From Spirochaetes bacterium GWE1_32_154 (GTDB lineage: Bacteria; Spirochaetota; GWE2-31-10), in contig MIAY01000031.1 of assembly GCA_001829315.1 (NCBI GenBank), positions 1 through 64,000 of the forward strand: a stretch of DNA of 64,000 bases, read 5' to 3'. Shown one piece after another: positions 1-64,000 of the stretch. The position numbers and the translations under genes were made by a program. The notes under the pieces were generated by a model, which did no database searches, was not told the origin of the DNA, and saw nothing but the letters and a program-made list of their open reading frames with translations. Numbering within the stretch: position 1 is the stretch's first letter; the number at the start of each line of letters is the position of its first letter.

Positions 1-216
1 CTCCTGTTATAAAATGTGTTATTTTTTTCTCAATAAAATTTTAATACAAAACAGGAGGTTTTTCAAATATTTTCTAAATCGAAATTCGGGTTAGTAATAT
101 AATTTTTATTTTCAAATATTCCTTTATAAAATTGACATAATTACACAGACACACTATAATTCATTTCTATGTACAATACTCGTGTTATAGTATATTAATT
201 TAAATAAGGGGCTACT
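1..216. promoter_or_regulatory. 5' intergenic region with a consensus sigma-70 promoter
   Basis: This stretch has no gene. A near-perfect housekeeping promoter is visible on the plus strand: TTGACA at 132-137 and TATAAT at 155-160, spaced 17 bp, so transcription of the downstream lipoprotein gene should begin near 167. An AAGGGG Shine-Dalgarno lies at 206-211, six bases before the ATG at 217. At the left edge CTCCTG (1-6) reads on the minus strand as CAGGAG, which could be the ribosome binding site of a divergent gene starting just outside the window; that part is a guess. Confidence 0.6.
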
Positions 217-1284
217 ATGAGAAAAATTTTACTTGTTCTTACTACCATTGCATTGCTTATATCCTGTAAATCAACAGGAGAAAATACCGGTGGTAAAACT
301 GACAAAATACCCGGTATTGTAACAGTCACAAAATACGGAAAACCAATTGATTCCAGTACGGTTCTTCAAAAAATCAGTGATTCATTATCAACTTTTACCA
401 ACGGTAGAATTGCACAGAATATATATAATTCTATTCTTGACACACCGACAGTGAAATCGTTATATGTTATTGATACAATCACTTATAATGATGACGGTCT
501 GGCTACAGAAATTACCGGAAAAGTTGTAACAACTAAAACATATAGAGAATATGTAGCTTTAGGAGGTTTAGGATCTCCTGTTTATGAAGCAGTTCCACCC
601 AATGAATTCGGTTTAATATTTGGAAGAAAAGGAAATGTAGCAATTCGTGAAGGACTTGTTGTAAAAGTTGACACTTTATCAAAAAACCCGATCATCGATG
701 TTTCAATCGGTTCAGAAACATACGATAAAGTTGCCAATGCTTCAGTTTTATATCAGGCTTTTGAGGCTGCACGAACGCCCTATTTAGAAAATACACTTAT
801 TGAATTAGAAGGAATGCTTTTAAACTCTGCATCAAAAGATGTTATTATAGAAGATTTAAAAAAATTCAAACTGGAAAACCCGAAATTACAGGATGCTGAA
901 GTTATGACTTCATTTCTACTTGCGAATAAATCATACCTCGATTTATTAAAAAAATCAAATGAAGAAGCAAAAGACCGTATTAAAAAAGGTGCAGAATTAG
1001 TCAATGCGATTGCTTCAGGTTGTGCTTTACAAACAATCGCTTTAGTTGAACACTTTGGAAATATGGCTCTTGAAATAACCAGAATTGCTTTAGACCCATT
1101 AGCTATACCTGCTAATACAGCACGTTATATTGCTCGAAATGTACCTAAAGGAAAAGGCATGACAATGAATGATTTAAATGAAATTCAAAGATATGGTAAA
1201 TATCAGATGGATGTTTATAAGAAAAATTATGATAAAAATTTAAATCTATGGAAGAAAACTATGGAATTAAAAAACAAAATATAA
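217..1284 (+). CDS. Putative lipoprotein of unknown function
   Basis: A 355-residue protein with a lipoprotein signal: charged MRKK-like start, a hydrophobic stretch and the lipobox LLISC, placing the lipidated Cys near residue 17, so it should be exported and membrane anchored. After the Cys there is a short Gly/Thr/Lys-rich linker, then a mixed alpha/beta region and a helical, Lys-rich C-terminal third. I do not recognise a family. It is monocistronic, driven by a consensus promoter (132-160), and converges on an aminotransferase gene. The ATG at 217 is supported by an upstream AAGGGG. Export and lipidation are well supported; the role is unknown. Confidence 0.8.
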   Translation: MRKILLVLTTIALLISCKSTGENTGGKTDKIPGIVTVTKYGKPIDSSTVLQKISDSLSTFTNGRIAQNIYNSILDTPTVKSLYVIDTITYNDDGLATEITGKVVTTKTYREYVALGGLGSPVYEAVPPNEFGLIFGRKGNVAIREGLVVKVDTLSKNPIIDVSIGSETYDKVANASVLYQAFEAARTPYLENTLIELEGMLLNSASKDVIIEDLKKFKLENPKLQDAEVMTSFLLANKSYLDLLKKSNEEAKDRIKKGAELVNAIASGCALQTIALVEHFGNMALEITRIALDPLAIPANTARYIARNVPKGKGMTMNDLNEIQRYGKYQMDVYKKNYDKNLNLWKKTMELKNKI

Positions 1285-1311
1285 TTCTTTTCTTCAAATA
1301 TTTCGTTCAAT

Positions 1312-1355
1312 GAGGCAATTACAAAAGGGATGTAAAAATCATTTTGAATTGCCTC
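1312..1355. terminator. Possible hairpin between convergent genes
   Basis: Inverted repeat GAGGCAATT (1312-1320) and AATTGCCTC (1347-1355), a perfect 9-bp stem with a 26-nt loop, lies between the stop of the lipoprotein gene and the end of the minus-strand aminotransferase gene. The loop is long and no clean T-run follows, so termination is plausible but not certain. Confidence 0.35.
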
Positions 1356-1373
1356 TTAGCATTTAGTATCGCT

Positions 1374-2543
1374 TTACCGCCGATACTCCCCGATTTTCTG
1401 TTTTATTAGTAAAAGTTTTTCACCGGCCTGAATGAGGGTTTCCTTCTTTTTAACAAAATGAAATCGTATGTAACTATGAACCGGCTCCCGGTAAAAGCAC
1501 GACCCCGGAACAGCTGCCACACCACAATTTTTAATAAGCCATTCGGCAAAATGATTGTCATCCGACACTTCTGCAGGAATTTTAACCATTACATAATAGG
1601 CTCCCATCGGATCAATATATTCAAGCCCTGCTTTATCAAGATACGAAAGAAACAAATCTTTTTTTTCGATATATTCATTTTGCAACTCAGCATAATACTC
1701 ATCACCCATTTCCAAACCTGCAATAGCAGCTTCCTGTAGTGGAGCTGCAGCACCCACGGTAAGAAAATCATGAACTTTTTTACCTCTGTCAAGAATTTTC
1801 TCATTACCAAAAACATAGCCTAAACGCCAACCGGTTATTGAATACGTTTTCGATAACGAACTGCATGATAATGTGCGGTCAAACATACCCGGCAGTGTTG
1901 AAAAATAAATATGTTTATAAGGCGGATATACAATATGTTCATACACCTCATCAGTTATAACAAAGAAATCATATTTAGTCGCCATTGAAGCAATAAATTC
2001 CAATTCATCTATTGTAAACACTTTACCTGTCGGATTTGAAGGATTACATAAAATTAATGCCTTAACGCCTTGTGACGCTGCTTTTTCAAATTCCTTTCTA
2101 TCGAATTCAAGCGTATCAGGATCTATAGAAATATACAAAGGTAAAGCTCCTGTTAAAACAGTATCAGCGGTATAATTTTCATAAAAAGGTGAAAAAATAA
2201 GCACTTTATCACCGGGATCGCAAACGCTCATAACAGAGGCCATCATTGCCTCCGTACTTCCACATGTTACAACAATATTTTTTTCAGATTCAATAGAAAG
2301 TCCGGTACAGTGATTAATTTTTTTAACCAGCGCATCCCGGAAATTCTTAGCCCCCCATGTTATTGCATATTGATGAGGCCCGGTTTTACAAGTCTGTGCC
2401 AATCGCTCTAAAAGTTCAGGTGGCGGATCGAAGTCGGGAAACCCCTGGGATAAATTTATTGCATTGTACTGATTAGCAATTCGAGTCATTTTTCTGATAA
2501 TTGACTCGGAAAAAATATCTGTTCTTTTCGATGGCAGAGGCAT
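1374..2543 (-). CDS. Class I/II PLP-dependent aminotransferase
   Basis: A 389-residue fold-type I aminotransferase, the usual size for this family, which transfers an amino group between an amino acid and a 2-oxo acid. Visible PLP residues are the NPxNPTG segment near 167-173, Asp198 in ITDEVYEH, and the Schiff-base Lys232 in SLSKTYSITGWRLGY. The N-terminal NLSQGFPDF is typical of the aspartate aminotransferase / MetC-like / kynurenine aminotransferase clade. The substrate cannot be read from sequence. A CAGGAG precedes the ATG at 2543. It stands alone between a convergent lipoprotein gene and a regulator gene. Confidence 0.9.
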   Translation of the reverse strand: MPLPSKRTDIFSESIIRKMTRIANQYNAINLSQGFPDFDPPPELLERLAQTCKTGPHQYAITWGAKNFRDALVKKINHCTGLSIESEKNIVVTCGSTEAMMASVMSVCDPGDKVLIFSPFYENYTADTVLTGALPLYISIDPDTLEFDRKEFEKAASQGVKALILCNPSNPTGKVFTIDELEFIASMATKYDFFVITDEVYEHIVYPPYKHIYFSTLPGMFDRTLSCSSLSKTYSITGWRLGYVFGNEKILDRGKKVHDFLTVGAAAPLQEAAIAGLEMGDEYYAELQNEYIEKKDLFLSYLDKAGLEYIDPMGAYYVMVKIPAEVSDDNHFAEWLIKNCGVAAVPGSCFYREPVHSYIRFHFVKKKETLIQAGEKLLLIKQKIGEYRR

Positions 2544-2610
2544 GATATAACTCCTGTTTTTTTTACAAATCCTGTATTTTTAAGTTTATCAAAGCGATAT
2601 ATTACTTTTT

Positions 2611-4014
2611 TCACATATATTTTATTTCCCAATATCCACTTTTTGCAGAACCAACCCTGCATATATATCGTTTTTCTTTTAAATATTTCAAATTATTTTC
2701 TATCGCAGTTGTGCTAACCCCTATCTCACGGCTAAGAGACTTTATACTCACTTGAGGATTAGCTGAAATATACTCAAGAATATATTTTCGAGTATCACCC
2801 AACCTATCACCCAACCTATCACCCAACCCTGCTTCATAACTACTCGATTCTTTTATAATATAATCGTCTTTGCCATCAATTACAGAGCGATAAAGCTCTA
2901 CATCAATAAAATCACCTTTCTCACTGATTGCAGGAACTTCTAATCCGTGATTTATGCACGATGATTTTATCCTTTTTATACCGCTTCCCCATTGCTCAAT
3001 ATAATTTAATTCTTTCATAACCCGGGCTATTACCTTATTTCGTATCTCAGACCGCCCCTCTTCAATATCACTTTCGGTGAGCGTATTGGGAAAACCGCCA
3101 GGTGACACAATATTTACAAGATCATCATACACACCGATTTTAATATCCCGTCCGGCATTAGAATAGTCCCGATGTATTAAAGCATTGAGTACTGATTCAC
3201 GAAGTGCCTCTTCTGGAATTTCCAATGTATCAGTGCGTTGAAGCCCCTTGATTTCACCTCTAATATTAATATGATTTTTTATAAAACTAACCGAATATTC
3301 GATAAGGCTGAATATATCCGAATGATATTCTTTCTTATCAAGAAATACCTCCATAGTTTTACCCCTGAATCTGCCGCATTTAATTGTACAGTGTTCATAT
3401 TCACCAAGCAGAATCAGCAACCCATTAGTAGGAAATAGCTGTCCGTGTTCTTCAACTGTCAATTTCAGGTTTTTCATTTTTTCTGCATCAAAACTTTTGC
3501 CTGTTGAATGAAATTTCGCTGTTAATACATTTAGATTAAGACTTGAAAAAGGAACAGTATAATTTATCTCTTCATCGAAACTGATATTACGCTTCTGTCT
3601 CTCAAGTTCAATTATCTGCTCATACCCTGATTTTCGATTGCTCGCACCTATACGAATATAGGTACCCTCATTTTTTCCTGATGATTTGATGTAATAAGGA
3701 AGAAAATTACCACGAAATACTTCAATAACCAAAACAGTCTTGCCAATGATATTCTGAGAATATATTTCAGGCAATACATTCGGATAAATAGAATCATAAA
3801 TAATTGAAACAATCTTATCCTGCAGATCAAATATGTCATTATCATCAATACCGGTGATAGTTCTATCATTATCAACACCAATCAATATTCTGCCACCGGC
3901 TGAATTAGAAAACGCGGTAACAGTCTTAACCAATTGGTCATGTTCCGGTAAGGAACGTTTAAATTCCAATACCTTACTTTCACCGGAAAGAATTTCTTCA
4001 TATAAATTTTTCAT
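2611..4014 (-). CDS. AlbA_2 (Schlafen-type) ATP-binding regulator with C-terminal wHTH
   Basis: About 467 residues from the ATG at 4014; an open frame extends to 4095, but the extra 27 residues do not resemble the family, whereas the chosen ATG follows a GGTGG and begins MKNLYEEILSGES, the typical start. The N-terminal AlbA_2 domain (about 10-125, with EFKRSLPEHD and GRILIGVDN) is followed by a HATPase_c_4-like region (LNALIHRDYSNAGRDIKIG, then WGSGIKRI) and a C-terminal winged helix (VSIKSLSREIGVSTTAIENNL). The linker before the wHTH holds three 12-bp tandem units coding GDRL. Family members are RecG-like-named putative transcriptional regulators. It is divergent from the thiF-like gene with a repeat element between. 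Confidence 0.8.
   Translation of the reverse strand: MKNLYEEILSGESKVLEFKRSLPEHDQLVKTVTAFSNSAGGRILIGVDNDRTITGIDDNDIFDLQDKIVSIIYDSIYPNVLPEIYSQNIIGKTVLVIEVFRGNFLPYYIKSSGKNEGTYIRIGASNRKSGYEQIIELERQKRNISFDEEINYTVPFSSLNLNVLTAKFHSTGKSFDAEKMKNLKLTVEEHGQLFPTNGLLILLGEYEHCTIKCGRFRGKTMEVFLDKKEYHSDIFSLIEYSVSFIKNHINIRGEIKGLQRTDTLEIPEEALRESVLNALIHRDYSNAGRDIKIGVYDDLVNIVSPGGFPNTLTESDIEEGRSEIRNKVIARVMKELNYIEQWGSGIKRIKSSCINHGLEVPAISEKGDFIDVELYRSVIDGKDDYIIKESSSYEAGLGDRLGDRLGDTRKYILEYISANPQVSIKSLSREIGVSTTAIENNLKYLKEKRYICRVGSAKSGYWEIKYM
2794..2829. repeat. In-frame 12-bp tandem repeat, three units
   Basis: ATCACCCAACCT occurs three times in a row, the last unit ending in C, inside the AlbA_2 regulator gene. On the coding strand each unit encodes Gly-Asp-Arg-Leu, giving GDRLGDRLGD in the linker before the winged-helix domain. 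Units of 12 bp keep the frame, so copy number could change linker length by slippage. Confidence 0.9.
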
Positions 4015-4115
4015 ACAACCACCGTTCTCTATGATTATACTTAAAATTGCTTTAATATTCAAGGATGATTTAATGAGTGAAACCAATTTCATCACAATTC
4101 ACTTGAAATACTATT

Positions 4116-4233
4116 GAAGCTCTTGCAAAAATCAAGAGTACTTGATTTTGCTTCCGCAATATGCGATATTATCACATTAGAGGAAGCTTCTTGCAAAAAT
4201 TCGAGATAAAAAGAGTATTTTTGCAAGAAGCTC
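4116..4233. mobile_element. Palindromic MITE-like element, copy 1
   Basis: A 118-bp element beginning GAAGCTCTTGCAAAAAT and ending ATTTTTGCAAGAAGCTC, flanked by the 4-bp direct repeat TATT (4112-4115 and 4234-4237). It contains a left hairpin (ATCAAG-AGTA-CTTGAT), a central GCGATATTATC segment and a right hairpin whose arms are the TTCTTGCAAAAAT end and its complement. It fills the divergent intergenic region between the AlbA_2 regulator and thiF-like genes. The same sequence recurs at 48190-48308 in the same orientation and at 16527-16645 inverted. No coding capacity, so it would need a transposase in trans. Confidence 0.75.
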
Positions 4234-4314
4234 TATTGATTTAATATTATGTTCAAGAAACTTTAAATAAACGATCAAAATGACTCTATAATGAGACTCT
4301 CGCAGAAGGTTTTT

Positions 4315-5103
4315 ATGACACACACATTGAATGAACAACAAATGGAAAGATATTCACGACATCTTATTCTTAAAGAAGTTGAAGTTGAAGGACAATTAAA
4401 GTTATTAAACAGTAAAGTTCTTATAATTGGAACCGGCGGGCTTGGGTCACCGATTGCTCTTTATCTTGCAGCAGCCGGTATTGGCACTATCGGCATTGCT
4501 GACTTTGATACTGTTGATCTTTCAAACCTACAAAGGCAAGTTATACATTCAACTGAAAATATTGGAGTTGATAAAGTTCAATCAGCAAAAAATGAAATGA
4601 TTAAAATAAACCCGGACATAACCGTCAATGCTATGAAAACGTATGTTAATTCAGATAACATAATTGATATTATAAAAGACTATGATTTTATTGTGGATGC
4701 AACGGATAACTTTGCTAGTAAATTTTTAATTAACGATGCGTGCGTACTGAGTGGGAAACCATTCTCACATGGTGGAATATTGCGTTTTAACGGTCAGACA
4801 ATGACAATTAAACCTGGCGAAGCAGCATGTTACCGATGTGTATTTACAAAACCGCTTGAGAAAAACCTTAGTACAGCATGTTCTAAAGCCGGGGTTTTAG
4901 GAAGTGTTGCCGGGATGCTTGGAACAATCCAAGCCACTGAGGTTCTTAAATTTATCATTGGTAAAGGAGAATTGCTTACTAACAAGTTACTGACATTTAA
5001 CTCACTTACAATGGATTTCAGAAAAATCACCATAAAGAAAAACGACGATTGCCCCGTTTGTGGCAAACATCCAACGATAACCAAACCATTGGATGAAGAA
5101 TAA
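4315..5103 (+). CDS. E1-like adenylyltransferase (ThiF/MoeB/HesA family)
   Basis: A 262-residue E1-like enzyme that adenylates the C-terminal Gly of a ubiquitin-like sulfur carrier (ThiS or MoaD type). The nucleotide-binding loop GTGGLGSP, the YSRHLILKEV start, DFDTVDLSNLQRQ, the Asp in DATDNF, and two zinc CxxC pairs (CYRC and CPVC) are all present, as is STACSKAGVLG where the family has its active-site Cys. The ATG at 4315 has AGAAGG five bases upstream and is preferred over the in-frame ATG at 4291. No thiS, moaD, thiG, thiH or moeA is nearby, so thiamine versus molybdopterin use is undecided; the C-terminal rhodanese domain of some MoeB relatives is absent. Confidence 0.85.
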   Translation: MTHTLNEQQMERYSRHLILKEVEVEGQLKLLNSKVLIIGTGGLGSPIALYLAAAGIGTIGIADFDTVDLSNLQRQVIHSTENIGVDKVQSAKNEMIKINPDITVNAMKTYVNSDNIIDIIKDYDFIVDATDNFASKFLINDACVLSGKPFSHGGILRFNGQTMTIKPGEAACYRCVFTKPLEKNLSTACSKAGVLGSVAGMLGTIQATEVLKFIIGKGELLTNKLLTFNSLTMDFRKITIKKNDDCPVCGKHPTITKPLDEE

Positions 5104-5117
5104 ACCGAAATCATAGT

Positions 5118-5159
5118 CTCTTGCAAAAATACTATTTTTATCTTGAGTTTTTGCAAGAG
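5118..5159. repeat. Short single-hairpin copy of the palindromic repeat
   Basis: CTCTTGCAAAAA (5118-5129) and its exact complement TTTTTGCAAGAG (5148-5159) form a 12-bp stem. The loop ACTATTTTTATCTTGA resembles the terminal-hairpin half of the longer elements in this window. It lies between the convergent ends of the thiF-like gene and csrA, where it could also act as a two-way terminator. Confidence 0.75.
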
Positions 5160-5170
5160 GCACAGATTAT

Positions 5171-5401
5171 TTATTTTTTTCTCAGTAAATCACCAAGATT
5201 TTTAACAGCATCAGGATTAACCTTCGATGCTTCAATATTAGCATTTTGTATTTCTGTATAAATCTCTTTTCTGAAAACCTTAACATCATTTGGTGCATTA
5301 ATACCGATTTTTACATGATCGCCTTTTATGTTAACAATCGTAATTTCAATATTATCACCAATGACTATAGTTTCATTTTCTTTTCGTGCAAGTATAAGCA
5401 T
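5171..5401 (-). CDS. csrA: Carbon storage regulator / flagellin translational repressor
   Basis: A 76-residue RNA-binding CsrA, a homodimer that binds GGA-containing loops in mRNA leaders and blocks translation. The family pattern [15 protein letters not shown], then the [15 protein letters not shown] strands and [13 protein letters not shown] is complete; the C-terminal tail (after about 60) ends in Lys-Lys. The ATG shares one base with the fliW stop (TAATG) and has GGAGG upstream, so the two are translationally coupled. In Bacillus and Treponema FliW sequesters CsrA and flagellin titrates FliW, so this pair links filament assembly to flagellin synthesis. Last gene of the flagellar operon. 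Confidence 0.96.
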
Positions 5402-5835
5402 TATGCCTCCTTCTGTGACAGAAGAGGATGACGAACAGAATATTTGTCACTTAAACTTATAAGTTGTTTTGCCTGATGAGTAACTTTATTGATTACAATC
5501 GGACCAAGCAGGTTAACCGATGTTTTAGCAGGATTATCATTAAGCGTTACTATTGCAAAATTGATCATATCTTCATCGTTTTTTATTTCAAGCTTTTCAA
5601 GATCATGAGCATCAACATCAAGCTCGTAATCCTCTATAATCAACTTAGGATCTACTATTAGAAATGCTATTTCCGGTATTTTTTCAGCCTGCAACCAATA
5701 GAAAGGACTGCCTTCATCAAAATCAAGAAGCACAAAGTCATGAATATCTTCAAATCCAAGTAATCCGTCTTTTACTGTTATCTTCTGCTTTTCTGATATC
5801 TCAATCTCACCAAAAGCTTTCGTTACAATTTTCAT
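5401..5835 (-). CDS. fliW: Flagellar assembly factor FliW
   Basis: A 144-residue FliW, the antagonist of CsrA that also binds flagellin. It shows the family features [22 protein letters not shown], the acidic strand [17 protein letters not shown] and the NLLGPIVIN segment. The ATG at 5835 is chosen because GGAG lies six bases upstream; the TTG further out at 5847 would overlap that site. It directly precedes csrA and follows flgL by 27 bp, the same order as in Treponema. Confidence 0.95.
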
Positions 5836-5861
5836 TATACACTCCAAATAGTTATATCAAT

Positions 5862-7112
5862 TTATCGTAAAAAATCCATTAATGAGGACTTTGTAATTTT
5901 TGCAAGACTTGATAATGATGCTTTATGAGCAAAATCAAGAGTCGCTAATTCTGTCAGTGCATCAGCCATATTTACATCTTCAAGTGAGGAAAGCGTTTTA
6001 GTATAACTCATTTTATCATCACCCAATCGTTGCGTTAAATAATCAAGTCTATTTTGTAAAGCTCCGGTCTTTGCCATATTGTTTGTAAGATTTGTTATCG
6101 ACTCGTCAATTGCACCAAGAAATCTACCGCCAATATCCTCAGCGTTATTCTGGAGCATTGCATCACGCAAACCAATCATTGTGTCAAAAATACTTCCGCC
6201 GAATACATCAGCATCCTGACTGAAATTATCAGGTCCGATCGGGCGCCCCTGAGCTAATATACCAAGATTTTGAAGTAAATTACCACCTTCAATATCCGCT
6301 AACTCCACCTTATGAGGCGTTGTTGATTTAATAATCATTCCACCGGTTACTATATCAATTGAAGCATTCACCGCAGCAGGACTTCTATTTATTTTATCAA
6401 CAATAGCGTAGGCATTATCCCCTTCATTAAATGATATTTTCTGATTATCAATCATTACGCTCATATCATTTTCAAGACGAAAATCAGCAGTATTCACTTT
6501 TGAATATATTTGAAAATTCTCAGCCCAGAATAAATCACTTCCCGGAGGCGTAGATGCTGCATACTCATTAAAATCAATTTCCCGTAACTGTTTTCCATTA
6601 TCACCAAGATACCGCACTTCTGTAATCATAGCCGTATCAGCACCACGAACAGCACCTTCCAACACTTCAAAAGGTTTTGTAAACTTTTGAAAACCGCTAA
6701 AAAGGTAGTTTCCCTTGTATTTTGAATTTGCATCAACAATAATGTTTTTCATTAATTGATCAACTTCAACAGACATCGCTTTTCTATCTTCTGCCGTATA
6801 AATACCATTTGATCCCTGAACAGAAAGCTCCCGTACCCTTTGCAGAATTTCAATGGTACTGCCTATTTTGTTTTCAACCAGATTCCGTTCTGCACCAAGA
6901 TCATTTATATTTCTTTCCAACTGATCAATTTTAAATATTTTTGAATGAAATGTCATCGCCTGGGTCACATCAACAGGATTATCCCGCGGCATAACATATT
7001 TTTTACCGGTACTGATTGACTGATGAACTTTATTCATACTGTCTTCTTTTTTCATAACGAAATTCATTCCGTTATCATTTGCCATATTAGTACTTACTCT
7101 GTATATACTCAT
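5862..7112 (-). CDS. flgL: Flagellar hook-associated protein 3
   Basis: A 416-residue FlgL, the second hook-filament junction protein, exported by the flagellar type III apparatus and located in the periplasm if the cell is a spirochaete. The N-terminal coiled coil (MSIYRVSTNM, ISTGKKYVMPRDNPVDVTQ) and C-terminal coiled coil (LTELATLDFAHKASL) flank a variable middle of about 200 residues. It follows flgK by 15 bp and precedes fliW. Confidence 0.93.
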   Translation of the reverse strand: MSIYRVSTNMANDNGMNFVMKKEDSMNKVHQSISTGKKYVMPRDNPVDVTQAMTFHSKIFKIDQLERNINDLGAERNLVENKIGSTIEILQRVRELSVQGSNGIYTAEDRKAMSVEVDQLMKNIIVDANSKYKGNYLFSGFQKFTKPFEVLEGAVRGADTAMITEVRYLGDNGKQLREIDFNEYAASTPPGSDLFWAENFQIYSKVNTADFRLENDMSVMIDNQKISFNEGDNAYAIVDKINRSPAAVNASIDIVTGGMIIKSTTPHKVELADIEGGNLLQNLGILAQGRPIGPDNFSQDADVFGGSIFDTMIGLRDAMLQNNAEDIGGRFLGAIDESITNLTNNMAKTGALQNRLDYLTQRLGDDKMSYTKTLSSLEDVNMADALTELATLDFAHKASLSSLAKITKSSLMDFLR

Positions 7113-7127
7113 TTCACTACCCCTTTT

Positions 7128-9026
7128 TTATAGTTTTGTAATAATCGTTTCAAGCATCTTATCCATTTCACTGATAAATTTTGCCGATGCATTATATCCG
7201 TGCTGAAATTTAATAAGATTTGCAAATTCTTCATCAAGATTTACGCCTGAAACTGATTTACGGAGGTTTTCAAGGTTATTCATTATCGTTTCCTGAACTC
7301 TGAAACCATTTTCAGCTTTTTGTCCACGCGCCCCGACATCTGATACAATATTTTCAAAATATTGTGAAACACTTAAAGACATACCAACCATAACTTTGTT
7401 ATCTTTTAATGAAGATATTCGTAACGCATTCTGAGAATCTCCGATACCATTTGAAATATCTTTAATTCCATCACCATCTGAATCAATACCGCTGGCAACA
7501 GCAATAAATGACACATCATTTTCTATTTTTTTCTCTATAGCCATATATTGTGCCGGGTCAGTCAAAGGAGCTATCGACCACACTGATTGAGCATTTAATT
7601 TTGTACCTGTTTCATTTACAACATTACTATTAAAACCACCCTCAGCACCTGATTGATTTAATATTCCGGCATATCCCGTTAAAAAAAGGCCGTTATCTTC
7701 AAGTCTTCGTATAACAAAATCAGGGCTTTGATTATCACCATAATAATCTGCTTTAACCGTTAATTTCCCTTGAGGATTTAAAAATGCATTAACCCCGGCG
7801 CCGGATTCGTTGATTCTTCTAACAACTCTGTCTAATGTATCAGTTTCATAATAATCAATTTCGACATTGTTGACATTCATCGTTCCTCTGATACCAAGTT
7901 TATCATTTCCGTCAAGAGTATTAGCTCCGGTTACTTTGAATATAAAAGTTGAATCATCCGCACCGTCACGATTTGCATCAAAATTACCCGTCGGGTCAGT
8001 AGTAAACGGATGTGTTGAAAAAAAATCATTACCGGTTGTTTCATTTAACCCAAAACCATCTCTATGAATTTCATTAACAAGATCTGAAATATTCACTGCA
8101 AATGAATTGATTTTTTTCTGTTCCATTCGTAAATCAGTATCACGAACATCAACTAACGAACCAAGTTCTCCGCCTCTGAATGCAACTTTTTCCCCGTCAG
8201 CCCAATACACATCAGAGTAACCGTAATTATCCGCTTGTGCGGTGAGATTTAATTTTTCAGATTCCGCCCCCTGAACAATCATTTTACCACCGATATATAA
8301 TATCAGTTCATCAGGGTCTTCTCTTGAAATTTGTATGTCAGCCATTTTTGATAATTTATCAATAAATACATCCCGTGAATCATATAAATCATTCGGATGA
8401 TCTCCAACTGCTTCACTTTTTAAAATCCTTTCATTGAGTTTTGCAATTTTTGATGCTATTTCATTTAACTCGCCGACTTTATTTTTAATCTCAATGTCAA
8501 CATTATTTCGAATATCAGTCATTTGATTAAAATGATGTCGTACGCTATTAGTTAATATATTTGCTTTTTCAACCAGAACATTTCGCGGTGCTTTATCGTC
8601 AGGATTATTAGCAACATCCGACCATGAACTCATAAATTCATCAAATGCCCTGCGAAGCGTATTATACTGTGAAGGATCGTTATAAACACTCGGTTCTGCA
8701 TACACCATTTCCATCTGCTGCAAATATTTGTTTCTCATATCAAAAAAACCAAGATCTTTACCCGCAGAAATAATTCTATTATCAATAAACTGATCCCGTA
8801 CTCTGTCAATACTTGTAACGGTTGTTCCCTGACCTATTTGCCCTGCCGTTTCAGAACGTGCCAGACCCGGTACATACAATGGTTCAAAAGTACTTAATTT
8901 GACGGTTTGTCGTGAATAACCTTCTGTATTCATATTGTTTAAATTATGTCCGGTTGTATTTATTGCCTGCTGATGGCTTGCTAAAGACCGTTTTCCCATT
9001 TCTAACCCATGGAATGTTGAAATCAT
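7128..9026 (-). CDS. flgK: Flagellar hook-associated protein 1
   Basis: A 632-residue FlgK, the first hook-filament junction protein. The N-terminal flagellar rod/hook motif (ALxxHQQAINTTGHNLNN, with TEGYSRQTV) and the C-terminal FANLIKFQHGYNASAKFI are diagnostic; the long middle domain, with Asp/Asn-rich loops such as DSDGDGIKD, is the size seen in spirochaete FlgK. A GGAGG sits seven bases before the ATG at 9026. Second gene in the operon, 12 bp after the flgN-like gene. Confidence 0.94.
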   Translation of the reverse strand: MISTFHGLEMGKRSLASHQQAINTTGHNLNNMNTEGYSRQTVKLSTFEPLYVPGLARSETAGQIGQGTTVTSIDRVRDQFIDNRIISAGKDLGFFDMRNKYLQQMEMVYAEPSVYNDPSQYNTLRRAFDEFMSSWSDVANNPDDKAPRNVLVEKANILTNSVRHHFNQMTDIRNNVDIEIKNKVGELNEIASKIAKLNERILKSEAVGDHPNDLYDSRDVFIDKLSKMADIQISREDPDELILYIGGKMIVQGAESEKLNLTAQADNYGYSDVYWADGEKVAFRGGELGSLVDVRDTDLRMEQKKINSFAVNISDLVNEIHRDGFGLNETTGNDFFSTHPFTTDPTGNFDANRDGADDSTFIFKVTGANTLDGNDKLGIRGTMNVNNVEIDYYETDTLDRVVRRINESGAGVNAFLNPQGKLTVKADYYGDNQSPDFVIRRLEDNGLFLTGYAGILNQSGAEGGFNSNVVNETGTKLNAQSVWSIAPLTDPAQYMAIEKKIENDVSFIAVASGIDSDGDGIKDISNGIGDSQNALRISSLKDNKVMVGMSLSVSQYFENIVSDVGARGQKAENGFRVQETIMNNLENLRKSVSGVNLDEEFANLIKFQHGYNASAKFISEMDKMLETIITKL

Positions 9027-9038
9027 AAAGTCCTCCTT

Positions 9039-9491
9039 TTAAATCAGTTGATCGAACATAATTGGTCCGCTTCGTCCGATTGCTTCATTTTTTTTAGTAT
9101 GTACCGGTGAGTATGTTTCATCATCAAACGGTATTTTAAATATTTTATTTGCTTTTAATTTTGCAAGATATAAAGAATCTTTAAGCAGTCTGATGTTTAT
9201 CGTTTCCGCTTCTCTGTATTGTTTAATTAATTGTTTAATCCTGTTTTTCTGAATTGATATTTTCTGATCACTTATGGAATTACCACCAAGAGAAGCAATA
9301 GTGTGTTCTTCCTTTTCGAGATGAATTTTTAATTCATTCTGAGAACTTACGATTTCTGTAAGTTTTCCCCAATCACCTGAAATTATTGTATCTTTTTTCT
9401 CACTTGTTATATCATTCATTTTTTCAAATAAAGTAACAAGACTCTGATACGAAGCATTAATTGTAAAAAGCGTTGTGTTGTCCGGCACCAT
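9039..9491 (-). CDS. flgN: FlgN-like flagellar export chaperone
   Basis: A 150-residue, mostly helical protein at the head of the flgK-flgL operon, where FlgN (the export chaperone for FlgK and FlgL) is normally found. Sequence is compatible with the family: an N-terminal helix (TINASYQSLVTLFEKMNDIT), a heptad-like middle (ISIQKNRIKQLIKQYREAETINIRLL) and a disordered tail. FlgN is poorly conserved, so the call leans on size, coiled-coil character and position. AGGAG precedes the ATG at 9491. Confidence 0.75.
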   Translation of the reverse strand: MVPDNTTLFTINASYQSLVTLFEKMNDITSEKKDTIISGDWGKLTEIVSSQNELKIHLEKEEHTIASLGGNSISDQKISIQKNRIKQLIKQYREAETINIRLLKDSLYLAKLKANKIFKIPFDDETYSPVHTKKNEAIGRSGPIMFDQLI

Positions 9492-9693
9492 CCGTGGTCT
9501 CCTAACAAAAAAGTAGTTTAAAGGCTATAAAAGACCTTTGTATTTACTTCGGCTTTTTTCAAATTTACTTGATACAGAAATGATACTTTTTTTCAATAAA
9601 TAATACTTTTATTATTTTTCTGATATATACTATTAATAGGAGCAAATATCTGATTAAATATTTTTAAACCATTTTAATATATGAGGGGTTGTT

Positions 9694-10533
9694 ATGAAAC
9701 ATTTATTTTTTCTTCTTTTTATTTTAATTTCATTTTCTGTTTTTTCTGAAGATAAAGAAAAAGAAGTTATAGTAGTTCTTAATTTACGTAATGTTAATAT
9801 TGATAAAGAAATTGCTGATGCTATCACAGAAAATCTTATAACTGAAATCGTCAACATTAATGAGTATAATGTAATTGAAAGATCTCAATTAAATATGATT
9901 CTTGATGAGTTAAAAATCGGACAATCTGATGAATTTGACGAATCTTCTGCACTTCAGGTTGGTAAACTTGCAAGTGCTAAAATGGTAATATTAGGTAGTA
10001 TTTCAAAAATTGGCGAAACAATTGCTCTTAATATTAGAGGAATTGAAGTAGAAACAGGTAAAATAATATTTGCAAGAAATTTAAAAAGAACTCAAGAATC
10101 TGATTTATTTGATGCTACAAAAGAAATATCAATAGCACTAAAACCTCAAAAACAAAAAACTGAACTTACAACTGAAGAAATTAAAACTAAACAAAATCAA
10201 ATAAACAACATTAAATATGCCGGCATTGGTCTGTCAGTAACAGGTATTGCTATTTTTCTTGCCGGTACCGGAGTGCTTCTTTATGACATATTCGGTTATA
10301 TGCCAGTAGTTAGAGATGCCAGAGATAACGGGACTAATTACGAAGATTATGAATTAAAATACAACACAGCTATCGGTTTATTAGCAGGGAGTATTTCAGG
10401 AATATCACTTGGTATAATTATGGCAGGCTCATCAATACCGCTTATTGCGTATAAAGAAAAAGTTGTTCTTACTATGAATATACATACAAACTTTGAAACC
10501 GTAGTAGCCTTGAGTTTTAATATTAATTATTGA
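9694..10533 (+). CDS. Exported CsgG-like protein with two C-terminal membrane segments
   Basis: A 279-residue protein with a Sec signal (FFLLFILISFSVFS, cut before EDKEK), then a CsgG-like alpha/beta module (about 20-150: VIVVLNLRNVNIDKEIADAITENLITEIV, NEYNVIERSQLNMILDELK, LGSISKIGETIALNIRGIEVETGKI). This fold is common in spirochaete periplasmic proteins. Two hydrophobic segments follow (about 173-196 and 225-248), separated by a short loop. It lies 18 bp upstream of the ASH-repeat lipoprotein gene, so the two are probably one operon. The role is unknown; outer-membrane or envelope association is inference. Confidence 0.7.
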   Translation: MKHLFFLLFILISFSVFSEDKEKEVIVVLNLRNVNIDKEIADAITENLITEIVNINEYNVIERSQLNMILDELKIGQSDEFDESSALQVGKLASAKMVILGSISKIGETIALNIRGIEVETGKIIFARNLKRTQESDLFDATKEISIALKPQKQKTELTTEEIKTKQNQINNIKYAGIGLSVTGIAIFLAGTGVLLYDIFGYMPVVRDARDNGTNYEDYELKYNTAIGLLAGSISGISLGIIMAGSSIPLIAYKEKVVLTMNIHTNFETVVALSFNINY

Positions 10534-10551
10534 TGATCAAAGGGGATAAAA

Positions 10552-13500
10552 ATGATAAAAAAAATAATAACAGGAGTAATTCTGATAATAATCTTAGCAG
10601 GTTGTGATGTTTTAAATAAAGTAACGAAAGAAACCTGGTTAACAACTCACAAGGAAGAAGAGCTTTCACCTCCGGAAATTTCAATACTCTACAATGGAGC
10701 TGAAATAAGTAATGCAGAGACTATACATGTCGGTAATATCATAACAGAAAATACAACAGACTTTACTTTTACTATTCGAAATATCGGCGGAAGTGATTTA
10801 TTACTTACAGGAACACCTGTAATTAGGGTGCTAAGTGGTGCAGATACCGATGTTTTTATAAAAACAATTCCTGCTGAAACTATCGAAAAAAATAATGAAA
10901 CAAAATTAGTTCTTTCATTTTGTTCTGATTCATTAAAAAGTGGCACAATTAATTATATGATACTTAATAATGATTCAGATGAAAGTTTTTTTGAGTTCAG
11001 TATTACTTATAATTTTACTAATATTGATAAACAGAGTATTTTGATTAAAAGCAATGGGAACCCGATATCCAATAATCAAAGCATGGATTTAGGTATAGTT
11101 AAAACCGACACAATAAAATCAACACCTTTTATAATATCAAATATAGGGACAAAAGATCTTACACTAAATTCAATTATGATTATTGATACTAATAATAAAT
11201 TTACTCTTGCTTCTGAGTTTACTAAAAAAGTTATTTCACCACAAAGTGAAATCGAAGTAATGATTAACTTCCAGTCATCTGCCGGAATATTTAACTCTAC
11301 CATTGTTATATCAAACGATGATTCTGATAATCCATCCTATTTGATACATTTGACAATACAGTCATCGTTAGAACTTAGTCCTAAAATATACCTCACAGGT
11401 CAAAACAATACTGACATTGCAAACAAATCAACTTTTACATTACCCAATGCACTTATTAATGAAGAAAAAACATATACATTTTCAATAAGTAATAAAGGGA
11501 CAGCATTACTTACTATAAATAGTATTGTTATCGACTCAGCAACAGCTAATGTATTTACACTCAATCAACCGGTAAATACAACTCTTAATCCCGATTTTAC
11601 AACATTAGACTTTTCAATTAAAGCTATTGCATCTGTTGCCGGTATATATTCTGCATCGATAAATATTTCATCAAATGACCCTTTGTTGCCAATCTTTACA
11701 TTTAATCTATCTTTTGAGGCACTAAATGAGAATAAACCAATTATTGCTGTAGATACAAATACATTGGATTTTGGGGGTGTTGTTACCAATACAAGTCTTG
11801 ATAAAGCTATAACAATTACAAATAACGGAACTTCCACACTTACTATTTCTGATATATCTTTTTCTTCTGTAACTGACAACAGATTTTCTATTACATCAAA
11901 ACCTATTAGTATTGAACCTGATAAATCACAAGGTTTTATAGTACGTTTTTCTCCAATAGAAGCACTATTGTCTCAAAATAGTATTACTATTTCGAGTAAC
12001 GATATGAATACTCCTTTTATTAATATTGATGTTAAGGGGAATGGAATAAACATAGCATTACCAAAGGTTCAAATAAAAGATGGATCTAGTGAAATACAAA
12101 ATAATAGTACGCTTACTTTAGGTTCACTCACAGTCGGATCATCAAAGTCAAAAATACTGAGTCTATTTAATTCTGGAACTGCTAATCTAATTCTTGATTC
12201 GATATTATTAACAAAAACAGACACTGATTTTGCATGTATTACTACCGGTCTTACATTTCCATTAACTATACAAAGTAATACTTCAATTACTTTTACAATC
12301 ATTTTTACCCCTTCTTCTTCAAATATTTTCACAAATACTCTTACAATAGTAAATAACGACAATGATGAAAATCCATTTATTATCACATTGTCAGGTACGG
12401 GTACGACTTCACCTGAACCGGAAATCACAATCAACCAATCAGGCACAACAATAACATCCGGAACAAGCACTATTCAATATCCCGCTTCAAAAATCGGTGT
12501 ATCGACATACAAACAATTAACTATTCAAAATACAGGAACTGCTCTACTAACATTGAACAGTGCTGAAATTACCGGATCAAACCTTGTTGACTTTTATATT
12601 TCTCCGGAAATAACTGCAGGAACAACAATAGAGACCGGGATGTCAATAAGTATCGATGTATATTTTAAACCGTTATTGTATGGCGATAAAATTGCTCAAT
12701 TGAATATTGTATCCGATGATTCTGATGAGAGCAATTTTATAATTAACCTAAGCGGTACAGGTAATGGAGCACCTTCAATTCCTCTTCTTTTAACGCCAGC
12801 TACTAATGCAACTGATATTATAAGAACACCTGTTCTCACATGGCAACCATCAAGCGACCCGGAAAATGAGACAGTGACCTATGATATATATCTTGGAACC
12901 GAGAGTGCAAACCTTCCTAAAATAGTAAGTGATACTGCAACAACAACGACAACCATTACAAATGAACTTGTATTAAACACTCTCTACTACTGGAGAGTAA
13001 CGGCAAAAGATACATTTGGAAATACAACATCATCTGCCGGATCATTTACTACTGAAACATTTAAAGTAACTTCAGTAACACCGTTGAATAATGCGACTGG
13101 AATTGATGCGAATACAACGATAACGGTAACCTTTAATGATACGGTTAAAAATACCGGTCATCCTTACTTTCAATTGTATTACTCATACACATCTTCCGCA
13201 TCGCCATTATATACATTTGACTCTGACCCTATACCGCTAACCTGTTCTTTGTCACCTGACGGACGAACTGTAACAATAACGCCAAATGCCGGCTTTCTTC
13301 TCAGCGACTGGAGTTACAAAATAAAAACATACAATGTACAGAATACAAATAATGTTTACGCCACTGACACAACTACTGCATTCAGAACAAAAAACAGCAT
13401 ACTTTCAACTACTATGAATGATAATCATGCAATGACTGACGGTTTTAAAAACTATACCGGTCTTATCATGGGTAAGGTATCAACAATGAATTATGATTAT

Positions 13501-14511
13501 TATAGTTCAGGCGGAACAAATTATATCAAACTGCGACGAGGATCATGTTCTGATGGCGGAACGATTATACTCAGTAAACGGTTTAACCCGGAAACAACTA
13601 TCATAAATTCAGGTTCGATTAAGATTACAGTAACCTATCAAAAGATTTCTGGTTACACATCACCTGATCACGATCTTACTGTATGGATTAAAAAAGGCAA
13701 TTCTGTTGCAACACAAACATGGACGAACACAGCGATAGATGTTCAGTACAATAACGCAACGATTCAGACAAAAACATATGAACTTCCAATAACATCAGCG
13801 ACATATATTTCAGAAATAGGCATTGGTCAGGGCGGTTGGGATTATGAAACGAATATTCATGATATTGTCATTGAATTTATCCAGAATAAGAACTACGATT
13901 TTAATGCTGCCGGATGGTTTAACAATTATACCGACATTTATAAAGACACAAATCAGACAACTACATACCTTAACCAACCAACAATAGGTGATTTTATTCC
14001 TGACTGGGCTATGACTATAAGTTGTGCTGTTTCAGGTACAGCGTACACTTATAGTAGACAATTTGATTTTGCAGTAACTAATATTAGTGGCAGTAATTTA
14101 GGAGTTGAAATGAAACAGATTACAGCTCAATCAGATGGCTGTGCTACTTTTATCCAACAGGAAATCAATACTGTTGTAAAAGAAAATACTAAACTAAAAA
14201 TCGGGGCAAAAATACAAACATCAACCGGAGAAACAGATGATTCGTATTATCAGTCACCTCTAAAAGTTCTGATAGAAATTAAAGATCAATGGAAAACATA
14301 CTATATATGTTCTTTCAATAATTATACAGGAGTTGACTTCCAGGCTACCCAAAATGAATGGTTTTACAGAGAAGTTCTTATTAAAGATCTTATAGCTAAG
14401 GAAGAATCAACTCCTATTGGCATCGATACCGTAATTACCGGCATTCAAGTTGTTAGCAATGAATGGTCATGGGATGTATTTCTTGATTATATAAAAATTG
14501 TTGAAGAGTAA
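10552..14511 (+). CDS. Giant ASH-repeat (choice-of-anchor D) surface lipoprotein
   Basis: A 1319-residue lipoprotein: signal MIKKIITGVILIIILAGC with lipobox ILAGC at Cys18. It carries at least six immunoglobulin-like ASH repeats of about 100-115 residues, each with a core such as FTIRNIGGSDLLLTG, FIISNIGTKDLTLNS, FSISNKGTALLTINS, ITITNNGTSTLTISD and LTIQNTGTALLTLNS. Then comes a fibronectin III-like domain (about 745-835, DPENETVTYDIYLG), a Big_5-like domain (about 836-935, NATGIDANTTITVTFND), and a non-repeated C-terminal region of about 380 residues rich in aromatic residues. AAAGGGG precedes the ATG. It is probably an extended surface or periplasmic adhesin-like stalk; ligand unknown. Confidence 0.85.
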   Translation: MIKKIITGVILIIILAGCDVLNKVTKETWLTTHKEEELSPPEISILYNGAEISNAETIHVGNIITENTTDFTFTIRNIGGSDLLLTGTPVIRVLSGADTDVFIKTIPAETIEKNNETKLVLSFCSDSLKSGTINYMILNNDSDESFFEFSITYNFTNIDKQSILIKSNGNPISNNQSMDLGIVKTDTIKSTPFIISNIGTKDLTLNSIMIIDTNNKFTLASEFTKKVISPQSEIEVMINFQSSAGIFNSTIVISNDDSDNPSYLIHLTIQSSLELSPKIYLTGQNNTDIANKSTFTLPNALINEEKTYTFSISNKGTALLTINSIVIDSATANVFTLNQPVNTTLNPDFTTLDFSIKAIASVAGIYSASINISSNDPLLPIFTFNLSFEALNENKPIIAVDTNTLDFGGVVTNTSLDKAITITNNGTSTLTISDISFSSVTDNRFSITSKPISIEPDKSQGFIVRFSPIEALLSQNSITISSNDMNTPFINIDVKGNGINIALPKVQIKDGSSEIQNNSTLTLGSLTVGSSKSKILSLFNSGTANLILDSILLTKTDTDFACITTGLTFPLTIQSNTSITFTIIFTPSSSNIFTNTLTIVNNDNDENPFIITLSGTGTTSPEPEITINQSGTTITSGTSTIQYPASKIGVSTYKQLTIQNTGTALLTLNSAEITGSNLVDFYISPEITAGTTIETGMSISIDVYFKPLLYGDKIAQLNIVSDDSDESNFIINLSGTGNGAPSIPLLLTPATNATDIIRTPVLTWQPSSDPENETVTYDIYLGTESANLPKIVSDTATTTTTITNELVLNTLYYWRVTAKDTFGNTTSSAGSFTTETFKVTSVTPLNNATGIDANTTITVTFNDTVKNTGHPYFQLYYSYTSSASPLYTFDSDPIPLTCSLSPDGRTVTITPNAGFLLSDWSYKIKTYNVQNTNNVYATDTTTAFRTKNSILSTTMNDNHAMTDGFKNYTGLIMGKVSTMNYDYYSSGGTNYIKLRRGSCSDGGTIILSKRFNPETTIINSGSIKITVTYQKISGYTSPDHDLTVWIKKGNSVATQTWTNTAIDVQYNNATIQTKTYELPITSATYISEIGIGQGGWDYETNIHDIVIEFIQNKNYDFNAAGWFNNYTDIYKDTNQTTTYLNQPTIGDFIPDWAMTISCAVSGTAYTYSRQFDFAVTNISGSNLGVEMKQITAQSDGCATFIQQEINTVVKENTKLKIGAKIQTSTGETDDSYYQSPLKVLIEIKDQWKTYYICSFNNYTGVDFQATQNEWFYREVLIKDLIAKEESTPIGIDTVITGIQVVSNEWSWDVFLDYIKIVEE

Positions 14512-14527
14512 CATACAACTCTATACT

Positions 14528-14566
14528 GGTATCAGAAATTCTCAGTGAGACACAATTTCTGATACC
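14528..14566 (+). terminator. Rho-independent terminator of the ASH lipoprotein operon
   Basis: GGTATCAGAAATT (14528-14540) pairs perfectly with AATTTCTGATACC (14554-14566): a 13-bp stem and 13-nt loop followed by ATTATTTTTTCT. It starts 16 bases after the stop codon. The T-run lies on the plus strand, so it serves the lipoprotein gene. Confidence 0.9.
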
Positions 14567-14576
14567 ATTATTTTTT

Positions 14577-16466
14577 CTATTGAAAATCGCGTAGTGATTC
14601 ATCGATGCCTTTTAACATTTCAAACCAGAAATTTAAACCGGCTTCATTTTTGTCTTTTTCAAACTCGGCTATCCATTTTTCAAGACCCGGCGTTGTATCA
14701 TTTTCCACTTCAGATTTCCGTTTTAAAAATGTATACACAAAGTCAAAATCTCTTTCCGATTCCCAGACAATTGATGCGTTTCTTGAATTTATACGGCTTG
14801 CAAGCACGGATATACTTGATAGATATGCATCTTTCATGCCATACAGAGACTCCATCACTTCAGGAACCATATCTTCAGCCCATCCCCTGTGAAACCGGCA
14901 AACCCCTAAGTTATCAAGAATTAATTCTTTTTTTAACCTTTCGGCGCATTTTCGCCCCAACTCACGAGGCTCAATAAAATCTGTTCCATAATACATATAA
15001 TATTTACCCATAATTGCCATAGGAGCTAAAACACCGGGCGTCCAATACTGATTGGGAACCATCCATCCTTTTCGGCCATGAGCTATATATACAAGCCGGT
15101 CTATTATTTTTATACCGGTATTTTTATGAACTTTTCGTGCCCACTTTCTAACACCTTGTGATATATCAACGATTCCTTTTTTATTAATCATTGCATCAAT
15201 AAGTTCAAGACCTAACAAAGCATTATTTTCAGAGTCTTTTAGTATGTCAAAACCTTCCATATCAAATTTAGGCATTCGTGTAACACCAAGATCTTCTTTT
15301 GTTAACTCACCTTCAGCCAAAAGTTCCATAAACCATGCAAGAACACCTCCACAACTTATAGCGTCAAAACCCATTGCATCAGCATAATGATTTAACGTCT
15401 CTGCTGCTCTTTGATCAAAAATACCACAAAGAGGCCCCATAGCCTGATATGGCTCAAAATCTTTTTTAAACTCATTATTCATCTTTTTACAAACAGCAGA
15501 ACATGGTTCACCACAAGTAGCCTGTTGTTTTGGTTTTATAGTTTCTTCATTGAACTGTTTAAGATAATGATCTATTACTAGATTTTTATGAAGTGTTTCT
15601 CTTTCACCTTCAGTTTGATATATCGTCTTATAATTAAAAGCTATTATTTTACCGTTTACTGTTGAATAATTCACCCCGAATGTACCGCCGGTATTAAATT
15701 TGGGGTCAAACCTGTATTTGGTTGTACTGTCAAAATCTTTTGCAATCAGTTTCTGATTATATTTATTTTCAAACCATTCATCAGCAACTTTTCTATCCCG
15801 GAAATCTTCATCAACAAAAGTTCCCCCGTAAATAATAGCAACTATCCCATGATCCTGCACCATTTTTGAACCCAATCCGCCTCTGCCGGCCCATGTATCT
15901 ACAAATGACATTTTTTTATTTGTAATAGGCACTGAACATATCCCGCCAAAATCAGTACTCATTGCAGCCGGTCCTGTTGCGAGAATTCGCGGGTCATTTT
16001 CATATTTATCGCCAAACTTTTCATAGGTATAATCCATCAGTGCATATACACCTTTTCTCCCGCTTGCCCATATAGCATTTATATCTACCGGGACAACACT
16101 CACCTCTATTTCTTCACCATGAACACGGTTTAAATAAAGAATTGAAGGAACCGGAGCTTTTCTAATAAGACTTATCATATTAACACCGAGGTTATCAAAA
16201 ACGAGCCCTGCCCCACCCATACTTGATACATAAAAACCACGCCACGATGGAGAAAAGCCCGAAAAAAACAATCTGTTTGAACCTGGGAAAATTGAACCGG
16301 CAAGTAACCCGACACCTATATTTAGAGTATTATAATTATCTGAAATATGAATACCAAGATCAATCGGACCAAAATAATCTCCGACTTTATATCTTCGTAC
16401 TTTGTAAAATTCTGTTAATCCGTCAATAAATAAAACTTTTTGAGTTGCGTCCATTGAGCCATCCAT
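14577..16466 (-). CDS. Aldehyde ferredoxin oxidoreductase family (tungstopterin enzyme)
   Basis: A 629-residue member of the AOR family, whose enzymes oxidise aldehydes or related substrates with a tungsten (or molybdenum) bis-pterin and a 4Fe-4S cluster, passing electrons to ferredoxin. N-terminal domain features include GLLAGSIFPGSNR and GGAGLVFDNLGVN; the cluster Cys set is CGEPCSAVC (near 318-326) and CGG near 374, with another Cys in LGVCRFHRGW (near 524). The first three Cys are spaced x3-x3 rather than the x2-x3 of the Pyrococcus enzyme. The start is uncertain: ATG at 16466 lacks a clear ribosome site, and ATG at 16454 has GGATGG nearby. Signals an anaerobic lifestyle. No partner ferredoxin gene adjoins. 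Confidence 0.88.
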   Translation of the reverse strand: MDGSMDATQKVLFIDGLTEFYKVRRYKVGDYFGPIDLGIHISDNYNTLNIGVGLLAGSIFPGSNRLFFSGFSPSWRGFYVSSMGGAGLVFDNLGVNMISLIRKAPVPSILYLNRVHGEEIEVSVVPVDINAIWASGRKGVYALMDYTYEKFGDKYENDPRILATGPAAMSTDFGGICSVPITNKKMSFVDTWAGRGGLGSKMVQDHGIVAIIYGGTFVDEDFRDRKVADEWFENKYNQKLIAKDFDSTTKYRFDPKFNTGGTFGVNYSTVNGKIIAFNYKTIYQTEGERETLHKNLVIDHYLKQFNEETIKPKQQATCGEPCSAVCKKMNNEFKKDFEPYQAMGPLCGIFDQRAAETLNHYADAMGFDAISCGGVLAWFMELLAEGELTKEDLGVTRMPKFDMEGFDILKDSENNALLGLELIDAMINKKGIVDISQGVRKWARKVHKNTGIKIIDRLVYIAHGRKGWMVPNQYWTPGVLAPMAIMGKYYMYYGTDFIEPRELGRKCAERLKKELILDNLGVCRFHRGWAEDMVPEVMESLYGMKDAYLSSISVLASRINSRNASIVWESERDFDFVYTFLKRKSEVENDTTPGLEKWIAEFEKDKNEAGLNFWFEMLKGIDESLRDFQ

Positions 16467-16526
16467 AATTGAGTAATTTAGATAATAAGAGATATAACAG
16501 GTACTTTATGAATATGTCTTTTGTTT

Positions 16527-16645
16527 GAGCTTCTTGCAAAAATACTCTTTTTATCTCGAATTTTTGCAAGAAGCTACCTCTAACGCAATTATATTGCGTA
16601 TTGCCGTAAGCAAAATCAAGTACTCTTGATTTTTGCAAGAGGCTC
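16527..16645. mobile_element. Palindromic MITE-like element, copy 2 (inverted)
   Basis: A 119-bp element starting GAGCTTCTTGCAAAAAT and ending ATTTTTGCAAGAGGCTC, flanked by the exact 4-bp duplication GTTT (16523-16526 and 16646-16649). Relative to the copies at 4116 and 48190 it is inverted: the TCTCGAA hairpin is first, then a central hairpin GCAATTATATTGC, then the AATCAAG-TACT-CTTGATT hairpin. It sits 61 bp upstream of the aldehyde oxidoreductase start. Confidence 0.8.
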
Positions 16646-16793
16646 GTTTTATTGTATTTTCTGAAAGTATAAGTAAAATAGACCGGTTAGTCAAGTTGTT
16701 AATTAAAAGGTGTATTGTGAAGGATATTTTTGAAAAAAAACAGGTTTACTTCCTTTCATTTGTGAACATGAAAAATTTTTCATTACATTAATA

Positions 16794-16981
16794 AAAAAAA
16801 CGCCAACTGTTAGGGAACAGAAGTGATTATCAATCATTTTCTTACGATACTTTGGGAACTCAAAAAGATCAACTTCATAAACCCTGAATCAGCCTTAACC
16901 ATGCCTGTTTTGTAAGTTTTTCTTTCTTCAAATCTTCGTCAAAAAATGTTCTTTGTTTTTTTCTTGTTCATACTACATACT
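16794..16981 (-). pseudogene. Possible decayed gene fragment, frameshifted
   Basis: Reading the minus strand with two frameshifts gives MNKKK, then QRTFFDEDLKKEKLTKQ and WLRLIQG, then YEVDLFEFPKYRKKM and IDNHFCSLTVG. Composition is protein-like and uninterrupted apart from the shifts, unlike the surrounding AT-rich spacer. An IS5-type transposase N-terminus often begins with an FFD motif, but the match is short and I would not name the family. Confidence 0.25.
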
Positions 16982-17012
16982 ACTATATTTCCAATGATAA
17001 AAACAGCCTCAA

Positions 17013-17064
17013 CACCAACTCAACGTGTATTTTCATACCAACGAAAATACACGTTGAGTTGGTG
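17013..17064. terminator. Perfect 22-bp inverted repeat downstream of the DUF4256 gene
   Basis: Left arm 17013-17034 (starts CACCAACTCAACG) and right arm 17043-17064 (ends CGTTGAGTTGGTG) are exactly complementary over 22 bp around an 8-nt loop. The structure begins 14 bp past the DUF4256 stop on the minus strand, and a run of five T follows a few bases after the stem in that direction (complement of 17000-17004), so it likely terminates that transcript. The stem is much longer than other terminators in the window. Confidence 0.7.
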
Positions 17065-17078
17065 ATAGATTTTTCCTA

Positions 17079-17642
17079 CTATATTCGTATCAAACCACGA
17101 AAACCTCTCGAGCTATAATAAGATTCTGCTCCGTTATGATATACAAATACATGATTATAACGTCGATCACAAAACAGTGCTCCTCCGAGTTTTCGTATAT
17201 CTTCCGGTGTTTTTATCCAACTGGATGTTTTTATATCAAATTCACCTGTTTCCTGTAATTCTCGATACTGTTTCTCTGTTAATATTTCTATTCCTATTTC
17301 GCTTGCCATATCGAGCACACTATTTTGTGGTTTGTTTTCTGTTCGTTTATTCAGTGCTTCACGATCGTAACATAAACTTCTTCTGTATTTTGGAGATTCT
17401 GCAACGCAATCATAAAATATAACTTGATTAGTTTTATTATCTATCTCTATCACATCCGGTTCGCCACCTGTTTTTTCCATTTTATATAAAACAGATACAT
17501 TCGTTTTCTTTTCACTCAGTCGTTTATTTACTTCAATCCATTTTATGTTTTTATGTCGCTTCATATTCTCTTCAAAACGAATTCGTAAGGTCTCAATAAT
17601 TTCATTATACTGTTCCTCATCTAGATTTTCTGAGTTTTCCAT
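17079..17642 (-). CDS. DUF4256 domain protein
   Basis: A 187-residue cytosolic protein spanning the whole DUF4256 family. The diagnostic C-terminal block is present: SSWIKTPEDIRKLGGALF, CDRRYNHVFVYHNGAES and YYSSRGFRGLIRI, along with VIFYDCVAESPKYRRSLCYD in the middle. No signal peptide or membrane segment. Biochemical function of the family is unknown to me. It is monocistronic, with a strong hairpin behind it and a repeat-rich zone in front. The frame opens at an ATG at 17642 with GGGGGA upstream. Confidence 0.88.
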   Translation of the reverse strand: MENSENLDEEQYNEIIETLRIRFEENMKRHKNIKWIEVNKRLSEKKTNVSVLYKMEKTGGEPDVIEIDNKTNQVIFYDCVAESPKYRRSLCYDREALNKRTENKPQNSVLDMASEIGIEILTEKQYRELQETGEFDIKTSSWIKTPEDIRKLGGALFCDRRYNHVFVYHNGAESYYSSRGFRGLIRI

Positions 17643-17739
17643 TTACCGTATTCCCCCTTAATTAATTAGAATATGCTCTTTATACATTTAACCATGTAAT
17701 ATGCATCTCGTTTTTATTCTGATATTTTCCATTACTATA

Positions 17740-17760
17740 GAGACTCTTGCAAAAATAGTT
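17740..17760. repeat. Half copy of the palindromic repeat (end only)
   Basis: GAGACTCTTGCAAAAATAGTT matches the inverted end of the palindromic elements (GAGCTTCTTGCAAAAAT) but has no matching right arm within 130 bp; TTTTTGCAATGAA immediately after may be a degraded one. Confidence 0.5.
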
Positions 17761-17763
17761 TTT

Positions 17764-17898
17764 GCAATGAATTTTGTGGATAAAGCCTTAAATTTTGATA
17801 AAATTATTTTAAACAAAAAAAGGCAAATATTCATGAAAAGTATAGCTGATTTATTGGACGATAAGCAAGAACTTTTTGAATTTTATGAAGAATATTGA
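17764..17898 (+). CDS. Small acidic ORF or gene remnant in the repeat zone
   Basis: From the ATG at 17764 a 44-residue frame encodes a lysine-rich start and an acidic end, IADLLDDKQELFEFYEEY. The part after the internal Met (17833) looks protein-like, but no ribosome site is clear and the frame begins within a half copy of the palindromic repeat. It could be the surviving tail of a larger lost gene. I do not recognise a family. Confidence 0.25.
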   Translation, partial: AMNFVDKALNFDKIILNKKRQIFMKSIADLLDDKQELFEFYEEY

Positions 17899-18110
17899 AA
17901 CTCTTGCAAAAATACTTTATTTTCTCTCGATTTTTTGCATGAGACTACTCCCGGTGGCATATCTAAGGCAGCTACGTTTTTTTGTACTCTAAAATATCGC
18001 GAATCAGTAACCAAGGGAACTGTAATCAGTAACCCACTACGATTTTTGGCACTCCAAAATATTGCGTAACGCAGTTTCATAGCGTGTGGCGGAAGAAAAA
18101 AAACATCTAA
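17897..18110. repeat. Degenerate long copy of the palindromic repeat
   Basis: Begins GAAACTCTTGCAAAAATACT, with the TCTCGA hairpin and the arm TTTTTTGCATGAGAC ending at 17945, then a tail with words shared with the 18171-18328 copy (CTGTAATCAG, GTGGCGGA against ATGGCGGA). Two related words, ACTCTAAAATATCGCG and ACTCCAAAATATTGCG, occur about 70 bp apart within the tail. No intact right end was found. Confidence 0.5.
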
Positions 18111-18170
18111 TCTGATGCATCAAAAGATTAGCATTTGCAAATAATTAAAGTTTACAAAATAAAGTAAGTG

Positions 18171-18328
18171 GAGCCTCTTGCAAAAATACTCTTTTTATCT
18201 CGAATTTTTGCATGAGGCTTCCCTGGTTGCATGCAAGAGCAGCTGTAATCAGCGACCAGGGTATAATCCGATTTTATCGCATATGGCGGACGAAAAAAGA
18301 ATGTACTCATTATTTTTGCAAGAGCCTC
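18171..18328. mobile_element. Palindromic MITE-like element, copy 3 (158 bp, expanded centre)
   Basis: Starts GAGCCTCTTGCAAAAATACT and ends ATTATTTTTGCAAGAGCCTC, with exact 4-bp flanking duplications AGTG (18167-18170 and 18329-18332). The first hairpin (TACTCTTTTTATCTCGAA inside TTGCAAAAA arms) equals that of copy 2; the centre is longer and carries CCCTGGT...ACCAGGG and TATCGCATATGGCGGA, the latter resembling the complement of TCCGCCATATGCGATA in the 48190 copy. Confidence 0.75.
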
Positions 18329-18594
18329 AGTGATATAATTTATGTTGCATAAATCAATTTTTTTTTGTATGAATTCATTAATTTGAATGAAAATAAGCTA
18401 TGACAAGTAGTTATTGCAGGCACCTTAAATTACGATATGGGAGAAGATTATAATGACTCCACTTTTTCTAATGATTTTCTATAACCCATTTTACATGAAT
18501 CTTTTTTACGTACCTAATCTGTAGCTAAAGAAAATAAAAGGATTAAAAAATAACTGAGAACAACAAAATAAGCGTGCATGTGCTCAATATTTGA

Positions 18595-18914
18595 TTATTA
18601 GAAACTGACATATGGAGAAAAGTTGTCGTTAAATCAGATATTACTCTACCTCAGCTACATCGGTAAATCAGAGTGTTATGGGCAGGACTAATAGCCATTT
18701 ACATCAGTTTATTTTTGATGACGATTATTCTGAATCAAAAGATTATACCAAGGTTAAACTTCGTAAAATAGCAAATTAAGAAGAATATAAGTTTATGTAT
18801 GAATATGAAGAATTATTTGAATGGCTTGGTAATTATAACCCTGATTATTTCAATATATCGGAAGTTAATAAACTACTGCAAAAAAGAAACTATGGATGCA
18901 TTACTCTAAATTAA
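18595..18914 (+). pseudogene. Decayed plasmid pRiA4b ORF-3-like gene
   Basis: Two blocks of the PRiA4_ORF3 family are legible but broken. The first frame reads IWRKVVVKSDITLPQLHR then a stop (18610-18666); after a frameshift SVMGRTNSHLHQFIFDDD continues to KVKLRKIAN and a stop near 18780; a final part, YEELFEWLGNYNPDYF and ISEVNKLLQK, ends at 18914. In intact relatives these correspond to the start (IWRRVxVPxxxTLxxLHxxIQ, GWxxSHLHxF) and the C-terminus (LEWLGxxxDPExFxxxxVN); the central segment is missing. No start codon is visible. Confidence 0.8.
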
Positions 18915-18928
18915 AATAAGGAAAAAGT

Positions 18929-19951
18929 ATGAAATTAACTGGAAATTTTTTTTCTCTTGCACTGCTATTAGTATTTTTATCATGTAGCGAGCCGAAAGTA
19001 GACCGCAAGACCGTATCAATAGTAAAAATTAATTGGATAATCCAAAATATTGATACAAGCTACTGGATCGAATATAATGAAAATGCCTCCACACTCATTT
19101 ATCTGACAGGCATGAAACTGTCCGGTGATCCAATAAAAGCCGGTGAAATTGAACATATTAAACTTGTGGATACTGAATTTAACTATTATTGGAAATTTGA
19201 GGTTGAAAAATATTTTGATGAGGAAAGACAGATAATCAGAAATAAAAGATTTTCTTATAAAGAAAACGTTTTCCCGACAAATTTACGATATGAAATAAAA
19301 TTAAAAAGTGGATATATAGCCTCTTATGACTTTATTGTTCCTGCTCCGGGTAGCAAAGAAAATAATGGGAATAAGTTTTTATATAATGAAGAGGGATATG
19401 GAATTAATTCTTATTACGTCCAGACACTTAAGAGACCGGAAATTAAAAAGTTTCAAATTAATAAAGATACAAAGCAGTATCTCATTGAATTTACAATTGA
19501 TGATGCTATGGCATTTAGCGGTATGATAGATTTTATAAATAAAGACGGAAATATTGTCGCATACTATAAAAATTATTTTAGAGCTTTTTCTACGAGTACA
19601 ATTGATTCTGTAATTAATAAAGGAAATTACTTATATAATGACAACACACCTAATACAATTATACTCAGTGATAATGATATATCTTTTTATGATGGTTATT
19701 CTTTTGATTCAATTCATTTTGTTATCGTTCACGTTACTGACGGCTATCAATATGAAAACGAGCCCGGAACTTTTGACTGTCAATCGATATCAAAAAAAAC
19801 CATTGCAGAAGAAGTAGAAGAATCTGATCTAAATGAAAATGAGTCAGTATCTATACTCCCACCCGTCCCTAATCAAAACAAAGCATTACTTTACTCAGGC
19901 GCCGATAACTCTTCTAATAAATCGGGCAATGCTAATAACACCGGTAAATAA
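18929..19951 (+). CDS. Putative lipoprotein of unknown function
   Basis: A 340-residue protein with a lipoprotein signal (LALLLVFLSC, Cys near residue 19) and mainly beta-strand content with alternating aromatic and charged residues (FNYYWKFEVEKYF, RYEIKLKSGYIASYDF). The last 60 residues are low complexity, acidic then Asn/Ser-rich. ATAAGGAAAAAGT precedes the ATG. I see no known domain; comparison with Ig-like or beta-sandwich envelope lipoproteins is only structural impression. It follows the pRiA4b remnant and is closed by a bidirectional terminator. Confidence 0.75.
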   Translation: MKLTGNFFSLALLLVFLSCSEPKVDRKTVSIVKINWIIQNIDTSYWIEYNENASTLIYLTGMKLSGDPIKAGEIEHIKLVDTEFNYYWKFEVEKYFDEERQIIRNKRFSYKENVFPTNLRYEIKLKSGYIASYDFIVPAPGSKENNGNKFLYNEEGYGINSYYVQTLKRPEIKKFQINKDTKQYLIEFTIDDAMAFSGMIDFINKDGNIVAYYKNYFRAFSTSTIDSVINKGNYLYNDNTPNTIILSDNDISFYDGYSFDSIHFVIVHVTDGYQYENEPGTFDCQSISKKTIAEEVEESDLNENESVSILPPVPNQNKALLYSGADNSSNKSGNANNTGK

Positions 19952-19961
19952 AAAATTCATA

Positions 19962-19985
19962 CCCGGCATTCATATAGATGCCGGG
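19962..19985. terminator. Bidirectional terminator between convergent genes
   Basis: CCCGGCAT (19962-19969) and ATGCCGGG (19978-19985) form a perfect 8-bp GC-rich stem with an 8-nt loop. On the minus strand it is followed by TGAATTTTTTATTT, a good U-run for the DUF1847 transcript; on the plus side it lies ten bases after the lipoprotein stop. Confidence 0.8.
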
Positions 19986-20000
19986 TTAATGCAGAATATT

Positions 20001-20465
20001 TTATGCATTATCACTTTCAAAATTTTTATAGGTATTATGTTTATGCTTTCTGTCTTTTATAAGAAGTGTCGTTGTTAATGCTTTACTTTTACTATTGAAA
20101 ATAATATCATGCCCAATACATAAGCCCATTGAAATATTAAGTTCTGTTTTATTCTCAGAAAGAAAATCTGCCTGTCCCGCAGGGTTACAGGAAATACCAT
20201 TCGCCTCTCTTCCCAGCATCTGCGTTGCCGGAATAGCCCCTATTTTACATCCCACAGAAACGACTTCAAAATCATTTGATAAATTATCAATAAGCATTTG
20301 TGTTTCTTTGGTAAACATAACACAATGAGCTATACCAATTTTTTTTATACCCATCGAATGAACAAATTTCTTAATTTCCTCAACCCTGCTGCCACCCGTA
20401 ACTCTTCCATTATCAGCAGCATTCATAATTTTTCTATCTTCATCATTGTATAATATTTGGCTCAT
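20001..20465 (-). CDS. DUF1847 (putative metal-binding) protein
   Basis: A 154-residue protein matching DUF1847: RVEEIKKFVHSMGIKKIGIA, the Cys in SVGCKIG, GISCNPAGQADFLSE and GLCIGHDIIF. Family members are soluble proteins with several Cys thought to bind metal; their activity is not known to me. This copy begins at MSQILYNDEDRKIM and lacks the longer Cys-rich N-terminal segment found in many relatives, so it is a short form. AAGGAAGG precedes the ATG. It lies 53 bp from the EFR1-type gene on the same strand and may share its transcript. Confidence 0.8.
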   Translation of the reverse strand: MSQILYNDEDRKIMNAADNGRVTGGSRVEEIKKFVHSMGIKKIGIAHCVMFTKETQMLIDNLSNDFEVVSVGCKIGAIPATQMLGREANGISCNPAGQADFLSENKTELNISMGLCIGHDIIFNSKSKALTTTLLIKDRKHKHNTYKNFESDNA

Positions 20466-20518
20466 AAAAACCTTCCTTTGATTGCATTACAATATTAGAA
20501 TATACCATAGCGATTTAA

Positions 20519-21286
20519 TTAAATCAATTTTTTTATGAGATTTTCATGAGGTTTTTCATATTTTCCCTCTGTTCTTAATGATCCGACAGATATGGCACTT
20601 ACGGGACATCTATTGTAGCACACCCAACATCCGTTACATTTTTTTTCATTAAAAACCGGAAATGGTGCTAACGAAATTGCATCGTAAGGGCATAATGTTT
20701 TACATAAACCGCATTGTGTACAAATACCAGGATCAGCAACTTTCTTTTTGATAAACATTTTTGCCATTGTTCTTGGAAAAACCGGCATTAAATAACCGTC
20801 AAAAGGAAATGAAACCTTACTGCTGGAATTAAAAAACCATTCATCCAGTTCATTAATAAAAGTATCAAATTTTTTTAGTTCAACCGTTGATGGAGCAGTA
20901 TCATTTTTAAGACCGTTGTTTATAAGTGGCGGAAAATTCTCCGGTGTATTAAGTGAATGACCTCCAATAACCTTAAATCCCTGTTTTCTGACACAGCTTT
21001 TTAAGACGGGTAACGTTCTTCCGCTCATATTACCATAGGTATTAAAAACAAACGCATGTTTTTTGTGTCCTTTCATTTTTTTCAGACAGTTTTTTAGAAA
21101 TAGCGGAGGACCAAAAAAATCAGTCCATGCAGCAATACCGATAATATCATATCCGACAGTATCCGGTGTTCCGTCTTTCATAAAATCATGAAAGCTCCAC
21201 TCACAATTTTTAGTTTTTTTTGCAATATATTGTACTGCAAGTTTTGTGTTGCCTGTTCCTGAATAATAGCATAATAATCCTTTCAT
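20519..21286 (-). CDS. EFR1-type flavodoxin / 2[4Fe-4S] ferredoxin protein
   Basis: A 255-residue electron carrier combining an N-terminal flavodoxin domain (FMN loop YYSGTGNTKLAV at 8-19, residues 1-150) and a C-terminal bacterial ferredoxin with two cluster motifs, CTQCGLCKTLCP and CNGCWVCYNRCP. Such EFR1 proteins occur in anaerobes. AAGGAG precedes the ATG. A palindromic site (21304-21320) lies just upstream and matches one before the neighbouring TetR gene, so repression by that TetR is likely. Redox partners are unknown; a flavin or NADH-linked reduction role is only family-based inference. Confidence 0.9.
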   Translation of the reverse strand: MKGLLCYYSGTGNTKLAVQYIAKKTKNCEWSFHDFMKDGTPDTVGYDIIGIAAWTDFFGPPLFLKNCLKKMKGHKKHAFVFNTYGNMSGRTLPVLKSCVRKQGFKVIGGHSLNTPENFPPLINNGLKNDTAPSTVELKKFDTFINELDEWFFNSSSKVSFPFDGYLMPVFPRTMAKMFIKKKVADPGICTQCGLCKTLCPYDAISLAPFPVFNEKKCNGCWVCYNRCPVSAISVGSLRTEGKYEKPHENLIKKLI

Positions 21287-21303
21287 AGTGATAACTCCTT
21301 ATA

Positions 21304-21320
21304 AATGAACAATGTTCATT
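21304..21320. promoter_or_regulatory. TetR operator, EFR1-type gene promoter
   Basis: AATGAACA-A-TGTTCATT, a perfect 17-bp palindrome 17 bp upstream of the EFR1-type start. The same half-sites recur before the tetR gene, so it is the likely operator of that regulator. Confidence 0.7.
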
Positions 21321-21357
21321 ATTTAAATAAAAAAAATTGATGCAGATGAAAATTGTA

Positions 21358-21999
21358 TTATGATTCTCTCCCGATAGCATTTAGTATCTGCAAATATAAT
21401 GGAGAGTTCTGTTCTATAAGTGCATTAAAGCCACCATGAGAATATATTGTTAACTCAGCAAGATACTGTTTAATTTTTGCATCGTCATGTTCGTGAAGTG
21501 CAAGATTTTCAAGAAAATTAAGATAAAACAATGTGAAATTATGCATAAAAAAATACGAAACCTCGTGACCGGATAATGCTAATTTGGCACATTGGCTGTT
21601 TTCTGCATAGCTTCGCGCAGTTGAGTCTTTAAAATTTTCATAGTGCGAACCTGATGATTTTGAAAATAAAAGAATCAATTCATCTCTATGAATATTAATA
21701 AATCTGTAAATCATATTAATAAATTCAATATGCCACTGCACATACACCGGAGAATCAAACTGATGAAAATCTGTCCCTGCTGATTTAACCAGAATCTCAT
21801 TTATATATGAGACAGCAGGAGAAACAACGGCTGTAAATAAATCGTTTTTATTTTTGAAGTAATTATATATGTTACTGACTGTAACCGATGACTTTGCAGC
21901 AATCGTTCTAAGCGAAGTTTGATTAAATCCATATTCAAGAAAATCATGTTTAGAGTTTTTGAGTATTTCATCTCTTATGTCATCTTTCAGTATCTGCAT
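21358..21999 (-). CDS. TetR/AcrR family regulator
   Basis: A 213-residue TetR-family repressor. The N-terminal HTH (residues 8-55) is clear: ILKNSKHDFLEYGFNQTSLR followed by TIAAKSSVTVSNIYNYFKNK. The C-terminal ligand domain is helical with no family signature I can name. GAGGTAATAA precedes the ATG at 21999. Near-identical palindromes in front of it and of the EFR1-type gene on the same strand argue for autorepression and control of the neighbour. Ligand unknown. Confidence 0.92.
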   Translation of the reverse strand: MQILKDDIRDEILKNSKHDFLEYGFNQTSLRTIAAKSSVTVSNIYNYFKNKNDLFTAVVSPAVSYINEILVKSAGTDFHQFDSPVYVQWHIEFINMIYRFINIHRDELILLFSKSSGSHYENFKDSTARSYAENSQCAKLALSGHEVSYFFMHNFTLFYLNFLENLALHEHDDAKIKQYLAELTIYSHGGFNALIEQNSPLYLQILNAIGRES

Positions 22000-22012
22000 T
22001 TATTACCTCATT

Positions 22013-22029
22013 AATGAACAGTGTTCTTT
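22013..22029. promoter_or_regulatory. TetR operator, tetR promoter
   Basis: AATGAACA-G-TGTTCTTT: same 17-bp design as the site at 21304-21320, with one mismatched pair in the arms. It lies 13 bp upstream of the tetR ATG, consistent with autorepression. Confidence 0.65.
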
Positions 22030-22077
22030 AATAGAATATCATATTAATATTGAATGTCAATATTAATAGTGAAAAAT

Positions 22078-23199
22078 TCACAAGTTAAGCTCTAAAAAAT
22101 ACTTGTAAGCATCACGGACTTCGATTCCTTTTGTTAGGTGCTCGTTTCTTATATACCTGACAAGCTGAGCAGCAGGGAAGTCATAACGCTCTTTAAAATA
22201 CAAAAGTGAGGGTGAAATATCAGTGTCTCTGTTTTTAACCTCAATCATTACGTTAACTGCCCCATTATCAGTAATACAAAAATCAACCTCTCTTCCATCC
22301 TTTGTCCTGATATATCTTAATTCCATACTTCGCCCCATAACATCATTATTATAATAACAATGTTTCAATAGTGAAACGGCAGTGAAATTTTCAAGTTTTG
22401 CTCCATCATCGCCGGACACAAGTCCGTTATCATAGAAATATACCTTTGGCTCTTTTAGTAAAGATCGAGCGATATTGTCAGAAAATGGAGTAACCCGAAA
22501 TACTATATATAATGCTTCAAATATCTCAATATACTTCCTGACAGTATTAGGTGCAATTTGAAGATCCTGCGCGAGATTATTAAATGACAAAGGACTTCCT
22601 ACACGATTACGGAGCATATCGAGTAAAAGTCTCATAGATTTGATATTATGAATAGTTTCAAAATCAAGCACATCAGTTTGTATTATACCGTCAATGTATA
22701 ATTGACGCCAACGATCAGCATCTATAGTGCTTTCAGAAAGAAAAGGCTCCGGGTAACCGCCCCGTTCAAGAAAATGATCTAACGTATAATGTATGTTATT
22801 ATCAGCTATTTCCCGGACTGAAAAAGGCAGAAGTCTATGAAGAAAATATCTGCCAAGTAGTGAATCCCCTTCTGAACGATGTGCATCAAGTCTGGAACTT
22901 CCGGTTACGAGTATCATAAGATCTTCATTTCTGGTATCAAAAACACCTTTCAGGTAGTTTTTCCAGTCTTTTTTCTTATGTAATTCATCAAATATAATAA
23001 GTTTTGTATCAGGAAGCCAGGATTGCTCATCAATTATCTTTCTGTCAGCATAACTGTCATAATTAAGATATAAAGACTTGCCAAACTGAGCGGCTATATC
23101 ACGAGCTAAATACGTTTTACCGACCTGACGCGGTCCGGTTATAAATACTATTTTCTTTGTGAGATCATTTATAATCTGCAATGATTGTGTTCTATTCAT
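22078..23199 (-). CDS. AAA ATPase with DUF4143 domain
   Basis: About 373 residues from the ATG at 23199. Walker A is FITGPRQVGKTYLA, Walker B LIIFDELHKK, sensor region ILVTGSSRLD; the second half is the DUF4143 part (DVLDFETIHNIKSMRLLLDMLRNR, a winged-helix block SFNNLAQDLQIAPNTVRKYIEIF, then a PD-(D/E)xK-like end EVDFCITDNGAVNVMIEVKNR). Family members are soluble ATPases of unclear role, often scattered singly in genomes. A GTG at 23214 could start five residues earlier but would place the start inside the inverted repeat. No Shine-Dalgarno is evident. Confidence 0.88.
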   Translation of the reverse strand: MNRTQSLQIINDLTKKIVFITGPRQVGKTYLARDIAAQFGKSLYLNYDSYADRKIIDEQSWLPDTKLIIFDELHKKKDWKNYLKGVFDTRNEDLMILVTGSSRLDAHRSEGDSLLGRYFLHRLLPFSVREIADNNIHYTLDHFLERGGYPEPFLSESTIDADRWRQLYIDGIIQTDVLDFETIHNIKSMRLLLDMLRNRVGSPLSFNNLAQDLQIAPNTVRKYIEIFEALYIVFRVTPFSDNIARSLLKEPKVYFYDNGLVSGDDGAKLENFTAVSLLKHCYYNNDVMGRSMELRYIRTKDGREVDFCITDNGAVNVMIEVKNRDTDISPSLLYFKERYDFPAAQLVRYIRNEHLTKGIEVRDAYKYFLELNL

Positions 23200-23201
23200 C
23201 A

Positions 23202-23246
23202 GACTATTTTGCACTATATTGCAAAATAGTCAAGACTATTTTGCAA
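23202..23246. promoter_or_regulatory. Repeated GACTATTTTGC half-sites at the DUF4143 ATPase start
   Basis: GACTATTTTGC (23202-23212) and its exact complement GCAAAATAGTC (23221-23231) form an 11-bp inverted repeat with an 8-bp spacer, and a third copy GACTATTTTGCAA follows at 23234-23246. It begins three bases upstream of the ATPase ATG, so a protein bound there would cover the promoter. The ATPase has its own winged-helix-like block, making autoregulation possible. Confidence 0.6.
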
Positions 23247-23262
23247 TACGCTGAAAATAAAC

Positions 23263-25080
23263 CTAATCCACCTTGAACCTGCCAACCTCATTTACCAATC
23301 CATCAATAGAGACTTTATTATCTATTACCAGATCATTAACTTTATTTACTGCCACAGTCACCTGCTCTGTTCCGACTACCATTTCATTAATGCCGTTCGT
23401 AATTTCATAGGTTATTGTATTGAGTACTTCAGTTTCATGTATAACTTGCGAACTACCTGACATTATTTCATCAGAACCGGATTTAACTTTTTGTGTTATA
23501 TCATTTAACTCACTTATTGCTTTAAGAATTTCTTTACTGCCTGCACTTTGTTCTTCCATTGCAGACCTTATTATATTCTCCTGCTCATTTACCGTTTTTA
23601 CTTCACTTTCTATTATCACAAATGTATCTGTAACACACGTTATTGATTGTGTTATACTGTCAATGGCTAATTTTATGCGTTTTAAAACATCGGCAACTAT
23701 CTTTGCCTGCTGTCCGGATGATTCTGCAAGTTTTCTTACTTCATCTGCTACGACAGCAAAACCCTTACCTGATTCTCCTGCATGGGCTGCTTCTATTGAA
23801 GCGTTCATCGAAAGTAAATTTGTCTGACTTGCGATATTCTGGATTACACTACTGATTTCAAGAAGATTTTGTGACTCCTTTACAACTTCTTTTATATCCG
23901 CAGCTACCTTATTAAGATCAACCCGCCCTGACTCGGAAGACTGACTTAATCTTTTAATATTTTCAGTGTTTTTATATAATGTTTGTGTAACGCTTGATAT
24001 ACTCGCCATCATTTCTTCAATTGCAGAAGATGACTCTGTTACATTAGCCGACTGATTATCAATAAGCCGATTTAACTTTTCTATTCCTTTTGTAATATTT
24101 TCCATCGTTGTGATTGTCTTTGTTACACTAACATTTTGATTCCCGGCCTGACTTCTTATACTCTGAATATTTGCACTAATTTCGTTAACTGCCGTAGCTG
24201 TTTCTGTCATATTTGTTGAAAGAATTATACCTGTATCACCAAGTAATACCGATTGATTCTTTACGGCAATTATCAAAGATTTAATTTTATTAAACGTCAG
24301 ATTAAAGTATTTTGCCATATCACCAATTTCATCATGGGATTTTACTTCAATTCTCAACGTAAGATCGCCCTCTCCTTCTGAAATATTTTTCAACGATTCA
24401 ATCATTATGCCAAGTGGTCTGTTCAAAATAATATTATTTATAAATCCTGATAATACCATCGAGATAATTATTAAGAATACAATTATAATTACTGCACTAA
24501 AAAAAGTTGTTTTTCGATATGTATTTACAATCAACAAAGATTCTGTCTTGCTGATACCTATAAATGCTATTCCAATTATTTGTCTATTCGCATCAAAGAT
24601 CGGATTATATGAAGTATAATATGGTTTTCCAAGAATATTTGCTTCTCCAATATATAATTTACCATTAATGACAGAACTATATGCAGCGCTGTCTTTACCT
24701 AATTTCGTACCAATAGCTCTTTTACCTTCACTATTAATAATATTTGTGGTCACCCGAATGAAATCATCATTTTCAATTTTAAATATCGTAGCATATACAT
24801 TTAAATCTTTTTTTATAGTATCTACCATTTCAAAATTATTATGAATTGAAACACCTGTGTTATCTTTTAATTCGTTATTATCCAGTATAATATTTCCATA
24901 ATATTTTTCTATGTATAAATTAACTGAATTGATATCTCCGCTTAATTTACCAATCAAATTCTTTCTCATTAAAGAATTTGAAAGATTATTAATTTGACAA
25001 TAGATAAAGCACAAAATAGAAAACGATATAATAATGACAACGATTAGTGTTTGCAATAGCATCTTTTGATTGATTTTCAT
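23263..25080 (-). CDS. Methyl-accepting chemotaxis protein with periplasmic Cache domain
   Basis: A 605-residue transmembrane chemoreceptor. TM1 spans about 8-30, a single-Cache (Cache_3-Cache_2 type) periplasmic domain about 35-185 (YYTSYNPIFDANRQIIGIAF), TM2 about 190-213, HAMP to about 265 (GEGDLTLRIEVKSHDEIGDM), then the signalling hairpin with tip sequence LLSMNASIEAAHAGESGKGF. Such Cache domains commonly bind small carboxylates or amino acids, but the ligand is unknown. AAGGGG precedes the ATG. It lies between the DUF4143 ATPase and serB on the same strand. Confidence 0.93.
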   Translation of the reverse strand: MKINQKMLLQTLIVVIIISFSILCFIYCQINNLSNSLMRKNLIGKLSGDINSVNLYIEKYYGNIILDNNELKDNTGVSIHNNFEMVDTIKKDLNVYATIFKIENDDFIRVTTNIINSEGKRAIGTKLGKDSAAYSSVINGKLYIGEANILGKPYYTSYNPIFDANRQIIGIAFIGISKTESLLIVNTYRKTTFFSAVIIIVFLIIISMVLSGFINNIILNRPLGIMIESLKNISEGEGDLTLRIEVKSHDEIGDMAKYFNLTFNKIKSLIIAVKNQSVLLGDTGIILSTNMTETATAVNEISANIQSIRSQAGNQNVSVTKTITTMENITKGIEKLNRLIDNQSANVTESSSAIEEMMASISSVTQTLYKNTENIKRLSQSSESGRVDLNKVAADIKEVVKESQNLLEISSVIQNIASQTNLLSMNASIEAAHAGESGKGFAVVADEVRKLAESSGQQAKIVADVLKRIKLAIDSITQSITCVTDTFVIIESEVKTVNEQENIIRSAMEEQSAGSKEILKAISELNDITQKVKSGSDEIMSGSSQVIHETEVLNTITYEITNGINEMVVGTEQVTVAVNKVNDLVIDNKVSIDGLVNEVGRFKVD

Positions 25081-25118
25081 GTGTAACCCCTTAGTAAATA
25101 CAATTTAAATAACCCCAA

Positions 25119-26339
25119 CTATTCAATATCCCGGTCTCTAAAACCCAACAGATATAATATCCCGTCCAATCCGACTGTTGATATTGAATGTTTAGCATTT
25201 TTCTTTACAATAGGCTTTGCATGGTAGGCGATGCCGAGTCCTGCAATATTAATCATTGGTAAATCATTTGCACCGTCACCGACTGCGATAACCTGAGCAA
25301 GACTTATATTCGATTCATCTGCAATTTGCCGTAATAAAAGAGCTTTTCGTTCACCATCAACAATTTCTCCGCAATGCTTTCCGGTTAATTTTTCGTCTTT
25401 TATTTCAAGTTCATTAGCATATACATAATCAATACCCAGAATTTTTTGTAAATGCTCACCAAAATAGGTAAACCCGCCTGACAATACTGCAATTTTATAA
25501 CCGAATTTTTTCAAATTAGAAATTAATGTATGGGCACCTTCAGTAATAGGTAAATTATCGGCAATTTTTTTCATAACCGATATGTCAAGCCCTTCAAGAA
25601 GAGCAACTCTCTGTTTAAAACTTTCTTTAAAGTCAATCTCACCACGCATCGCGGCTTCTGTAATCTCATGAACTTTCTCACCAACCCCATGTGCTTTTGC
25701 AAGTTCAACAATAACCTCAGTCTGAATTAATGTTGAATCCATATCAAAACATACAAGACGTCTGTTTCTTCTATACACATCATCTTTCTGAAATGCAATA
25801 TCAACTCCGTCAGTTTGAGAAATATCCATAAATGATGCTTGAATACTCTCAATACTTTCAGGATTACCCCGCACTGTTAATTCAACACATGCCTTGTGTA
25901 AATTATTATCTTCATGTAATGAAATACGGCCTGATAATCTGTTGACAGAATCTATATTTAACCCCTGATTATAAATAACTTCACTGACTTTTGATATTTG
26001 TTTTGCCGTTAATTTACGACTTACAAGGGACACAATATATCGCCCTTTCCCCTGTGATTGAACCCAGTTATCATAACTTTCACTTGAAACAGGAACAAAA
26101 CTTATTTTAACACCAAGTTCGTAGGCTTTAAATAATAAATCTTTTAAAAGCGGTGAACTCTCAGACTCGCCCGGTATCTCAACAAGTATACCAAGAGACA
26201 ATGTGTTGTGAATAACAGCCTGTCCGATATCCAATATATTTGCATTGTTATCTGCAAGTATTGAGGTAACCGATGAAGTAACACCCGGTTTATCTTCACC
26301 CGATATTTTTAAAAGAATAATTTCACTATTGTGTTTCAT
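25119..26339 (-). CDS. serB: Phosphoserine phosphatase with two N-terminal ACT domains
   Basis: A 406-residue SerB, the last step of serine biosynthesis (phosphoserine to serine). Two ACT domains (about 7-90 and 100-185) precede a HAD phosphatase domain: nucleophile Asp199 and acid Asp201 in CFDMDSTLIQTE, motif II VLSGGFTYF, Lys and motif III AVGDGANDLPMI. The ACT domains suggest serine or other amino-acid feedback. The dual-ACT layout matches the mycobacterial type. A TTGCTA/TATACT promoter lies upstream. Confidence 0.95.
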   Translation of the reverse strand: MKHNSEIILLKISGEDKPGVTSSVTSILADNNANILDIGQAVIHNTLSLGILVEIPGESESSPLLKDLLFKAYELGVKISFVPVSSESYDNWVQSQGKGRYIVSLVSRKLTAKQISKVSEVIYNQGLNIDSVNRLSGRISLHEDNNLHKACVELTVRGNPESIESIQASFMDISQTDGVDIAFQKDDVYRRNRRLVCFDMDSTLIQTEVIVELAKAHGVGEKVHEITEAAMRGEIDFKESFKQRVALLEGLDISVMKKIADNLPITEGAHTLISNLKKFGYKIAVLSGGFTYFGEHLQKILGIDYVYANELEIKDEKLTGKHCGEIVDGERKALLLRQIADESNISLAQVIAVGDGANDLPMINIAGLGIAYHAKPIVKKNAKHSISTVGLDGILYLLGFRDRDIE

Positions 26340-26357
26340 AAATATCCCGATTATAAA

Positions 26358-26386
26358 AGTATAATTTATTTGAAATACATTAGCAA
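26358..26386 (-). promoter_or_regulatory. Candidate sigma-70 promoter of serB
   Basis: On the minus strand TTGCTA (complement of 26381-26386) and TATACT (complement of 26358-26363) are spaced by 17 bp, 20-50 bp before the serB ATG. Both hexamers fit the sigma-70 consensus at four or five of six positions. Confidence 0.4.
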
Positions 26387-26387
26387 A

Positions 26388-26408
26388 TTATTTGAATAAT
26401 TCAAATAA
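26388..26408. promoter_or_regulatory. Palindrome in the divergent serB / NIT-receptor promoter region
   Basis: TTATTTGAA-TAA-TTCAAATAA, a perfect 21-bp palindrome, sits between the candidate serB promoter and the start of the NIT chemoreceptor operon. A related half-site TTTATTTGAA occurs at 26366-26375. A dimeric regulator could control both directions. Confidence 0.45.
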
Positions 26409-26440
26409 ATATTTTAAACTATACTCTAATGGGAGATATT

Positions 26441-28564
26441 ATGAAAATCAATATTAAATTTAAGATTCTGATTATGCTTGCGATACCATTCATTTCTATT
26501 ATATATTTCGGGGTATCCAACTATTTGGACAATGTTAAAGAATTCAAAACCTTTAAATCAATGAGACTGAATATCAGTCAAATGACTAATTCATCTTTTA
26601 TTATACATCAGTTACAAATTGAAAGAGGCAGAACCAGCTTGTTTCTTAATAAAAGCTTTTCAGAAAATGATTTAAAAAAAGTACGCGAAAATACAAATAC
26701 TTCAATTGAAAAAGCATTAACCAATAAAAACAACAGTAAAGAATACTTTGAAAATATTACGACGATCAATACAAACCTGTTGCATTTTCGAAAAAAAGTT
26801 GATGCAAATTCTACTGATTTTACAACGAGTGTTACAGAATATACCAATTTAATTTCAGTACTTATGAATGATTTATTAACCGCAGTAAACGGACCGACTA
26901 CAAAAGGTGTAGGAAAAAATATTTCTGCAATAATTGAAGTCGAAATTGCCAAAGAGAATCTTGGATTATTACGGGGATATACATCAGGTTTTATTTCCTC
27001 GAACAAATCAATGAATTCAACAGAATTTACTCGAGTGACAAAGTATTTCTTAAATGGAATTAACTTCACCGCTAATGAATATTTAGCTTTTTCAAATGAT
27101 GCAAAAAATAGTATACAGAAACTGACAGAAAGCTCAAGCTGGCTGAAAATGAATGACTTTTATTTAACCATTGTTGAAAATTATAGAACAGGAAATTATG
27201 GTATTGATTCTGAAGACTTTTTTCTTACTATTACAACCGTTATCGATCAGATAAATGCAATTCGTGAATTAGAAATTAATAAACAAATTTCATTTATTGC
27301 AAAAATCGAAAAAGAAATAAAGTTTCAACTTTTATTTATGATTATATTAAGTTCTATTATTATTATATTAACAATAATAGTTGGATATGGTTTTTCTAAT
27401 CTCATTGCAAAACCACTAAAAAAAACAATACATATAATGGAAGATATTTCAAAAGGCGAGGGTGATTTAACAACAACAATTTCAATTACCAGCAACGATG
27501 AATTGAGTCTTTTTGCACTTCACTTTAATAATTTCATCGGTAAATTACGCGATATTATACAAACCGCAAAATCTGTCAGTGAACAGGGGCTGAAAATCAG
27601 CCATGAACTTGCAAATAAATCAGTTAATGCATCTAACTCGATTACTGATATAAACAAATCAATGAATGAAATGAAGGATAAAACTGATACCCTTGATACT
27701 AAAATTAAGGATGCATCAGGTTCAACAAAAGAAATTACCGGTTCTTTACTGAAGATTGTAGATCTTATTGAAGACCAGGCGTCGGCGGTTAACGAGTCTT
27801 CTGCGTCAATTGAAGAAATGGCAGCATCTATTGTTAATGTTGCTAAAATAACCAATGATAGAAAACAATTTACCGATCAGCTTGCACAAAAAGCAAAAAA
27901 CGGTGATGAGGGAATGAATGAGACTCTTATTTCAATGAATGAAATTTCACAAGGCACCGAATTTATTTTAGACCTTATAGGTGTCATTAACGAGGTTGCC
28001 GAGAAAACAGATTTACTTGCAATGAATGCTGCAATTGAAGCAGCTCATGCCGGTGATGCAGGAAAGGGGTTTGCAGTTGTTGCTGATGAGATACGAAATC
28101 TTGCCGAAGCAACGAAGCAAAAATCAGGTGAAATTTCAAAATCACTTCATGCAATAGCAGATAAAGTTAATTCAACACTTAAAATAACACAAAATACCAG
28201 CTGGATTATCGGAGAAATTATTACTGGTATTATTGAAATGTCCAATCTTATGAATGAAACTCTTTCTTCAATGAATGAAATGCAGGTTGGTTCTGATCAG
28301 ATTATAATAGCCTTAAAAAGTCTTGTTGAAATAACCGAAAATGTCCGGGGGGCTTCAGAAGAAATTAAGGATGGTTCATTAAACATTCAATCAGCAATGG
28401 AAAATGTCACTGCGATTTCAACGGACAATCGAAATATTATCCATAATTTCGCCCGTGGTATTGAATCAATTTCCGGAAGTATTGAAGATATTGCATTATT
28501 GGCAGATAACAGCTCATCGAGTTCCGGGAAACTTGAAAGTGAATTATCAAAGTTTAAAACATAA
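26441..28564 (+). CDS. Methyl-accepting chemotaxis protein with NIT (nitrate/nitrite) sensor domain
   Basis: A 707-residue chemoreceptor from the ATG at 26441, which has GGGAG seven bases upstream (an in-frame ATG at 26429 is too close to that site). TM1 is about 8-28. The periplasmic part (about 40-290) opens with IIHQLQIERGRTSLFL, the hallmark of the NIT domain that senses nitrate and nitrite in some proteins. TM2 is about 295-318, followed by HAMP (GEGDLTTTISITSNDELS) and a tip LLAMNAAIEAAHAGDAGKGF. Three bases separate its stop from a radical SAM gene, which is followed by a hybrid kinase. Ligand specificity is inferred from the family only. Confidence 0.92.
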   Translation: MKINIKFKILIMLAIPFISIIYFGVSNYLDNVKEFKTFKSMRLNISQMTNSSFIIHQLQIERGRTSLFLNKSFSENDLKKVRENTNTSIEKALTNKNNSKEYFENITTINTNLLHFRKKVDANSTDFTTSVTEYTNLISVLMNDLLTAVNGPTTKGVGKNISAIIEVEIAKENLGLLRGYTSGFISSNKSMNSTEFTRVTKYFLNGINFTANEYLAFSNDAKNSIQKLTESSSWLKMNDFYLTIVENYRTGNYGIDSEDFFLTITTVIDQINAIRELEINKQISFIAKIEKEIKFQLLFMIILSSIIIILTIIVGYGFSNLIAKPLKKTIHIMEDISKGEGDLTTTISITSNDELSLFALHFNNFIGKLRDIIQTAKSVSEQGLKISHELANKSVNASNSITDINKSMNEMKDKTDTLDTKIKDASGSTKEITGSLLKIVDLIEDQASAVNESSASIEEMAASIVNVAKITNDRKQFTDQLAQKAKNGDEGMNETLISMNEISQGTEFILDLIGVINEVAEKTDLLAMNAAIEAAHAGDAGKGFAVVADEIRNLAEATKQKSGEISKSLHAIADKVNSTLKITQNTSWIIGEIITGIIEMSNLMNETLSSMNEMQVGSDQIIIALKSLVEITENVRGASEEIKDGSLNIQSAMENVTAISTDNRNIIHNFARGIESISGSIEDIALLADNSSSSSGKLESELSKFKT

Positions 28565-28567
28565 GTA

Positions 28568-30388
28568 ATGAAGATTGCACTTATCAGTATTCACGTTCAA
28601 AAAGATTCTCATGCGTTTCCGTTGGCTTGTTTGTACTTAAAGTCTGCAATTTCACATACTAAAAAAGTTGAAAAACGAACAAACGTTGATATTCTTGAGT
28701 ATTATCTTGACACAGATATTGAAACCATTGTTAATGATATTTCTGTAAAAAACTATGATATGGCTGGTTTTTCGATCTATTCCTGGAATAAAAATATGTT
28801 CCGGCAAATTGCCCTGCGTTTACAAAATAAGCACATTATTCTATTTGCAGGCGGTCCGGAAGTAACTGCTTCAAGTCAGGAGATTCTTGATGAGATGCAA
28901 CTTGATTTTGTCATTCGGGGGGATGGTGAAGATGCTTTTCTTGAAACCATTCAATCATTTCTTGACGGTAAAAAGGTATGGGAATATGGTAGAATCATTG
29001 AAAAAAAAGCTCTCCATGAAAATCTTTTTTCACCATTTTTTAAAACAGGTATTTCATGGGAAAATTACACCGGTACTTTATGGGAGTTGTCCCGTGGATG
29101 TCCTTATAAATGTTCATTTTGTTTTGAATCCAAAAATGAAACATCAGTCAGAAGTTTTCCTTTTAAACGAATAGAAAAAGAATTTAAATCAATACAAAAA
29201 AGCGGTGTTTCACGAGTATTTGTACTTGATCCTACATTTAATTATGATAAAAAAAGGGCAAAAAAGCTGTTGCAACTATTTATTAAAAGCAAAACAAATA
29301 TCCATTTTACCATTGAAATCCGGGTTGAGTTGCTTGATGAAGAACTGATTTCATTATTCAGTTTGATTAATTGCTCACTTCAAGCGGGTCTTCAAAGCTC
29401 AGACACATATGTGCTTGCACATATTAATCGTACTTTTGATAAAGAAAAATATACAAAAAACGCTCTTTTACTTAATAAAAACAATGTTGTCTTTGGGCTT
29501 GATCTTATTTATGGCTTACCCGGTCAGAATCTTGATTCATTTAAAGATAGTCTTGATTATGCATTGAGTGTTACACCCAATCATCTTGATATTTTTCCCT
29601 TATCACTACTGAAAGGGACACAACTATACGACAAAAGAGTTGAATTTGGTTTCAATTACGACAAAGAAGCGCCCTATACGGTGTTCTCAACTCCTTCGAT
29701 GAACACCGCTGATATGCAAAAAGCTACGCTGTTAAAAAAGGCAGTTGATATTTTGTATAATCAAGCCGGTGCTGTTGGGTGGTTTGCTATCGTACTTTCT
29801 GTTATACCACTAAAACCGTCTGACTTTTTGTATAATTTTATTCTTTTCCATGAGAAAACAGGTCGTTCTGCAGATGGCATTGATTCTATTGTATTATTTA
29901 TAGAAAACATGAATATTGAAGCAGATTTAAAAACAGTTTTAGTCGATCTGATCAGGTTGCATTACTCAATGAAAAGATCACTTTTAAGCGGATTTTCAAC
30001 TATTAATATCCAAAAGATTAAAAAAAATACACTTTTGAAAAAACAATACGATATGTGCAAAGGAACAGAGCTTTTAATGTTACGGTATAATCCTGATAAT
30101 CTTTGCATGATTGTGCCATCAACTCAAACTTTGGAAAACGCAGAAGCGTATGAATACTCAACACCGGTTCACATATTTAATAAACTGAACCAGAGTGATA
30201 TGTACTATGTGATAGTTTATAATTGTAGTGGTACCATTAATTATATGGTATTGGATAGAGAGTTTTTTGATATTTTGAAAAACATACAGTCAGGAGTAGT
30301 AAGTCCTTTTAGCAATACACCTCATGATGTAATTAATGACTTTTTGCAATTTTGTTTGAGTTCAGCTATAATTACCCAGAGGATGTAG
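28568..30388 (+). CDS. B12-binding-domain radical SAM protein
   Basis: A 606-residue cytosolic radical SAM protein. Residues 1-150 look like a cobalamin-binding Rossmann domain (start MKIALISIHV, GFSIYSWN, FAGGPEVTASSQEIL) without the classic DxHxxG His loop, then the SAM-binding cluster motif Cys178-x3-Cys182-x2-Cys185 in SRGCPYKCSFCFE, with DIFPLSLLKGTQLY near the end of the barrel. About 250 C-terminal residues are unassigned; DUF4080-type proteins have similar layout. Substrate unknown. It is locked between a NIT chemoreceptor (3 bp upstream) and a hybrid kinase (1 bp downstream), an unusual setting that suggests regulated expression or a signalling-linked reaction. Confidence 0.87.
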   Translation: MKIALISIHVQKDSHAFPLACLYLKSAISHTKKVEKRTNVDILEYYLDTDIETIVNDISVKNYDMAGFSIYSWNKNMFRQIALRLQNKHIILFAGGPEVTASSQEILDEMQLDFVIRGDGEDAFLETIQSFLDGKKVWEYGRIIEKKALHENLFSPFFKTGISWENYTGTLWELSRGCPYKCSFCFESKNETSVRSFPFKRIEKEFKSIQKSGVSRVFVLDPTFNYDKKRAKKLLQLFIKSKTNIHFTIEIRVELLDEELISLFSLINCSLQAGLQSSDTYVLAHINRTFDKEKYTKNALLLNKNNVVFGLDLIYGLPGQNLDSFKDSLDYALSVTPNHLDIFPLSLLKGTQLYDKRVEFGFNYDKEAPYTVFSTPSMNTADMQKATLLKKAVDILYNQAGAVGWFAIVLSVIPLKPSDFLYNFILFHEKTGRSADGIDSIVLFIENMNIEADLKTVLVDLIRLHYSMKRSLLSGFSTINIQKIKKNTLLKKQYDMCKGTELLMLRYNPDNLCMIVPSTQTLENAEAYEYSTPVHIFNKLNQSDMYYVIVYNCSGTINYMVLDREFFDILKNIQSGVVSPFSNTPHDVINDFLQFCLSSAIITQRM

Positions 30389-30389
30389 T

Positions 30390-32327
30390 ATGACAAAAGG
30401 TAGAATACTTATTGTTGATGATTCACTTATAAGTCGTGAGATTCTTGCAAATGCCTTAGTAGAATCTGAATTTGAGGTTTCATCCGTATCTAGCGGTGAA
30501 AAAGCTCTGCAAAAAATCGAACAGTTTAATCCCGAACTGATACTGCTTGATATTAATATGCCCGGTATGAACGGGTTTCAATTCTGCGATATTCTCAAAA
30601 ACGAAATGAATCGGCGTGATATACTCATTATTTTTATTACAGGCAGTAAAAATAAAGAAATAACATCAAAAGGGTTTGCCTGCGGATGTGTTGATTTTAT
30701 AACTAAACCGTATGAAATCGAAGAGTTAATCGCACGTGTTACCGTTCATCTTAATTTAAAACATTCAGAGAAAAGACTTACTGAATTGAAAACGATTGCT
30801 GATGAAGCAAATACAGCTAAGAGTGATTTCCTTGCAAACATGAGTCATGAAATACGAACCCCGATGAGTGCAATCATTGGTTTTACCGAGATTTTGTTAT
30901 CAACGCACATTTCTGCAATTCAACGGGATTACCTTGAAATGATAGAGATTTCTGCTAATTCATTACTCGATATTATTAACGACATTTTAGATTTTTCAAA
31001 ACTGGAATCAGGTAAGTTTACAATCTCTCCTTCTTCCTGTAATGTAAAGAGCAATATTACATCAATAATTCACACATATTCAATTCAATCACTGAAAAAA
31101 GGAGTTGAATTACTGTATCAGATTGATGATTCAATACCTGAATTTATTATTGCCGATTCAACCCGTTTACGACAGGTTTTAATTAATCTGATTAGTAATG
31201 CTATAAAATTTACTGATCAGGGAAGTGTTTTTTTACGGATTCAAAAAAAACTAAAAAATAACGTTGCAATGCTTCATTTTTCTATTGAAGACACCGGGTT
31301 AGGTATTTCACCTGAAAAAATGAGTCTGTTATTTGAAAAATTCACTCAGATTGAAAATAAAAATACAAAAAAATACAAGGGATCAGGTCTTGGTCTGGTT
31401 ATTTGTAAATCGCTTGTTGAGCTAATGGGTGGCACTATACATGTGAGCAGCCGGCTTTCGCAGGGCTCAACATTCAGTTTTGAAATACCTCTGATAGAAG
31501 ATACAAACATACAAGATAATGAAATAATAGAAGAACTCACTGTACCTTATGAAAATAATCTGTCACTTAACATACTTCTTGCTGATGATTATTTTGTGAA
31601 CCAGAAAATGATAACTGCAATACTTTTAAAAAAAGGCTGGAATGTCAGCATTGCATCAACCGGAATTGAAGCTCTCAATAAAATTGAAGAGTCAAAATTC
31701 GATATTATTTTAATGGATATGCACATGCCCGAAATGGACGGTATTACAGCAACGACTATTATCCGGGAAAGTGAAAAATTAAGCGGTATTCATGTACCGA
31801 TTATTGCTTTAACAGCAAGTGCTTTTGAACAGGATAAAAAAAAATGCCTTGAATCCGGAATGGATGATTTTATTTCAAAACCTGTTGATACTGAGCTATT
31901 ATATCAAATCATTATTAAATATGCTGGTGATAAAGTAAAACAATGTAAGTCTGATGCTGAATATGAAACAGACGATAAAAAACTTTATACACCGTCATAT
32001 ACCTATTTTAACTATGAAAATTTTGAAGGAATGGATAAAAACAATCTTGATGAGATTAAACAATATTATCTTTTAGACTTTCCAAATCAGTTAAAAATAC
32101 TTGAATTAGCCATTAACGATTTAAACTGGAAACAAATACATGAAGCATCGCATAAGTTAAAAGGAAGTTTACTGAATATAAAAGCAGAAGAAGCCATTAA
32201 AATTGCATTACATATCGAATATTGCGGAAAAGTACAACGGGACACCCGTTTATCAGAAAGTTTTACCTCCTTAAAAAAGATAACTGAGTCAATTATCAAT
32301 GAGATTGGCAGATCACTTGAGACATAG
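30390..32327 (+). CDS. Hybrid histidine kinase (REC-HisKA-HATPase-REC-HPt)
   Basis: A 645-residue multistep phosphorelay protein without membrane segments. Order: receiver 1 (about 4-122, Asp54 in LLDINMPG), HisKA with phospho-His153 in NMSHEIRTPMS, HATPase (about 258-370, N box LINLISNAIKFT, DTGLGIS, GSGLGL), receiver 2 (about 393-510, Asp443 in ILMDMHMPEMDG), and an HPt domain with His588 in EASHKLKGS. An N-terminal receiver in front of the kinase lets another system phosphorylate it. AGAGGA precedes the ATG; one base separates it from the radical SAM gene. No DNA-binding output, so it acts on a separate regulator or by protein contact. Confidence 0.93.
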   Translation: MTKGRILIVDDSLISREILANALVESEFEVSSVSSGEKALQKIEQFNPELILLDINMPGMNGFQFCDILKNEMNRRDILIIFITGSKNKEITSKGFACGCVDFITKPYEIEELIARVTVHLNLKHSEKRLTELKTIADEANTAKSDFLANMSHEIRTPMSAIIGFTEILLSTHISAIQRDYLEMIEISANSLLDIINDILDFSKLESGKFTISPSSCNVKSNITSIIHTYSIQSLKKGVELLYQIDDSIPEFIIADSTRLRQVLINLISNAIKFTDQGSVFLRIQKKLKNNVAMLHFSIEDTGLGISPEKMSLLFEKFTQIENKNTKKYKGSGLGLVICKSLVELMGGTIHVSSRLSQGSTFSFEIPLIEDTNIQDNEIIEELTVPYENNLSLNILLADDYFVNQKMITAILLKKGWNVSIASTGIEALNKIEESKFDIILMDMHMPEMDGITATTIIRESEKLSGIHVPIIALTASAFEQDKKKCLESGMDDFISKPVDTELLYQIIIKYAGDKVKQCKSDAEYETDDKKLYTPSYTYFNYENFEGMDKNNLDEIKQYYLLDFPNQLKILELAINDLNWKQIHEASHKLKGSLLNIKAEEAIKIALHIEYCGKVQRDTRLSESFTSLKKITESIINEIGRSLET

Positions 32328-32353
32328 GGCTTTTTTTATAATTAAAAAAACTA

Positions 32354-32809
32354 TTATTCTTTAGAACCGAAAAGTTTCGCTGCAAGTTTACCGGAAACAA
32401 TTCTAAATGTAACAACTCCGCTTGTAGTGACTATACCATCGTCCTTGTATAGTTCAACAGAGACTTCAGCATACTTAACATCCATTTTCAGTATTTTTGC
32501 TTTCGCAAATATGTCACCATTTGATACTGTTAGCGGTCTGTGATAATTTACATTAAGATTGACCGTCATAACTGTTTTGTTATGAAATGCATCAACAGCC
32601 CATGCGGCTGCTTCATCAATAATCGTAGCCTGTACACCACCATGAACAATATTGTCATAACCGGCAAACCGGAGATCGGGTTTCCAAATTGCAATAAGTG
32701 TACCGTTATCATCAAAAAATGTAAGTTTTAATCCTGCATCATTATGGGGTGCACAGCCAAAGCAATTATAATCAGGGATATCAAGGAATTTATTTGGTAT
32801 TTCTTTCAC
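32354..32809 (-). CDS. PaaI-family hotdog thioesterase
   Basis: A 151-residue hotdog-fold protein, probably an acyl-CoA thioesterase. GGVQATIIDEAAAWAVDAF is the conserved active region with the acidic residue on the central helix, followed by NVNYHRPL and a C-terminal strand. The N-terminal CFGCAPHNDAGLKL is found in many PaaI/YbgC-like relatives. It starts at GTG directly after the adenylate cyclase stop with GGAG inside the cyclase end, so the two are translationally linked. Substrate unknown. Confidence 0.85.
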   Translation of the reverse strand: MKEIPNKFLDIPDYNCFGCAPHNDAGLKLTFFDDNGTLIAIWKPDLRFAGYDNIVHGGVQATIIDEAAAWAVDAFHNKTVMTVNLNVNYHRPLTVSNGDIFAKAKILKMDVKYAEVSVELYKDDGIVTTSGVVTFRIVSGKLAAKLFGSKE

Positions 32810-34705
32810 TTATTTCTCCACGGCATCATACGTTGCATCCCAATACTGAGTATCCAATAAACCTTTATTTTGCTTTTCGATTAATGCAGTTACCCGGTTA
32901 TAATAAAAAAGCACAAGCGGATCTATCGGCAAATTCTGAAAATAGGAGTGAGACGGTAATGTATCTAATAATGTCCTATATATTTTCTGTGCTGCTTCAA
33001 AATTTTTGTTATAATAATGATCATACGCTTCTTCCAAAGCCCCTTTCATGTTTTTCTTTAATGCAATAACATTTTCTCTCTCGTAATCATATACTTCATA
33101 CACAGATATTGGTTTATTACGCCCCTTAACCCTCACTCTATCAATAAAACGAATCTGGTAAAGATCTTTTAGAACCTGTTTAAGATCCTCAGAAATAATG
33201 AAACCAACCCTATATTCCTTCGTCAGTGCTTCAAGACGGGATGCAACATTTACTGTATCACCAATTAATGTATAATCAAGTTTGTTGACAGAACCGATAT
33301 TTCCGACAATAACATGACCATTGGTAATACCTATACCGGTATTTATAATATCTTTGCCCTCGGACGCTAATTTTTTATTGTATTCACTGACCTTTAATTT
33401 AATAGCAATACCTGCTTTAACCGCATTATCCGGGTCGCTAAACCCTGCCATAACCGAGTCACCGATAAGTTTATCAATTTCACCGTGATTAGTATTGATA
33501 ACTTCATTAACATTGTTATAATAATCATTAAGAAATGTAACAACATCAAGTGCATTAAGATTTTCGGTTATCGTTGTAAACTGCCTGATATCATTAAATA
33601 AAACAGAAAGATTTCTTTGTTCCGGGATAAATGTTGACGGGTCTTCACCACCTTTTATTTTCTGGATAAGTGAATATCGTGTATACACTTCCATAATCCG
33701 TAACCTTCTGTCAGATTCGGATAAAGCCTGCTTTAATTCAAACAATTGGAGATTTGTAAATTCAATTTGCTTTTCTATTTCACTTAATGATTTAAGAAGA
33801 AGGTTTTGTCCTTTTAAAGCATTATGTAAGCGTTTAAATAGTGAGTGTTCCTTCCATTTTAAATGGAATAAACAATACGGGGCATTATAGATTTCACCTT
33901 TAAATAATATCGTTCTTTTCCCGATCTTAAAATCATCAATCACCCTTAAAGCATTTTTATTTGTACCATTTTCAACGACTGAATTTATATAAACCTGATT
34001 ATTTCCAATTTTTTTTGTTGCCAGCTCTACAAATTCTGCTACCGGGTTACCGTTAACTGTCAGATATTTATCATTTTTTTCTACTTTTAAATTATAGTAC
34101 CCGTACCCGTAGGTTAAAAGATTTTCCAGTCTTTTTGAACAAATAACATGGTCAACCGAATAGTTTTTTATATTGTGAATCTCAAAGTTCGCTTTCCAGA
34201 CACCTTCAGTAAATCGACACTCACCACCGACACTTGCCTGATTATAAAAAGGGTAATCTTCCTGAATTAAGTATGCTTCACCCCTTTTAAAAAGGGCAGG
34301 TATAATATTATATTCATTATTAAATTTTCTAATATTCTTCTCTACTTCCTTAATGATTTTACCGGCAGACATAGCTTTAAAAAATATCATAAATAATGAA
34401 TTATCAGAAAACCTGAAAAACCGTCCTGCCTCGACATAATCATGGTGAGTAAATGTATCATAACCGTATTTAAAAAGATTTATATGAAATAACTGCTCAT
34501 CTCGAGAATTGATCCAGTTTTTAGGATTATTAAACTCTTCTTTTGTCATCGTTAAACCGCGAAGCAAATCATCTTCTTTATAACCATACTCTTTGACAAA
34601 ATAATTTTTCATCGCTATATAATTTTCACAGGAAGCACCGGGAATCATTTTTAATTCGAGATACGAAATATCCTTTTTATAAATGAGATCTTTCCATTCA
34701 GCCAT
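32810..34705 (-). CDS. Class III adenylate/guanylate cyclase with novel N-terminal region
   Basis: A 631-residue protein. The cyclase catalytic domain is about 365-545: LSVLFNDIRQFTTITEN (metal Asp), IDKLIGDSVMAGF (second metal Asp), LDYTLIGDTVNVASRLE and the end IRFIDRVRVKGRNKPISVYE. Both metal-binding Asp are kept. About 365 N-terminal residues, all soluble, form an unrecognised sensor-like module with many aromatic residues, then a short coiled coil (KGQNLLLKSLSEIEKQIEF) before the catalytic domain. A TPR-like helical tail follows (about 560-631). AAGGCGG precedes the ATG. It immediately precedes the thioesterase gene and adjoins the chemotaxis cluster. Confidence 0.87.
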   Translation of the reverse strand: MAEWKDLIYKKDISYLELKMIPGASCENYIAMKNYFVKEYGYKEDDLLRGLTMTKEEFNNPKNWINSRDEQLFHINLFKYGYDTFTHHDYVEAGRFFRFSDNSLFMIFFKAMSAGKIIKEVEKNIRKFNNEYNIIPALFKRGEAYLIQEDYPFYNQASVGGECRFTEGVWKANFEIHNIKNYSVDHVICSKRLENLLTYGYGYYNLKVEKNDKYLTVNGNPVAEFVELATKKIGNNQVYINSVVENGTNKNALRVIDDFKIGKRTILFKGEIYNAPYCLFHLKWKEHSLFKRLHNALKGQNLLLKSLSEIEKQIEFTNLQLFELKQALSESDRRLRIMEVYTRYSLIQKIKGGEDPSTFIPEQRNLSVLFNDIRQFTTITENLNALDVVTFLNDYYNNVNEVINTNHGEIDKLIGDSVMAGFSDPDNAVKAGIAIKLKVSEYNKKLASEGKDIINTGIGITNGHVIVGNIGSVNKLDYTLIGDTVNVASRLEALTKEYRVGFIISEDLKQVLKDLYQIRFIDRVRVKGRNKPISVYEVYDYERENVIALKKNMKGALEEAYDHYYNKNFEAAQKIYRTLLDTLPSHSYFQNLPIDPLVLFYYNRVTALIEKQNKGLLDTQYWDATYDAVEK

Positions 34706-34799
34706 GTATTTAAACCGCCTTTAAGAAACAAGTATATTCAAAAATCACTATAGATGATAAATAATTGAATGTCAAATATACATGTACAATAAAGGCGCC

Positions 34800-35156
34800 T
34801 TAAATCAACTTCTTAACGGTTTCAATTAATTTTTCCTGTGTAAACGGTTTAATTAACCAGGCTGAGGCACCTGCTGAAATCCCCTCGTTCTTCTTGTTTT
34901 CCTCACTTTCTGTTGTTAACATAATAATTGGTGTGTATTTATTTGAACCGGTAGAACGGATATTTTTTATAAATTCAATTCCGTTCATTTCCGGCATATA
35001 CAAATCTGTGATTATCAGTTTAAACTTATTACCGAGAAGATCACAACCCAATTTACCGTTTTCAGCTTTGATACAGTCAAACCCATTTTCACAAAGCGTA
35101 AAGTCAATCATGTTTCTCATAGATGATGAATCATCAACAATTAATATACTGTCCAT
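34800..35156 (-). CDS. cheY: CheY-like single-domain response regulator
   Basis: A 118-residue receiver with no output domain. Acidic pocket VDDSS, phospho-Asp in LIITDLYMPEMNG, Thr in MLTTES and Lys in LIKPFTQ are all present. It is the final gene of the long minus-strand chemotaxis cluster (RBS AAGGAGG), so it is the likely motor-directed or adaptor response regulator of that system. An equally valid call is a generic receiver. Confidence 0.85.
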   Translation of the reverse strand: MDSILIVDDSSSMRNMIDFTLCENGFDCIKAENGKLGCDLLGNKFKLIITDLYMPEMNGIEFIKNIRSTGSNKYTPIIMLTTESEENKKNEGISAGASAWLIKPFTQEKLIETVKKLI

Positions 35157-35172
35157 TTTAAACCTCCTTATA

Positions 35173-36447
35173 TTAATTCCCTAATACCTTTTTCATAATT
35201 TCTCTTTCATGCTCCATTGTATACATACTGTTCATCCATGCTTCAACGTTTCCCTTGTCAGATACTGAATTAACTGACTCTTTTTTTGAAATGCTACTAT
35301 ACGAACCGGATAGTTCCTCATAAAGATCATTCAAAGGAGTAATCACATGCTCTAAACGCTGTCTTGTAATATCCTGGAATTGTATTGAAACAACAATCTG
35401 CCCGATACTTTTTGAAATATGCTCTGTCATTGCTTTAAAATTCTCAAAACCTTCCGACATTGATGAAATCTGCATATCCATTAAAGTAAGCATCTCGTTA
35501 ATTCTTTTTTCAGCGTTATCTGAAATATCAATATTCTCCTGTACCGAAGACTCAATATTCGATAATATAGTTGTAGAATGATGAATTGTGTTTTTTATCA
35601 ATCCGTTAATCTCGATTAATGAACCATCGATTTTTTCTGAGAGTCCTTTTATTTCCCTTGAGATTATAGAAAACGCTTTCCCATGCTCGCCTGCACGTGC
35701 AGCCACTATTCCTGCATTAAGAGACAGAACTTGAGTTTTCTGTTGAAATTCCTGAATCTTCAAAAAAACATCACCGATGTTTCCAAGATTTCCTGTTATA
35801 TAACTGATACCAGAGAACATTTCATTTAGTTTACCGGTAATGTCATTAAAATTTTTCATGAGTGTTGCAAGAAACTGTTTGTTATATTCAAAAATATTCG
35901 AGTCAGCACCATCTGCATTGTGCTTATTAAAACTTTGCTCAGTTATCTGAGTATGTTCTTTTGTTTTTTTATTTATAACTCTAAATGAGTCAATCAAAGA
36001 TGAAGCTGCCTCATCTGTTAATTGAATTACTGCATTTATCTGATTTGAATACACCGGTAAAAGGTCAATTTTCGGTTTTATCTTTTTTATTACGGCTAAA
36101 GCAGATTCTTCCATTTGTTCAACTTCTTCAGTATGATTACGTATGAGAGTATGTATTTGAGCATCTTTTTCAATAAGTTGGTTTGTTAATACATTCACTT
36201 CAATCTGATTATCGTCAATAATTCTCCTGATGAGTGCAGACCGTTTGCTACTGATCATTTTAAAAGCTGTGATTACAAGCAAAGTCCCGGCTAAAACAAA
36301 ACCGCATTGAAGAACATGAAAATTAAAAAACTGAAGTATAATCAAAACAATGCAAATGATAGAAAAACCAATCAATACGGCATTTTCCTTTATTGTTATT
36401 GTTTGAATCATTTTTTCAATTTCTTTACTCTTATTTGTACTATTCAT
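35173..36447 (-). CDS. Chemoreceptor-like membrane protein without periplasmic sensor; CheZ-like motif
   Basis: A 424-residue protein. Two adjacent TM helices (about 21-61) leave almost no periplasmic domain, then a coiled coil and a degenerate receptor hairpin whose tip reads [20 protein letters not shown] instead of the canonical LNAxIEAARAG. The region after the tip contains IQFQDITRQRLEHV; CheZ phosphatases use FQDLTGQ, where Asp and Gln four residues apart are catalytic. It overlaps the RR-HD-GYP gene by 8 bp and precedes cheY. It could be a receptor-like scaffold or a CheY-P phosphatase; this FQD motif also occurs in other receptor-like proteins, so activity is inference. Confidence 0.75.
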   Translation of the reverse strand: MNSTNKSKEIEKMIQTITIKENAVLIGFSIICIVLIILQFFNFHVLQCGFVLAGTLLVITAFKMISSKRSALIRRIIDDNQIEVNVLTNQLIEKDAQIHTLIRNHTEEVEQMEESALAVIKKIKPKIDLLPVYSNQINAVIQLTDEAASSLIDSFRVINKKTKEHTQITEQSFNKHNADGADSNIFEYNKQFLATLMKNFNDITGKLNEMFSGISYITGNLGNIGDVFLKIQEFQQKTQVLSLNAGIVAARAGEHGKAFSIISREIKGLSEKIDGSLIEINGLIKNTIHHSTTILSNIESSVQENIDISDNAEKRINEMLTLMDMQISSMSEGFENFKAMTEHISKSIGQIVVSIQFQDITRQRLEHVITPLNDLYEELSGSYSSISKKESVNSVSDKGNVEAWMNSMYTMEHEREIMKKVLGN

Positions 36448-37543
36448 AAGACACCCTTTTTCCTATTTCAATGAATTTATCTTTGTACTCAAAAAAAACA
36501 TCAAAAATATACGGATCAAAATGCCGTCCTCTTTCTTCCTTTATTATAGTAAATGTATCGGCTTTCGAATATGCAACTTTGTAAATACGCTTACTGACCA
36601 GTGCATCAAAAACATCAACAATAGCAACAATTCTTGCAGCTACAGGAATTTCTTCACCTTTTAATCCTAAGGGATATCCCGTGCCATTCCATTTTTCATG
36701 ATGATACAAAGCAATATCTTTACCAACTTTAAGAAAATTGAAATTAGTATAATGTTTATATGCATTTTCAAGAATTTCACCGCCAATCACAGAATGAGTT
36801 TTCATTACTTCAAATTCATCAAATGTTAACTTCCCGGGCTTCTTTAAAATGTTATCTGATATACCGATTTTCCCGATATCATGAAGAATACTCATGCAAA
36901 ATATGTCATCAATATCATCATTAGAAAAATATTTTTCATATTTGGATGTTAATGCTAATTTTTCTATCAAATACTTTGTATAACTTTTTATTCTATTAAG
37001 ATGCTCTCCGGTTTCATTATCACGAATTTTTGCAAGTTCTGATAATGTAAAAACCATTGAATCTTTTGTATAATTAATTGTTTCTCTGCTTTTCTTTTTT
37101 ATTTTCTCAATTTCAAGTTTGTTCTGTATATTTTCTGACTTAATTTCTTTACTTCTAATATGAGAGCCTATTCTTAAAAGTAATTCAATTCTATTATACG
37201 GTTTTTTTATATAATCACTTGCACCATGAATAAAAGCCTTCTCTATTGAAAATGAATCACTATTTGAACTGACCATAAGAACTGAAGTATTAAAAATTTG
37301 AATCTGTTCATAAAGTAAACTCAAAACTTGAAATCCATCCATACCGGGAAGGTTTATATCAAGTAAGACCACATCCGGTTTCAAAGTTGTTAAGGAAGAA
37401 AGAGCTTCATTATAATTTTTTGCAAATATAAGTTCATAAAAAGGACTCAAATCCGCTTTATATCGTTCAAGCTGGGATATACTGTCATCAACACAAAGAA
37501 CTGAATATTTTTTTTTCATTTCATTCGTTTCAATAACGTCCAT
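36440..37543 (-). CDS. Response regulator with HD-GYP c-di-GMP phosphodiesterase domain
   Basis: A 367-residue RpfG-like protein. N-terminal receiver (about 12-130; VDDS, phospho-Asp in VVLLDINLPGMDG, Lys in YIKKPYN), a short coiled coil, then HD-GYP (about 165-360) with HDIGKIGI and YHHEKWNGTGYP, the two signatures of c-di-GMP hydrolysis. Both motifs look intact. It overlaps the preceding receiver-like gene by 14 bp and the following receptor-like gene by 8 bp, tying c-di-GMP turnover to the chemotaxis cluster. AAAGGAGG precedes the ATG. Confidence 0.92.
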   Translation of the reverse strand: MDVIETNEMKKKYSVLCVDDSISQLERYKADLSPFYELIFAKNYNEALSSLTTLKPDVVLLDINLPGMDGFQVLSLLYEQIQIFNTSVLMVSSNSDSFSIEKAFIHGASDYIKKPYNRIELLLRIGSHIRSKEIKSENIQNKLEIEKIKKKSRETINYTKDSMVFTLSELAKIRDNETGEHLNRIKSYTKYLIEKLALTSKYEKYFSNDDIDDIFCMSILHDIGKIGISDNILKKPGKLTFDEFEVMKTHSVIGGEILENAYKHYTNFNFLKVGKDIALYHHEKWNGTGYPLGLKGEEIPVAARIVAIVDVFDALVSKRIYKVAYSKADTFTIIKEERGRHFDPYIFDVFFEYKDKFIEIGKRVSYE

Positions 37544-37904
37544 GATTCCCCTCCTTTTTCAGCAAATTAACATCATTATCAATATATGAATAAAGATCCT
37601 TAATCGGGCATGTTACATTTCCCTTCAAATCTCTCAAATATTCATCTTTCATGTGTAATATAAAAAGATTATCAGGGCTTATTATTTTATATTTTTTCTT
37701 AGTAATATATTTGCTGTTAACTACATCGGTAATGATGTAGTTATTTTCTTTATTTGAAAATTCAATCTTTTCAATCCGATTAATTCCTTCAAATACATCT
37801 GATATTATCTCTATTTCAAATGGAGTCTCTTTCAGCATAGTATCGATAATTTTAGACATTAAAAAATCATTCATAATAATAAATAGATTTTTATTATTTT
37901 CCAT
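37530..37904 (-). CDS. Degenerate receiver-like protein
   Basis: A 124-residue protein whose length and secondary-structure order match a receiver domain, but whose active site is altered. The first strand ends IIMND instead of VDD, a possible phospho-Asp survives in NYIITDVVNS, and the Lys region reads CPIKDLYSY. Such pseudo-receivers usually signal by protein contact. It sits between cheB and the RR-HD-GYP gene and overlaps the latter. I cannot exclude an unrelated alpha/beta protein. Confidence 0.55.
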   Translation of the reverse strand: MENNKNLFIIMNDFLMSKIIDTMLKETPFEIEIISDVFEGINRIEKIEFSNKENNYIITDVVNSKYITKKKYKIISPDNLFILHMKDEYLRDLKGNVTCPIKDLYSYIDNDVNLLKKEGNHGRY

Positions 37905-37938
37905 TCTACACCTTCTTATTTCCCTATAAAATAAAGGT

Positions 37939-39012
37939 TCAGGAAATATGCTTTATTATTTCATCTGCAACTTTTTCAAGCGGAACAATTTTATCAACCG
38001 CTTTCATTTTTATTGCTTCTTTAGGCATGCCAAACACCACACAACTTTTCTCATCCTGGGCTATCGTAAATGCCCCGTTATCATACATCTCTTTCATTCC
38101 CCTCGCTCCGTCATCACCCATTCCTGTCATAATAACCCCGATACAATTCTTTCCGACATTATATGCGGCAGAACGGAATAAGACATCAACAGAAGGACGG
38201 TGTCTTGCTACAAGCGGACCTTCTTTTACCTCAACATAATATTGAGTACCATTACGTTTTATTAACGTATGATAATTCCCCGGAGCAATTAAAGCCTGTC
38301 CTTTAAGTATAGTATCTCCGTTTTTTGCCTCTTTAACAGTGATCCCGCACAACGAGTTAAGACGTTCTGCAAATGACCGTGTAAAGTTTTCAGGCATGTG
38401 CTGAACTATAACAAGACCCGGCGTATCAAGCGGGAGTCCCATAAGAAATTCACGCAATGCCTCAGTTCCTCCGGTGGATGCACCGACCGCAATTACTTTT
38501 TCTGTAGTTTCGGTAAGCACCATTTTATTTTTCTTTGTTATTATTACATCAGCGGTTAACTTTTCCTGCGGTGTGATTACATGCGGTTTGCATTTATTAA
38601 GTTTAGCTCCGGCAGCTGCTTTTACTATGTCTGTAAATAAAACTTTTGATTCTTCAAAAAAACGCTTTGTTCCAATTTTTGGTTTAGTTATTATATCAAC
38701 AGCTCCTAAAGCCAATGCTTTCATCGCAGTATCCGACCCGTCAAGAGCGAGTGTTGAACAAATAACAACCGGTATCGGATGCTGAGCCATAATTTCAGTT
38801 AAAAAAGTTAAACCATCCATACGAGGCATTTCAAGATCAAGTATTATAACATCCGGACGAACTAATTTAATTTTTTCAACTGCATAATAGGGATCTGCAA
38901 CAGCGCCAATTACTTCAATATCATCATCAGCAGCAAGAACACCGGTGATTGATTGCCTTACAACAGCTGAATCATCAACTATAAGAACTTTTATTGGATT
39001 CCTTCCGGTCAT
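37939..39012 (-). CDS. cheB: Chemotaxis protein-glutamate methylesterase
   Basis: A 357-residue CheB, which demethylates and deamidates receptor glutamates when phosphorylated by CheA. Receiver domain 1-125 (VDDSAVVRQ, phospho-Asp in [13 protein letters not shown]), linker, then the esterase domain (about 165-357) with active-site [10 protein letters not shown] (Ser), the His in IVQHMPENF and the Asp in [20 protein letters not shown] precedes the ATG. It partners cheR immediately upstream on this strand. Confidence 0.95.
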
Positions 39013-39022
39013 TATTGCCTCC

Positions 39023-39877
39023 CTATTTTTTTCTGTATATAGTTGGTGCTATATTTTTTAACTGAAGGTTAAAATTCATTAAGGTTTCAGAATGTCCGAT
39101 GAAAAAATACCCGTCATTTTTTAAATAACCGGTAAGTTTCATACAAATTAATTCCTGATTTTCCTTACTAAAGTAAATAAGCATATTCCTGCAAAAAATG
39201 ATGTCAAACTCTTCAAAAAACGGGTAAGTACAATCCATCAGATTGACGACTTTAAAACATGTTCTTTCCGCAATCTCCGGTATTATCTTAGCAAACCCTT
39301 CATGTGAGCTTTTACCCCGGAGAAAATAACGGTGTTTTAATTCAAGAGGAATTGTTTCTATTGCAGATTCAGGGTATATACCATGTATTGCTTTGTGAAT
39401 AACTTTTTCGGAAACATCAGTTCCGGTAATAGTATATTTAATCTCAGGCATAGAATTCACACGCTTAAATTCTTCAATCGTACATGCAAGAGAATATACT
39501 TCTTCACCGGTTGAACATGGAGCACTTAATATTTTTAATGTTTTTCCATGACAATCATATTTTGTATGAAATATATCAGGTAAAACTTTATTCAACAGAT
39601 AATTGAAATGCTGAGGTTCTCTGAAAAATCTGGTTTCATGGGTAGAAACCAGATCAGCAAAAATTGGAAGTTCATTAAAGATTCCATCTTCACTCGTAAG
39701 ATATTTAAAATAAGTACTGTATGATTCAAAATCAAGTTCTTTTAACCTTTTTGAAAGCCTTGTGGTAAGAAGTATTTTTTTGGTTGTGGGCATTCTTATA
39801 CCAAATTGAGATTCAATAAAATTACTTATCTGATATCGTTCTGTTTCACTCATTGAATTGGTATACATCATATCCAT
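39023..39877 (-). CDS. cheR: Chemotaxis protein methyltransferase
   Basis: A 284-residue CheR, which methylates receptor glutamates using S-adenosylmethionine. The N-terminal helical domain (LTTRLSKRL), [25 protein letters not shown] (SAM loop), [12 protein letters not shown], the CRNMLIYFS motif and FFIGHSETL are complete. No pentapeptide-binding insertion is obvious. GGGAGG precedes the ATG at 39877. It lies between cheW and cheB. Confidence 0.96.
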
Positions 39878-39898
39878 ATCATCCTCCCATAAAATACA

Positions 39899-40405
39899 TT
39901 ACCCGACAGATTCTATGTCATCTGATGGTATATGTGCTGTTATAATTGATAATTCTTTTTCTGAAAAAACATTATCCGCATTGAGAATCATAACAAAATT
40001 CGTATTACTTTTTGCTATTGAATGAATAAGATTAACATTAAGTTGCATTCCGATTTTAGGTGGTGGTTCTTTCTGACTTTCATCAAACCGGACAACAGCT
40101 TTTACTGCATCAACGAGTGCTCCAATTGTTATAACCTCTTTACCGTATAAAACCTCAACAATAATGACTGAGGTATCAATTGTACGTTCATTTGGTTTCA
40201 TACTGAATTTCTCTCTTAAATTGATTACAGGAACAACACTCCCTCTTAGATTAATAACGCCTGCCATAAAGGATGGTGTTCTTGGAATCGGTGTAATCTT
40301 TACGAGATTTAACACCTCTTTTGTTTTCAATACATCGAATGCATACGTTTCATTATCAAGAACAAATGTAAGATATTGCTCATTTTCAACTTTTACTTCA
40401 CTCAT
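39899..40405 (-). CDS. cheW: Chemotaxis coupling protein
   Basis: A 168-residue CheW, the adaptor linking CheA to receptors. The SH3-like fold segments are clear: QYLTFVLDNETYAFDVLKTK, PRTPSFMAGVINLRGSVVPV and the LREKF strand, then VIIVEVLYGKEVITIGALVD. The ATG at 40405 is chosen because AGGAGG lies directly upstream; the frame continues upstream to 40462 into the cheA end but without family resemblance. Confidence 0.96.
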   Translation of the reverse strand: MSEVKVENEQYLTFVLDNETYAFDVLKTKEVLNLVKITPIPRTPSFMAGVINLRGSVVPVINLREKFSMKPNERTIDTSVIIVEVLYGKEVITIGALVDAVKAVVRFDESQKEPPPKIGMQLNVNLIHSIAKSNTNFVMILNADNVFSEKELSIITAHIPSDDIESVG

Positions 40406-40421
40406 AAAAACCTCCTGATTA

Positions 40422-42470
40422 TCATAAACACTTATCCAGCCTGCTATAATTTTTATTAACAATCGTATTAAGATCCATTATCAATGCAATGGTTCCATCC
40501 CCCAATATTGTTGCTCCTGATAATTCATCAACCGACCTCAACGCTGCAGAAAGCGGTTTAATAACCGTCTGATGTTTACCTTTTACATGATCAAATACAA
40601 GACCTACTTTTTTCCCGTCAACCATAACTATAACCATACATTCAATATCAGGTTTGTTTGTCTGAATATTAAAACTATCCCGTATTTTAATAAATGGTAT
40701 TAGCTCACCACGAAGATAAATAACATCACCGCCATGATTGTTTGATAAAATATCTTTCGTAAGATCAACACATTCTTCAACATTTGAAAGGTTAATTAAA
40801 TAATGATTATCGTTTATCGACGTTAAAAGTCCGTCAATAATCGCCAATGTTAATGGAATCAAAATAGTTATTGATGTCCCTCTGTCTTTTTCAGAATTTA
40901 TTTTAATTGTCCCTCTCATTTTTTCTATACTTTTTTTTACTACATCCATACCAACACCACGACCTGAAATCTCCGTAGCCTCATCATTTGTTGAAAATCC
41001 GGGCTCAAAAATGGTGTTAATTATTTCACATCGATCTGCATCGTGCGAAATCAATCCTTTTTCAATCGCTTTTACTCTGATTTTTTCAATATCAAGTCCC
41101 TTACCGTCATCGGTTACAATAATTTCAACATTTGAACCTGAATATCCCGCAGAAATGGTTATTGTACCTTTTACCGGTTTGTTTTTTGACTTTCTTGTAT
41201 TTTCATCCTCAAGTCCGTGATCTGCTGCATTTCTGATAATGTGCATAAGAGGATCTCTCAAAGAATCGATAAGATTTTTATCAATCTCCGTGTCACCGCC
41301 ATTTGTTATTAACTGAATGTTTTTATTCAAATTATGTGATAAATCGCGAATCATTCTGGTAAAACTATTAAATGTTTCAGAAAACGGTATCATACGAATG
41401 TTCATCGAAATATCCCTTAAATCATCGGTTATTCGTCCGAGATATTCTGAAATGACAAGAAACTCTTTCTGTTTTGACTTAACAGATTCTTCATGTAATC
41501 GCGCCTGAAGTGTCACAAATTCACCAACAAGATTAATTAGATTATCAAGTTTTTCATTCTTTATTCTGATTGTACTTACTTCAACTTTATTTTTTTGTTC
41601 CTGAAGAATTGTTCGTGCCAGTTTCTGTTCTACAACGGCACCATCAATTTTTTCCTGACTGATAATACCCTTGTCTAATGCGATTTCACCAAAAAGTTTT
41701 TGTTCGGATTTAATTGAACTAATCATCTCTCCGGTTAAAACCCCGTTATCAACAAGGATTTCACCGATTTTCTTATAATTCCCGTCAGGATATTGAAAAA
41801 AATCCGTAACTTGATTAATACTGATTTCCGAATCATTTTCTACAAAAATAAAAGCATTTCTAACTTCGTCTATATCCAACTCAGTAATAAGTAAAATAAG
41901 CCACGATATATAACAGCACTCAAAATCATACGATTCAAATGGTGGAATACTATCAATATAAGATATTAGCTTTGATTCACCATACGAACTGACCTCTTCA
42001 AAAATTTTAATTATATCAATACCTCTTTTAAAAACATCATTCGCCGGTGTAAAATTGATTCTTAAAAATCGTTTTGTTCCTGTCTTTTTAGAACCCGTAT
42101 TTGACTTGATTTTTTTTAACTGTGATAAAACATTTTTTCTATCAATGATATCAGTATCAGAATCACTATTCAATAATTTTTTAATTTGATCAGAGGCGGT
42201 GAGTGATAAATCAATAATTTCTTTTGTTACTTTACAGTTACCGTTTCTGATATCATTAAAAGTCGACTCAAATTCGTGAGTAAAATCAGCAATTTTTGTA
42301 AAGCCGAACATAGCGCCCGAACCTTTAATTGTATGAAGATACCTGAATATATTGTTTATAACTTCGCCATCCTCAGGTGTATCCTCAAGAATAATTAACG
42401 ATTGTTCCAACTCTTTGAGTAATTCAACCGCTTCTTCAATATAAACATCTTTATTCACTGTATAATCCAT
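40422..42470 (-). CDS. cheA: Chemotaxis histidine kinase CheA with MshEN-like linker repeats
   Basis: About 682 residues from the ATG at 42470 (GAGGG upstream; the TTG at 42476 is rejected). Numbering here is from the ATG. HPt P1 with phospho-His near 46 (YLHTIKGSGAMF); a P2-like region (about 130-210); then two tandem helix pairs at about 224-275, KIGEILVDNGVLTGEMISS and GEIALDKGIISQEKIDGA, resembling MshEN/GspE-N motifs; P3 dimerisation (RIKNEKLDNLINLVGEFV); P4 kinase with HIIRNAADHGLE, DDGKGLD and GRGVGMDVV; P5 CheW-like end. It starts three bases after the STAS gene stop and is followed by cheW. Confidence 0.95.
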   Translation of the reverse strand: MDYTVNKDVYIEEAVELLKELEQSLIILEDTPEDGEVINNIFRYLHTIKGSGAMFGFTKIADFTHEFESTFNDIRNGNCKVTKEIIDLSLTASDQIKKLLNSDSDTDIIDRKNVLSQLKKIKSNTGSKKTGTKRFLRINFTPANDVFKRGIDIIKIFEEVSSYGESKLISYIDSIPPFESYDFECCYISWLILLITELDIDEVRNAFIFVENDSEISINQVTDFFQYPDGNYKKIGEILVDNGVLTGEMISSIKSEQKLFGEIALDKGIISQEKIDGAVVEQKLARTILQEQKNKVEVSTIRIKNEKLDNLINLVGEFVTLQARLHEESVKSKQKEFLVISEYLGRITDDLRDISMNIRMIPFSETFNSFTRMIRDLSHNLNKNIQLITNGGDTEIDKNLIDSLRDPLMHIIRNAADHGLEDENTRKSKNKPVKGTITISAGYSGSNVEIIVTDDGKGLDIEKIRVKAIEKGLISHDADRCEIINTIFEPGFSTNDEATEISGRGVGMDVVKKSIEKMRGTIKINSEKDRGTSITILIPLTLAIIDGLLTSINDNHYLINLSNVEECVDLTKDILSNNHGGDVIYLRGELIPFIKIRDSFNIQTNKPDIECMVIVMVDGKKVGLVFDHVKGKHQTVIKPLSAALRSVDELSGATILGDGTIALIMDLNTIVNKNYSRLDKCL

Positions 42471-42472
42471 TT

Positions 42473-42781
42473 TCAAACCCTCGCCAGACGGGATATATCA
42501 AGACCGACAATAGAAGAAATTCTTGATAATTCACTGCATTTTTCCAGCTCCATAAATGACATTGAAATATTCTTATGATTGCATTGTTTATTTAAGCAAA
42601 ATATAAACTGTAAAAAACAAAGATCATATTTGGTAACATCACGAAGATCAAATTGTATACCTTTAATCTCTAATTGTTGTACTGCTTCAATTTTCTCAAT
42701 AACTTCGGCAATACATTCAATTGTTGCAGATTTTGATATTTTTACAATAACACCATCATTAATATTAATAACTTCTACCAT
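42473..42781 (-). CDS. STAS-domain protein
   Basis: A 102-residue soluble protein that fits a STAS (anti-sigma antagonist-like) domain: beta strands at the start (VIVKISKSATIECI), a helix, GIQFDLRDVTKYDLCFLQFI in the position of the usual IxLDLxxVxxxDSSGL, and a C-terminal helix. The canonical Ser/Thr phosphorylation context is not clear (DLCFLQ replaces DSSG), so partner switching may not need phosphorylation. First gene of the cheA operon, with its stop overlapping the cheA ribosome site region; such STAS proteins accompany CheA in several spirochaete-like clusters. Confidence 0.7.
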   Translation of the reverse strand: MVEVININDGVIVKISKSATIECIAEVIEKIEAVQQLEIKGIQFDLRDVTKYDLCFLQFIFCLNKQCNHKNISMSFMELEKCSELSRISSIVGLDISRLARV

Positions 42782-42809
42782 CGTATACCTTCCTTAATTT
42801 CTCACTTTC

Positions 42810-44417
42810 TTAATATTTTTCAAAATCATTAATATCACTGTCTTCTTTTGCCAATTCGATATGAACACCACTTGAATGTATATTATGATGAATATCAGTT
42901 CGTCCGTCGGTGATATGTTTGGAATTTTTTTTACCATTGCTATCAGGTAGATGCGTTGGCAAAAGAAAATGAGTTGAATGGCTTCCATTTTTACTATCAT
43001 GAATAACTGTTTTCTTTCTATCAGTGAAGTTATTGCGACTTGAGGCAACTTTATCACTTCCATATTTCAATGTGTTTATTGCAGACTGCATTTGAATAGA
43101 CTGTGCTGCAAGCTCCTCGGCTGTTGCAGCAAGCTCTTCTGCATTAGCGGCATTTTGCTGAACCACCGAATTGAGTTGCATAACAGCAGTATTTATCTGT
43201 TGAATACCATTTGCCTGTTCACCGCTTGCTGCATTTATTTCAGCAACAAGTTCTGATGTTTTTTCTATATCCGGTACAAGACTCGATAGCATAGTACCCG
43301 CATCAACAGCAATTTCAACGCTCTCTTTTGACAACTTACCGATTTCGACAGCAGACTGCTGACTTCTTTCTGCAAGTTTCTGTACTTCACTGGCAACAAC
43401 TGCAAAACCCCTTCCATGTTCCCCGGCACGGGCAGCTTCAATGGAAGCATTAAGAGAAAGTAAGTTCGTCTGTCTGGCTATTTCCTGAATTATTGATACT
43501 TTTTCAGCAATTTCTTCCATTGCTTTAACCGTTTTGCCAACAGCAACACCGCAAACTTTTGCATCATTGGCACTTTTTTCGGCTATCTTTTCTGTCTGGC
43601 TTGCATTATCAGAATTCTGTCTGATAGTTGCCGTCATTTGTTCAATAGAGGAGGAAACCTCTTCAACATTTGCAGCCTGTTCTGACGCCCCCTGAGAAAG
43701 CTCTTCAGAAGAAGAAGATATTTGTTCTGTTCCAACACTTACCTGATTTGATGAACTGTCAACAGAATCGACAACTTTAATGATTGACCTGATTAATAGA
43801 AATGATATAACAAATGCAAGGAGAATACCCGCACCAATTATTGTTATCATTAACACAGTTGAAAAATTTGCTGTTTTCGTGTTTTCATCAGCGATAATTT
43901 TACCTTTATTTAAACTGTACGCATATAAAGTATCAATTTCATTATTAACAATATTTTTAATGGTTGTAAAATCACCATTCATTAATATAAGAGCTTCATC
44001 CATTCTTTTTTCTTTAATAAGTGTAATGAATTTTGACACCGTTTCTTTATATATAACAGCTTCCTTAATTAATACTGAAAACATTTCCTTTTCTTCTGCA
44101 CTGCTTATAGTTTTCTCGTACACAGCTGCATCTTCATCCATTTTAGTTAACAGCATATTAATTTCATTTACATGTGCATTTATTCTCTCAGGGTTCTCAT
44201 AATTTATAAAAGCTAATAAATAATTTGCCCTGACACGGTGAAAATAAGCTGAAATATGGCCAATTTCACCAAGAGGTATCAAACCTTTTTCATATAATGC
44301 AGTATCCGCAGTATCAATTTTTCTAATCTGAATAATACCAAAAATACCGATTACGACAGAAACCAATATTACAGCACAAAAACTTATTACAATTTTCATC
44401 CCGATTCCTATTTTCAT
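42810..44417 (-). CDS. Methyl-accepting chemotaxis protein with four-helix-bundle sensor
   Basis: A 535-residue receptor from the ATG at 44417 (AAGGAGG six bases upstream). TM1 about 5-28, a 4HB_MCP-like periplasmic helical bundle (about 35-185, [20 protein letters not shown]), TM2 about 186-210, then directly a long signalling hairpin with tip [20 protein letters not shown] and Glu/Gln methylation-type regions ([20 protein letters not shown]). The tail ends in an Asp/His-rich disordered stretch rather than a CheR-tether pentapeptide. It heads the STAS-cheA operon, so it is a likely direct input to that CheA. Confidence 0.93.
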
Positions 44418-44567
44418 AAAAAGCCTCCTTTTCATTTACTTGATAAAGCAGAAGGTGTGCCGTAAATAAGATTATTTGAAAAAATTGTTAATGATGGGGT
44501 TTATTCTTTATGAATATTTTTTAAATATTGATTTTATACATAATATTGTATTTATAGTTTATGTGAC

Positions 44568-44586
44568 ATGTAAAATATTTTTACAT
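44568..44586. repeat. Palindrome upstream of the four-helix-bundle receptor
   Basis: ATGTAAAA-TAT-TTTTACAT, a perfect 8-bp inverted repeat in the 192-bp gap between the NtrC-type gene end and the receptor start. It could terminate the NtrC transcript or bind a regulator of the receptor operon; nothing else supports either. Confidence 0.3.
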
Positions 44587-44609
44587 TTCTATCAAATATG
44601 TATATTTTT

Positions 44610-46010
44610 TTACCTGGATTTAAGTTTATTATTTAAAGTCTGTCTTGTAATACCAAGCAATACAGCAGCCAATGACTGGTTATTTCCGGTTTTCTGAAGG
44701 GCTTTTTCAATCATCACTTTTTCAACTTCCGATAACGATGGAAAATGGTATTCATCATGTATTGTAAAAACCGTCCCTGTTTTTGACTGTTCTACGGGTA
44801 TTTCTTTCATATAATTTTCATTCAGTTTTAGTTTAAAAGAATCCAGTGAAAGTATATTATTTTCATTAATACTCACAGCATCATGAATAATTGCCTCCAA
44901 CTCTCTTATATTCCCCGGAAAACCATAACATGAGAGTAACGTAATTAATTCTTTCGGATACCCGGGTATTTTTCTTCCCTGTAATAGTGCAGAATTACTT
45001 ACAAAATGTTCAACAAGAGCCCGAATATCTTCTTTTCTTTCACGTAATGGTGGTATAGAAATATGATGAGTACATAAACGATAATACAGGTCTTTTCTAA
45101 ATTCACCGTTGGATTGAGCTTCATTCAGATTTTTGTTTGTTGCAACAATAATTCTTACATTTGCCTGCATTGGTAGATCTGAACCCAATTGAAAATATTC
45201 ATTTGACTGTAAAAGACGTAAAAGCTTAACCTGGGACTGCATTGATAAATCACCGATTTCATCAAGAAAAAGTGTCCCGTTTTCAGCCTCTTTAATTAAT
45301 CCCGATCTGGAATTTTCCGCATTCGTAAATGCCCCTTTTTTATGACCGAAAAGCGTATCAGTAAACATTGCATCATCAAGACCTGCAATATTAACGGTAA
45401 TTAATTTTCCCTCTCTTTTACTCGCCTTATAAATTGCCTGTGCAAAAAGCTCTTTACCTACACCGGTTTCTCCGGTAATAAGAATTGGCTGACTTGAACA
45501 GGCTATTGATTCAATGTATTTAAAAAATGAAATCATTTTCTTATTTGTTGTTATAATTTCTGAAAAATATTCGGGATGCTTTAATTCTTCGGTAAGCATA
45601 TTATCTTTTAAGCTTTTATTTTCATTAAGTAACTCATTAATCTTTGTTATATAATGAATGGTTGCCAGTAATTTTTCTTTTTCAACCGGTTTAATCAAAA
45701 AGTCACTTGCACCATTTTTCATACAACGAACAGCTGTGTTTATATCGTTATTACTTGTTATAATAACAACCGGTATTTCAGGATGTGAATCGGCCAGTTC
45801 TTTCAGTAGCACTTCTCCGTTTTTAGCCGGCATATAAAGATCAAGAAGTATAAGACTTATTGTATTTTCGTCAAGAATTGAATGAATCTCCATCGGATTA
45901 TTACATGATAGTATTTTTTTATACCCTGCAGAACGCAGAACTAATGATAAACTGTCTGTTATCAGACAATCATCATCGACAATTAATATCATGCTATTCT
46001 TTTGATCCAC
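44610..46010 (-). CDS. NtrC-family sigma-54-dependent response regulator
   Basis: About 466 residues. Start taken as GTG at 46010, with GAGGAGG six bases upstream; it overlaps the upstream kinase gene by 17 bp. Receiver (about 5-125, VDDDCLI, phospho-Asp in LILLDLYMPAKNG), AAA+ sigma-54 activator domain (about 145-380; Walker A GETGVGKELFAQ, the loop reading GAFTNA, FLDEIGDLS Walker B), and a Fis-type HTH at the end (NQSLAAVLLGITRQTLNNKL). The sigma-54 contact loop is GAFTNA rather than GAFTGA, a variant also seen in other activators. It is the output partner of the PAS kinase. Confidence 0.94.
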   Translation of the reverse strand: MDQKNSMILIVDDDCLITDSLSLVLRSAGYKKILSCNNPMEIHSILDENTISLILLDLYMPAKNGEVLLKELADSHPEIPVVIITSNNDINTAVRCMKNGASDFLIKPVEKEKLLATIHYITKINELLNENKSLKDNMLTEELKHPEYFSEIITTNKKMISFFKYIESIACSSQPILITGETGVGKELFAQAIYKASKREGKLITVNIAGLDDAMFTDTLFGHKKGAFTNAENSRSGLIKEAENGTLFLDEIGDLSMQSQVKLLRLLQSNEYFQLGSDLPMQANVRIIVATNKNLNEAQSNGEFRKDLYYRLCTHHISIPPLRERKEDIRALVEHFVSNSALLQGRKIPGYPKELITLLSCYGFPGNIRELEAIIHDAVSINENNILSLDSFKLKLNENYMKEIPVEQSKTGTVFTIHDEYHFPSLSEVEKVMIEKALQKTGNNQSLAAVLLGITRQTLNNKLKSR

Positions 46011-48105
46011 GATTAACCTCCTCACAATGTAAAGGAAAACTTACCGTAACAGTAGTTCCTTCACCCAAAACCGATTTATACTCAAGTGTACCTTTATACG
46101 TCTGAATAATATTTCTTGAAACATAAATACCCAATCCGGAACCGCCGGTATTTTTCTTTGTTGTATTAAATGGAATAGTCAGTTTCTTTAATGCACTTTC
46201 ATCCATTCCACACCCGTTATCCTGAATTCGAACAAAAATTGAACCGTTTTCATTATATCCTGTAGATATACAAATTGTACCTGATTCGTCTGAAAGAGCC
46301 TGATATGCATTTTGTATAAGATTAATAAGAACCTGTTCTATTCTCTTAAAATTACAATTTATCAATAATTTTGAATCAGATAAACGAAGATCAATTATTT
46401 CAGTATACGATTTCACTATCGAAGATAGAAGTTCAATTGATGACAAAACAATCATATTTAAATCGGAATACTCATTACACGCAAATTGATCGTTTCTAAT
46501 ATATAACTTTAATTCATCAATAATATGTTTTATATTATACGAACTTTTTAATATATTACCATACATACCTTCAATACTTTCTTTTACTTCATTATAACTC
46601 AAACCTGCTATATAAAAATCACCATTATTTACATAATATTCTTCAAGTATCGGGCGAACATTGCCCCATATTTCTGATAGAATTTCAATATTCGTCATGA
46701 TATATTGATTGGGATTATTAATTTCATGTGCAATCCCCGATGCAAGAAGCCCGATAGAACTCATTTTATCAATTTGGATTAAATTCTCTTCCATTAGCTT
46801 ATTTTTTTCATCATTAAGTTTTTTTTCAGTAATGTCATTACAAACATACATAAAGCCGATCACTTTGTCATTATGAATAACATTACTTACTGTCATTAAT
46901 ACATTAATTGTATTGCCTGACAGTGTAATCTGTCTGACATCACCTTTCCATATATTGTCTTTTGAAATACTCAATTCAATATCAGGAAATAAATTTTTCT
47001 TAAATCCATGACTATCAGAAAACAATTTAAATATTTCAGTTCCAATAATTTCAACAGCTTTCCATCCGTATATTTTTTCAGCGGCTTTATTCCAGCTTTT
47101 TATAGTGTGCTGACAATCGGTAGATATAACTGCATCCGATATATTTTCAAGAACTAAAGCGGTATAAATAAGTTTTTCTTCAAATTCTTTATTTTGAGTA
47201 ATATCCTTAATTAATCCATCATACCCTGACATTAGTCCATTTAAGTCATACCGTATAACTATTGTATTCAAAATCCACTTTAAACTTCCATTTTTATGAT
47301 AATTTCTATGCTCAAGTGGTTCTGTTTTTATTCCCTTCTGAGCATTTTCTGCCATTTGTTTTACAGTATCCCGATCATTTTCATGAACCATATTGATCCA
47401 TAAATACGTATCAATAGAAATTTCTTCTTTTGTATACCCTGTAATTATATAACACTGGTCGGTATGTATCGTTTGTATTGTTTTTCCATTTTCAACCTTA
47501 ACACTATACATATAATCTGTAATCTCGTTAGTAATATTTTGAAACCGTTTATTTGATTCTTTAATACGGTTAAGTGTAGTTTTGTATTCATTTTCCCGTG
47601 CTATTTTTTTTTCCAACTCTTTTCTTTTTGTAATATCACGTGATACTCCAAATAATGCCACTAATTTATGAGAAGAATCAAGGATAAATGATGTTGATAT
47701 TTCAACCCATTTATATGACCCGTCTTTGCATAACTGTTCTATTTCGTCGAATTTAGTCTTTTGCGTTTCATCGCCAGCAAAAAAGCTAATAATTCGTTCA
47801 TTGATAGTTTCAGTAATCGATGAATAATAACTGGGGGAAATTGTTTCAAATAATGACTGATTCATTGCCTCTTCAACAGTATAGCCGGTCAAATATCGAA
47901 CGGATGGAGTGATAAAAGTGAATTTCAATGTTTTTGAATCAATAATCCAAAAAACATCACGGGTGTTTTCTGTAATTATATTAAATTTATCTAAAATATC
48001 TCTGTATTGATCAAAACCATCAAAACCATGTTCACTTTGATACGCTTTAACAATAAAATTTAAATCTTTGTGAATATGAATTGTATTTTGTTCGTCATAT
48101 TTCAT
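45994..48105 (-). CDS. Soluble PAS-domain sensor histidine kinase
   Basis: A 703-residue cytosolic kinase with no TM segment. Three PAS modules: about 30-155 (RDVFWIIDSKTLKF, then YKWVEISTSFILD with a PAC end), 190-310 and 315-430 (SWNKAAEKIYGW). Then a HisKA-like helix with His in LASGIAHEINNPNQ and HATPase (VLINLIQNAYQAL, DNGCGMD, GGSGLGIYVS). PAS modules suggest an internal redox, oxygen or small-molecule signal. GGGTG precedes the ATG. Its end overlaps the NtrC-type regulator, a cognate pair. Confidence 0.93.
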   Translation of the reverse strand: MKYDEQNTIHIHKDLNFIVKAYQSEHGFDGFDQYRDILDKFNIITENTRDVFWIIDSKTLKFTFITPSVRYLTGYTVEEAMNQSLFETISPSYYSSITETINERIISFFAGDETQKTKFDEIEQLCKDGSYKWVEISTSFILDSSHKLVALFGVSRDITKRKELEKKIARENEYKTTLNRIKESNKRFQNITNEITDYMYSVKVENGKTIQTIHTDQCYIITGYTKEEISIDTYLWINMVHENDRDTVKQMAENAQKGIKTEPLEHRNYHKNGSLKWILNTIVIRYDLNGLMSGYDGLIKDITQNKEFEEKLIYTALVLENISDAVISTDCQHTIKSWNKAAEKIYGWKAVEIIGTEIFKLFSDSHGFKKNLFPDIELSISKDNIWKGDVRQITLSGNTINVLMTVSNVIHNDKVIGFMYVCNDITEKKLNDEKNKLMEENLIQIDKMSSIGLLASGIAHEINNPNQYIMTNIEILSEIWGNVRPILEEYYVNNGDFYIAGLSYNEVKESIEGMYGNILKSSYNIKHIIDELKLYIRNDQFACNEYSDLNMIVLSSIELLSSIVKSYTEIIDLRLSDSKLLINCNFKRIEQVLINLIQNAYQALSDESGTICISTGYNENGSIFVRIQDNGCGMDESALKKLTIPFNTTKKNTGGSGLGIYVSRNIIQTYKGTLEYKSVLGEGTTVTVSFPLHCEEVNRGSKE

Positions 48106-48189
48106 ACATTAACACCCTATTTTACACCAAATTATAAATAGGAAATCAAAAAAAGTCAATAGAGCCTCAATAATATTTTAAATATTACA

Positions 48190-48308
48190 GAGGTTCTTGC
48201 AAAAATCATGAGTACATTATTTTTGCTTCCGCCATATGCGATATAATCGCATTATAGGTAGCTTCATGCAAAAATTCGAGATAAATAAGGGATTTTTGCA
48301 AGAAGCTC
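48190..48308. mobile_element. Palindromic MITE-like element, copy 4
   Basis: A 119-bp element from GAGGTTCTTGCAAAAATCATG to ATTTTTGCAAGAAGCTC. Centre: TTCCGCC then the perfect hairpin ATGCGAT-ATA-ATCGCAT. Same orientation and order as the copy at 4116. Flanks TACA and TATT agree at only two of four positions, so its target duplication has decayed or is absent. The right end lies two bases from the stop codon of the following minus-strand gene. Confidence 0.7.
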
Positions 48309-48310
48309 TA

Positions 48311-49720
48311 TTATTTAGAATATGTAGTAAACATTAGTGACGTTTCTGCATTTTTAATGACTTTAGTTTCTTTGGGCTTTAATCCCCTTGTATTAACCAG
48401 AATTTTTTCAGGCGTTCCGCCATTAATGACATAATACCCTGATTCACTATCAAATATGGCATCAGGAATGCTGTCAATTAAATCTTTCGTCGATGCAATT
48501 GCCTGAAGTGATTCAACACCAAATGGTGAGGACACCTGAAATTTTCCTAAACTGATCCATTTATTGACATCATCATCATTAACAAAAACAATAAATTTAC
48601 GATTGTTTTTTGCCTCATTAAGTTCAAGTAAATATGAAAATTCTTTGGCATTATGCAAAACATATCCTGCAAAATATATAAAACCAGACCGGTTTACCTT
48701 CGCAAGTAATTCAATTTCTTCGCCTTCAATAAATAAAAGATTTGTTTTCCCTTTGTTTGTTGTCAGTTCAATTTTCATATCAGAAGATGACACTGCATTA
48801 TTTAATAACGATGACATTGCTACATGTTCAGGTTTATATGCTACATTAATATACGATGCAGGAAGAAAACGGGTGATCCTGCTTTTAATTATATTATTTT
48901 CTTTATCGAATAACTGTGAAACCATGTGTATTCCATCATTCAAAATATCATAATTACTTCTTAAATAATATTTTGCATCTGAATACAATTGATGGTCTGA
49001 CATTTTCAAAGATAGGTAATCATTTAACATTTTACTGAATTGCGTTACTTCATTGGAATTCGCAGGCGTTGCAGGATAAATAAAAACACCTTTATATTCT
49101 TTAAAATCCTCTGCTATCAACAAAGCACCTTTTTCAATTGAATCACAATTATTCTGATACCCGCTAATCATTGTTAAGACATCTGATTTTGTGAGGCTCA
49201 TATCAGGAATTTCGGAAATAGCAAGATATACCGAAACCAGACGGTATTTTTGATATGAAGTGACTAAAGTCATCAGTTCATTGAGTAACTTCAATTTAAT
49301 ATCATTTGTAGATTTTTCTATATTTTTAAGTAGACTTTCAACTTCGACCCCGATTTCTTTTAATTTCTCTTTATATAGAACAATTGACTTGTCCGTATCA
49401 AATGATGCTTTTGCTGAAAAAGGATATTCTTTTGTTTTATTCTTCGTAATTTGAAATGTAGCACCCATAATTGGTAAATCTGTTTTTACATTCACATCAC
49501 TTTTAACATATTCTGAATACGTATTTTTTGTATCATGATTAACTTGTTCTGCGACACGACTGATTTCTGTTTTTACATTCGACTCGATTAATCCGGCAAG
49601 ATCTTTTAATGCGTTCGCTTTTGCCTCATCCTGAGTAACTCCGAAACCAATACCTTCTAGTTGTATGGAATACATAGCTAATGTTACTACTAACAAAAGC
49701 ATAACAAATGTATACTTCAT
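48311..49720 (-). CDS. Exported LPP20/DUF4384-like periplasmic protein
   Basis: About 469 residues from the ATG at 49720 (AAGGAG upstream; the frame to 49771 is discarded). Signal peptide MKYTFVMLLLVVTLAMYS, then an LPP20-like alpha/beta region (GFGVTQDEAKANALKDLAGLIES, KTEYPFSAKASFDTDKS), a helical stretch, and a DUF4384-like beta part (RSGFIYFAGYVLHNAKEFSYLL). These domains are common in spirochaete envelope proteins. The C-terminus and stop abut the repeat element at 48190. Function unknown. Confidence 0.7.
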   Translation of the reverse strand: MKYTFVMLLLVVTLAMYSIQLEGIGFGVTQDEAKANALKDLAGLIESNVKTEISRVAEQVNHDTKNTYSEYVKSDVNVKTDLPIMGATFQITKNKTKEYPFSAKASFDTDKSIVLYKEKLKEIGVEVESLLKNIEKSTNDIKLKLLNELMTLVTSYQKYRLVSVYLAISEIPDMSLTKSDVLTMISGYQNNCDSIEKGALLIAEDFKEYKGVFIYPATPANSNEVTQFSKMLNDYLSLKMSDHQLYSDAKYYLRSNYDILNDGIHMVSQLFDKENNIIKSRITRFLPASYINVAYKPEHVAMSSLLNNAVSSSDMKIELTTNKGKTNLLFIEGEEIELLAKVNRSGFIYFAGYVLHNAKEFSYLLELNEAKNNRKFIVFVNDDDVNKWISLGKFQVSSPFGVESLQAIASTKDLIDSIPDAIFDSESGYYVINGGTPEKILVNTRGLKPKETKVIKNAETSLMFTTYSK

Positions 49721-49793
49721 ATTTTCTCCTTGCTGATATTGTACACTATTTGATCTCAAAAAGAAACTCAATGTAATTTATTTTCATTCATTT

Positions 49794-49804
49794 GCAAGAG
49801 CCTC
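49794..49804. repeat. Isolated end sequence of the palindromic repeat
   Basis: GCAAGAGCCTC is identical to the right end of the 18171-18328 element but stands alone just upstream of the second aminotransferase gene; no left arm is visible within 200 bp. Confidence 0.35.
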
Positions 49805-49875
49805 TTTACTTTATTAATCAATTTGATTATAAAAGATTATAGAGTTTTATTTTGTTATCATAAAGGAGAAAACCT

Positions 49876-51180
49876 TTGAGAAGAGATATCGTCCCTGCAG
49901 GTGCAGATTCACTTTCTTATGAAATAAGAGAAATTGTTGTAATCGCTGAAATTCTTGAGAAAATGGGGTTACCATTAATTCACGAGAATATCGGGGATCC
50001 TGTCGCCAAGGGTGAAAAAATAGAACAATGGATTCGTGATGAAATAAAAAAACTTCTTGATTTAGAAATATCCTGGGCATATTGCAATACTCAGGGAATA
50101 CCTAAAACAAGAGAATTTCTTGCAGAAAGAACCAATAAAATCGGCGGTATTCAAATAACAAAAGATGATATATACTTTTTCAATGGTTTAGGTGATGCTG
50201 TTGCAAAAATATTCGGTTTTCTAAAAAGAGAAGCCCGTGTAATCGGGCCGACTCCCGCATATTCAACTCATTCATCAGCAGAGGCAGCACATTCGGGGTA
50301 TGAACATCTTACCTATAAACTTGACCCTGACAACAACTGGGAACCGGATGTTGAAGAAATATACAATAAAGCAAAATATAACGACAGTATAGCCGGCATT
50401 CTGGCAATAAATCCTCATAATCCTACAGGTTCTACAATTTCCCGCGACCGTTTAAAAAGAATTTGCGAAATTGCCGAAGAACTTGATTTATTTGTTATTT
50501 GTGATGAAATCTACTCGGAACTTGTTTATTCATCAGGAGAAACAACACGATTAGCAGAAGTAATCGGTAATGCCTGCGGGATCAGTTTACGGGGAATCAG
50601 CAAAGAAATACCTTGGCCCGGTTCACGATGTGGCTGGATGGAAGTGTATAACAAAGATAAAGATCCTCAATTTGCAAAGTATATTGAAACTATTTTAAAA
50701 GCAAAACGACTTGAAGTGTGTTCAACAACACTACCCCAAATGTCCATTCCCTATATTCTTGGTAATGAAAAATATCCGGCACATCTTAAAAAGCGAACTG
50801 CACGGTATGAAAAAAGAGCTAAAGAAGCCAAAGCAATTTTTGACAACACTCCGGGTATTAAATTTATTGAACCTAAGGGTGCTTTTTATATGGCAATTCT
50901 TTTTGAAGACAATATGATTAATGCTACAAAAACCTTAGCAATTGATAATCCTGAAGTCAAAGCTAAAATAGAATCATTGTGTAATGGTAAGTCAATCGCT
51001 GATGATAAACGGTTTGTCTATTATCTTCTTGGTTCAACAGGTATAATTACCGTTCCTCTGACCAGTTTTTATTCAAAGATTAATGGTATCAGGTTAACGC
51101 TTTTAGAAGAAAACGATGAAAAACGACTTGAGGTATTTACCACCATCAGAAACAAAATGATTGAATATATACAGTCTTAA
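49876..51180 (+). CDS. PLP-dependent class I/II aminotransferase
   Basis: A 434-residue aminotransferase of a longer subtype common in spirochaetes and some anaerobes. Start codon is TTG with AAAGGAG eight bases upstream; RRDIVPAGADSLSYEIREIV begins the product. PLP residues: NPHNPTGS, the Asp in VICDEIYSEL, and Lys in GISKEIPWPGSRCGW; the IPWPGSR context replaces the usual SxxGWRLG. Substrate unknown. It stands at the head of the 49.9-53.4 kb plus-strand run. Confidence 0.9.
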   Translation: MRRDIVPAGADSLSYEIREIVVIAEILEKMGLPLIHENIGDPVAKGEKIEQWIRDEIKKLLDLEISWAYCNTQGIPKTREFLAERTNKIGGIQITKDDIYFFNGLGDAVAKIFGFLKREARVIGPTPAYSTHSSAEAAHSGYEHLTYKLDPDNNWEPDVEEIYNKAKYNDSIAGILAINPHNPTGSTISRDRLKRICEIAEELDLFVICDEIYSELVYSSGETTRLAEVIGNACGISLRGISKEIPWPGSRCGWMEVYNKDKDPQFAKYIETILKAKRLEVCSTTLPQMSIPYILGNEKYPAHLKKRTARYEKRAKEAKAIFDNTPGIKFIEPKGAFYMAILFEDNMINATKTLAIDNPEVKAKIESLCNGKSIADDKRFVYYLLGSTGIITVPLTSFYSKINGIRLTLLEENDEKRLEVFTTIRNKMIEYIQS

Positions 51181-51213
51181 TTAAAAATATTCGATTATAA
51201 ATAGGAGTTTAGT

Positions 51214-51684
51214 ATGAACATTTCAGGTCTCACTATGTTATTATTATTTATTTTTATGCTTTTTAATTGTTTGATTTTACTATTAACCAATCATGAAAAG
51301 AAAATACGAATTAGAGTTATGCTGACAATTGATTTTTCACTCCTGTACATTCTATTTATTTTCATTATTGTTTCATTTATAAGTTTAAAAAAAGTTGAAT
51401 ATATCAATCTCTATATAGCAGCCGGCATTTTTACATTTTTGTATGATGTCATATTATTTAACCTCGTTAAAATAATGTTTGTTCAGGGGTATATCAAAAC
51501 TGATGATACTTTCAATAATGCAATTGCCGAAGCAATGATTCATTTATCCAATGGAGATAAAAAATCAGCACTAAGCTGCATAAAGCATGTAAGTGATAAA
51601 AACCCCGGCTCTGTTATACTTGTTTCAATAAAAAATATGATCGATACTTATACGATTCCTGAAAAAAAAACCGATGAAAAATGA
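51214..51684 (+). CDS. Small integral membrane protein of unknown function
   Basis: A 156-residue protein with three hydrophobic helices (about 3-24, 36-56 and 64-85) and a soluble C-terminal tail of about 60 residues (FNNAIAEAMIHLSNGDKKSAL). TAGGAG precedes the ATG. Its last 11 bases overlap the YgiQ-type gene, so the two are co-translated. Not recognised. Confidence 0.75.
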   Translation: MNISGLTMLLLFIFMLFNCLILLLTNHEKKIRIRVMLTIDFSLLYILFIFIIVSFISLKKVEYINLYIAAGIFTFLYDVILFNLVKIMFVQGYIKTDDTFNNAIAEAMIHLSNGDKKSALSCIKHVSDKNPGSVILVSIKNMIDTYTIPEKKTDEK

Positions 51685-53380
51685 AAATATTTTCTTTCTC
51701 AGTCACTCAAGTGAAAAACAGGTTGATATACTTCTCGTAACCGGAGATGCCTACATTGACCATCCGTCTTTTGGGATTGCTATTATATCAAGAGTTCTTG
51801 AGAATGCGGGATATTCCGTTTGCATTGTAAGTCAGCCTGATTATAAAAACCGGGCATTTCTTGATTCATTACCTGATGTGAGATTATTTATTGGGGTTTC
51901 AGCAGGCAATCTTGACAGCGTTGTTTCAAATTACACGAGTAATAGAAATAGACGGAAAGAAGATGATTATTCCATAGATGGTTGCATGATTTTTCCTGAG
52001 GGGCATTTAAAAAGACCCGATAGAGCATCAATCACATATGTGTCTTATTTAAAACAACGTTATAAACACATTCCAATTGTTCTGGGCGGTATTGAGGCTT
52101 CATTAAGACGGTTTGCACATTACGATTTCGTGCAGGATAAAATACGCCAGTCGATACTATTAGACACGAAAGCTGATTGTCTTGTCTACGGGATGGGTGA
52201 AAAAGCGGTTGTTGACATTGCAAAGCGATTAGACGGCAAAAACGATCTTTTTGGAATACCCGGAACAGCAATAGCATTTGACTCAAATAAATTATCAGTT
52301 ATTACTAACAATCAACCATATACCGCTTTGCCTTCGTATGAAGAAATACTCTCTGAGCCATACAATCTAATCAAAGCCACAATGATTATTGAAGAGAATA
52401 TGACCGGATTGTCCAGTGAAAACCTTATTCAATTTTCAGGAAATAAAGCAGTACTGACATTCAGTCCGCAAAAGACAGTAACACAAAATGAAATTGATGA
52501 GATATACAACTTACCATACAGAAGAGATTTCCCTGCTTATTGTGAGTCAATACCCGCTTACCGAATGATTAAAGATTCCATAACATCCCATAGAGGGTGC
52601 TACGGAAGATGCAGTTTTTGCGCCATTGCATCACATCAGGGGCCTTTTATCAGTTCCCGAAGTGAATCATCAATTATTCAGGAGGCTTTATCTATATCTG
52701 AAAAAAGTTCGTTTAAAGGTACAATTTCTGATATCGGGGGCCCGACTGCAAATATGTATGGTTCATACTGTTCTATTGGCGGTTGCAAAAAAGCAAACTG
52801 CCTCTACCCCGGGATTTGTAAAAATCTTGTTATACGACAGGATATTTTTGCTGAAGTGATACAAAAAGTAAAAAACACAAAGGGGATAAAACACATTTTT
52901 ATTAATTCCGGGCTTCGATATGACATTATGCTTACCGATGAAATATCAAGTGAATATATTATTGTCAATCATACATCAGGGTTATTAAAAGTTGCACCTG
53001 AACATACAAATAACGCAATTTTACAACTAATGAGAAAGCCGTCGTTTACCGTATTTGAACGATTTATTCAATTATTTAATAGAATTAAAAAGAAAAACAA
53101 TTTGAACTATTATATTCTTCCTTATATAATTCTTTCTCATCCGGGAAGTGACAATAACAGTGCAGAAGAACTTGGTAAAACACTGATTAAACATTCTATA
53201 GCAACAAAACAATATCAGGATTTCACGCCGACACCGGGAACTGTTTCAACGGCAATGTATTATGCCGGAAAAAATGTTGATAACCAGCCCATTCATATAC
53301 CAAAACATTCATCTCTCAATAACCCCCAGCGAAATATTGTTGAACGGTTGTTAAAAAGCAATCATGGAAAAAACCGTTAA
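51674..53380 (+). CDS. YgiQ-family radical SAM protein
   Basis: A 568-residue YgiQ-like radical SAM enzyme (UPF0313). N-terminal DILLVTGDAYIDHPSFG, middle PIVLGGIEASLRRFAHYD, cluster motif in RGCYGRCSFCAIASHQG (Cys-x3-Cys-x2-Cys), then SDIGGPTANMYG, CKKANCLYPGICKNL and FTPTPGTVSTAMYY are conserved in the family. The reaction is unknown to me. It overlaps the small membrane protein gene by 11 bp. Its stop overlaps the shikimate kinase stop on the other strand. Confidence 0.93.
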   Translation: MKNENIFFLSHSSEKQVDILLVTGDAYIDHPSFGIAIISRVLENAGYSVCIVSQPDYKNRAFLDSLPDVRLFIGVSAGNLDSVVSNYTSNRNRRKEDDYSIDGCMIFPEGHLKRPDRASITYVSYLKQRYKHIPIVLGGIEASLRRFAHYDFVQDKIRQSILLDTKADCLVYGMGEKAVVDIAKRLDGKNDLFGIPGTAIAFDSNKLSVITNNQPYTALPSYEEILSEPYNLIKATMIIEENMTGLSSENLIQFSGNKAVLTFSPQKTVTQNEIDEIYNLPYRRDFPAYCESIPAYRMIKDSITSHRGCYGRCSFCAIASHQGPFISSRSESSIIQEALSISEKSSFKGTISDIGGPTANMYGSYCSIGGCKKANCLYPGICKNLVIRQDIFAEVIQKVKNTKGIKHIFINSGLRYDIMLTDEISSEYIIVNHTSGLLKVAPEHTNNAILQLMRKPSFTVFERFIQLFNRIKKKNNLNYYILPYIILSHPGSDNNSAEELGKTLIKHSIATKQYQDFTPTPGTVSTAMYYAGKNVDNQPIHIPKHSSLNNPQRNIVERLLKSNHGKNR

Positions 53381-53868
53381 ATTCGCAAGGTAATTTCTTT
53401 GACTATCGCTTCAAGATCAAGACCGGAACACTCAACAGTTATTTCAGCAAATTGTTTATAAAGTGGCAGTCTTTCATTATACAAATCAAGAAGGCTAAAA
53501 CCATCTTCGATCACAATGCCTCTTGTTGAAATATTTTTAATCCGTTTGTTAACTTCCTCGAAATCCAACTGTAAATAAACAACCGTTCCATCTTCTTTTA
53601 AATGTTTCATTCCGTTTGCGGAATAAACAGCACTACCACCTGTTGCAATTACAGAGTCTTTTACTGAAATAGTTGATAAAATAGTATTCTCGATTTTCTT
53701 AAATGCAACTAATCCGTTTTTATTCAAAATATCTTGTAAAACAGCACCATGAATCTGCTGAATAACTAAATCAGTATCAAGGAAATTCAGTCCGAGAGTT
53801 TTTGCAAGCACAACACCGATTGTGCTTTTTCCGGCCCCCGGCATTCCGATTAAAATAATATTTTTCAT
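53377..53868 (-). CDS. aroK: Shikimate kinase
   Basis: A 163-residue shikimate kinase, fifth step of chorismate synthesis (ATP-dependent 3-phosphorylation of shikimate). Walker A GMPGAGKST, FLDTDLVIQ with substrate Asp, ATGGSAVY (the GGGxV loop), and a lid region containing STRGI. The lid Arg (NISTRGIVIEDG) is present. ATG at 53868 follows GGGGTGATC. Isolated from other aro genes here. Confidence 0.92.
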   Translation of the reverse strand: MKNIILIGMPGAGKSTIGVVLAKTLGLNFLDTDLVIQQIHGAVLQDILNKNGLVAFKKIENTILSTISVKDSVIATGGSAVYSANGMKHLKEDGTVVYLQLDFEEVNKRIKNISTRGIVIEDGFSLLDLYNERLPLYKQFAEITVECSGLDLEAIVKEITLRI

Positions 53869-53943
53869 GTGATCACCCCAAATCATAGTATATTAAATAC
53901 CTGTATTTATATCAAGTAAAAAAAACCTATTATTCTATCGTTC

Positions 53944-53968
53944 GAAAGTTATAATATAAGAAACTTTC
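53944..53968 (-). terminator. Weak hairpin after the 54-kb hypothetical gene
   Basis: GAAAGTT (53944-53950) and AACTTTC (53962-53968) form a 7-bp stem with an 11-nt loop; on the minus strand a run of eight T follows about 20 bases later. Possible terminator of the gene ending at 54024. Confidence 0.3.
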
Positions 53969-54023
53969 CTTTACTAATATTTCTTTTGAAAAAAGTTAAC
54001 ACGAATACATGTTTATTAGAGTT

Positions 54024-54527
54024 TTATTCAGAATGTTTGTAAATAATAGTCATGTCTATGAGTTGATAGTTTAAATTTAAATGTAATATACAGTTATTTT
54101 CACTTTCATTCGTTCCCATATGTGTCTGAAACTCAGTAGAACTAACAACAACATCTCGGCGACGCTCAATAATCTCTTTAAGTAAACCTAAAATCACACC
54201 ATTTTTTAAAACAAGAAAAAGCCTTAATATATATCTTAAAATAGTAGCAAAACTAAATGAGTGAAACCTCAATCTTATAAATCGTATAACATCAAAATTA
54301 TACTCTCGAATTTTAATGGTAATATCCTCAGGAACCGAAACAGCCTCATCATTTAATCCAATACTATAAGGATTTTTAATTTCTTCATTAATATAAGGCA
54401 TCATAGTTTCAAAAATCCAATTAATTGCCCCTTCACGACTGCTGATATTCATCTTTTCCTTAAATTTATCAATCTCCTCGAGCAAAAAAACATCAATTTT
54501 AAAGTGAAATCGGTGAGTAGTATACAT
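54024..54527 (-). CDS. Hypothetical protein, possible DNA-binding start
   Basis: A 167-residue basic protein starting MYTTHRFHFKIDVFLLEEID. The first 50 residues (a strand followed by two helices, FKEKMNISSREGAINWIFE) could be a ribbon-helix-helix-like fold, which would make it a small DNA-binding protein; the rest is helical with many Arg and Phe (IRFIRLRFHSFSFATILRYIL). GGAGG precedes the ATG. It is alone between shikimate kinase and the DUF4097 pair. Not recognised with confidence. Confidence 0.65.
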   Translation of the reverse strand: MYTTHRFHFKIDVFLLEEIDKFKEKMNISSREGAINWIFETMMPYINEEIKNPYSIGLNDEAVSVPEDITIKIREYNFDVIRFIRLRFHSFSFATILRYILRLFLVLKNGVILGLLKEIIERRRDVVVSSTEFQTHMGTNESENNCILHLNLNYQLIDMTIIYKHSE

Positions 54528-54693
54528 TTTTATCCTCCATTGATATTAAAGGATAAAAAGTGAAAAACATGCGGCATTTAAAACAAAAAATAGCAATTTT
54601 TTTTCAAGATCACTACTTATATATCACAAAACATATTAATTAAATTGCCATGATTATTATTCAAATCTGCTAAATACACTCCCAATTCAGTAC

Positions 54694-55809
54694 TTAATTC
54701 CTGACTGAAACAGAACCGTTTTGCGTTGAAATAATCAGAGAAGGTCCTCCATTTCCCATTAAACCGAGTAGTTTATCATAATGCTTTTCGGTTACCACAA
54801 TAGATCTGCCTGTATTTATATTTCCCCGGGGATTATATATTTCTAATGAAGCATTAATTGAATTGTTAAACGAAACCGAAATATCACCATTATCGGTAGT
54901 TAACACAGTACCCGATTGCGGCATAGAATTAATATCTGCGGTTATACTTCCATTAACTGTTTTACATTTCATAACACCGCCAACATTAGAAAGTTTTATA
55001 CTTCCGTTTTCAGATTGCGCATCAATTAAACCGCTTACTCCCCTTACTCGTGTAAGTCCTTCAGAGATGCTGGTTTTTGCATTACCATTTAATCCACTTA
55101 TTTGTATAGAACCACTCATAACATGTATATACGCATCACCTGAGGAATTTATAAGTGTAATATCACCTCTATTTATTGTTGAATTAACAAACCCACTCAG
55201 GGTTTGTATAGTAATTTTACCACTTCTTAAATCAGAAACAAGATTTCCCTGAATATTAATAATTGATATTTTCCCCGTTGAAACAGTAAGACTGACATCT
55301 CCGATAATACCATCCAGAGAAATATCACCGTTATTGGTTGTTACCTTGAGTGAACCGGCAATATTTACTCCATTTACAGAACTGTTATTTGACACTATTG
55401 AAATTGCCCCGAAAACATCACGAAGGTCAACCAAACCATTATTACAAATAATGGTATTAATCTTTAATGAAACCGGTACTTTTATCTCAAGATATACAAA
55501 AACCTTTTCTTCGTCTATGGTATATTTTGTTTCAACAATTGTTTTATTCTTAACAGTGTCCTCACGAACTTCAAGCCTAACTTTCTCTATTTCGTTATTT
55601 CCCTGCCATGCCCAGGAAATCTTTTTCATAGTAATAATAACATCATTACGCTGATGACTCATTATTGAAACAGAACCATTCCGATTTATTATATTCAAAA
55701 CGGTGTCAGGGTTTATTGCATACGATTGTTCAGTAATTAATTGTGCTTCACTAAAAATATCCGGCACAGAGAAAACTGAAAATACCAGGATAAAAAACAA
55801 TACTTTCAT
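54694..55809 (-). CDS. Exported DUF4097 beta-strand-repeat protein
   Basis: About 371 residues from the ATG at 55809, which begins a clean signal peptide (KVLFFILVFSVFSVPDIFS, cut before EAQLI). The mature protein is a DUF4097-type beta-repeat array: short strands with Gly/Asn turns recur every 19-22 residues (GDISLDGIIGDVSLTVSTG, GSIQISGLNGNAKTSI, GSIKLSNVGGVMK). An upstream ATG at 55878 would overlap the neighbour gene and a hairpin, so it is rejected. DUF4097 proteins are exported and often sit near envelope-stress systems. It follows a similar lipoprotein, probably as one operon. Confidence 0.85.
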   Translation of the reverse strand: MKVLFFILVFSVFSVPDIFSEAQLITEQSYAINPDTVLNIINRNGSVSIMSHQRNDVIITMKKISWAWQGNNEIEKVRLEVREDTVKNKTIVETKYTIDEEKVFVYLEIKVPVSLKINTIICNNGLVDLRDVFGAISIVSNNSSVNGVNIAGSLKVTTNNGDISLDGIIGDVSLTVSTGKISIINIQGNLVSDLRSGKITIQTLSGFVNSTINRGDITLINSSGDAYIHVMSGSIQISGLNGNAKTSISEGLTRVRGVSGLIDAQSENGSIKLSNVGGVMKCKTVNGSITADINSMPQSGTVLTTDNGDISVSFNNSINASLEIYNPRGNINTGRSIVVTEKHYDKLLGLMGNGGPSLIISTQNGSVSVRN

Positions 55810-55821
55810 TAGTGCTGATAT

Positions 55822-55857
55822 TTTCAAAACGGGCTCTTTCAGGAGCCTGTTTTGAAA
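55822..55857 (-). promoter_or_regulatory. Long hairpin in the leader between the two DUF4097 genes
   Basis: TTTCAAAACGGGCTC and GGAGCCTGTTTTGAAA pair over about 15 bp with one G-U position and a 5-6 nt loop. It lies between the stop of the first DUF4097 gene (55865) and the start of the second (55809), with no U-run behind it, so it may adjust the ratio of the two proteins (attenuation or RNA protection) rather than end transcription. Confidence 0.5.
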
Positions 55858-55864
55858 TGGATTA

Positions 55865-56545
55865 TTATTTATTAACATCTATATTTCCGGTTGTTAATTT
55901 TAGATATATTGAATATGTTCCATTACCGGTTTCAGCTACAAAATTATTTGAAATGTTACCGGTAGTGACCTCTGTTCTAATCTTTTTATAATTCTCTGTT
56001 TTTACACTGGCTGTAATATTTCCGGTTGTTGATTGAATTGTACAATCATTTGTCAAATCCCATATCTCAGCAGAAATATTACCTGTCGTACATTTAACAT
56101 TTCCTGTATACTTTGTATTTAATACTTTAATATCCCCTGTTGTTGTTTCAATACCTGACGCTAATTCTCCGCCGTTAATAGTAATATTACCGGTGGTTAT
56201 CGTTGCTTTAATATTGATTGAAGCAGGAATTTTTATTTCATAATCGACAGAAACACCATTGCAATAATCTGGATACACCGTTTTAATAGAATAAGTTTCT
56301 TCATCAGTTATTGAAACAGTAACATCAGATGCATCATCTTTAAAGACTGCTTTTTTTGTTGCTTTTACTTCAATGTAATTGTTATCCCATTTTGTAATGT
56401 TTAGATTTCCCGTTGTATTTTCCACACTTATAGATTTTGTTGAAGTAAATGTTGATGTATAGGTATCTGTTGAAACCTCTTCCATTGTACATCCTGCCAA
56501 GAACAAAGTTACCATACCCACTAATAAACTATTTTTTATTGTCAT
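55865..56545 (-). CDS. DUF4097-like lipoprotein
   Basis: A 226-residue lipoprotein with lipobox FLAGC (Cys near residue 19) and a compact DUF4097-type repeat: TTGNITINGGELASGIETT, TTGDIKVLNTKYTGNVK, TTGNISAEIWDL, TTGNITASV, TTGNISNNF and TTGNIDVNK, each a TTGNI-started unit of about 16-24 residues. GGAGG precedes the ATG. First gene of the pair; divergent from the surface-repeat gene at 56.8 kb. Parallel beta-helix folding is inference. Confidence 0.85.
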   Translation of the reverse strand: MTIKNSLLVGMVTLFLAGCTMEEVSTDTYTSTFTSTKSISVENTTGNLNITKWDNNYIEVKATKKAVFKDDASDVTVSITDEETYSIKTVYPDYCNGVSVDYEIKIPASINIKATITTGNITINGGELASGIETTTGDIKVLNTKYTGNVKCTTGNISAEIWDLTNDCTIQSTTGNITASVKTENYKKIRTEVTTGNISNNFVAETGNGTYSIYLKLTTGNIDVNK

Positions 56546-56678
56546 TTCAGACCTCCATACAGAACATTAGCAAATTATGTGCCATTACACATAAGTCCCC
56601 TGAATATGCCAAATGTTACTATACTAATGCAGAATAATCCCCTATGTGGTAAAAATTCAATAACGGTATATATTAGTA

Positions 56679-56703
56679 CGACAATGTCGCCAAAATTGCG
56701 ACA
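56679..56703. promoter_or_regulatory. TGTCGC/GCGACA repeats in the divergent promoter region
   Basis: CGACA-A-TGTCG (56679-56689) overlaps TGTCGC-N7-GCGACA (56685-56690 and 56698-56703), giving three alternating copies of the same GCGACA half-site in a 246-bp divergent spacer between the DUF4097 lipoprotein and LA_2272-like genes. GC-rich half-sites stand out in very AT-rich sequence. Likely binding site of an unidentified regulator. Confidence 0.5.
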
Positions 56704-56790
56704 AAATACAGATAAAACAGATAATTCTCTAAGTCTTTTCAATAGCTATATCAGGCACGACATTTGCTTGTAATACTCAGGAGATATAAA

Positions 56791-58314
56791 ATGAATAGAA
56801 TATATGCACTTTGTTTATGTATTATCATGCTGAGCGGGTCACTCTTTGCAGAAGATATTATAGAAGATACGCTTGATGAGTCATCAAGAATTGAAAACTC
56901 ACTGGATGAAGTTGTAACTGAAGCGCAAGAGAAAACTTCAAAAAAGAAAGACTATAAAATCAAAAGAAAAACGGTAACTGAAAAAATCGATTTAAAAATA
57001 CTCGATAGAAATATGAAAAAATCATACTACATTTACTTTTTTGCCGGAGTCATTGTAGGTGATTTCACCCCCAATTTTGTTATCCAACCTTCATTAGCAT
57101 TTAACTGGAATAACAATTCAAGCCCGATTTATGGTATACAAACAACACTTGGTTTCAACTATGCAGGTTTGAAAAGCCCTGTTTATCTCGGTCAGAACTC
57201 ACTCGGGTTAAATCTATCACGATCCAACCTTTTTGTGGCACAAAATACACTTGGTGCAAACATTATGGGAGAAGATACAATTTTAGGCGGGTTCCAATCA
57301 TCTCTGGGGGCTAATATCAATTTGGTTAATACAAAAATTATGGGGATACAGAGTACGCTTGGTGCTAATATCCAGGCTAACTATTCAACCGTTGCCGGGG
57401 TTCAATCGTCACTTGGTATAAATACATTCGGTAATCACGGTGCTTTATATGGTATACAATCAACTCTCGGGGCTAACGTTTTCGGTAATTACTCAAAAAT
57501 ATATGGTATACAGACATCACTTGGTGCTAATATCCAGTCACACTACTCGGAAATGTTCGGTATTCAATCAACACTTGGTATTAATATACTGGGTAATTTC
57601 TCTAAATCATATGGTATGAGAACAAGTTTAGCAATAAATTATTTGGGTAAAAATGGTGATAGTGCAGGTTTGGAAACGGCATTACTTGGAAACATTAACA
57701 GATCGCGTTTTAGCGGGTTACAGACTTCATTAGGCTTTAATATTGTGAAAGACAGCTTTTCAGGGATTCAATCTACTTTAGGTATTAATGTAAACTCTCA
57801 TACAACAAAAGGTATTCAAGTATCACTTATCGGTAATAACAGTTCGACTTCTGTTCAGGGGCTTCAATGGTCATCTATTTTTAACACAACAAAACAGTTA
57901 TCCGGTGTGCAGATGGGGTTAATGAATGCAACTTTATTTGCATTTTCAATTAATCAGCTCTCATATATCAGCCAGAATGGAATGAGTTTCAGATCAATGC
58001 ATAATGCACAAAATATCTGGAGAAATGATCAGTATACTACTCCGCTTTACACAGCGTTAATTGTCACCAGTGCATTATTAAGCCCTTCATTAGTTAATGT
58101 TGCATCACAAAAAATGGATGGTTTACAATATGGAATTGTGAATGTTGCAGGACATGCCCGGGGAGTTCAAATCGGTTTAGTTAACTATGCAAAATCGTTA
58201 GCCGGTATTCAAATAGGATTAATCAATGTTGTCGGTTTACAAGGCGGGGCATTACCGTTTTTTCCAATATTAAATGTCGGAATTGGTAGTAGAACTCCTA
58301 AAAAAAGTTTATAA
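56791..58314 (+). CDS. LA_2272-type surface repeat protein
   Basis: A 507-residue exported protein from the ATG at 56791 (CAGGAG upstream; the frame to 56764 is discarded). Signal IYALCLCIIMLSGSLFAED, a Lys/Glu-rich linker (VTEKIDLKILDRNMKK), then about twelve repeats of roughly 19-22 residues with the core GIQSTLGANI or GIQTSLGANI, as in Leptospira LA_2272-family proteins; the last region (VQIGLVNYAKSLAGIQIGLINVVG) ends in the same GIQxGLxN pattern. Probably a repeated beta-structure at the cell surface. It leads a plus-strand run with the kinase and NtrC-type regulator nine bases downstream. Confidence 0.85.
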   Translation: MNRIYALCLCIIMLSGSLFAEDIIEDTLDESSRIENSLDEVVTEAQEKTSKKKDYKIKRKTVTEKIDLKILDRNMKKSYYIYFFAGVIVGDFTPNFVIQPSLAFNWNNNSSPIYGIQTTLGFNYAGLKSPVYLGQNSLGLNLSRSNLFVAQNTLGANIMGEDTILGGFQSSLGANINLVNTKIMGIQSTLGANIQANYSTVAGVQSSLGINTFGNHGALYGIQSTLGANVFGNYSKIYGIQTSLGANIQSHYSEMFGIQSTLGINILGNFSKSYGMRTSLAINYLGKNGDSAGLETALLGNINRSRFSGLQTSLGFNIVKDSFSGIQSTLGINVNSHTTKGIQVSLIGNNSSTSVQGLQWSSIFNTTKQLSGVQMGLMNATLFAFSINQLSYISQNGMSFRSMHNAQNIWRNDQYTTPLYTALIVTSALLSPSLVNVASQKMDGLQYGIVNVAGHARGVQIGLVNYAKSLAGIQIGLINVVGLQGGALPFFPILNVGIGSRTPKKSL

Positions 58315-58322
58315 TAACTTCT

Positions 58323-59630
58323 ATGATAAATTTAAATTTACTGTATTTTTTAAATCTTTTTTCAACTGGGTTACTTTTTATGACCGGGATTGCAGTGCTT
58401 TTTACCGGTCATAAAACTCTCAAACCGACGATACATTCTATATACTGGTTTATCAATTTTTGTGCCAGCCTTTTTTACAATCTTGAGTTTACTGGTACAT
58501 TAAAAATCGGTTTTTCACCTTCTTCATTTTTATATATGATTATTCCGCTACTTATGCTTGTTTATATCAATATAGTCCTACATCAGAAATTATCAGTGAA
58601 AATAATTGTCACTCTTGTTATTTTAATACCATTTATTGCATTAAAAGATACCATTATGTTATTTCAGATGTTTTATATTATAACTATCCTCATCGGAATT
58701 GTTGTGTATTCAATCTTTATTAATATCAACAACAAAAATCAGATAAAAAAGAATATCTACATCTTTTTATGGTGCCAGTTATCAATAATCGGCTATATAC
58801 CTTATATTATTATAAATATTATATTATCAGTGATGAAAAAATATCCAATACATCTTCAGGGTATTTTGCCTTTTTGTATAAGTATATCGGCATTGCTGAT
58901 TTATTTTCTCTACTACCGGTTCAGTCAGTTTTATACCAATGAAGATGTGAAAGAAAATCATATTCGTGAAAAAATGTCACTGATTGAAAAAATAGCAGCC
59001 AGTATCGTGCATGAAATAAAAAATCCGGTTGCTGCAATTCAATCATTAAATGAGCAACTACTCGAACGGCACAGTTCAATGAGTAATGAAAGCATTGAAA
59101 AATACCATACCATCATCGATAAAGATATTAAAAGAATAAAAACATTAGCTGACACATTTCTTAATACATTTAAGGATAAAGAAAGTGAAAATGACAATGA
59201 AATTGATATTTTTATCACTTTTCAATCTATAATTGATCTTATCAGGTTTGATTTATTAAAAAAAGAAGTTAACTTCAATGTTGATAAAAATCTGATTGGT
59301 ATAACAATACGCATTAATAATTATTATTTCAGACAGATATTTTTAAATCTCATATACAATTCAATTGAGGCAAACGCTAAAAACATTTCAATTTATGCAG
59401 AAAAATCAGGTTCTGACACTAAAATATATATTAAGGATGATGGAGAAGGAATTAAAATTCACAATATTTCAAAAGTCTTTATACCGTTTTTCACTACAAA
59501 ATCAGAAGGGACAGGGCTTGGTTTATCAATTTGTCAAAAAATAATTGAAAAATACAATGGTGAAATTAAACTGATTTCATCAGGAAAAGAAGGTACTTTA
59601 TTTTGTGTTCTATTAAGGAATAATGAATGA
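58323..59630 (+). CDS. Membrane sensor histidine kinase
   Basis: A 435-residue kinase with six to seven N-terminal TM helices in the first 205 residues and almost no periplasmic loop, so the signal is probably sensed within the membrane. HisKA His in AASIVHEIKNPVAA, N box LINLIYNSIEANA-like (FLNLIYNSIEANAKNI), DDGEGIK, and GTGLGLSICQ. The last four bases overlap the NtrC-type regulator gene (ATGA), a cognate pair. No strong ribosome site is seen at 58323. Confidence 0.93.
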   Translation: MINLNLLYFLNLFSTGLLFMTGIAVLFTGHKTLKPTIHSIYWFINFCASLFYNLEFTGTLKIGFSPSSFLYMIIPLLMLVYINIVLHQKLSVKIIVTLVILIPFIALKDTIMLFQMFYIITILIGIVVYSIFININNKNQIKKNIYIFLWCQLSIIGYIPYIIINIILSVMKKYPIHLQGILPFCISISALLIYFLYYRFSQFYTNEDVKENHIREKMSLIEKIAASIVHEIKNPVAAIQSLNEQLLERHSSMSNESIEKYHTIIDKDIKRIKTLADTFLNTFKDKESENDNEIDIFITFQSIIDLIRFDLLKKEVNFNVDKNLIGITIRINNYYFRQIFLNLIYNSIEANAKNISIYAEKSGSDTKIYIKDDGEGIKIHNISKVFIPFFTTKSEGTGLGLSICQKIIEKYNGEIKLISSGKEGTLFCVLLRNNE

Positions 59631-61024
59631 AACTATTAATTGTTGATGATGAAGAGTCTGTAAACTTTGCAATTTCCGAACTATTCATACAAGAAGGGTA
59701 TGAAGTTATATCTGCTTATTCTGCAGAAGAAGGAATAATAAAACTTGAACAGAATCAATGCGACATTGCAATTGTTGACTACAATTTACCCGGTATCAAT
59801 GGTATAGACCTTTTAACAATAATAAAAAAAAATTACAGTTCAATTCCTGTTATTCTAATCACTGCGTTTGGTTCTGAAAGTGTCGCGATAGAGGCAATAA
59901 AAAAAGGTGCATACGATTATATTTCTAAACCATTTGAAAACACAATGATACGAAATAGAATTAATAATATCAGAGAAAGCCTCACGCACAAAGTAAAATC
60001 AGAAACCGGTGATTTCGGTTATTATTTTTCACCGGTAATGAGTGCGATAATAAACAAAATTGAAACAGTGTCAAAAACAGATATTCCTATACTTATAACC
60101 GGCGAATCGGGAACAGGTAAAGAATTAATTGCAAAACTCTGTCATCATCATTCAGGTAGAAAAGGAAAGTTTATCAGCATTAATTGTTCTGCTATACCGG
60201 AAGGTTTAATTGAAAGCGAATTATTCGGAGCCGAAAAAGGTTCGTACACCGGGTCTCAAGGGTTAAAAATCGGTCTTTTTGAACAGGCTGATAATGGCAC
60301 ATTATTTCTTGATGAAATTGGTGAAATGCCAATCGGTCTTCAGGCAAAACTGTTACGGGTCATTCAGGAAAATGAAATAATGCGTGTCGGTTCGGCACAT
60401 GTCATAAAAATTAATGCACGGATTCTTGCTGCTACCAATATAAATATTGAAGACCGAATAAAAAATAATAATTTTAGAGAAGACTTATACTATAGACTTA
60501 ATGTTGTTCATCTGAAAGTGCCACCGCTTCGACAAAGAAAAACTGAAATAAAACATCTTGCAATGTCTTTTATAAATGACTTTAACAATAAATATCATAA
60601 AAACATTAAAGGATTTGACCCTGAACTTCTTGATGATATGATTAATTATCAATGGAAGGGAAATATACGGGAACTGAAAAATAAAATTGAACATGCAGTT
60701 ATTATTTGTAATAACGAATGGATCGGTTATGAAAGTCTTGTTTTTGAAGAACCCGCCGATACGCCGAATGGTAAAGTAGAAAATCATGCAGTACCATTTA
60801 ACAGCACACAAGACAACGGGTTTGATTTTGCAACTATTCCTGAAATGTATACCGAGGCAAAAAAACAATTTTCTGATATTTTTGATAAAAATTTCATCCT
60901 CTACCATCTTAATAAAAATGAATGGAATGTTAAAATGACGGCTGATAAAATCGGTTTGAGCCGGCAGGATTTATATAAGAAAATGAAGAAAGTCGGCATT
61001 AAAAAGAATGTTGAGTATTCGTAG
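59627..61024 (+). CDS. NtrC-family sigma-54-dependent response regulator
   Basis: A 465-residue regulator: receiver (Asp51 in AIVDYNLPGINGID, 1-118), AAA+ domain with Walker A GESGTGKELIAK, the sigma-54 loop written GSYTGS, FLDEIGEMP, YRLNVVHLKVPPLRQRK, and a Fis-type HTH (WNVKMTADKIGLSRQDLYKK). The loop differs from GAFTGA at three positions. It is the partner of the membrane kinase and may drive the LA_2272-like or DUF4097 genes; that link is inference from position. Confidence 0.94.
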   Translation: MKLLIVDDEESVNFAISELFIQEGYEVISAYSAEEGIIKLEQNQCDIAIVDYNLPGINGIDLLTIIKKNYSSIPVILITAFGSESVAIEAIKKGAYDYISKPFENTMIRNRINNIRESLTHKVKSETGDFGYYFSPVMSAIINKIETVSKTDIPILITGESGTGKELIAKLCHHHSGRKGKFISINCSAIPEGLIESELFGAEKGSYTGSQGLKIGLFEQADNGTLFLDEIGEMPIGLQAKLLRVIQENEIMRVGSAHVIKINARILAATNINIEDRIKNNNFREDLYYRLNVVHLKVPPLRQRKTEIKHLAMSFINDFNNKYHKNIKGFDPELLDDMINYQWKGNIRELKNKIEHAVIICNNEWIGYESLVFEEPADTPNGKVENHAVPFNSTQDNGFDFATIPEMYTEAKKQFSDIFDKNFILYHLNKNEWNVKMTADKIGLSRQDLYKKMKKVGIKKNVEYS

Positions 61025-61111
61025 GCTGAAATATTTTAGGGGAACCTCTAAAAACCCATCTTTAAAATTTCTACTTCGTCAAAAGAAATCCGGTATTTTT
61101 ATTTTTTACCC

Positions 61112-61779
61112 TCAGTATGTAAGAAAATCAATAATACTTAAACGTCTTATTCCCTGATAGTCATTTCCCCGGATTGTATTATCCATACTTAAAACATATT
61201 CAGGAGAATCATCTTTGATAGCAAGAAGCGGAGCAAATTCTCTTTTGACCGTCTCCTCTGATGCAAGAAGATATGTGACCTGAAAATATGTCTTTTCATT
61301 GTGTTTTGTCGCATTAAAATCTATTTCAGTACCATTCGATGCTCCAACAGAAACATTATATCCTCTGTAGAGAAGTTCCATATACACAACATTTTCAAGT
61401 ATCTGTGAAATTTTACCGGCTCTATATTTTAAATTTGAATGACACATACCAACATCATTGATGTAGTATTTATCATTTATTTCAAAAATTTTCTTTCCTT
61501 TTATGTCAAACCTGCTAATCTGATGAGCACTATAACAACTCTTGAAGTATTTTAAATAATTCCGGACAGTATCAACATACGTAGTGATTTTTTGAGATTT
61601 CATATATTTCGAAATAGTATGTGCTGTCACGAGATTGCCAATAGTATCAAATAAAAATTGAGCAATCTTTTCCAGTAAAAAAACATTTCTTACATTATAG
61701 CGTTTGACAATTTCTTTAAGAAGTATTGCATTATAAATGGACGGATCTTTTCAATATATTTCTGCCTTGCGATATCCAT
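61112..61779 (-). pseudogene. Decayed DUF4143 ATPase (ATPase core deleted)
   Basis: An ATG at 61779 starts MDIARQKYIEKIRP, the usual first residues of DUF4143 ATPases, but the reading frame then runs into a stop after about 30 codons. After a shift, the sequence resumes as IYNAILLKEIVKRYNVRN and VFLLEKIAQFLFDTIGN, then ISKYMKSQKITTYVDTV and ends with the nuclease-like tail (GTEIDFNATKHNEK). The Walker A, Walker B and sensor region, about 200 residues, is absent. A 172-codon open tail (61112-61630) remains but without a proper start. Clear gene decay by internal deletion. Confidence 0.88.
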
Positions 61780-62058
61780 AACACACTCCATGATTAAGAT
61801 TACACTATACATTTCCCGTAAATAATAATGAATTCAGGATATATCCTAAACATTCTTATAAAATCAGATTATTAAGTATATAGACGTTCACTATATCATT
61901 GCGATATACATAAAGGAAAGTTATACAATAAAAATTACCCCGCTTTATCACAATAATAAGAAAACCGCCGAATCCATGCTAATCCACCCAAATCAGTGTC
62001 ATCCGCATAAAAATTCTTATATCTGCGGCAATTCCTTTTCATACTCCAGGCTTAATTG

Positions 62059-63579
62059 TTAACGTAAACTATTAGAATTCCTCAACAAACCATCCCCAGT
62101 TTCATCATAAAACGAAAAATCCACCGCATTATTATTAGTATCAATACATGACTCATTTCTATGAACATAGTATCCGCCGGAAGTATTATAAACAGCCTCC
62201 CCCTCCGGTTTTAAAGCACTTCCATAACCTACCCTGTCAAGTTCAACATTGTCAGCATTCGTAATAACAACATGCCCTGATGTACCCGAAAAACCAAAAT
62301 CTCTTGTATTTACACAATCAGGAAAAGTATCGCCACGCCAATTACCCATCAGATATGATTTACCGCTTATTAAAACAAATCGCCCGGGTTGTATGGTATA
62401 CAGGTTTTCTGCAAAAATGAATTTATTGGACAATGTGATTCCTGAAGCAGCAGAATATTTTATTTTAAACCCGGATAAATCTATAGGCACTAATGAATTG
62501 TTAAACAAAATAACAAATTCATCATTTGCACCACCAGCTCCCGAACAGGCAAAACCATACATTATCAAACCGTCTCCATATAATTCATCATTTTCTTCTA
62601 TTGCTTCGGACTCTTCTATTACCCCGCCATTTGACACCGATATATATTTATCAAGAAACAACGAATCATGAAGTCTTGTTACTCTGAAAACGATAAAACG
62701 CTCAGCATCACGGTCAATTACCGAAACATCAAACGACTGACTGATTTCCACATTTTTACTTTGCACTATCCCAAATGTATAATTTTCCGGTATTGAATAT
62801 TCAAATCTGCCATCATCGAGGAGAATTTCTTTATTATCAGCATATATTTCATCAGAAAGGTATGAAAGTGGTATTAACCCTTTTCTATTAATCGTAATGG
62901 CACAATCAACATTCTTGTTATGGGCAGCTATCACCCTGAATTGTGAATTCGATTCCAAATCACACTTTGTTTCTTTAGTGATAATCTGTTGCTCATTACA
63001 ATAAAGAAGCACGCCTTCACGAATTTTAAAATCTAAAACCACTTCATTTAAATTTGCCTCTAGCGGAAGATAAAAAACATATTCATTACCACTCCGTTTG
63101 GCAGTATAATCATTTAAAATATACTGAGAACTATCTGCAACTATTATAAATGTTTCCGGTAAAAACATGGTATAGGAATCATAAATGACAGTGACATAAT
63201 AATTCCTTATTTTTTGTTCAGCATCAACAACCTGATATATGACCGTATCATAGAAATTAACAACCGATTCACCACTTATTTGTTCAATACCATTAATAAA
63301 AACAACTGCTTCATCAGATAATTGAAAGGATGGTATCAAAGCATCAATTGAAACAACATCTTCAATAGTTATGGTAATATTTTCACTATTAATTGTTCCA
63401 AAACAATCAGCCATTAAACCTTTATTATTACGCATCGTGAAAACAAAAGATGTACATACAACGGATGACTCGACAACTGCCTGAGTAATACCATTTGCAG
63501 TGACATTCCCATCTATTTTTTCAGTTATCGGTACACATGAAACCATGCAGACACACAAAATACATACATATTTTTTCAT
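62059..63579 (-). CDS. Lipoprotein with lamin-tail-like domain
   Basis: A 506-residue lipoprotein from the ATG at 63579 (GGAGG upstream). Lipobox MVSC near residue 15 in MKKYVCILCVCMVSCVP. The long N-terminal part (about 20-325) is beta-rich and resembles bacterial Ig-like or DUF5018-type repeats (VVFINGIEQISGESVVNF, IRNYYVTVIYDSY). A lamin-tail domain follows at about 345-470 (YGFACSGAGGANDEFVILFN, SLVPIDLSGFKIKYS, GHVVITNADNVELDRVGYG). Such domains often help proteins bind membranes or other surface proteins. Function unknown. Confidence 0.75.
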   Translation of the reverse strand: MKKYVCILCVCMVSCVPITEKIDGNVTANGITQAVVESSVVCTSFVFTMRNNKGLMADCFGTINSENITITIEDVVSIDALIPSFQLSDEAVVFINGIEQISGESVVNFYDTVIYQVVDAEQKIRNYYVTVIYDSYTMFLPETFIIVADSSQYILNDYTAKRSGNEYVFYLPLEANLNEVVLDFKIREGVLLYCNEQQIITKETKCDLESNSQFRVIAAHNKNVDCAITINRKGLIPLSYLSDEIYADNKEILLDDGRFEYSIPENYTFGIVQSKNVEISQSFDVSVIDRDAERFIVFRVTRLHDSLFLDKYISVSNGGVIEESEAIEENDELYGDGLIMYGFACSGAGGANDEFVILFNNSLVPIDLSGFKIKYSAASGITLSNKFIFAENLYTIQPGRFVLISGKSYLMGNWRGDTFPDCVNTRDFGFSGTSGHVVITNADNVELDRVGYGSALKPEGEAVYNTSGGYYVHRNESCIDTNNNAVDFSFYDETGDGLLRNSNSLR

Positions 63580-63674
63580 ACGGTAAACCTCCATTTTAAT
63601 TAATTCAATTTTTTTGTTTTTTCAACGCTCAATTTTTTAATTAATGATATAATTACGATTATTTGGAGTGAACA

Positions 63675-64000
63675 ATGAAATCTATCGTTTATTTTTCCGA
63701 TTTTAAAACAAGATCCCATGAAAACAGCAAAATTATGAAAGTTCGTAGCCTTTTAAATCAGGATATTTATAAAAATACAATTTCAAAAGATGATTTAACA
63801 GCAATCAAAATTCACTTTGGTGAATATGGTAATGATTCATTTATTAATCCCATTTTTGTCCGTGAAGCTGTTGATTTTATCAAAAAACACTCAGGGAAAC
63901 CATTTATTACCGATACCAATACACTCTACTCGGGCTCAAGACATAATTCAATCGATCATTTAAACACTGCAATTTCTCACGGCTTTGCATACGCAGTAGT
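63675..64000 (+). CDS. DUF362 domain protein (5' part, runs off the window)
   Basis: The window ends 109 codons into this gene. The product starts MKSIVYFSDFKTRSHENSKIM and continues with AIKIHFGEYGNDSF, then PFITDTNTLYSGSRHNSIDH, all matching the N-terminal half of DUF362 proteins, which usually carry two 4Fe-4S clusters near their C-terminus. GGAG precedes the ATG by nine bases. The cluster region cannot be checked because it lies outside the window. Confidence 0.85.
   Translation, partial: MKSIVYFSDFKTRSHENSKIMKVRSLLNQDIYKNTISKDDLTAIKIHFGEYGNDSFINPIFVREAVDFIKKHSGKPFITDTNTLYSGSRHNSIDHLNTAISHGFAYAV

Follow-up and report, generated by a model that had tools for sequence, protein, structure and literature searches.

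Palindromic MITEs with IS1182-like ends and independently mobile solo hairpins in a spirochaete genome

Four full-length copies of a palindromic element were found in the window, i.e., the whole 64-kb stretch of DNA that was analyzed, and their coordinates and lengths were exactly those of the original prediction. The first copy (4116..4233, − strand, 118 bp, model score 139 bits), with its H1 hairpin on the right side, was intergenic between the divergent neighbors 2611-4095(−) and 4291-5103(+) and was flanked by the 4-bp target site duplication (TSD) TATT at 4112-4115 and 4234-4237. The second copy (16527..16645, + strand, 119 bp) was flanked by GTTT at 16523-16526 and 16646-16649 and was located upstream of gene 14577-16466(−). 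This gene was aldehyde ferredoxin oxidoreductase (AFOR)-like according to Pfam AFOR_N/AFOR_C, and its NCBIfam GAPOR score was well under the cut-off. The third copy (18171..18328, + strand, 158 bp) carried an additional CCTGG..CCAGG hairpin module, with AGTG duplicated at 18167-18170 and 18329-18332. The fourth copy (48190..48308, − strand, 119 bp) was positioned between the tandem genes 45994-48105(−) and 48311-49771(−) and had no TSD (TACA/TATT); the synteny around 48190 was not kept in the relatives compared, which belonged to other genera. The exact duplications claimed for three of the four copies were thus verified.

In the case of the shorter copies, the picture was partly different from that predicted. 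The hairpin reported at 5118-5159 was present, and its true extent was 5114..5163 (+ strand), corresponding to a 50-bp solo hairpin of the H1 type directly 3' of the ThiF-family gene 4291-5103, with no detectable TSD (ATCA/AGAT). The supposed half copy at 17740-17760 was actually part of a degraded insertion sequence (IS) of the IS1182 family, the left end of which (17740..17896, + strand) comprised the terminal repeat GAGACTCTTGCAAAAAT, a subterminal hairpin, a leader, and the first 21 codons of a transposase gene (MKSIADLLDDKQELFEFYEEY; 17833..17895, + strand), while the remainder of the IS beyond 17896 was gone. Accordingly, the statement that the window lacks a transposase holds only in that no more than this stub is present. 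Immediately adjoining the IS relic, 17897..18110 (+ strand) did belong to the family, not as a short or half copy but as a decayed long one with the left terminal repeat GAAACTCTTGCAAAAAT, an H1 hairpin, additional hairpin modules, and no recognizable right end, and it was probably inserted into the relic. The last predicted short copy (49794..49804, + strand) was at best a weak candidate for an 11-bp end fragment (GCAAGAGCCTC).

The family was defined by the terminal repeat GAGCYTCTTGCAAAAAT at both outer ends and occurred in three forms, namely, solo hairpins of 45-51 bp, elements of 118-120 bp, and elements of 138-212 bp with added hairpin modules. A solo hairpin consisted of the terminal repeat, a loop of 12-16 bp, and the terminal repeat again, and the standalone solos came with either the H1 loop or the H3 loop. 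The 118-120 bp elements were ordered as H1 hairpin, central hairpin, and H3 hairpin. H1 was composed of GAGCYTCWTGCAAAAAT, a 16-base loop, and the complementary arm; the central hairpin had the alleles ATGCGAT..ATCGCAT or ACGCAAT..ATTGCGT; and H3 was of the ATCAAGTACTCTTGAT type, terminating in ATTTTTGCAAGAGCCTC. Among the longer forms, a 20-base AAAAAAAGTACYCTTTTTTT hairpin gave 138-139 bp, a CCWGG..CCAGG hairpin gave 157-158 bp, both together gave 180-182 bp, and further hairpins gave 185-212 bp. The accessory modules, seen in the long elements L047, L049, L050, L067, and L202 and in window 17897-18110, resembled one another at the apex, which was G-TAYY-C or G-TAAT-C (for example, AAGTACTCTT and CGGTACCCCG); this may reflect one origin or one selected loop. 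By the textbook definition, MITEs are non-coding, approximately 50-500 bp long, and bounded by terminal inverted repeats. The elements found here were 45-212 bp long (the 45-49 bp solos being slightly under that range), had no coding capacity, and showed terminal repeats at both ends, TSDs, and ends common to an autonomous partner.

The 12-mer TCTTGCAAAAAT occurred 326 times in the 4.03-Mb genome (43 contigs), while its reversed control did not occur. The elements were delimited twice, by their ends and, independently, by a covariance model built on 39 copies. At least 150 model matches, including partial and solo copies, were obtained in the window's genome, and 45, 11, and 1 were obtained in the Spirochaetales MAG Zod_Metabat.749 (G060), G061, and G001, respectively. 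As the model gave no match in seven related genomes (G002-G008), the insertions look lineage-specific. TSDs were surveyed in 1.23 Mb of stretches from the window's genome, most of them picked around known copies, and densities were not extrapolated. An exact 4-bp TSD was found in 43 of the 61 full copies in this sample, the limits of which were set by the covariance model and not by the flanks; another 8 retained three of the four bases, none had a 5-base repeat, and approximately 30% had no exact TSD. When the right 4-mer was slid by 1-10 bases, at most 2 of the 61 copies matched, and the chance of a 4-mer repeat at random positions was 0.8%. The target sites were AT-rich, with TATA as the most frequent duplication. 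The majority of copies therefore kept an exact TSD, and the transposition with 4-bp duplications proposed in the original prediction was supported genome-wide.

On the basis of shared ends, shared TSD length, and the transposase relic, the MITEs are assigned to a parent family, IS1182, with whose ISUnCu17-like insertion sequences they have their ends in common. Such IS were found on Aeromonas caviae plasmid pKAM643_2, pMLUA3, Comamonas pBHB, and Acinetobacter plasmids, and they resemble the MITEs in the terminal repeat GAGSYTCTTGCAAAA and the exact 4-bp TSD; they differ in being autonomous and 1.4-1.5 kb long, whereas the window's elements are non-coding and 45-212 bp long. The Aeromonas ISUnCu17 had the end GAGCCTCTTGCAAAAGG and the TSD ATGA, pMLUA3 had the TSD TCCT, and Comamonas pBHB had the end GAGGCTCTTGCAGAA and the TSD TGGT. 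The end pairs of the IS1182-annotated plasmid elements were GAGCCTCTTGCAAAAGG / GAGCTTCTTGCAAAACT or GAGGCTCTTGCAGAA / GAGGCTCTTGCGAAA. Within the same phylum, a 1.48-kb autonomous IS located at L171:641-2121 (G359) had GAGGCTCTTGCAAAAT ends and the TSD TATG.

In G008, a genome of the same order, three contigs are broken within a nearly identical IS left end, which reads GAGCCTCTTGCAAAAAT.. and continues with ATG AAG AGT ATA GCA GAT. This left end matched the window's genome at two places only, C40:1091-1226 (78%) and window 17740-17869 (73%). The relic on contig C40 reads MKSIADLLGDKRELFEFYEEYLKY.., which is matched by the 21-codon stub in the window; it is frameshifted and ends after HISRDST, and the sequence next to it looks like IS21. 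Its 72-aa fragment matched Pfam DUF772 at E 1e-7, and its protein was 45% identical to ISUnCu17 over 76 aa, the closest plasmid matches (45.8%) being annotated as IS1182 / ISUnCu17 transposases. The DUF772 domain and the HISRDST motif were kept and the C-terminal half was lost, and the NCBIfam NF033551 score of 15.5 (cut-off 270) was that of the 72-aa fragment. As only broken remnants of this transposase were detected, with no other DUF772 or ISUnCu17-like gene found in the genome assembly, current mobility is doubtful. In addition, when terminal repeats 0.8-5 kb apart were paired across 847 kb, no pair had an exact TSD, and thus no autonomous copy is present in those 847 kb. Contig C40 (L203; 224-796 and 1655-2390) holds, in order, a phage-type integrase/recombinase-like ORF, the IS1182 relic, and a seemingly broken IS21-like element, and under this reading of the labels it would be a small graveyard of mobile elements. 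The C36 (L071) transposase, ORF 1408-2343 (−), was rejected as the driver because its ends were unrelated to the MITE family; it was the only PF01609 match in the genome, present in a single copy and open over 311 aa, and it looks IS982-like.

From the shared ends and the TSDs, we infer with high confidence that the MITEs were mobilized in trans by an IS1182-family transposase of the ISUnCu17-like subgroup, so that a driver can be named for a previously unassigned high-copy repeat. By analogy with the family, the DDE transposase would bind both GAG.. ends, excise the element, and join it to a 4-base staggered cut. Mobilization in trans had been expected in the original prediction, and it has now gained a parent IS family, although an intact transposase of the ISUnCu17 type was not found in the assembly. 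As the transposase remnants are truncated, this strain would now hold a stranded or almost stranded family.

The 45-51 bp solo hairpins moved independently. An exact 4-bp TSD was found at 13 of 25 standalone solos and at 0 of 10 identical hairpin units lying beside a central module in longer copies, which indicates that the solos transposed on their own. Thus, elements that are little more than two back-to-back transposase-binding ends still leave ordinary target duplications, and they may be the minimal mobile unit. A comparable arrangement was observed in Zod_Metabat.749, where a long element with another interior ends in a hairpin that also stands alone as a 51-bp element with the TSDs ATAT, GTTA, and AATT. 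TSDs were present at 8 of 10 long elements and 3 of 5 solos in that genome, and families with the same ends and different interiors were found in Zod_Metabat.749 and G001.

The outer and inner ends differed in their first base. Among 39 aligned elements, G was the first base of the outer repeat in 35 on the left and 36 on the right, while at the inner H1 end G was found in only 1 (T in 29 and A in 9). Likewise, in the printed sequences of Zod_Metabat.749, the internal hairpin has A (once C) rather than G as the first base of its inner end. This pattern suggests that the transposase requires the terminal G and that, once this base is lost, the hairpin can no longer leave alone; in the longer elements, the H1 inner end would be inactivated in this manner, leaving the outer ends in use. 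The retention of G at outer ends and its loss at inner ends would then be a natural mutagenesis showing the essential base of an IS1182-type end.

Deletion is the usual route to a shorter MITE, and the solo hairpins may accordingly be internal-deletion derivatives of longer elements instead of the founding unit. We regard this as quite possible, albeit at somewhat less than an even chance, since each solo type has a loop in common with the long elements, either that of their H1 unit (H1-type solos) or that of H3 (H3-type solos). However, most solos have a terminal G, either at both ends (11/25) or at one, whereas the H1 inner end of long elements is T or A (38/39); thus, deletion alone would not suffice, and the end would have to be restored as well. 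As a tentative alternative, to which we give clearly less than even odds, the solo palindromes were the founding mobile units, and longer elements arose as two solos around a cargo hairpin, stabilized when the inner end was inactivated by losing its terminal G; this would have taken place independently in two or more lineages. The folded form would be what the transposase, or replication passing through the hairpin, acts on, and hairpin pairing would have persisted for this reason.

The stems showed marked covariation. In the proposed structure, 95.8% of cells were paired compared with 90.4% in shuffles; changes on both sides were seen in 10 of 32 pairs, and 78 double-change cells were counted against 27.3 in shuffles (0/500), a count that is not a probability because the aligned copies are kin. 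Sliding the structure, a control which preserves kinship, lowered pairing to 37-47%, but the structure was drawn from one copy, which favors the proposed one. Folding was strong (z −7.8 for RNA and −9.1 for DNA). The H1, central-hairpin, and H3 variants were found in nearly every combination, which suggests that they were exchanged between copies or changed recurrently. Stem pairing therefore appears to be maintained somehow, with selection for folding and palindrome-wide templated correction as candidate causes, and the covarying, shuffled modules offer a testable case of palindrome evolution within a genome between these two.

Covariation far above that of shuffles and strong folds would also be expected if the hairpins were retained for a function as signals in RNA or DNA, i.e., as terminators, mRNA stabilizers, or protein-binding sites, with their spread being secondary. 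This explanation is very improbable, as no terminator- or promoter-like placement and no Rfam match was found, and one stem pair was broken (T.T) in 11 of 39 copies. Gene context was called by an ORF heuristic (89% coding), by which 59 of 70 classifiable copies lay between ORFs and the 11 overlaps were mostly at ORF ends. The intergenic copies (n = 59) were tandem in 35, divergent in 19, and convergent in 5 cases, against 61%, 29%, and 11% of intergenic bases, respectively. Placement was thus proportional to intergenic length, which fits random insertion and the purging of gene hits rather than a regulatory role.

Single-strand Y1 transposition makes no TSD. Despite their short hairpins, extragenic placement, and compensatory changes, it is thus extremely improbable that the elements are of the REP/REPIN type, with a REP-associated tyrosine (Y1) transposase as their driver, considering the exact 4-bp TSDs at both ends, terminal repeats matching IS1182-family ends, and a genome search for Y1_Tnp (PF01797) that gave no match when five control genomes were positive. 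REPINs and BIMEs are similar in having short covarying hairpins, with compensatory stem changes reported for REPINs, in single and composite extragenic forms (PMC3116915), but they rely on a Y1 transposase, the gene for which is absent from the window's genome, and leave no TSD.

IS1182-partnered MITEs are already known; mobile solo hairpins, dead inner ends, and covarying shuffled stems go beyond an ordinary MITE. In Methanosarcina acetivorans, MITEs ascribed to ISMac2 (IS1182) have a length of 160 bp, an IR of 26 bp, and a DR of 4 bp (PMC3852290, Table 4). They number 14 and 7 copies against at least 150 matches here, and, compared by description only, solo hairpins or hairpin modules are not described in the passage on them (PMC3852290). 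IS1272, which is placed in the IS1182 family, is reported to target and replace stem-loops without a TSD (PMC5678879). Hairpins are central to its transposition, as here, but TSDs are absent there and the rule here; therefore, the IS1182 family is mechanistically mixed. Stem-loop replacement of the IS1272 type was ruled out as the main mode by the TSDs in 70% of full copies. High-copy, length-variable, hairpin-forming MITEs include QMITE1 and QMITE2 of Coxiella and Chunjie of Geobacter, with QMITE1 copies reported down to 39 bp (review PMC10969869). According to that review, shortened QMITE2 copies have lost their terminal repeats and duplications (PMC10969869), whereas the 45-51 bp units found here retain both. 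In a literature search, with subscription papers and ISfinder outside its range, no publication was found that describes MITEs bearing such ends.

Hits in Blautia, Bacteroidales, viral, and other contigs were rejected as relatives, as they had only the hairpin core in common and no GAG ends. The contigs of Blautia sp. RGIG5147 (L072-L129, e.g., L083:890-921) carry a recurrent palindrome of a different family (CTCATGCAAAAATGAGCGAGCTCATTTTTGCATGA), which is often situated no farther than approximately 200 bases from the end of a contig, as though the repeat breaks the assembly.

Follow-up and report, generated by a model that had tools for sequence, protein, structure and literature searches.

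Which protein would switch off the CheY encoded in a chemotaxis gene cluster in which no CheY-P phosphatase can be recognised? The question is raised by a stretch of 64,000 nucleotides from Spirochaetes bacterium GWE1_32_154, which is called the window throughout. A preliminary description of the window had listed cheA, cheW, cheR, cheB and cheY, all of which are found by Pfam, had noticed no CheZ, CheC or CheX, and had proposed that a receptor-like membrane protein encoded beside cheY could be the missing CheY-P phosphatase, tied to the receptor array. The absence is borne out for the window and its contig, where neither Pfam searches of the own genome nor local CheX and CheZ HMMs run over the window's open reading frames found a CheX, CheC or CheZ gene. 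The genes of the region, all on the minus strand, are as follows.

32810..34705, minus strand: adenylate/guanylate cyclase downstream of cheY (Pfam)
34800..35156, minus strand: stand-alone receiver of the CheY type with D8, D9, D51, T81 and K103 (Pfam Response_reg)
35173..36447, minus strand: MCPZ, receptor-shaped and CheZ-like, 424 aa (open reading frame and translation; Pfam)
36440..37543, minus strand: receiver plus HD-GYP domain, putative c-di-GMP phosphodiesterase (Pfam; NCBIfam NosR-family model below cut-off)
37530..37904, minus strand: 124-aa protein between cheB and the HD-GYP regulator (no Pfam match at E ≤ 0.001)
37939..39012, minus strand: cheB (Pfam)
39023..39877, minus strand: cheR (Pfam)
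39899..40462, minus strand: cheW (Pfam)
40422..42476, minus strand: cheA with Hpt, dimerisation, ATPase and CheW domains (Pfam)
42473..42781, minus strand: STAS-like protein, weak match (Pfam)
42810..44435, minus strand: ordinary MCP of the cluster with 4HB sensor and MCPsignal domains (Pfam)

The cheY gene begins 17 bp downstream of the MCPZ gene, whose start is overlapped by the receiver-HD-GYP gene. Judged by its sequence, the 124-aa protein looks like a degenerate receiver. CheA of this cluster gives no P2 match; CheA of a CheX-containing operon elsewhere in the genome (L067) has P2.

The receptor-shaped protein MCPZ

MCPZ is the label given here to the receptor-shaped, CheZ-like protein, which by its translation is MCP-like and HAMP-less, has two transmembrane helices and contains SIQFQDITRQ. 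In Pfam, MCPsignal spans residues 207–356 (E 3.5e-18, 66.5 bits versus a cut-off of 34.6), and a sub-threshold CheZ match places residues 323–392 on positions 93–162 of the profile (E 0.0062, 16.9 bits versus 30.7). A sensor input domain and a HAMP domain, which are usual in MCPs if not universal, gave no Pfam match at E ≤ 1, nor did CheX or CheC. The parts of MCPZ that matter in the following are these.

36253..36393, minus strand: two predicted transmembrane helices with a short loop, residues ~19–65 (Kyte-Doolittle scan)
35977..36072, minus strand: CheZ-like helix 1, residues 126–157, family pattern P..L..V...TExAA..L...F (hhalign to eight CheZ)
35623..35766, minus strand: MCP-type hairpin tip, residues 228–275, degenerate, V248 for Glu (24-member alignment)
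35359..35382, minus strand: putative catalytic helix QFQDITRQ, residues 356–363 (Q356, D359 and Q363 in 24/24)
35176..35250, minus strand: C-terminal tail with a conserved YTMxxE, residues 400–424, beyond a linker of low conservation (alignments)

What the preliminary description had said about the protein itself proved accurate. Its periplasmic domain is almost absent, with two hydrophobic stretches and a short loop within residues ~16–67 (Kyte-Doolittle), and its signalling tip is degenerate at one notable position, 248, where the window has Val and 23 of the 24 family members have Glu; this Glu occupies what we take to be the trimer/kinase-contact position of chemoreceptors. The CheZ-like motif is present as well, D359 and Q363 standing four residues apart within IQFQDITRQRLEHV, and SIQFQDITRQRLEHV lies on the C-terminal helix. 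In the tail, E414 is nearly invariant in the 22-member alignment and conserved to 83% in the 24-member alignment, and the protein ends in EREIMKKVLGN. The structure prediction that had been suggested did give a model from single-sequence AlphaFold2, which is, however, poor (mean pLDDT 52, pTM 0.30).

Family, conservation and pairing with cheY

Relatives were searched with MCPZ in 392 genomes of the window's phylum (inferred to be Spirochaetota). The search returned many MCPs, which match via the hairpin tip, together with relatives of about 400–465 aa that match over more of their length. Around the candidates 24 loci were selected on open-frame length and score, and 28 rows were aligned. Six of these (L039, L040, L042, L060, L065 and L066) were rejected as members because they align via the hairpin tip only, which left 22 rows, and a third Marinomonas locus like L039 and L040 (L041) was left out of the 28-row alignment. 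Homologues were also found on plasmids of Pseudomonas sp. HR96 and Aeromonas sp. BC14, so that the family studied has 24 members, 22 in the window's phylum and two on gammaproteobacterial plasmids. A plasmid search with the C-terminal module alone revealed nothing beyond the same two plasmid records, and scans of viral contigs found no relatives.

Only five columns are invariant in the 24 members, namely N244 and G253 of the tip and Q356, D359 and Q363, an invariance that is partly circular, since the six rows removed from the alignment as ordinary MCPs lack the motif. Less circular is the finding that the seven best non-self matches to MCPZ (E ≤ 1.3e-16), three of them from G162 and the others from G146, G011, G015 and G202, all carry the Asp and the Gln. 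For comparison, 22 ordinary MCPs, hand-picked in the window and in the loci of the family, have 15 invariant columns in common. Constraint in the MCPZ family is shifted from the hairpin tip to the D/Q helix.

The control for motif and register counts was a set of 43 ordinary MCPs from which the window protein was excluded. A bare DxxxQ occurs within the last 200 residues of 25 of the 43 and, being this common, was rejected as evidence. The extended motif QxxDxx[RS]Q is found in 24/24 family members versus 10/43 ordinary MCPs; by this comparison the extended motif and its setting in MCPZ, unlike the bare DxxxQ, are beyond what chance is expected to give. Nine of the 24 members have a short C-terminal DVTFF, EVTFF, DVTLF or similar end, which is absent from the window protein. 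In other receptors, a C-terminal peptide of such a length serves as the tether for CheR.

In 22 of the 24 family loci, all but L048 and L063, the next gene downstream is on the same strand and encodes a stand-alone receiver, mostly within 40 bp; none of 29 ordinary MCPs in the loci examined is followed by one. D8, D9, D51, T81 and K103 (window numbering) are kept by all 22 partner receivers, and 21 of them have an Asn two residues after the phospho-Asp, where the CheY of the window has a Tyr. Both gammaproteobacterial clusters have the order MCPZ - cheY - STAS - cheA - MCP - cheW, so that a STAS gene is shared with the cluster of the window.

The C-terminal module has a wider distribution than the family. 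Used alone it matches in 120 of the 392 genomes at E ≤ 0.001. A strong group (E ≤ 1.3e-17) comprises 26 places in 23 genomes; beyond it the matches are mostly to proteins of 540–700 aa, and ordinary MCPs may account for the weak ones around E 1e-4. Twelve loci were given a second look, five of which have a receiver gene directly downstream. In four of the twelve, membrane-anchored proteins of 179–239 aa carry a D/Q helix of the QFED or QHED type, and no MCP tip was found in them:

L113:5882-6601: short tip-less relative
L114:5855-6559: short tip-less relative
L115:4998-5648: short tip-less relative
L116:5499-6038: short tip-less relative

As a group these short relatives match MCPZ with E 4.6e-16 over 100 columns and CheZ with E 7.6e-4; two of the four are encoded directly upstream of cheY.

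Longer proteins with the module were seen in addition. Three relatives of 540–581 aa (L117:2746-4368, L118:4301-5950 and L119:4201-5946) have QYQDITLQ or QYYDITSQ and a C-terminal DIIIF or NIIMF end; they are encoded near cheA, with no receiver gene directly downstream. Proteins of about 600 aa are widespread, many module matches having about 570–630 aa, and include at least one (L124:3861-5606) with QWQDIIRQSLDHV, a GVTLF end and no obvious transmembrane anchor.

Relation to CheZ

According to PMC3510030, CheZ depends on an Asp and a Gln (DxxxQ), which coordinate the water that attacks CheY-P, and NarX employs the same motif. For comparison, eight CheZ sequences, one from E. coli and seven plasmid-borne, were aligned by hhalign with segments of the family. 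The segment around D359 matches with E 5.4e-6 and a score of 35.4 (E-values being pairwise, not database-scaled), whereas the best of 40 column shuffles scores 16.7, the reversed segment 19.1 and windows from ordinary MCPs (n = 10) at most 17.2. A second segment, around TDEAA, aligns to the CheZ stretch IPDARDRLYYVVQMTAQAA with E 0.0025–0.0027 and scores of 21.2–21.7, versus at most 12.5 for 40 column shuffles and 17.4 for the reversed segment. This match is correctly placed on the first-helix CheZ motif RLxYVxxMTExAA, but its R and Y have no conserved counterpart in the family. For three further family segments, the score against CheZ did not exceed that of reversed or shuffled copies.

The register is that of CheZ. 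In 23 of the 24 members, the window protein included, the D/Q pair falls on CheZ states 143 and 147 (D143/Q147), versus 2 of the 43 ordinary MCPs. D359 and Q363 lie at 119–170 degrees from the hydrophobic moment of the core, and D143 and Q147 of CheZ at about 150–160 degrees (period 3.5); for the positions of the first helix, the phases of the MCPZ family and of CheZ nearly coincide. By this calculation D359 and Q363 are predicted to point outwards from the hydrophobic core, like their counterparts in CheZ. PMC7750401 gives AxxF(Y)Q as the sequence directly before the Asp of CheZ, and SIQFQ of the window has the same F and Q, with Ser for Ala. The C-terminal CheY-binding peptide of CheZ (DDLLxSLGF in the aligned CheZ) is absent from the window protein.

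Profile searches give a mixed picture. With Pfam CheZ, 11 of 22 members give a match at E ≤ 0.1, the best reaching 3.6e-5, as against at most one of the 22 ordinary MCPs, since CheZ is not among the 25 families listed for these; other coiled-coil families also reach low E-values, for example ATG17_like with 1.7e-5, which matches 5/22 members. Over the 392 genomes no protein exceeds the CheZ cut-off (30.7 bits), and the best match of all comes from the family (G307, E 1.4e-5). In its own genome, where Pfam found no CheZ, the window protein is the only CheZ match at E ≤ 0.1. A family locus is among the CheZ matches in 16 of the 23 strong-family genomes, and the remaining matches are mostly scattered long proteins. 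When the C-terminal profile was searched against the whole PDB, CheZ (1kmi) came out 13th of 20 with E 0.96 and in the right register, outranked by designed coiled coils and by Mediator subunits. MCPZ scores below the CheZ cut-off, has no CheZ-type C-terminus and is therefore not filed here as a CheZ, although it would work like one.

Function, rival explanations and known systems

The data directly support a family, an invariant outward D/Q pair in CheZ register and a pairing with cheY. With an outward residue pair of the CheZ type and a cheY that almost always adjoins, MCPZ is probably an overlooked receptor-shaped signal-off enzyme, and the function that we favour, on sequence and by analogy, is that of a dedicated membrane-anchored CheZ-like phosphatase for the neighbouring CheY. 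The two transmembrane helices would anchor MCPZ in the inner membrane, and the cytoplasmic hairpin would dimerise to a four-helix bundle. Near the base of this bundle, D359 and Q363 would lie exposed on the second helix, next to TExAA of the first helix. The CheY of the downstream gene, after phosphorylation by the CheA of the cluster, would dock there, the Asp contacting the receiver and the Gln positioning the attacking water, as in CheZ. Beyond the linker, the tail with YTMxxE may recruit CheY in the manner of the CheZ C-terminus. The least certain step is the docking of MCPZ into the receptor array, because the tip of the window protein is degenerate. The proposed tie to the array is hypothetical: the window protein has lost the tip Glu, the tips of several relatives have decayed, and the short relatives are tip-less.

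The word missing also has to be given up. A CheX or CheC elsewhere in the genome, together with a failure of the protein to accelerate CheY-P decay, had been named as what would refute the idea of a phosphatase, and the first half of this applies, for the genome search did find such genes: CheX in five places, which are four CheX proteins and one FliY-like protein, and CheC in three, all outside the contig of the window (Pfam). An early supposition that the organism has no CheX was therefore rejected. One of the CheX genes belongs to the separate operon L067 (cheA - cheW/cheR - cheX - cheY). Since CheX is present elsewhere in the genome, MCPZ cannot be called the cell's missing phosphatase and could at most be the dedicated one of its cluster; the idea of a CheZ-like CheY-P phosphatase as such gains real support from the CheZ register, the invariant surface D/Q pair and the cheY that follows directly in 22 of 24 loci. 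The idea that MCPZ replaces CheX at the level of the genome was likewise dropped, CheX being encoded in 336 of the 392 genomes of the phylum and in 23/23 strong-family genomes.

With CheX in all strong-family genomes, and even next to MCPZ in some clusters, the need for another phosphatase is not evident. A CheX-family gene lies immediately upstream of MCPZ in L048, L050, L052 and L054 (Pfam) and in L051 (sequence resemblance); in L049 CheX is elsewhere in the cluster (Pfam), and local HMMs found CheX in L122 and beside L057 and L058. The order is cheY - CheX-like - MCPZ in L048, L050, L051, L052 and L054, and in the last four a second cheY follows behind MCPZ, each receiver thus adjoining a different phosphatase candidate. 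With two receivers in such clusters, each could have its own phosphatase. Another locus (L069:9485-12232) encodes, next to a CheX-like gene, a fusion protein in which an ammonium transporter is joined to Hpt and histidine-kinase ATPase domains.

This distribution of CheX suits an explanation in which MCPZ is a receptor-shaped docking site or sink, its D/Q helix localising or buffering CheY or CheY-P, and CheX does the hydrolysis; the pairing with cheY is as compatible with binding as with catalysis. We nevertheless consider it unlikely, because both catalytic residues of the CheZ type are invariant and in register, and a surface that served for docking only should drift along with its CheY. 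It is more doubtful still that MCPZ is an ordinary or decaying chemoreceptor whose likeness to CheZ is a coincidence of coiled-coil composition. Such a coincidence would agree with an MCPsignal match above cut-off, with the frequency of the bare DxxxQ in ordinary MCPs and with the low rank of CheZ in the PDB-wide search, but it is at odds with conservation that now lies at the D/Q helix (two tip columns and three of QxxDxxxQ, versus the 15 of MCPs), with a pairing with cheY that the ordinary MCPs lack, and with short relatives that have no tip and yet retain the D/Q module. Least probable is a part in adaptation or as a scaffold, in which the tail (YTMxxE, and in some members the DVTFF-like end) would tether a protein such as CheR or CheB, and the role of the D/Q helix would be structural. 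For this the DVTFF-like ends in 9/24 members and the complex of the likewise DXXXQ-containing CheT of Sinorhizobium meliloti with CheR (PMC12654446) can be cited, but the window protein has no such end, D and Q point outwards instead of into the core, and the constant direct neighbour is cheY, not cheR.

The phosphatase reading can be extended, tentatively and with the odds against it, to a missing link between chemoreceptors and CheZ: the tip of the hairpin would control the kinase and its base would dephosphorylate CheY, CheZ would be a receptor-derived bundle minus the tip, and the tip-less relatives of 179–239 aa would be intermediates. If so, one conformational change of the hairpin could set both the kinase and the phosphatase rate. 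Should the family be the off-switch of the adjoining CheY, "chemoreceptors" annotated in such clusters, in genomes of the spirochaete type and on at least two gammaproteobacterial plasmids, would need re-annotation, and a single receptor-shaped molecule might combine kinase and phosphatase control. It would also become possible to test where CheZ originated, a subject to which no dedicated report was found in the literature searched.

How does MCPZ compare with known systems? A receptor-shaped CheZ-like family was not reported in the literature searched, which included PMC2577667 and covered a minority of the subscription journals. With CheZ (PF04344; E. coli, PDB 1kmi) MCPZ shares the outward DxxxQ in register and the cheY neighbour, and in part the residues just before the DxxxQ (F and Q, with Ser for Ala) and the TExAA helix (without the R and Y). 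Unlike CheZ, it is membrane anchored, carries a receptor hairpin that separates the two CheZ-like helices, has no DDLLxSLGF C-terminus, scores under the family cut-off and is encoded in the order MCPZ-cheY. MCPs (PF00015) resemble it in the transmembrane anchor and in the signalling hairpin, which in MCPZ is above cut-off; they differ in that MCPZ is without sensor and HAMP domains, has its conservation moved to the D/Q helix and is followed directly by cheY, and in that the tip is decayed or missing in some of its relatives.

CheX, CheC and FliY are like MCPZ in being alternative CheY-P phosphatases, present elsewhere in the window's genome, but they are of a different family, CheX having an ExxN motif (PMC3510030). 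In S. meliloti the DXXXQ protein CheT acts as a CheY phosphatase; its sequence shows no significant homology to chemotaxis proteins already known, and its predicted structure is like that of CheZ. It shares the DXXXQ with MCPZ, and in the accessible part of PMC12654446 no receptor architecture is mentioned for it. Similar in outline is VC1394 of Vibrio cholerae, a little-known 24H receptor with a transmembrane region that is encoded in the F9 cluster together with CheA VC1397 and for which the accessible part of a review (PMC7534058) mentions no sensor domain. Judged by this description and by the gene content of the two plasmid clusters, its cluster is perhaps of the same type as the Pseudomonas and Aeromonas loci, and VC1394 may itself belong to the MCPZ family.
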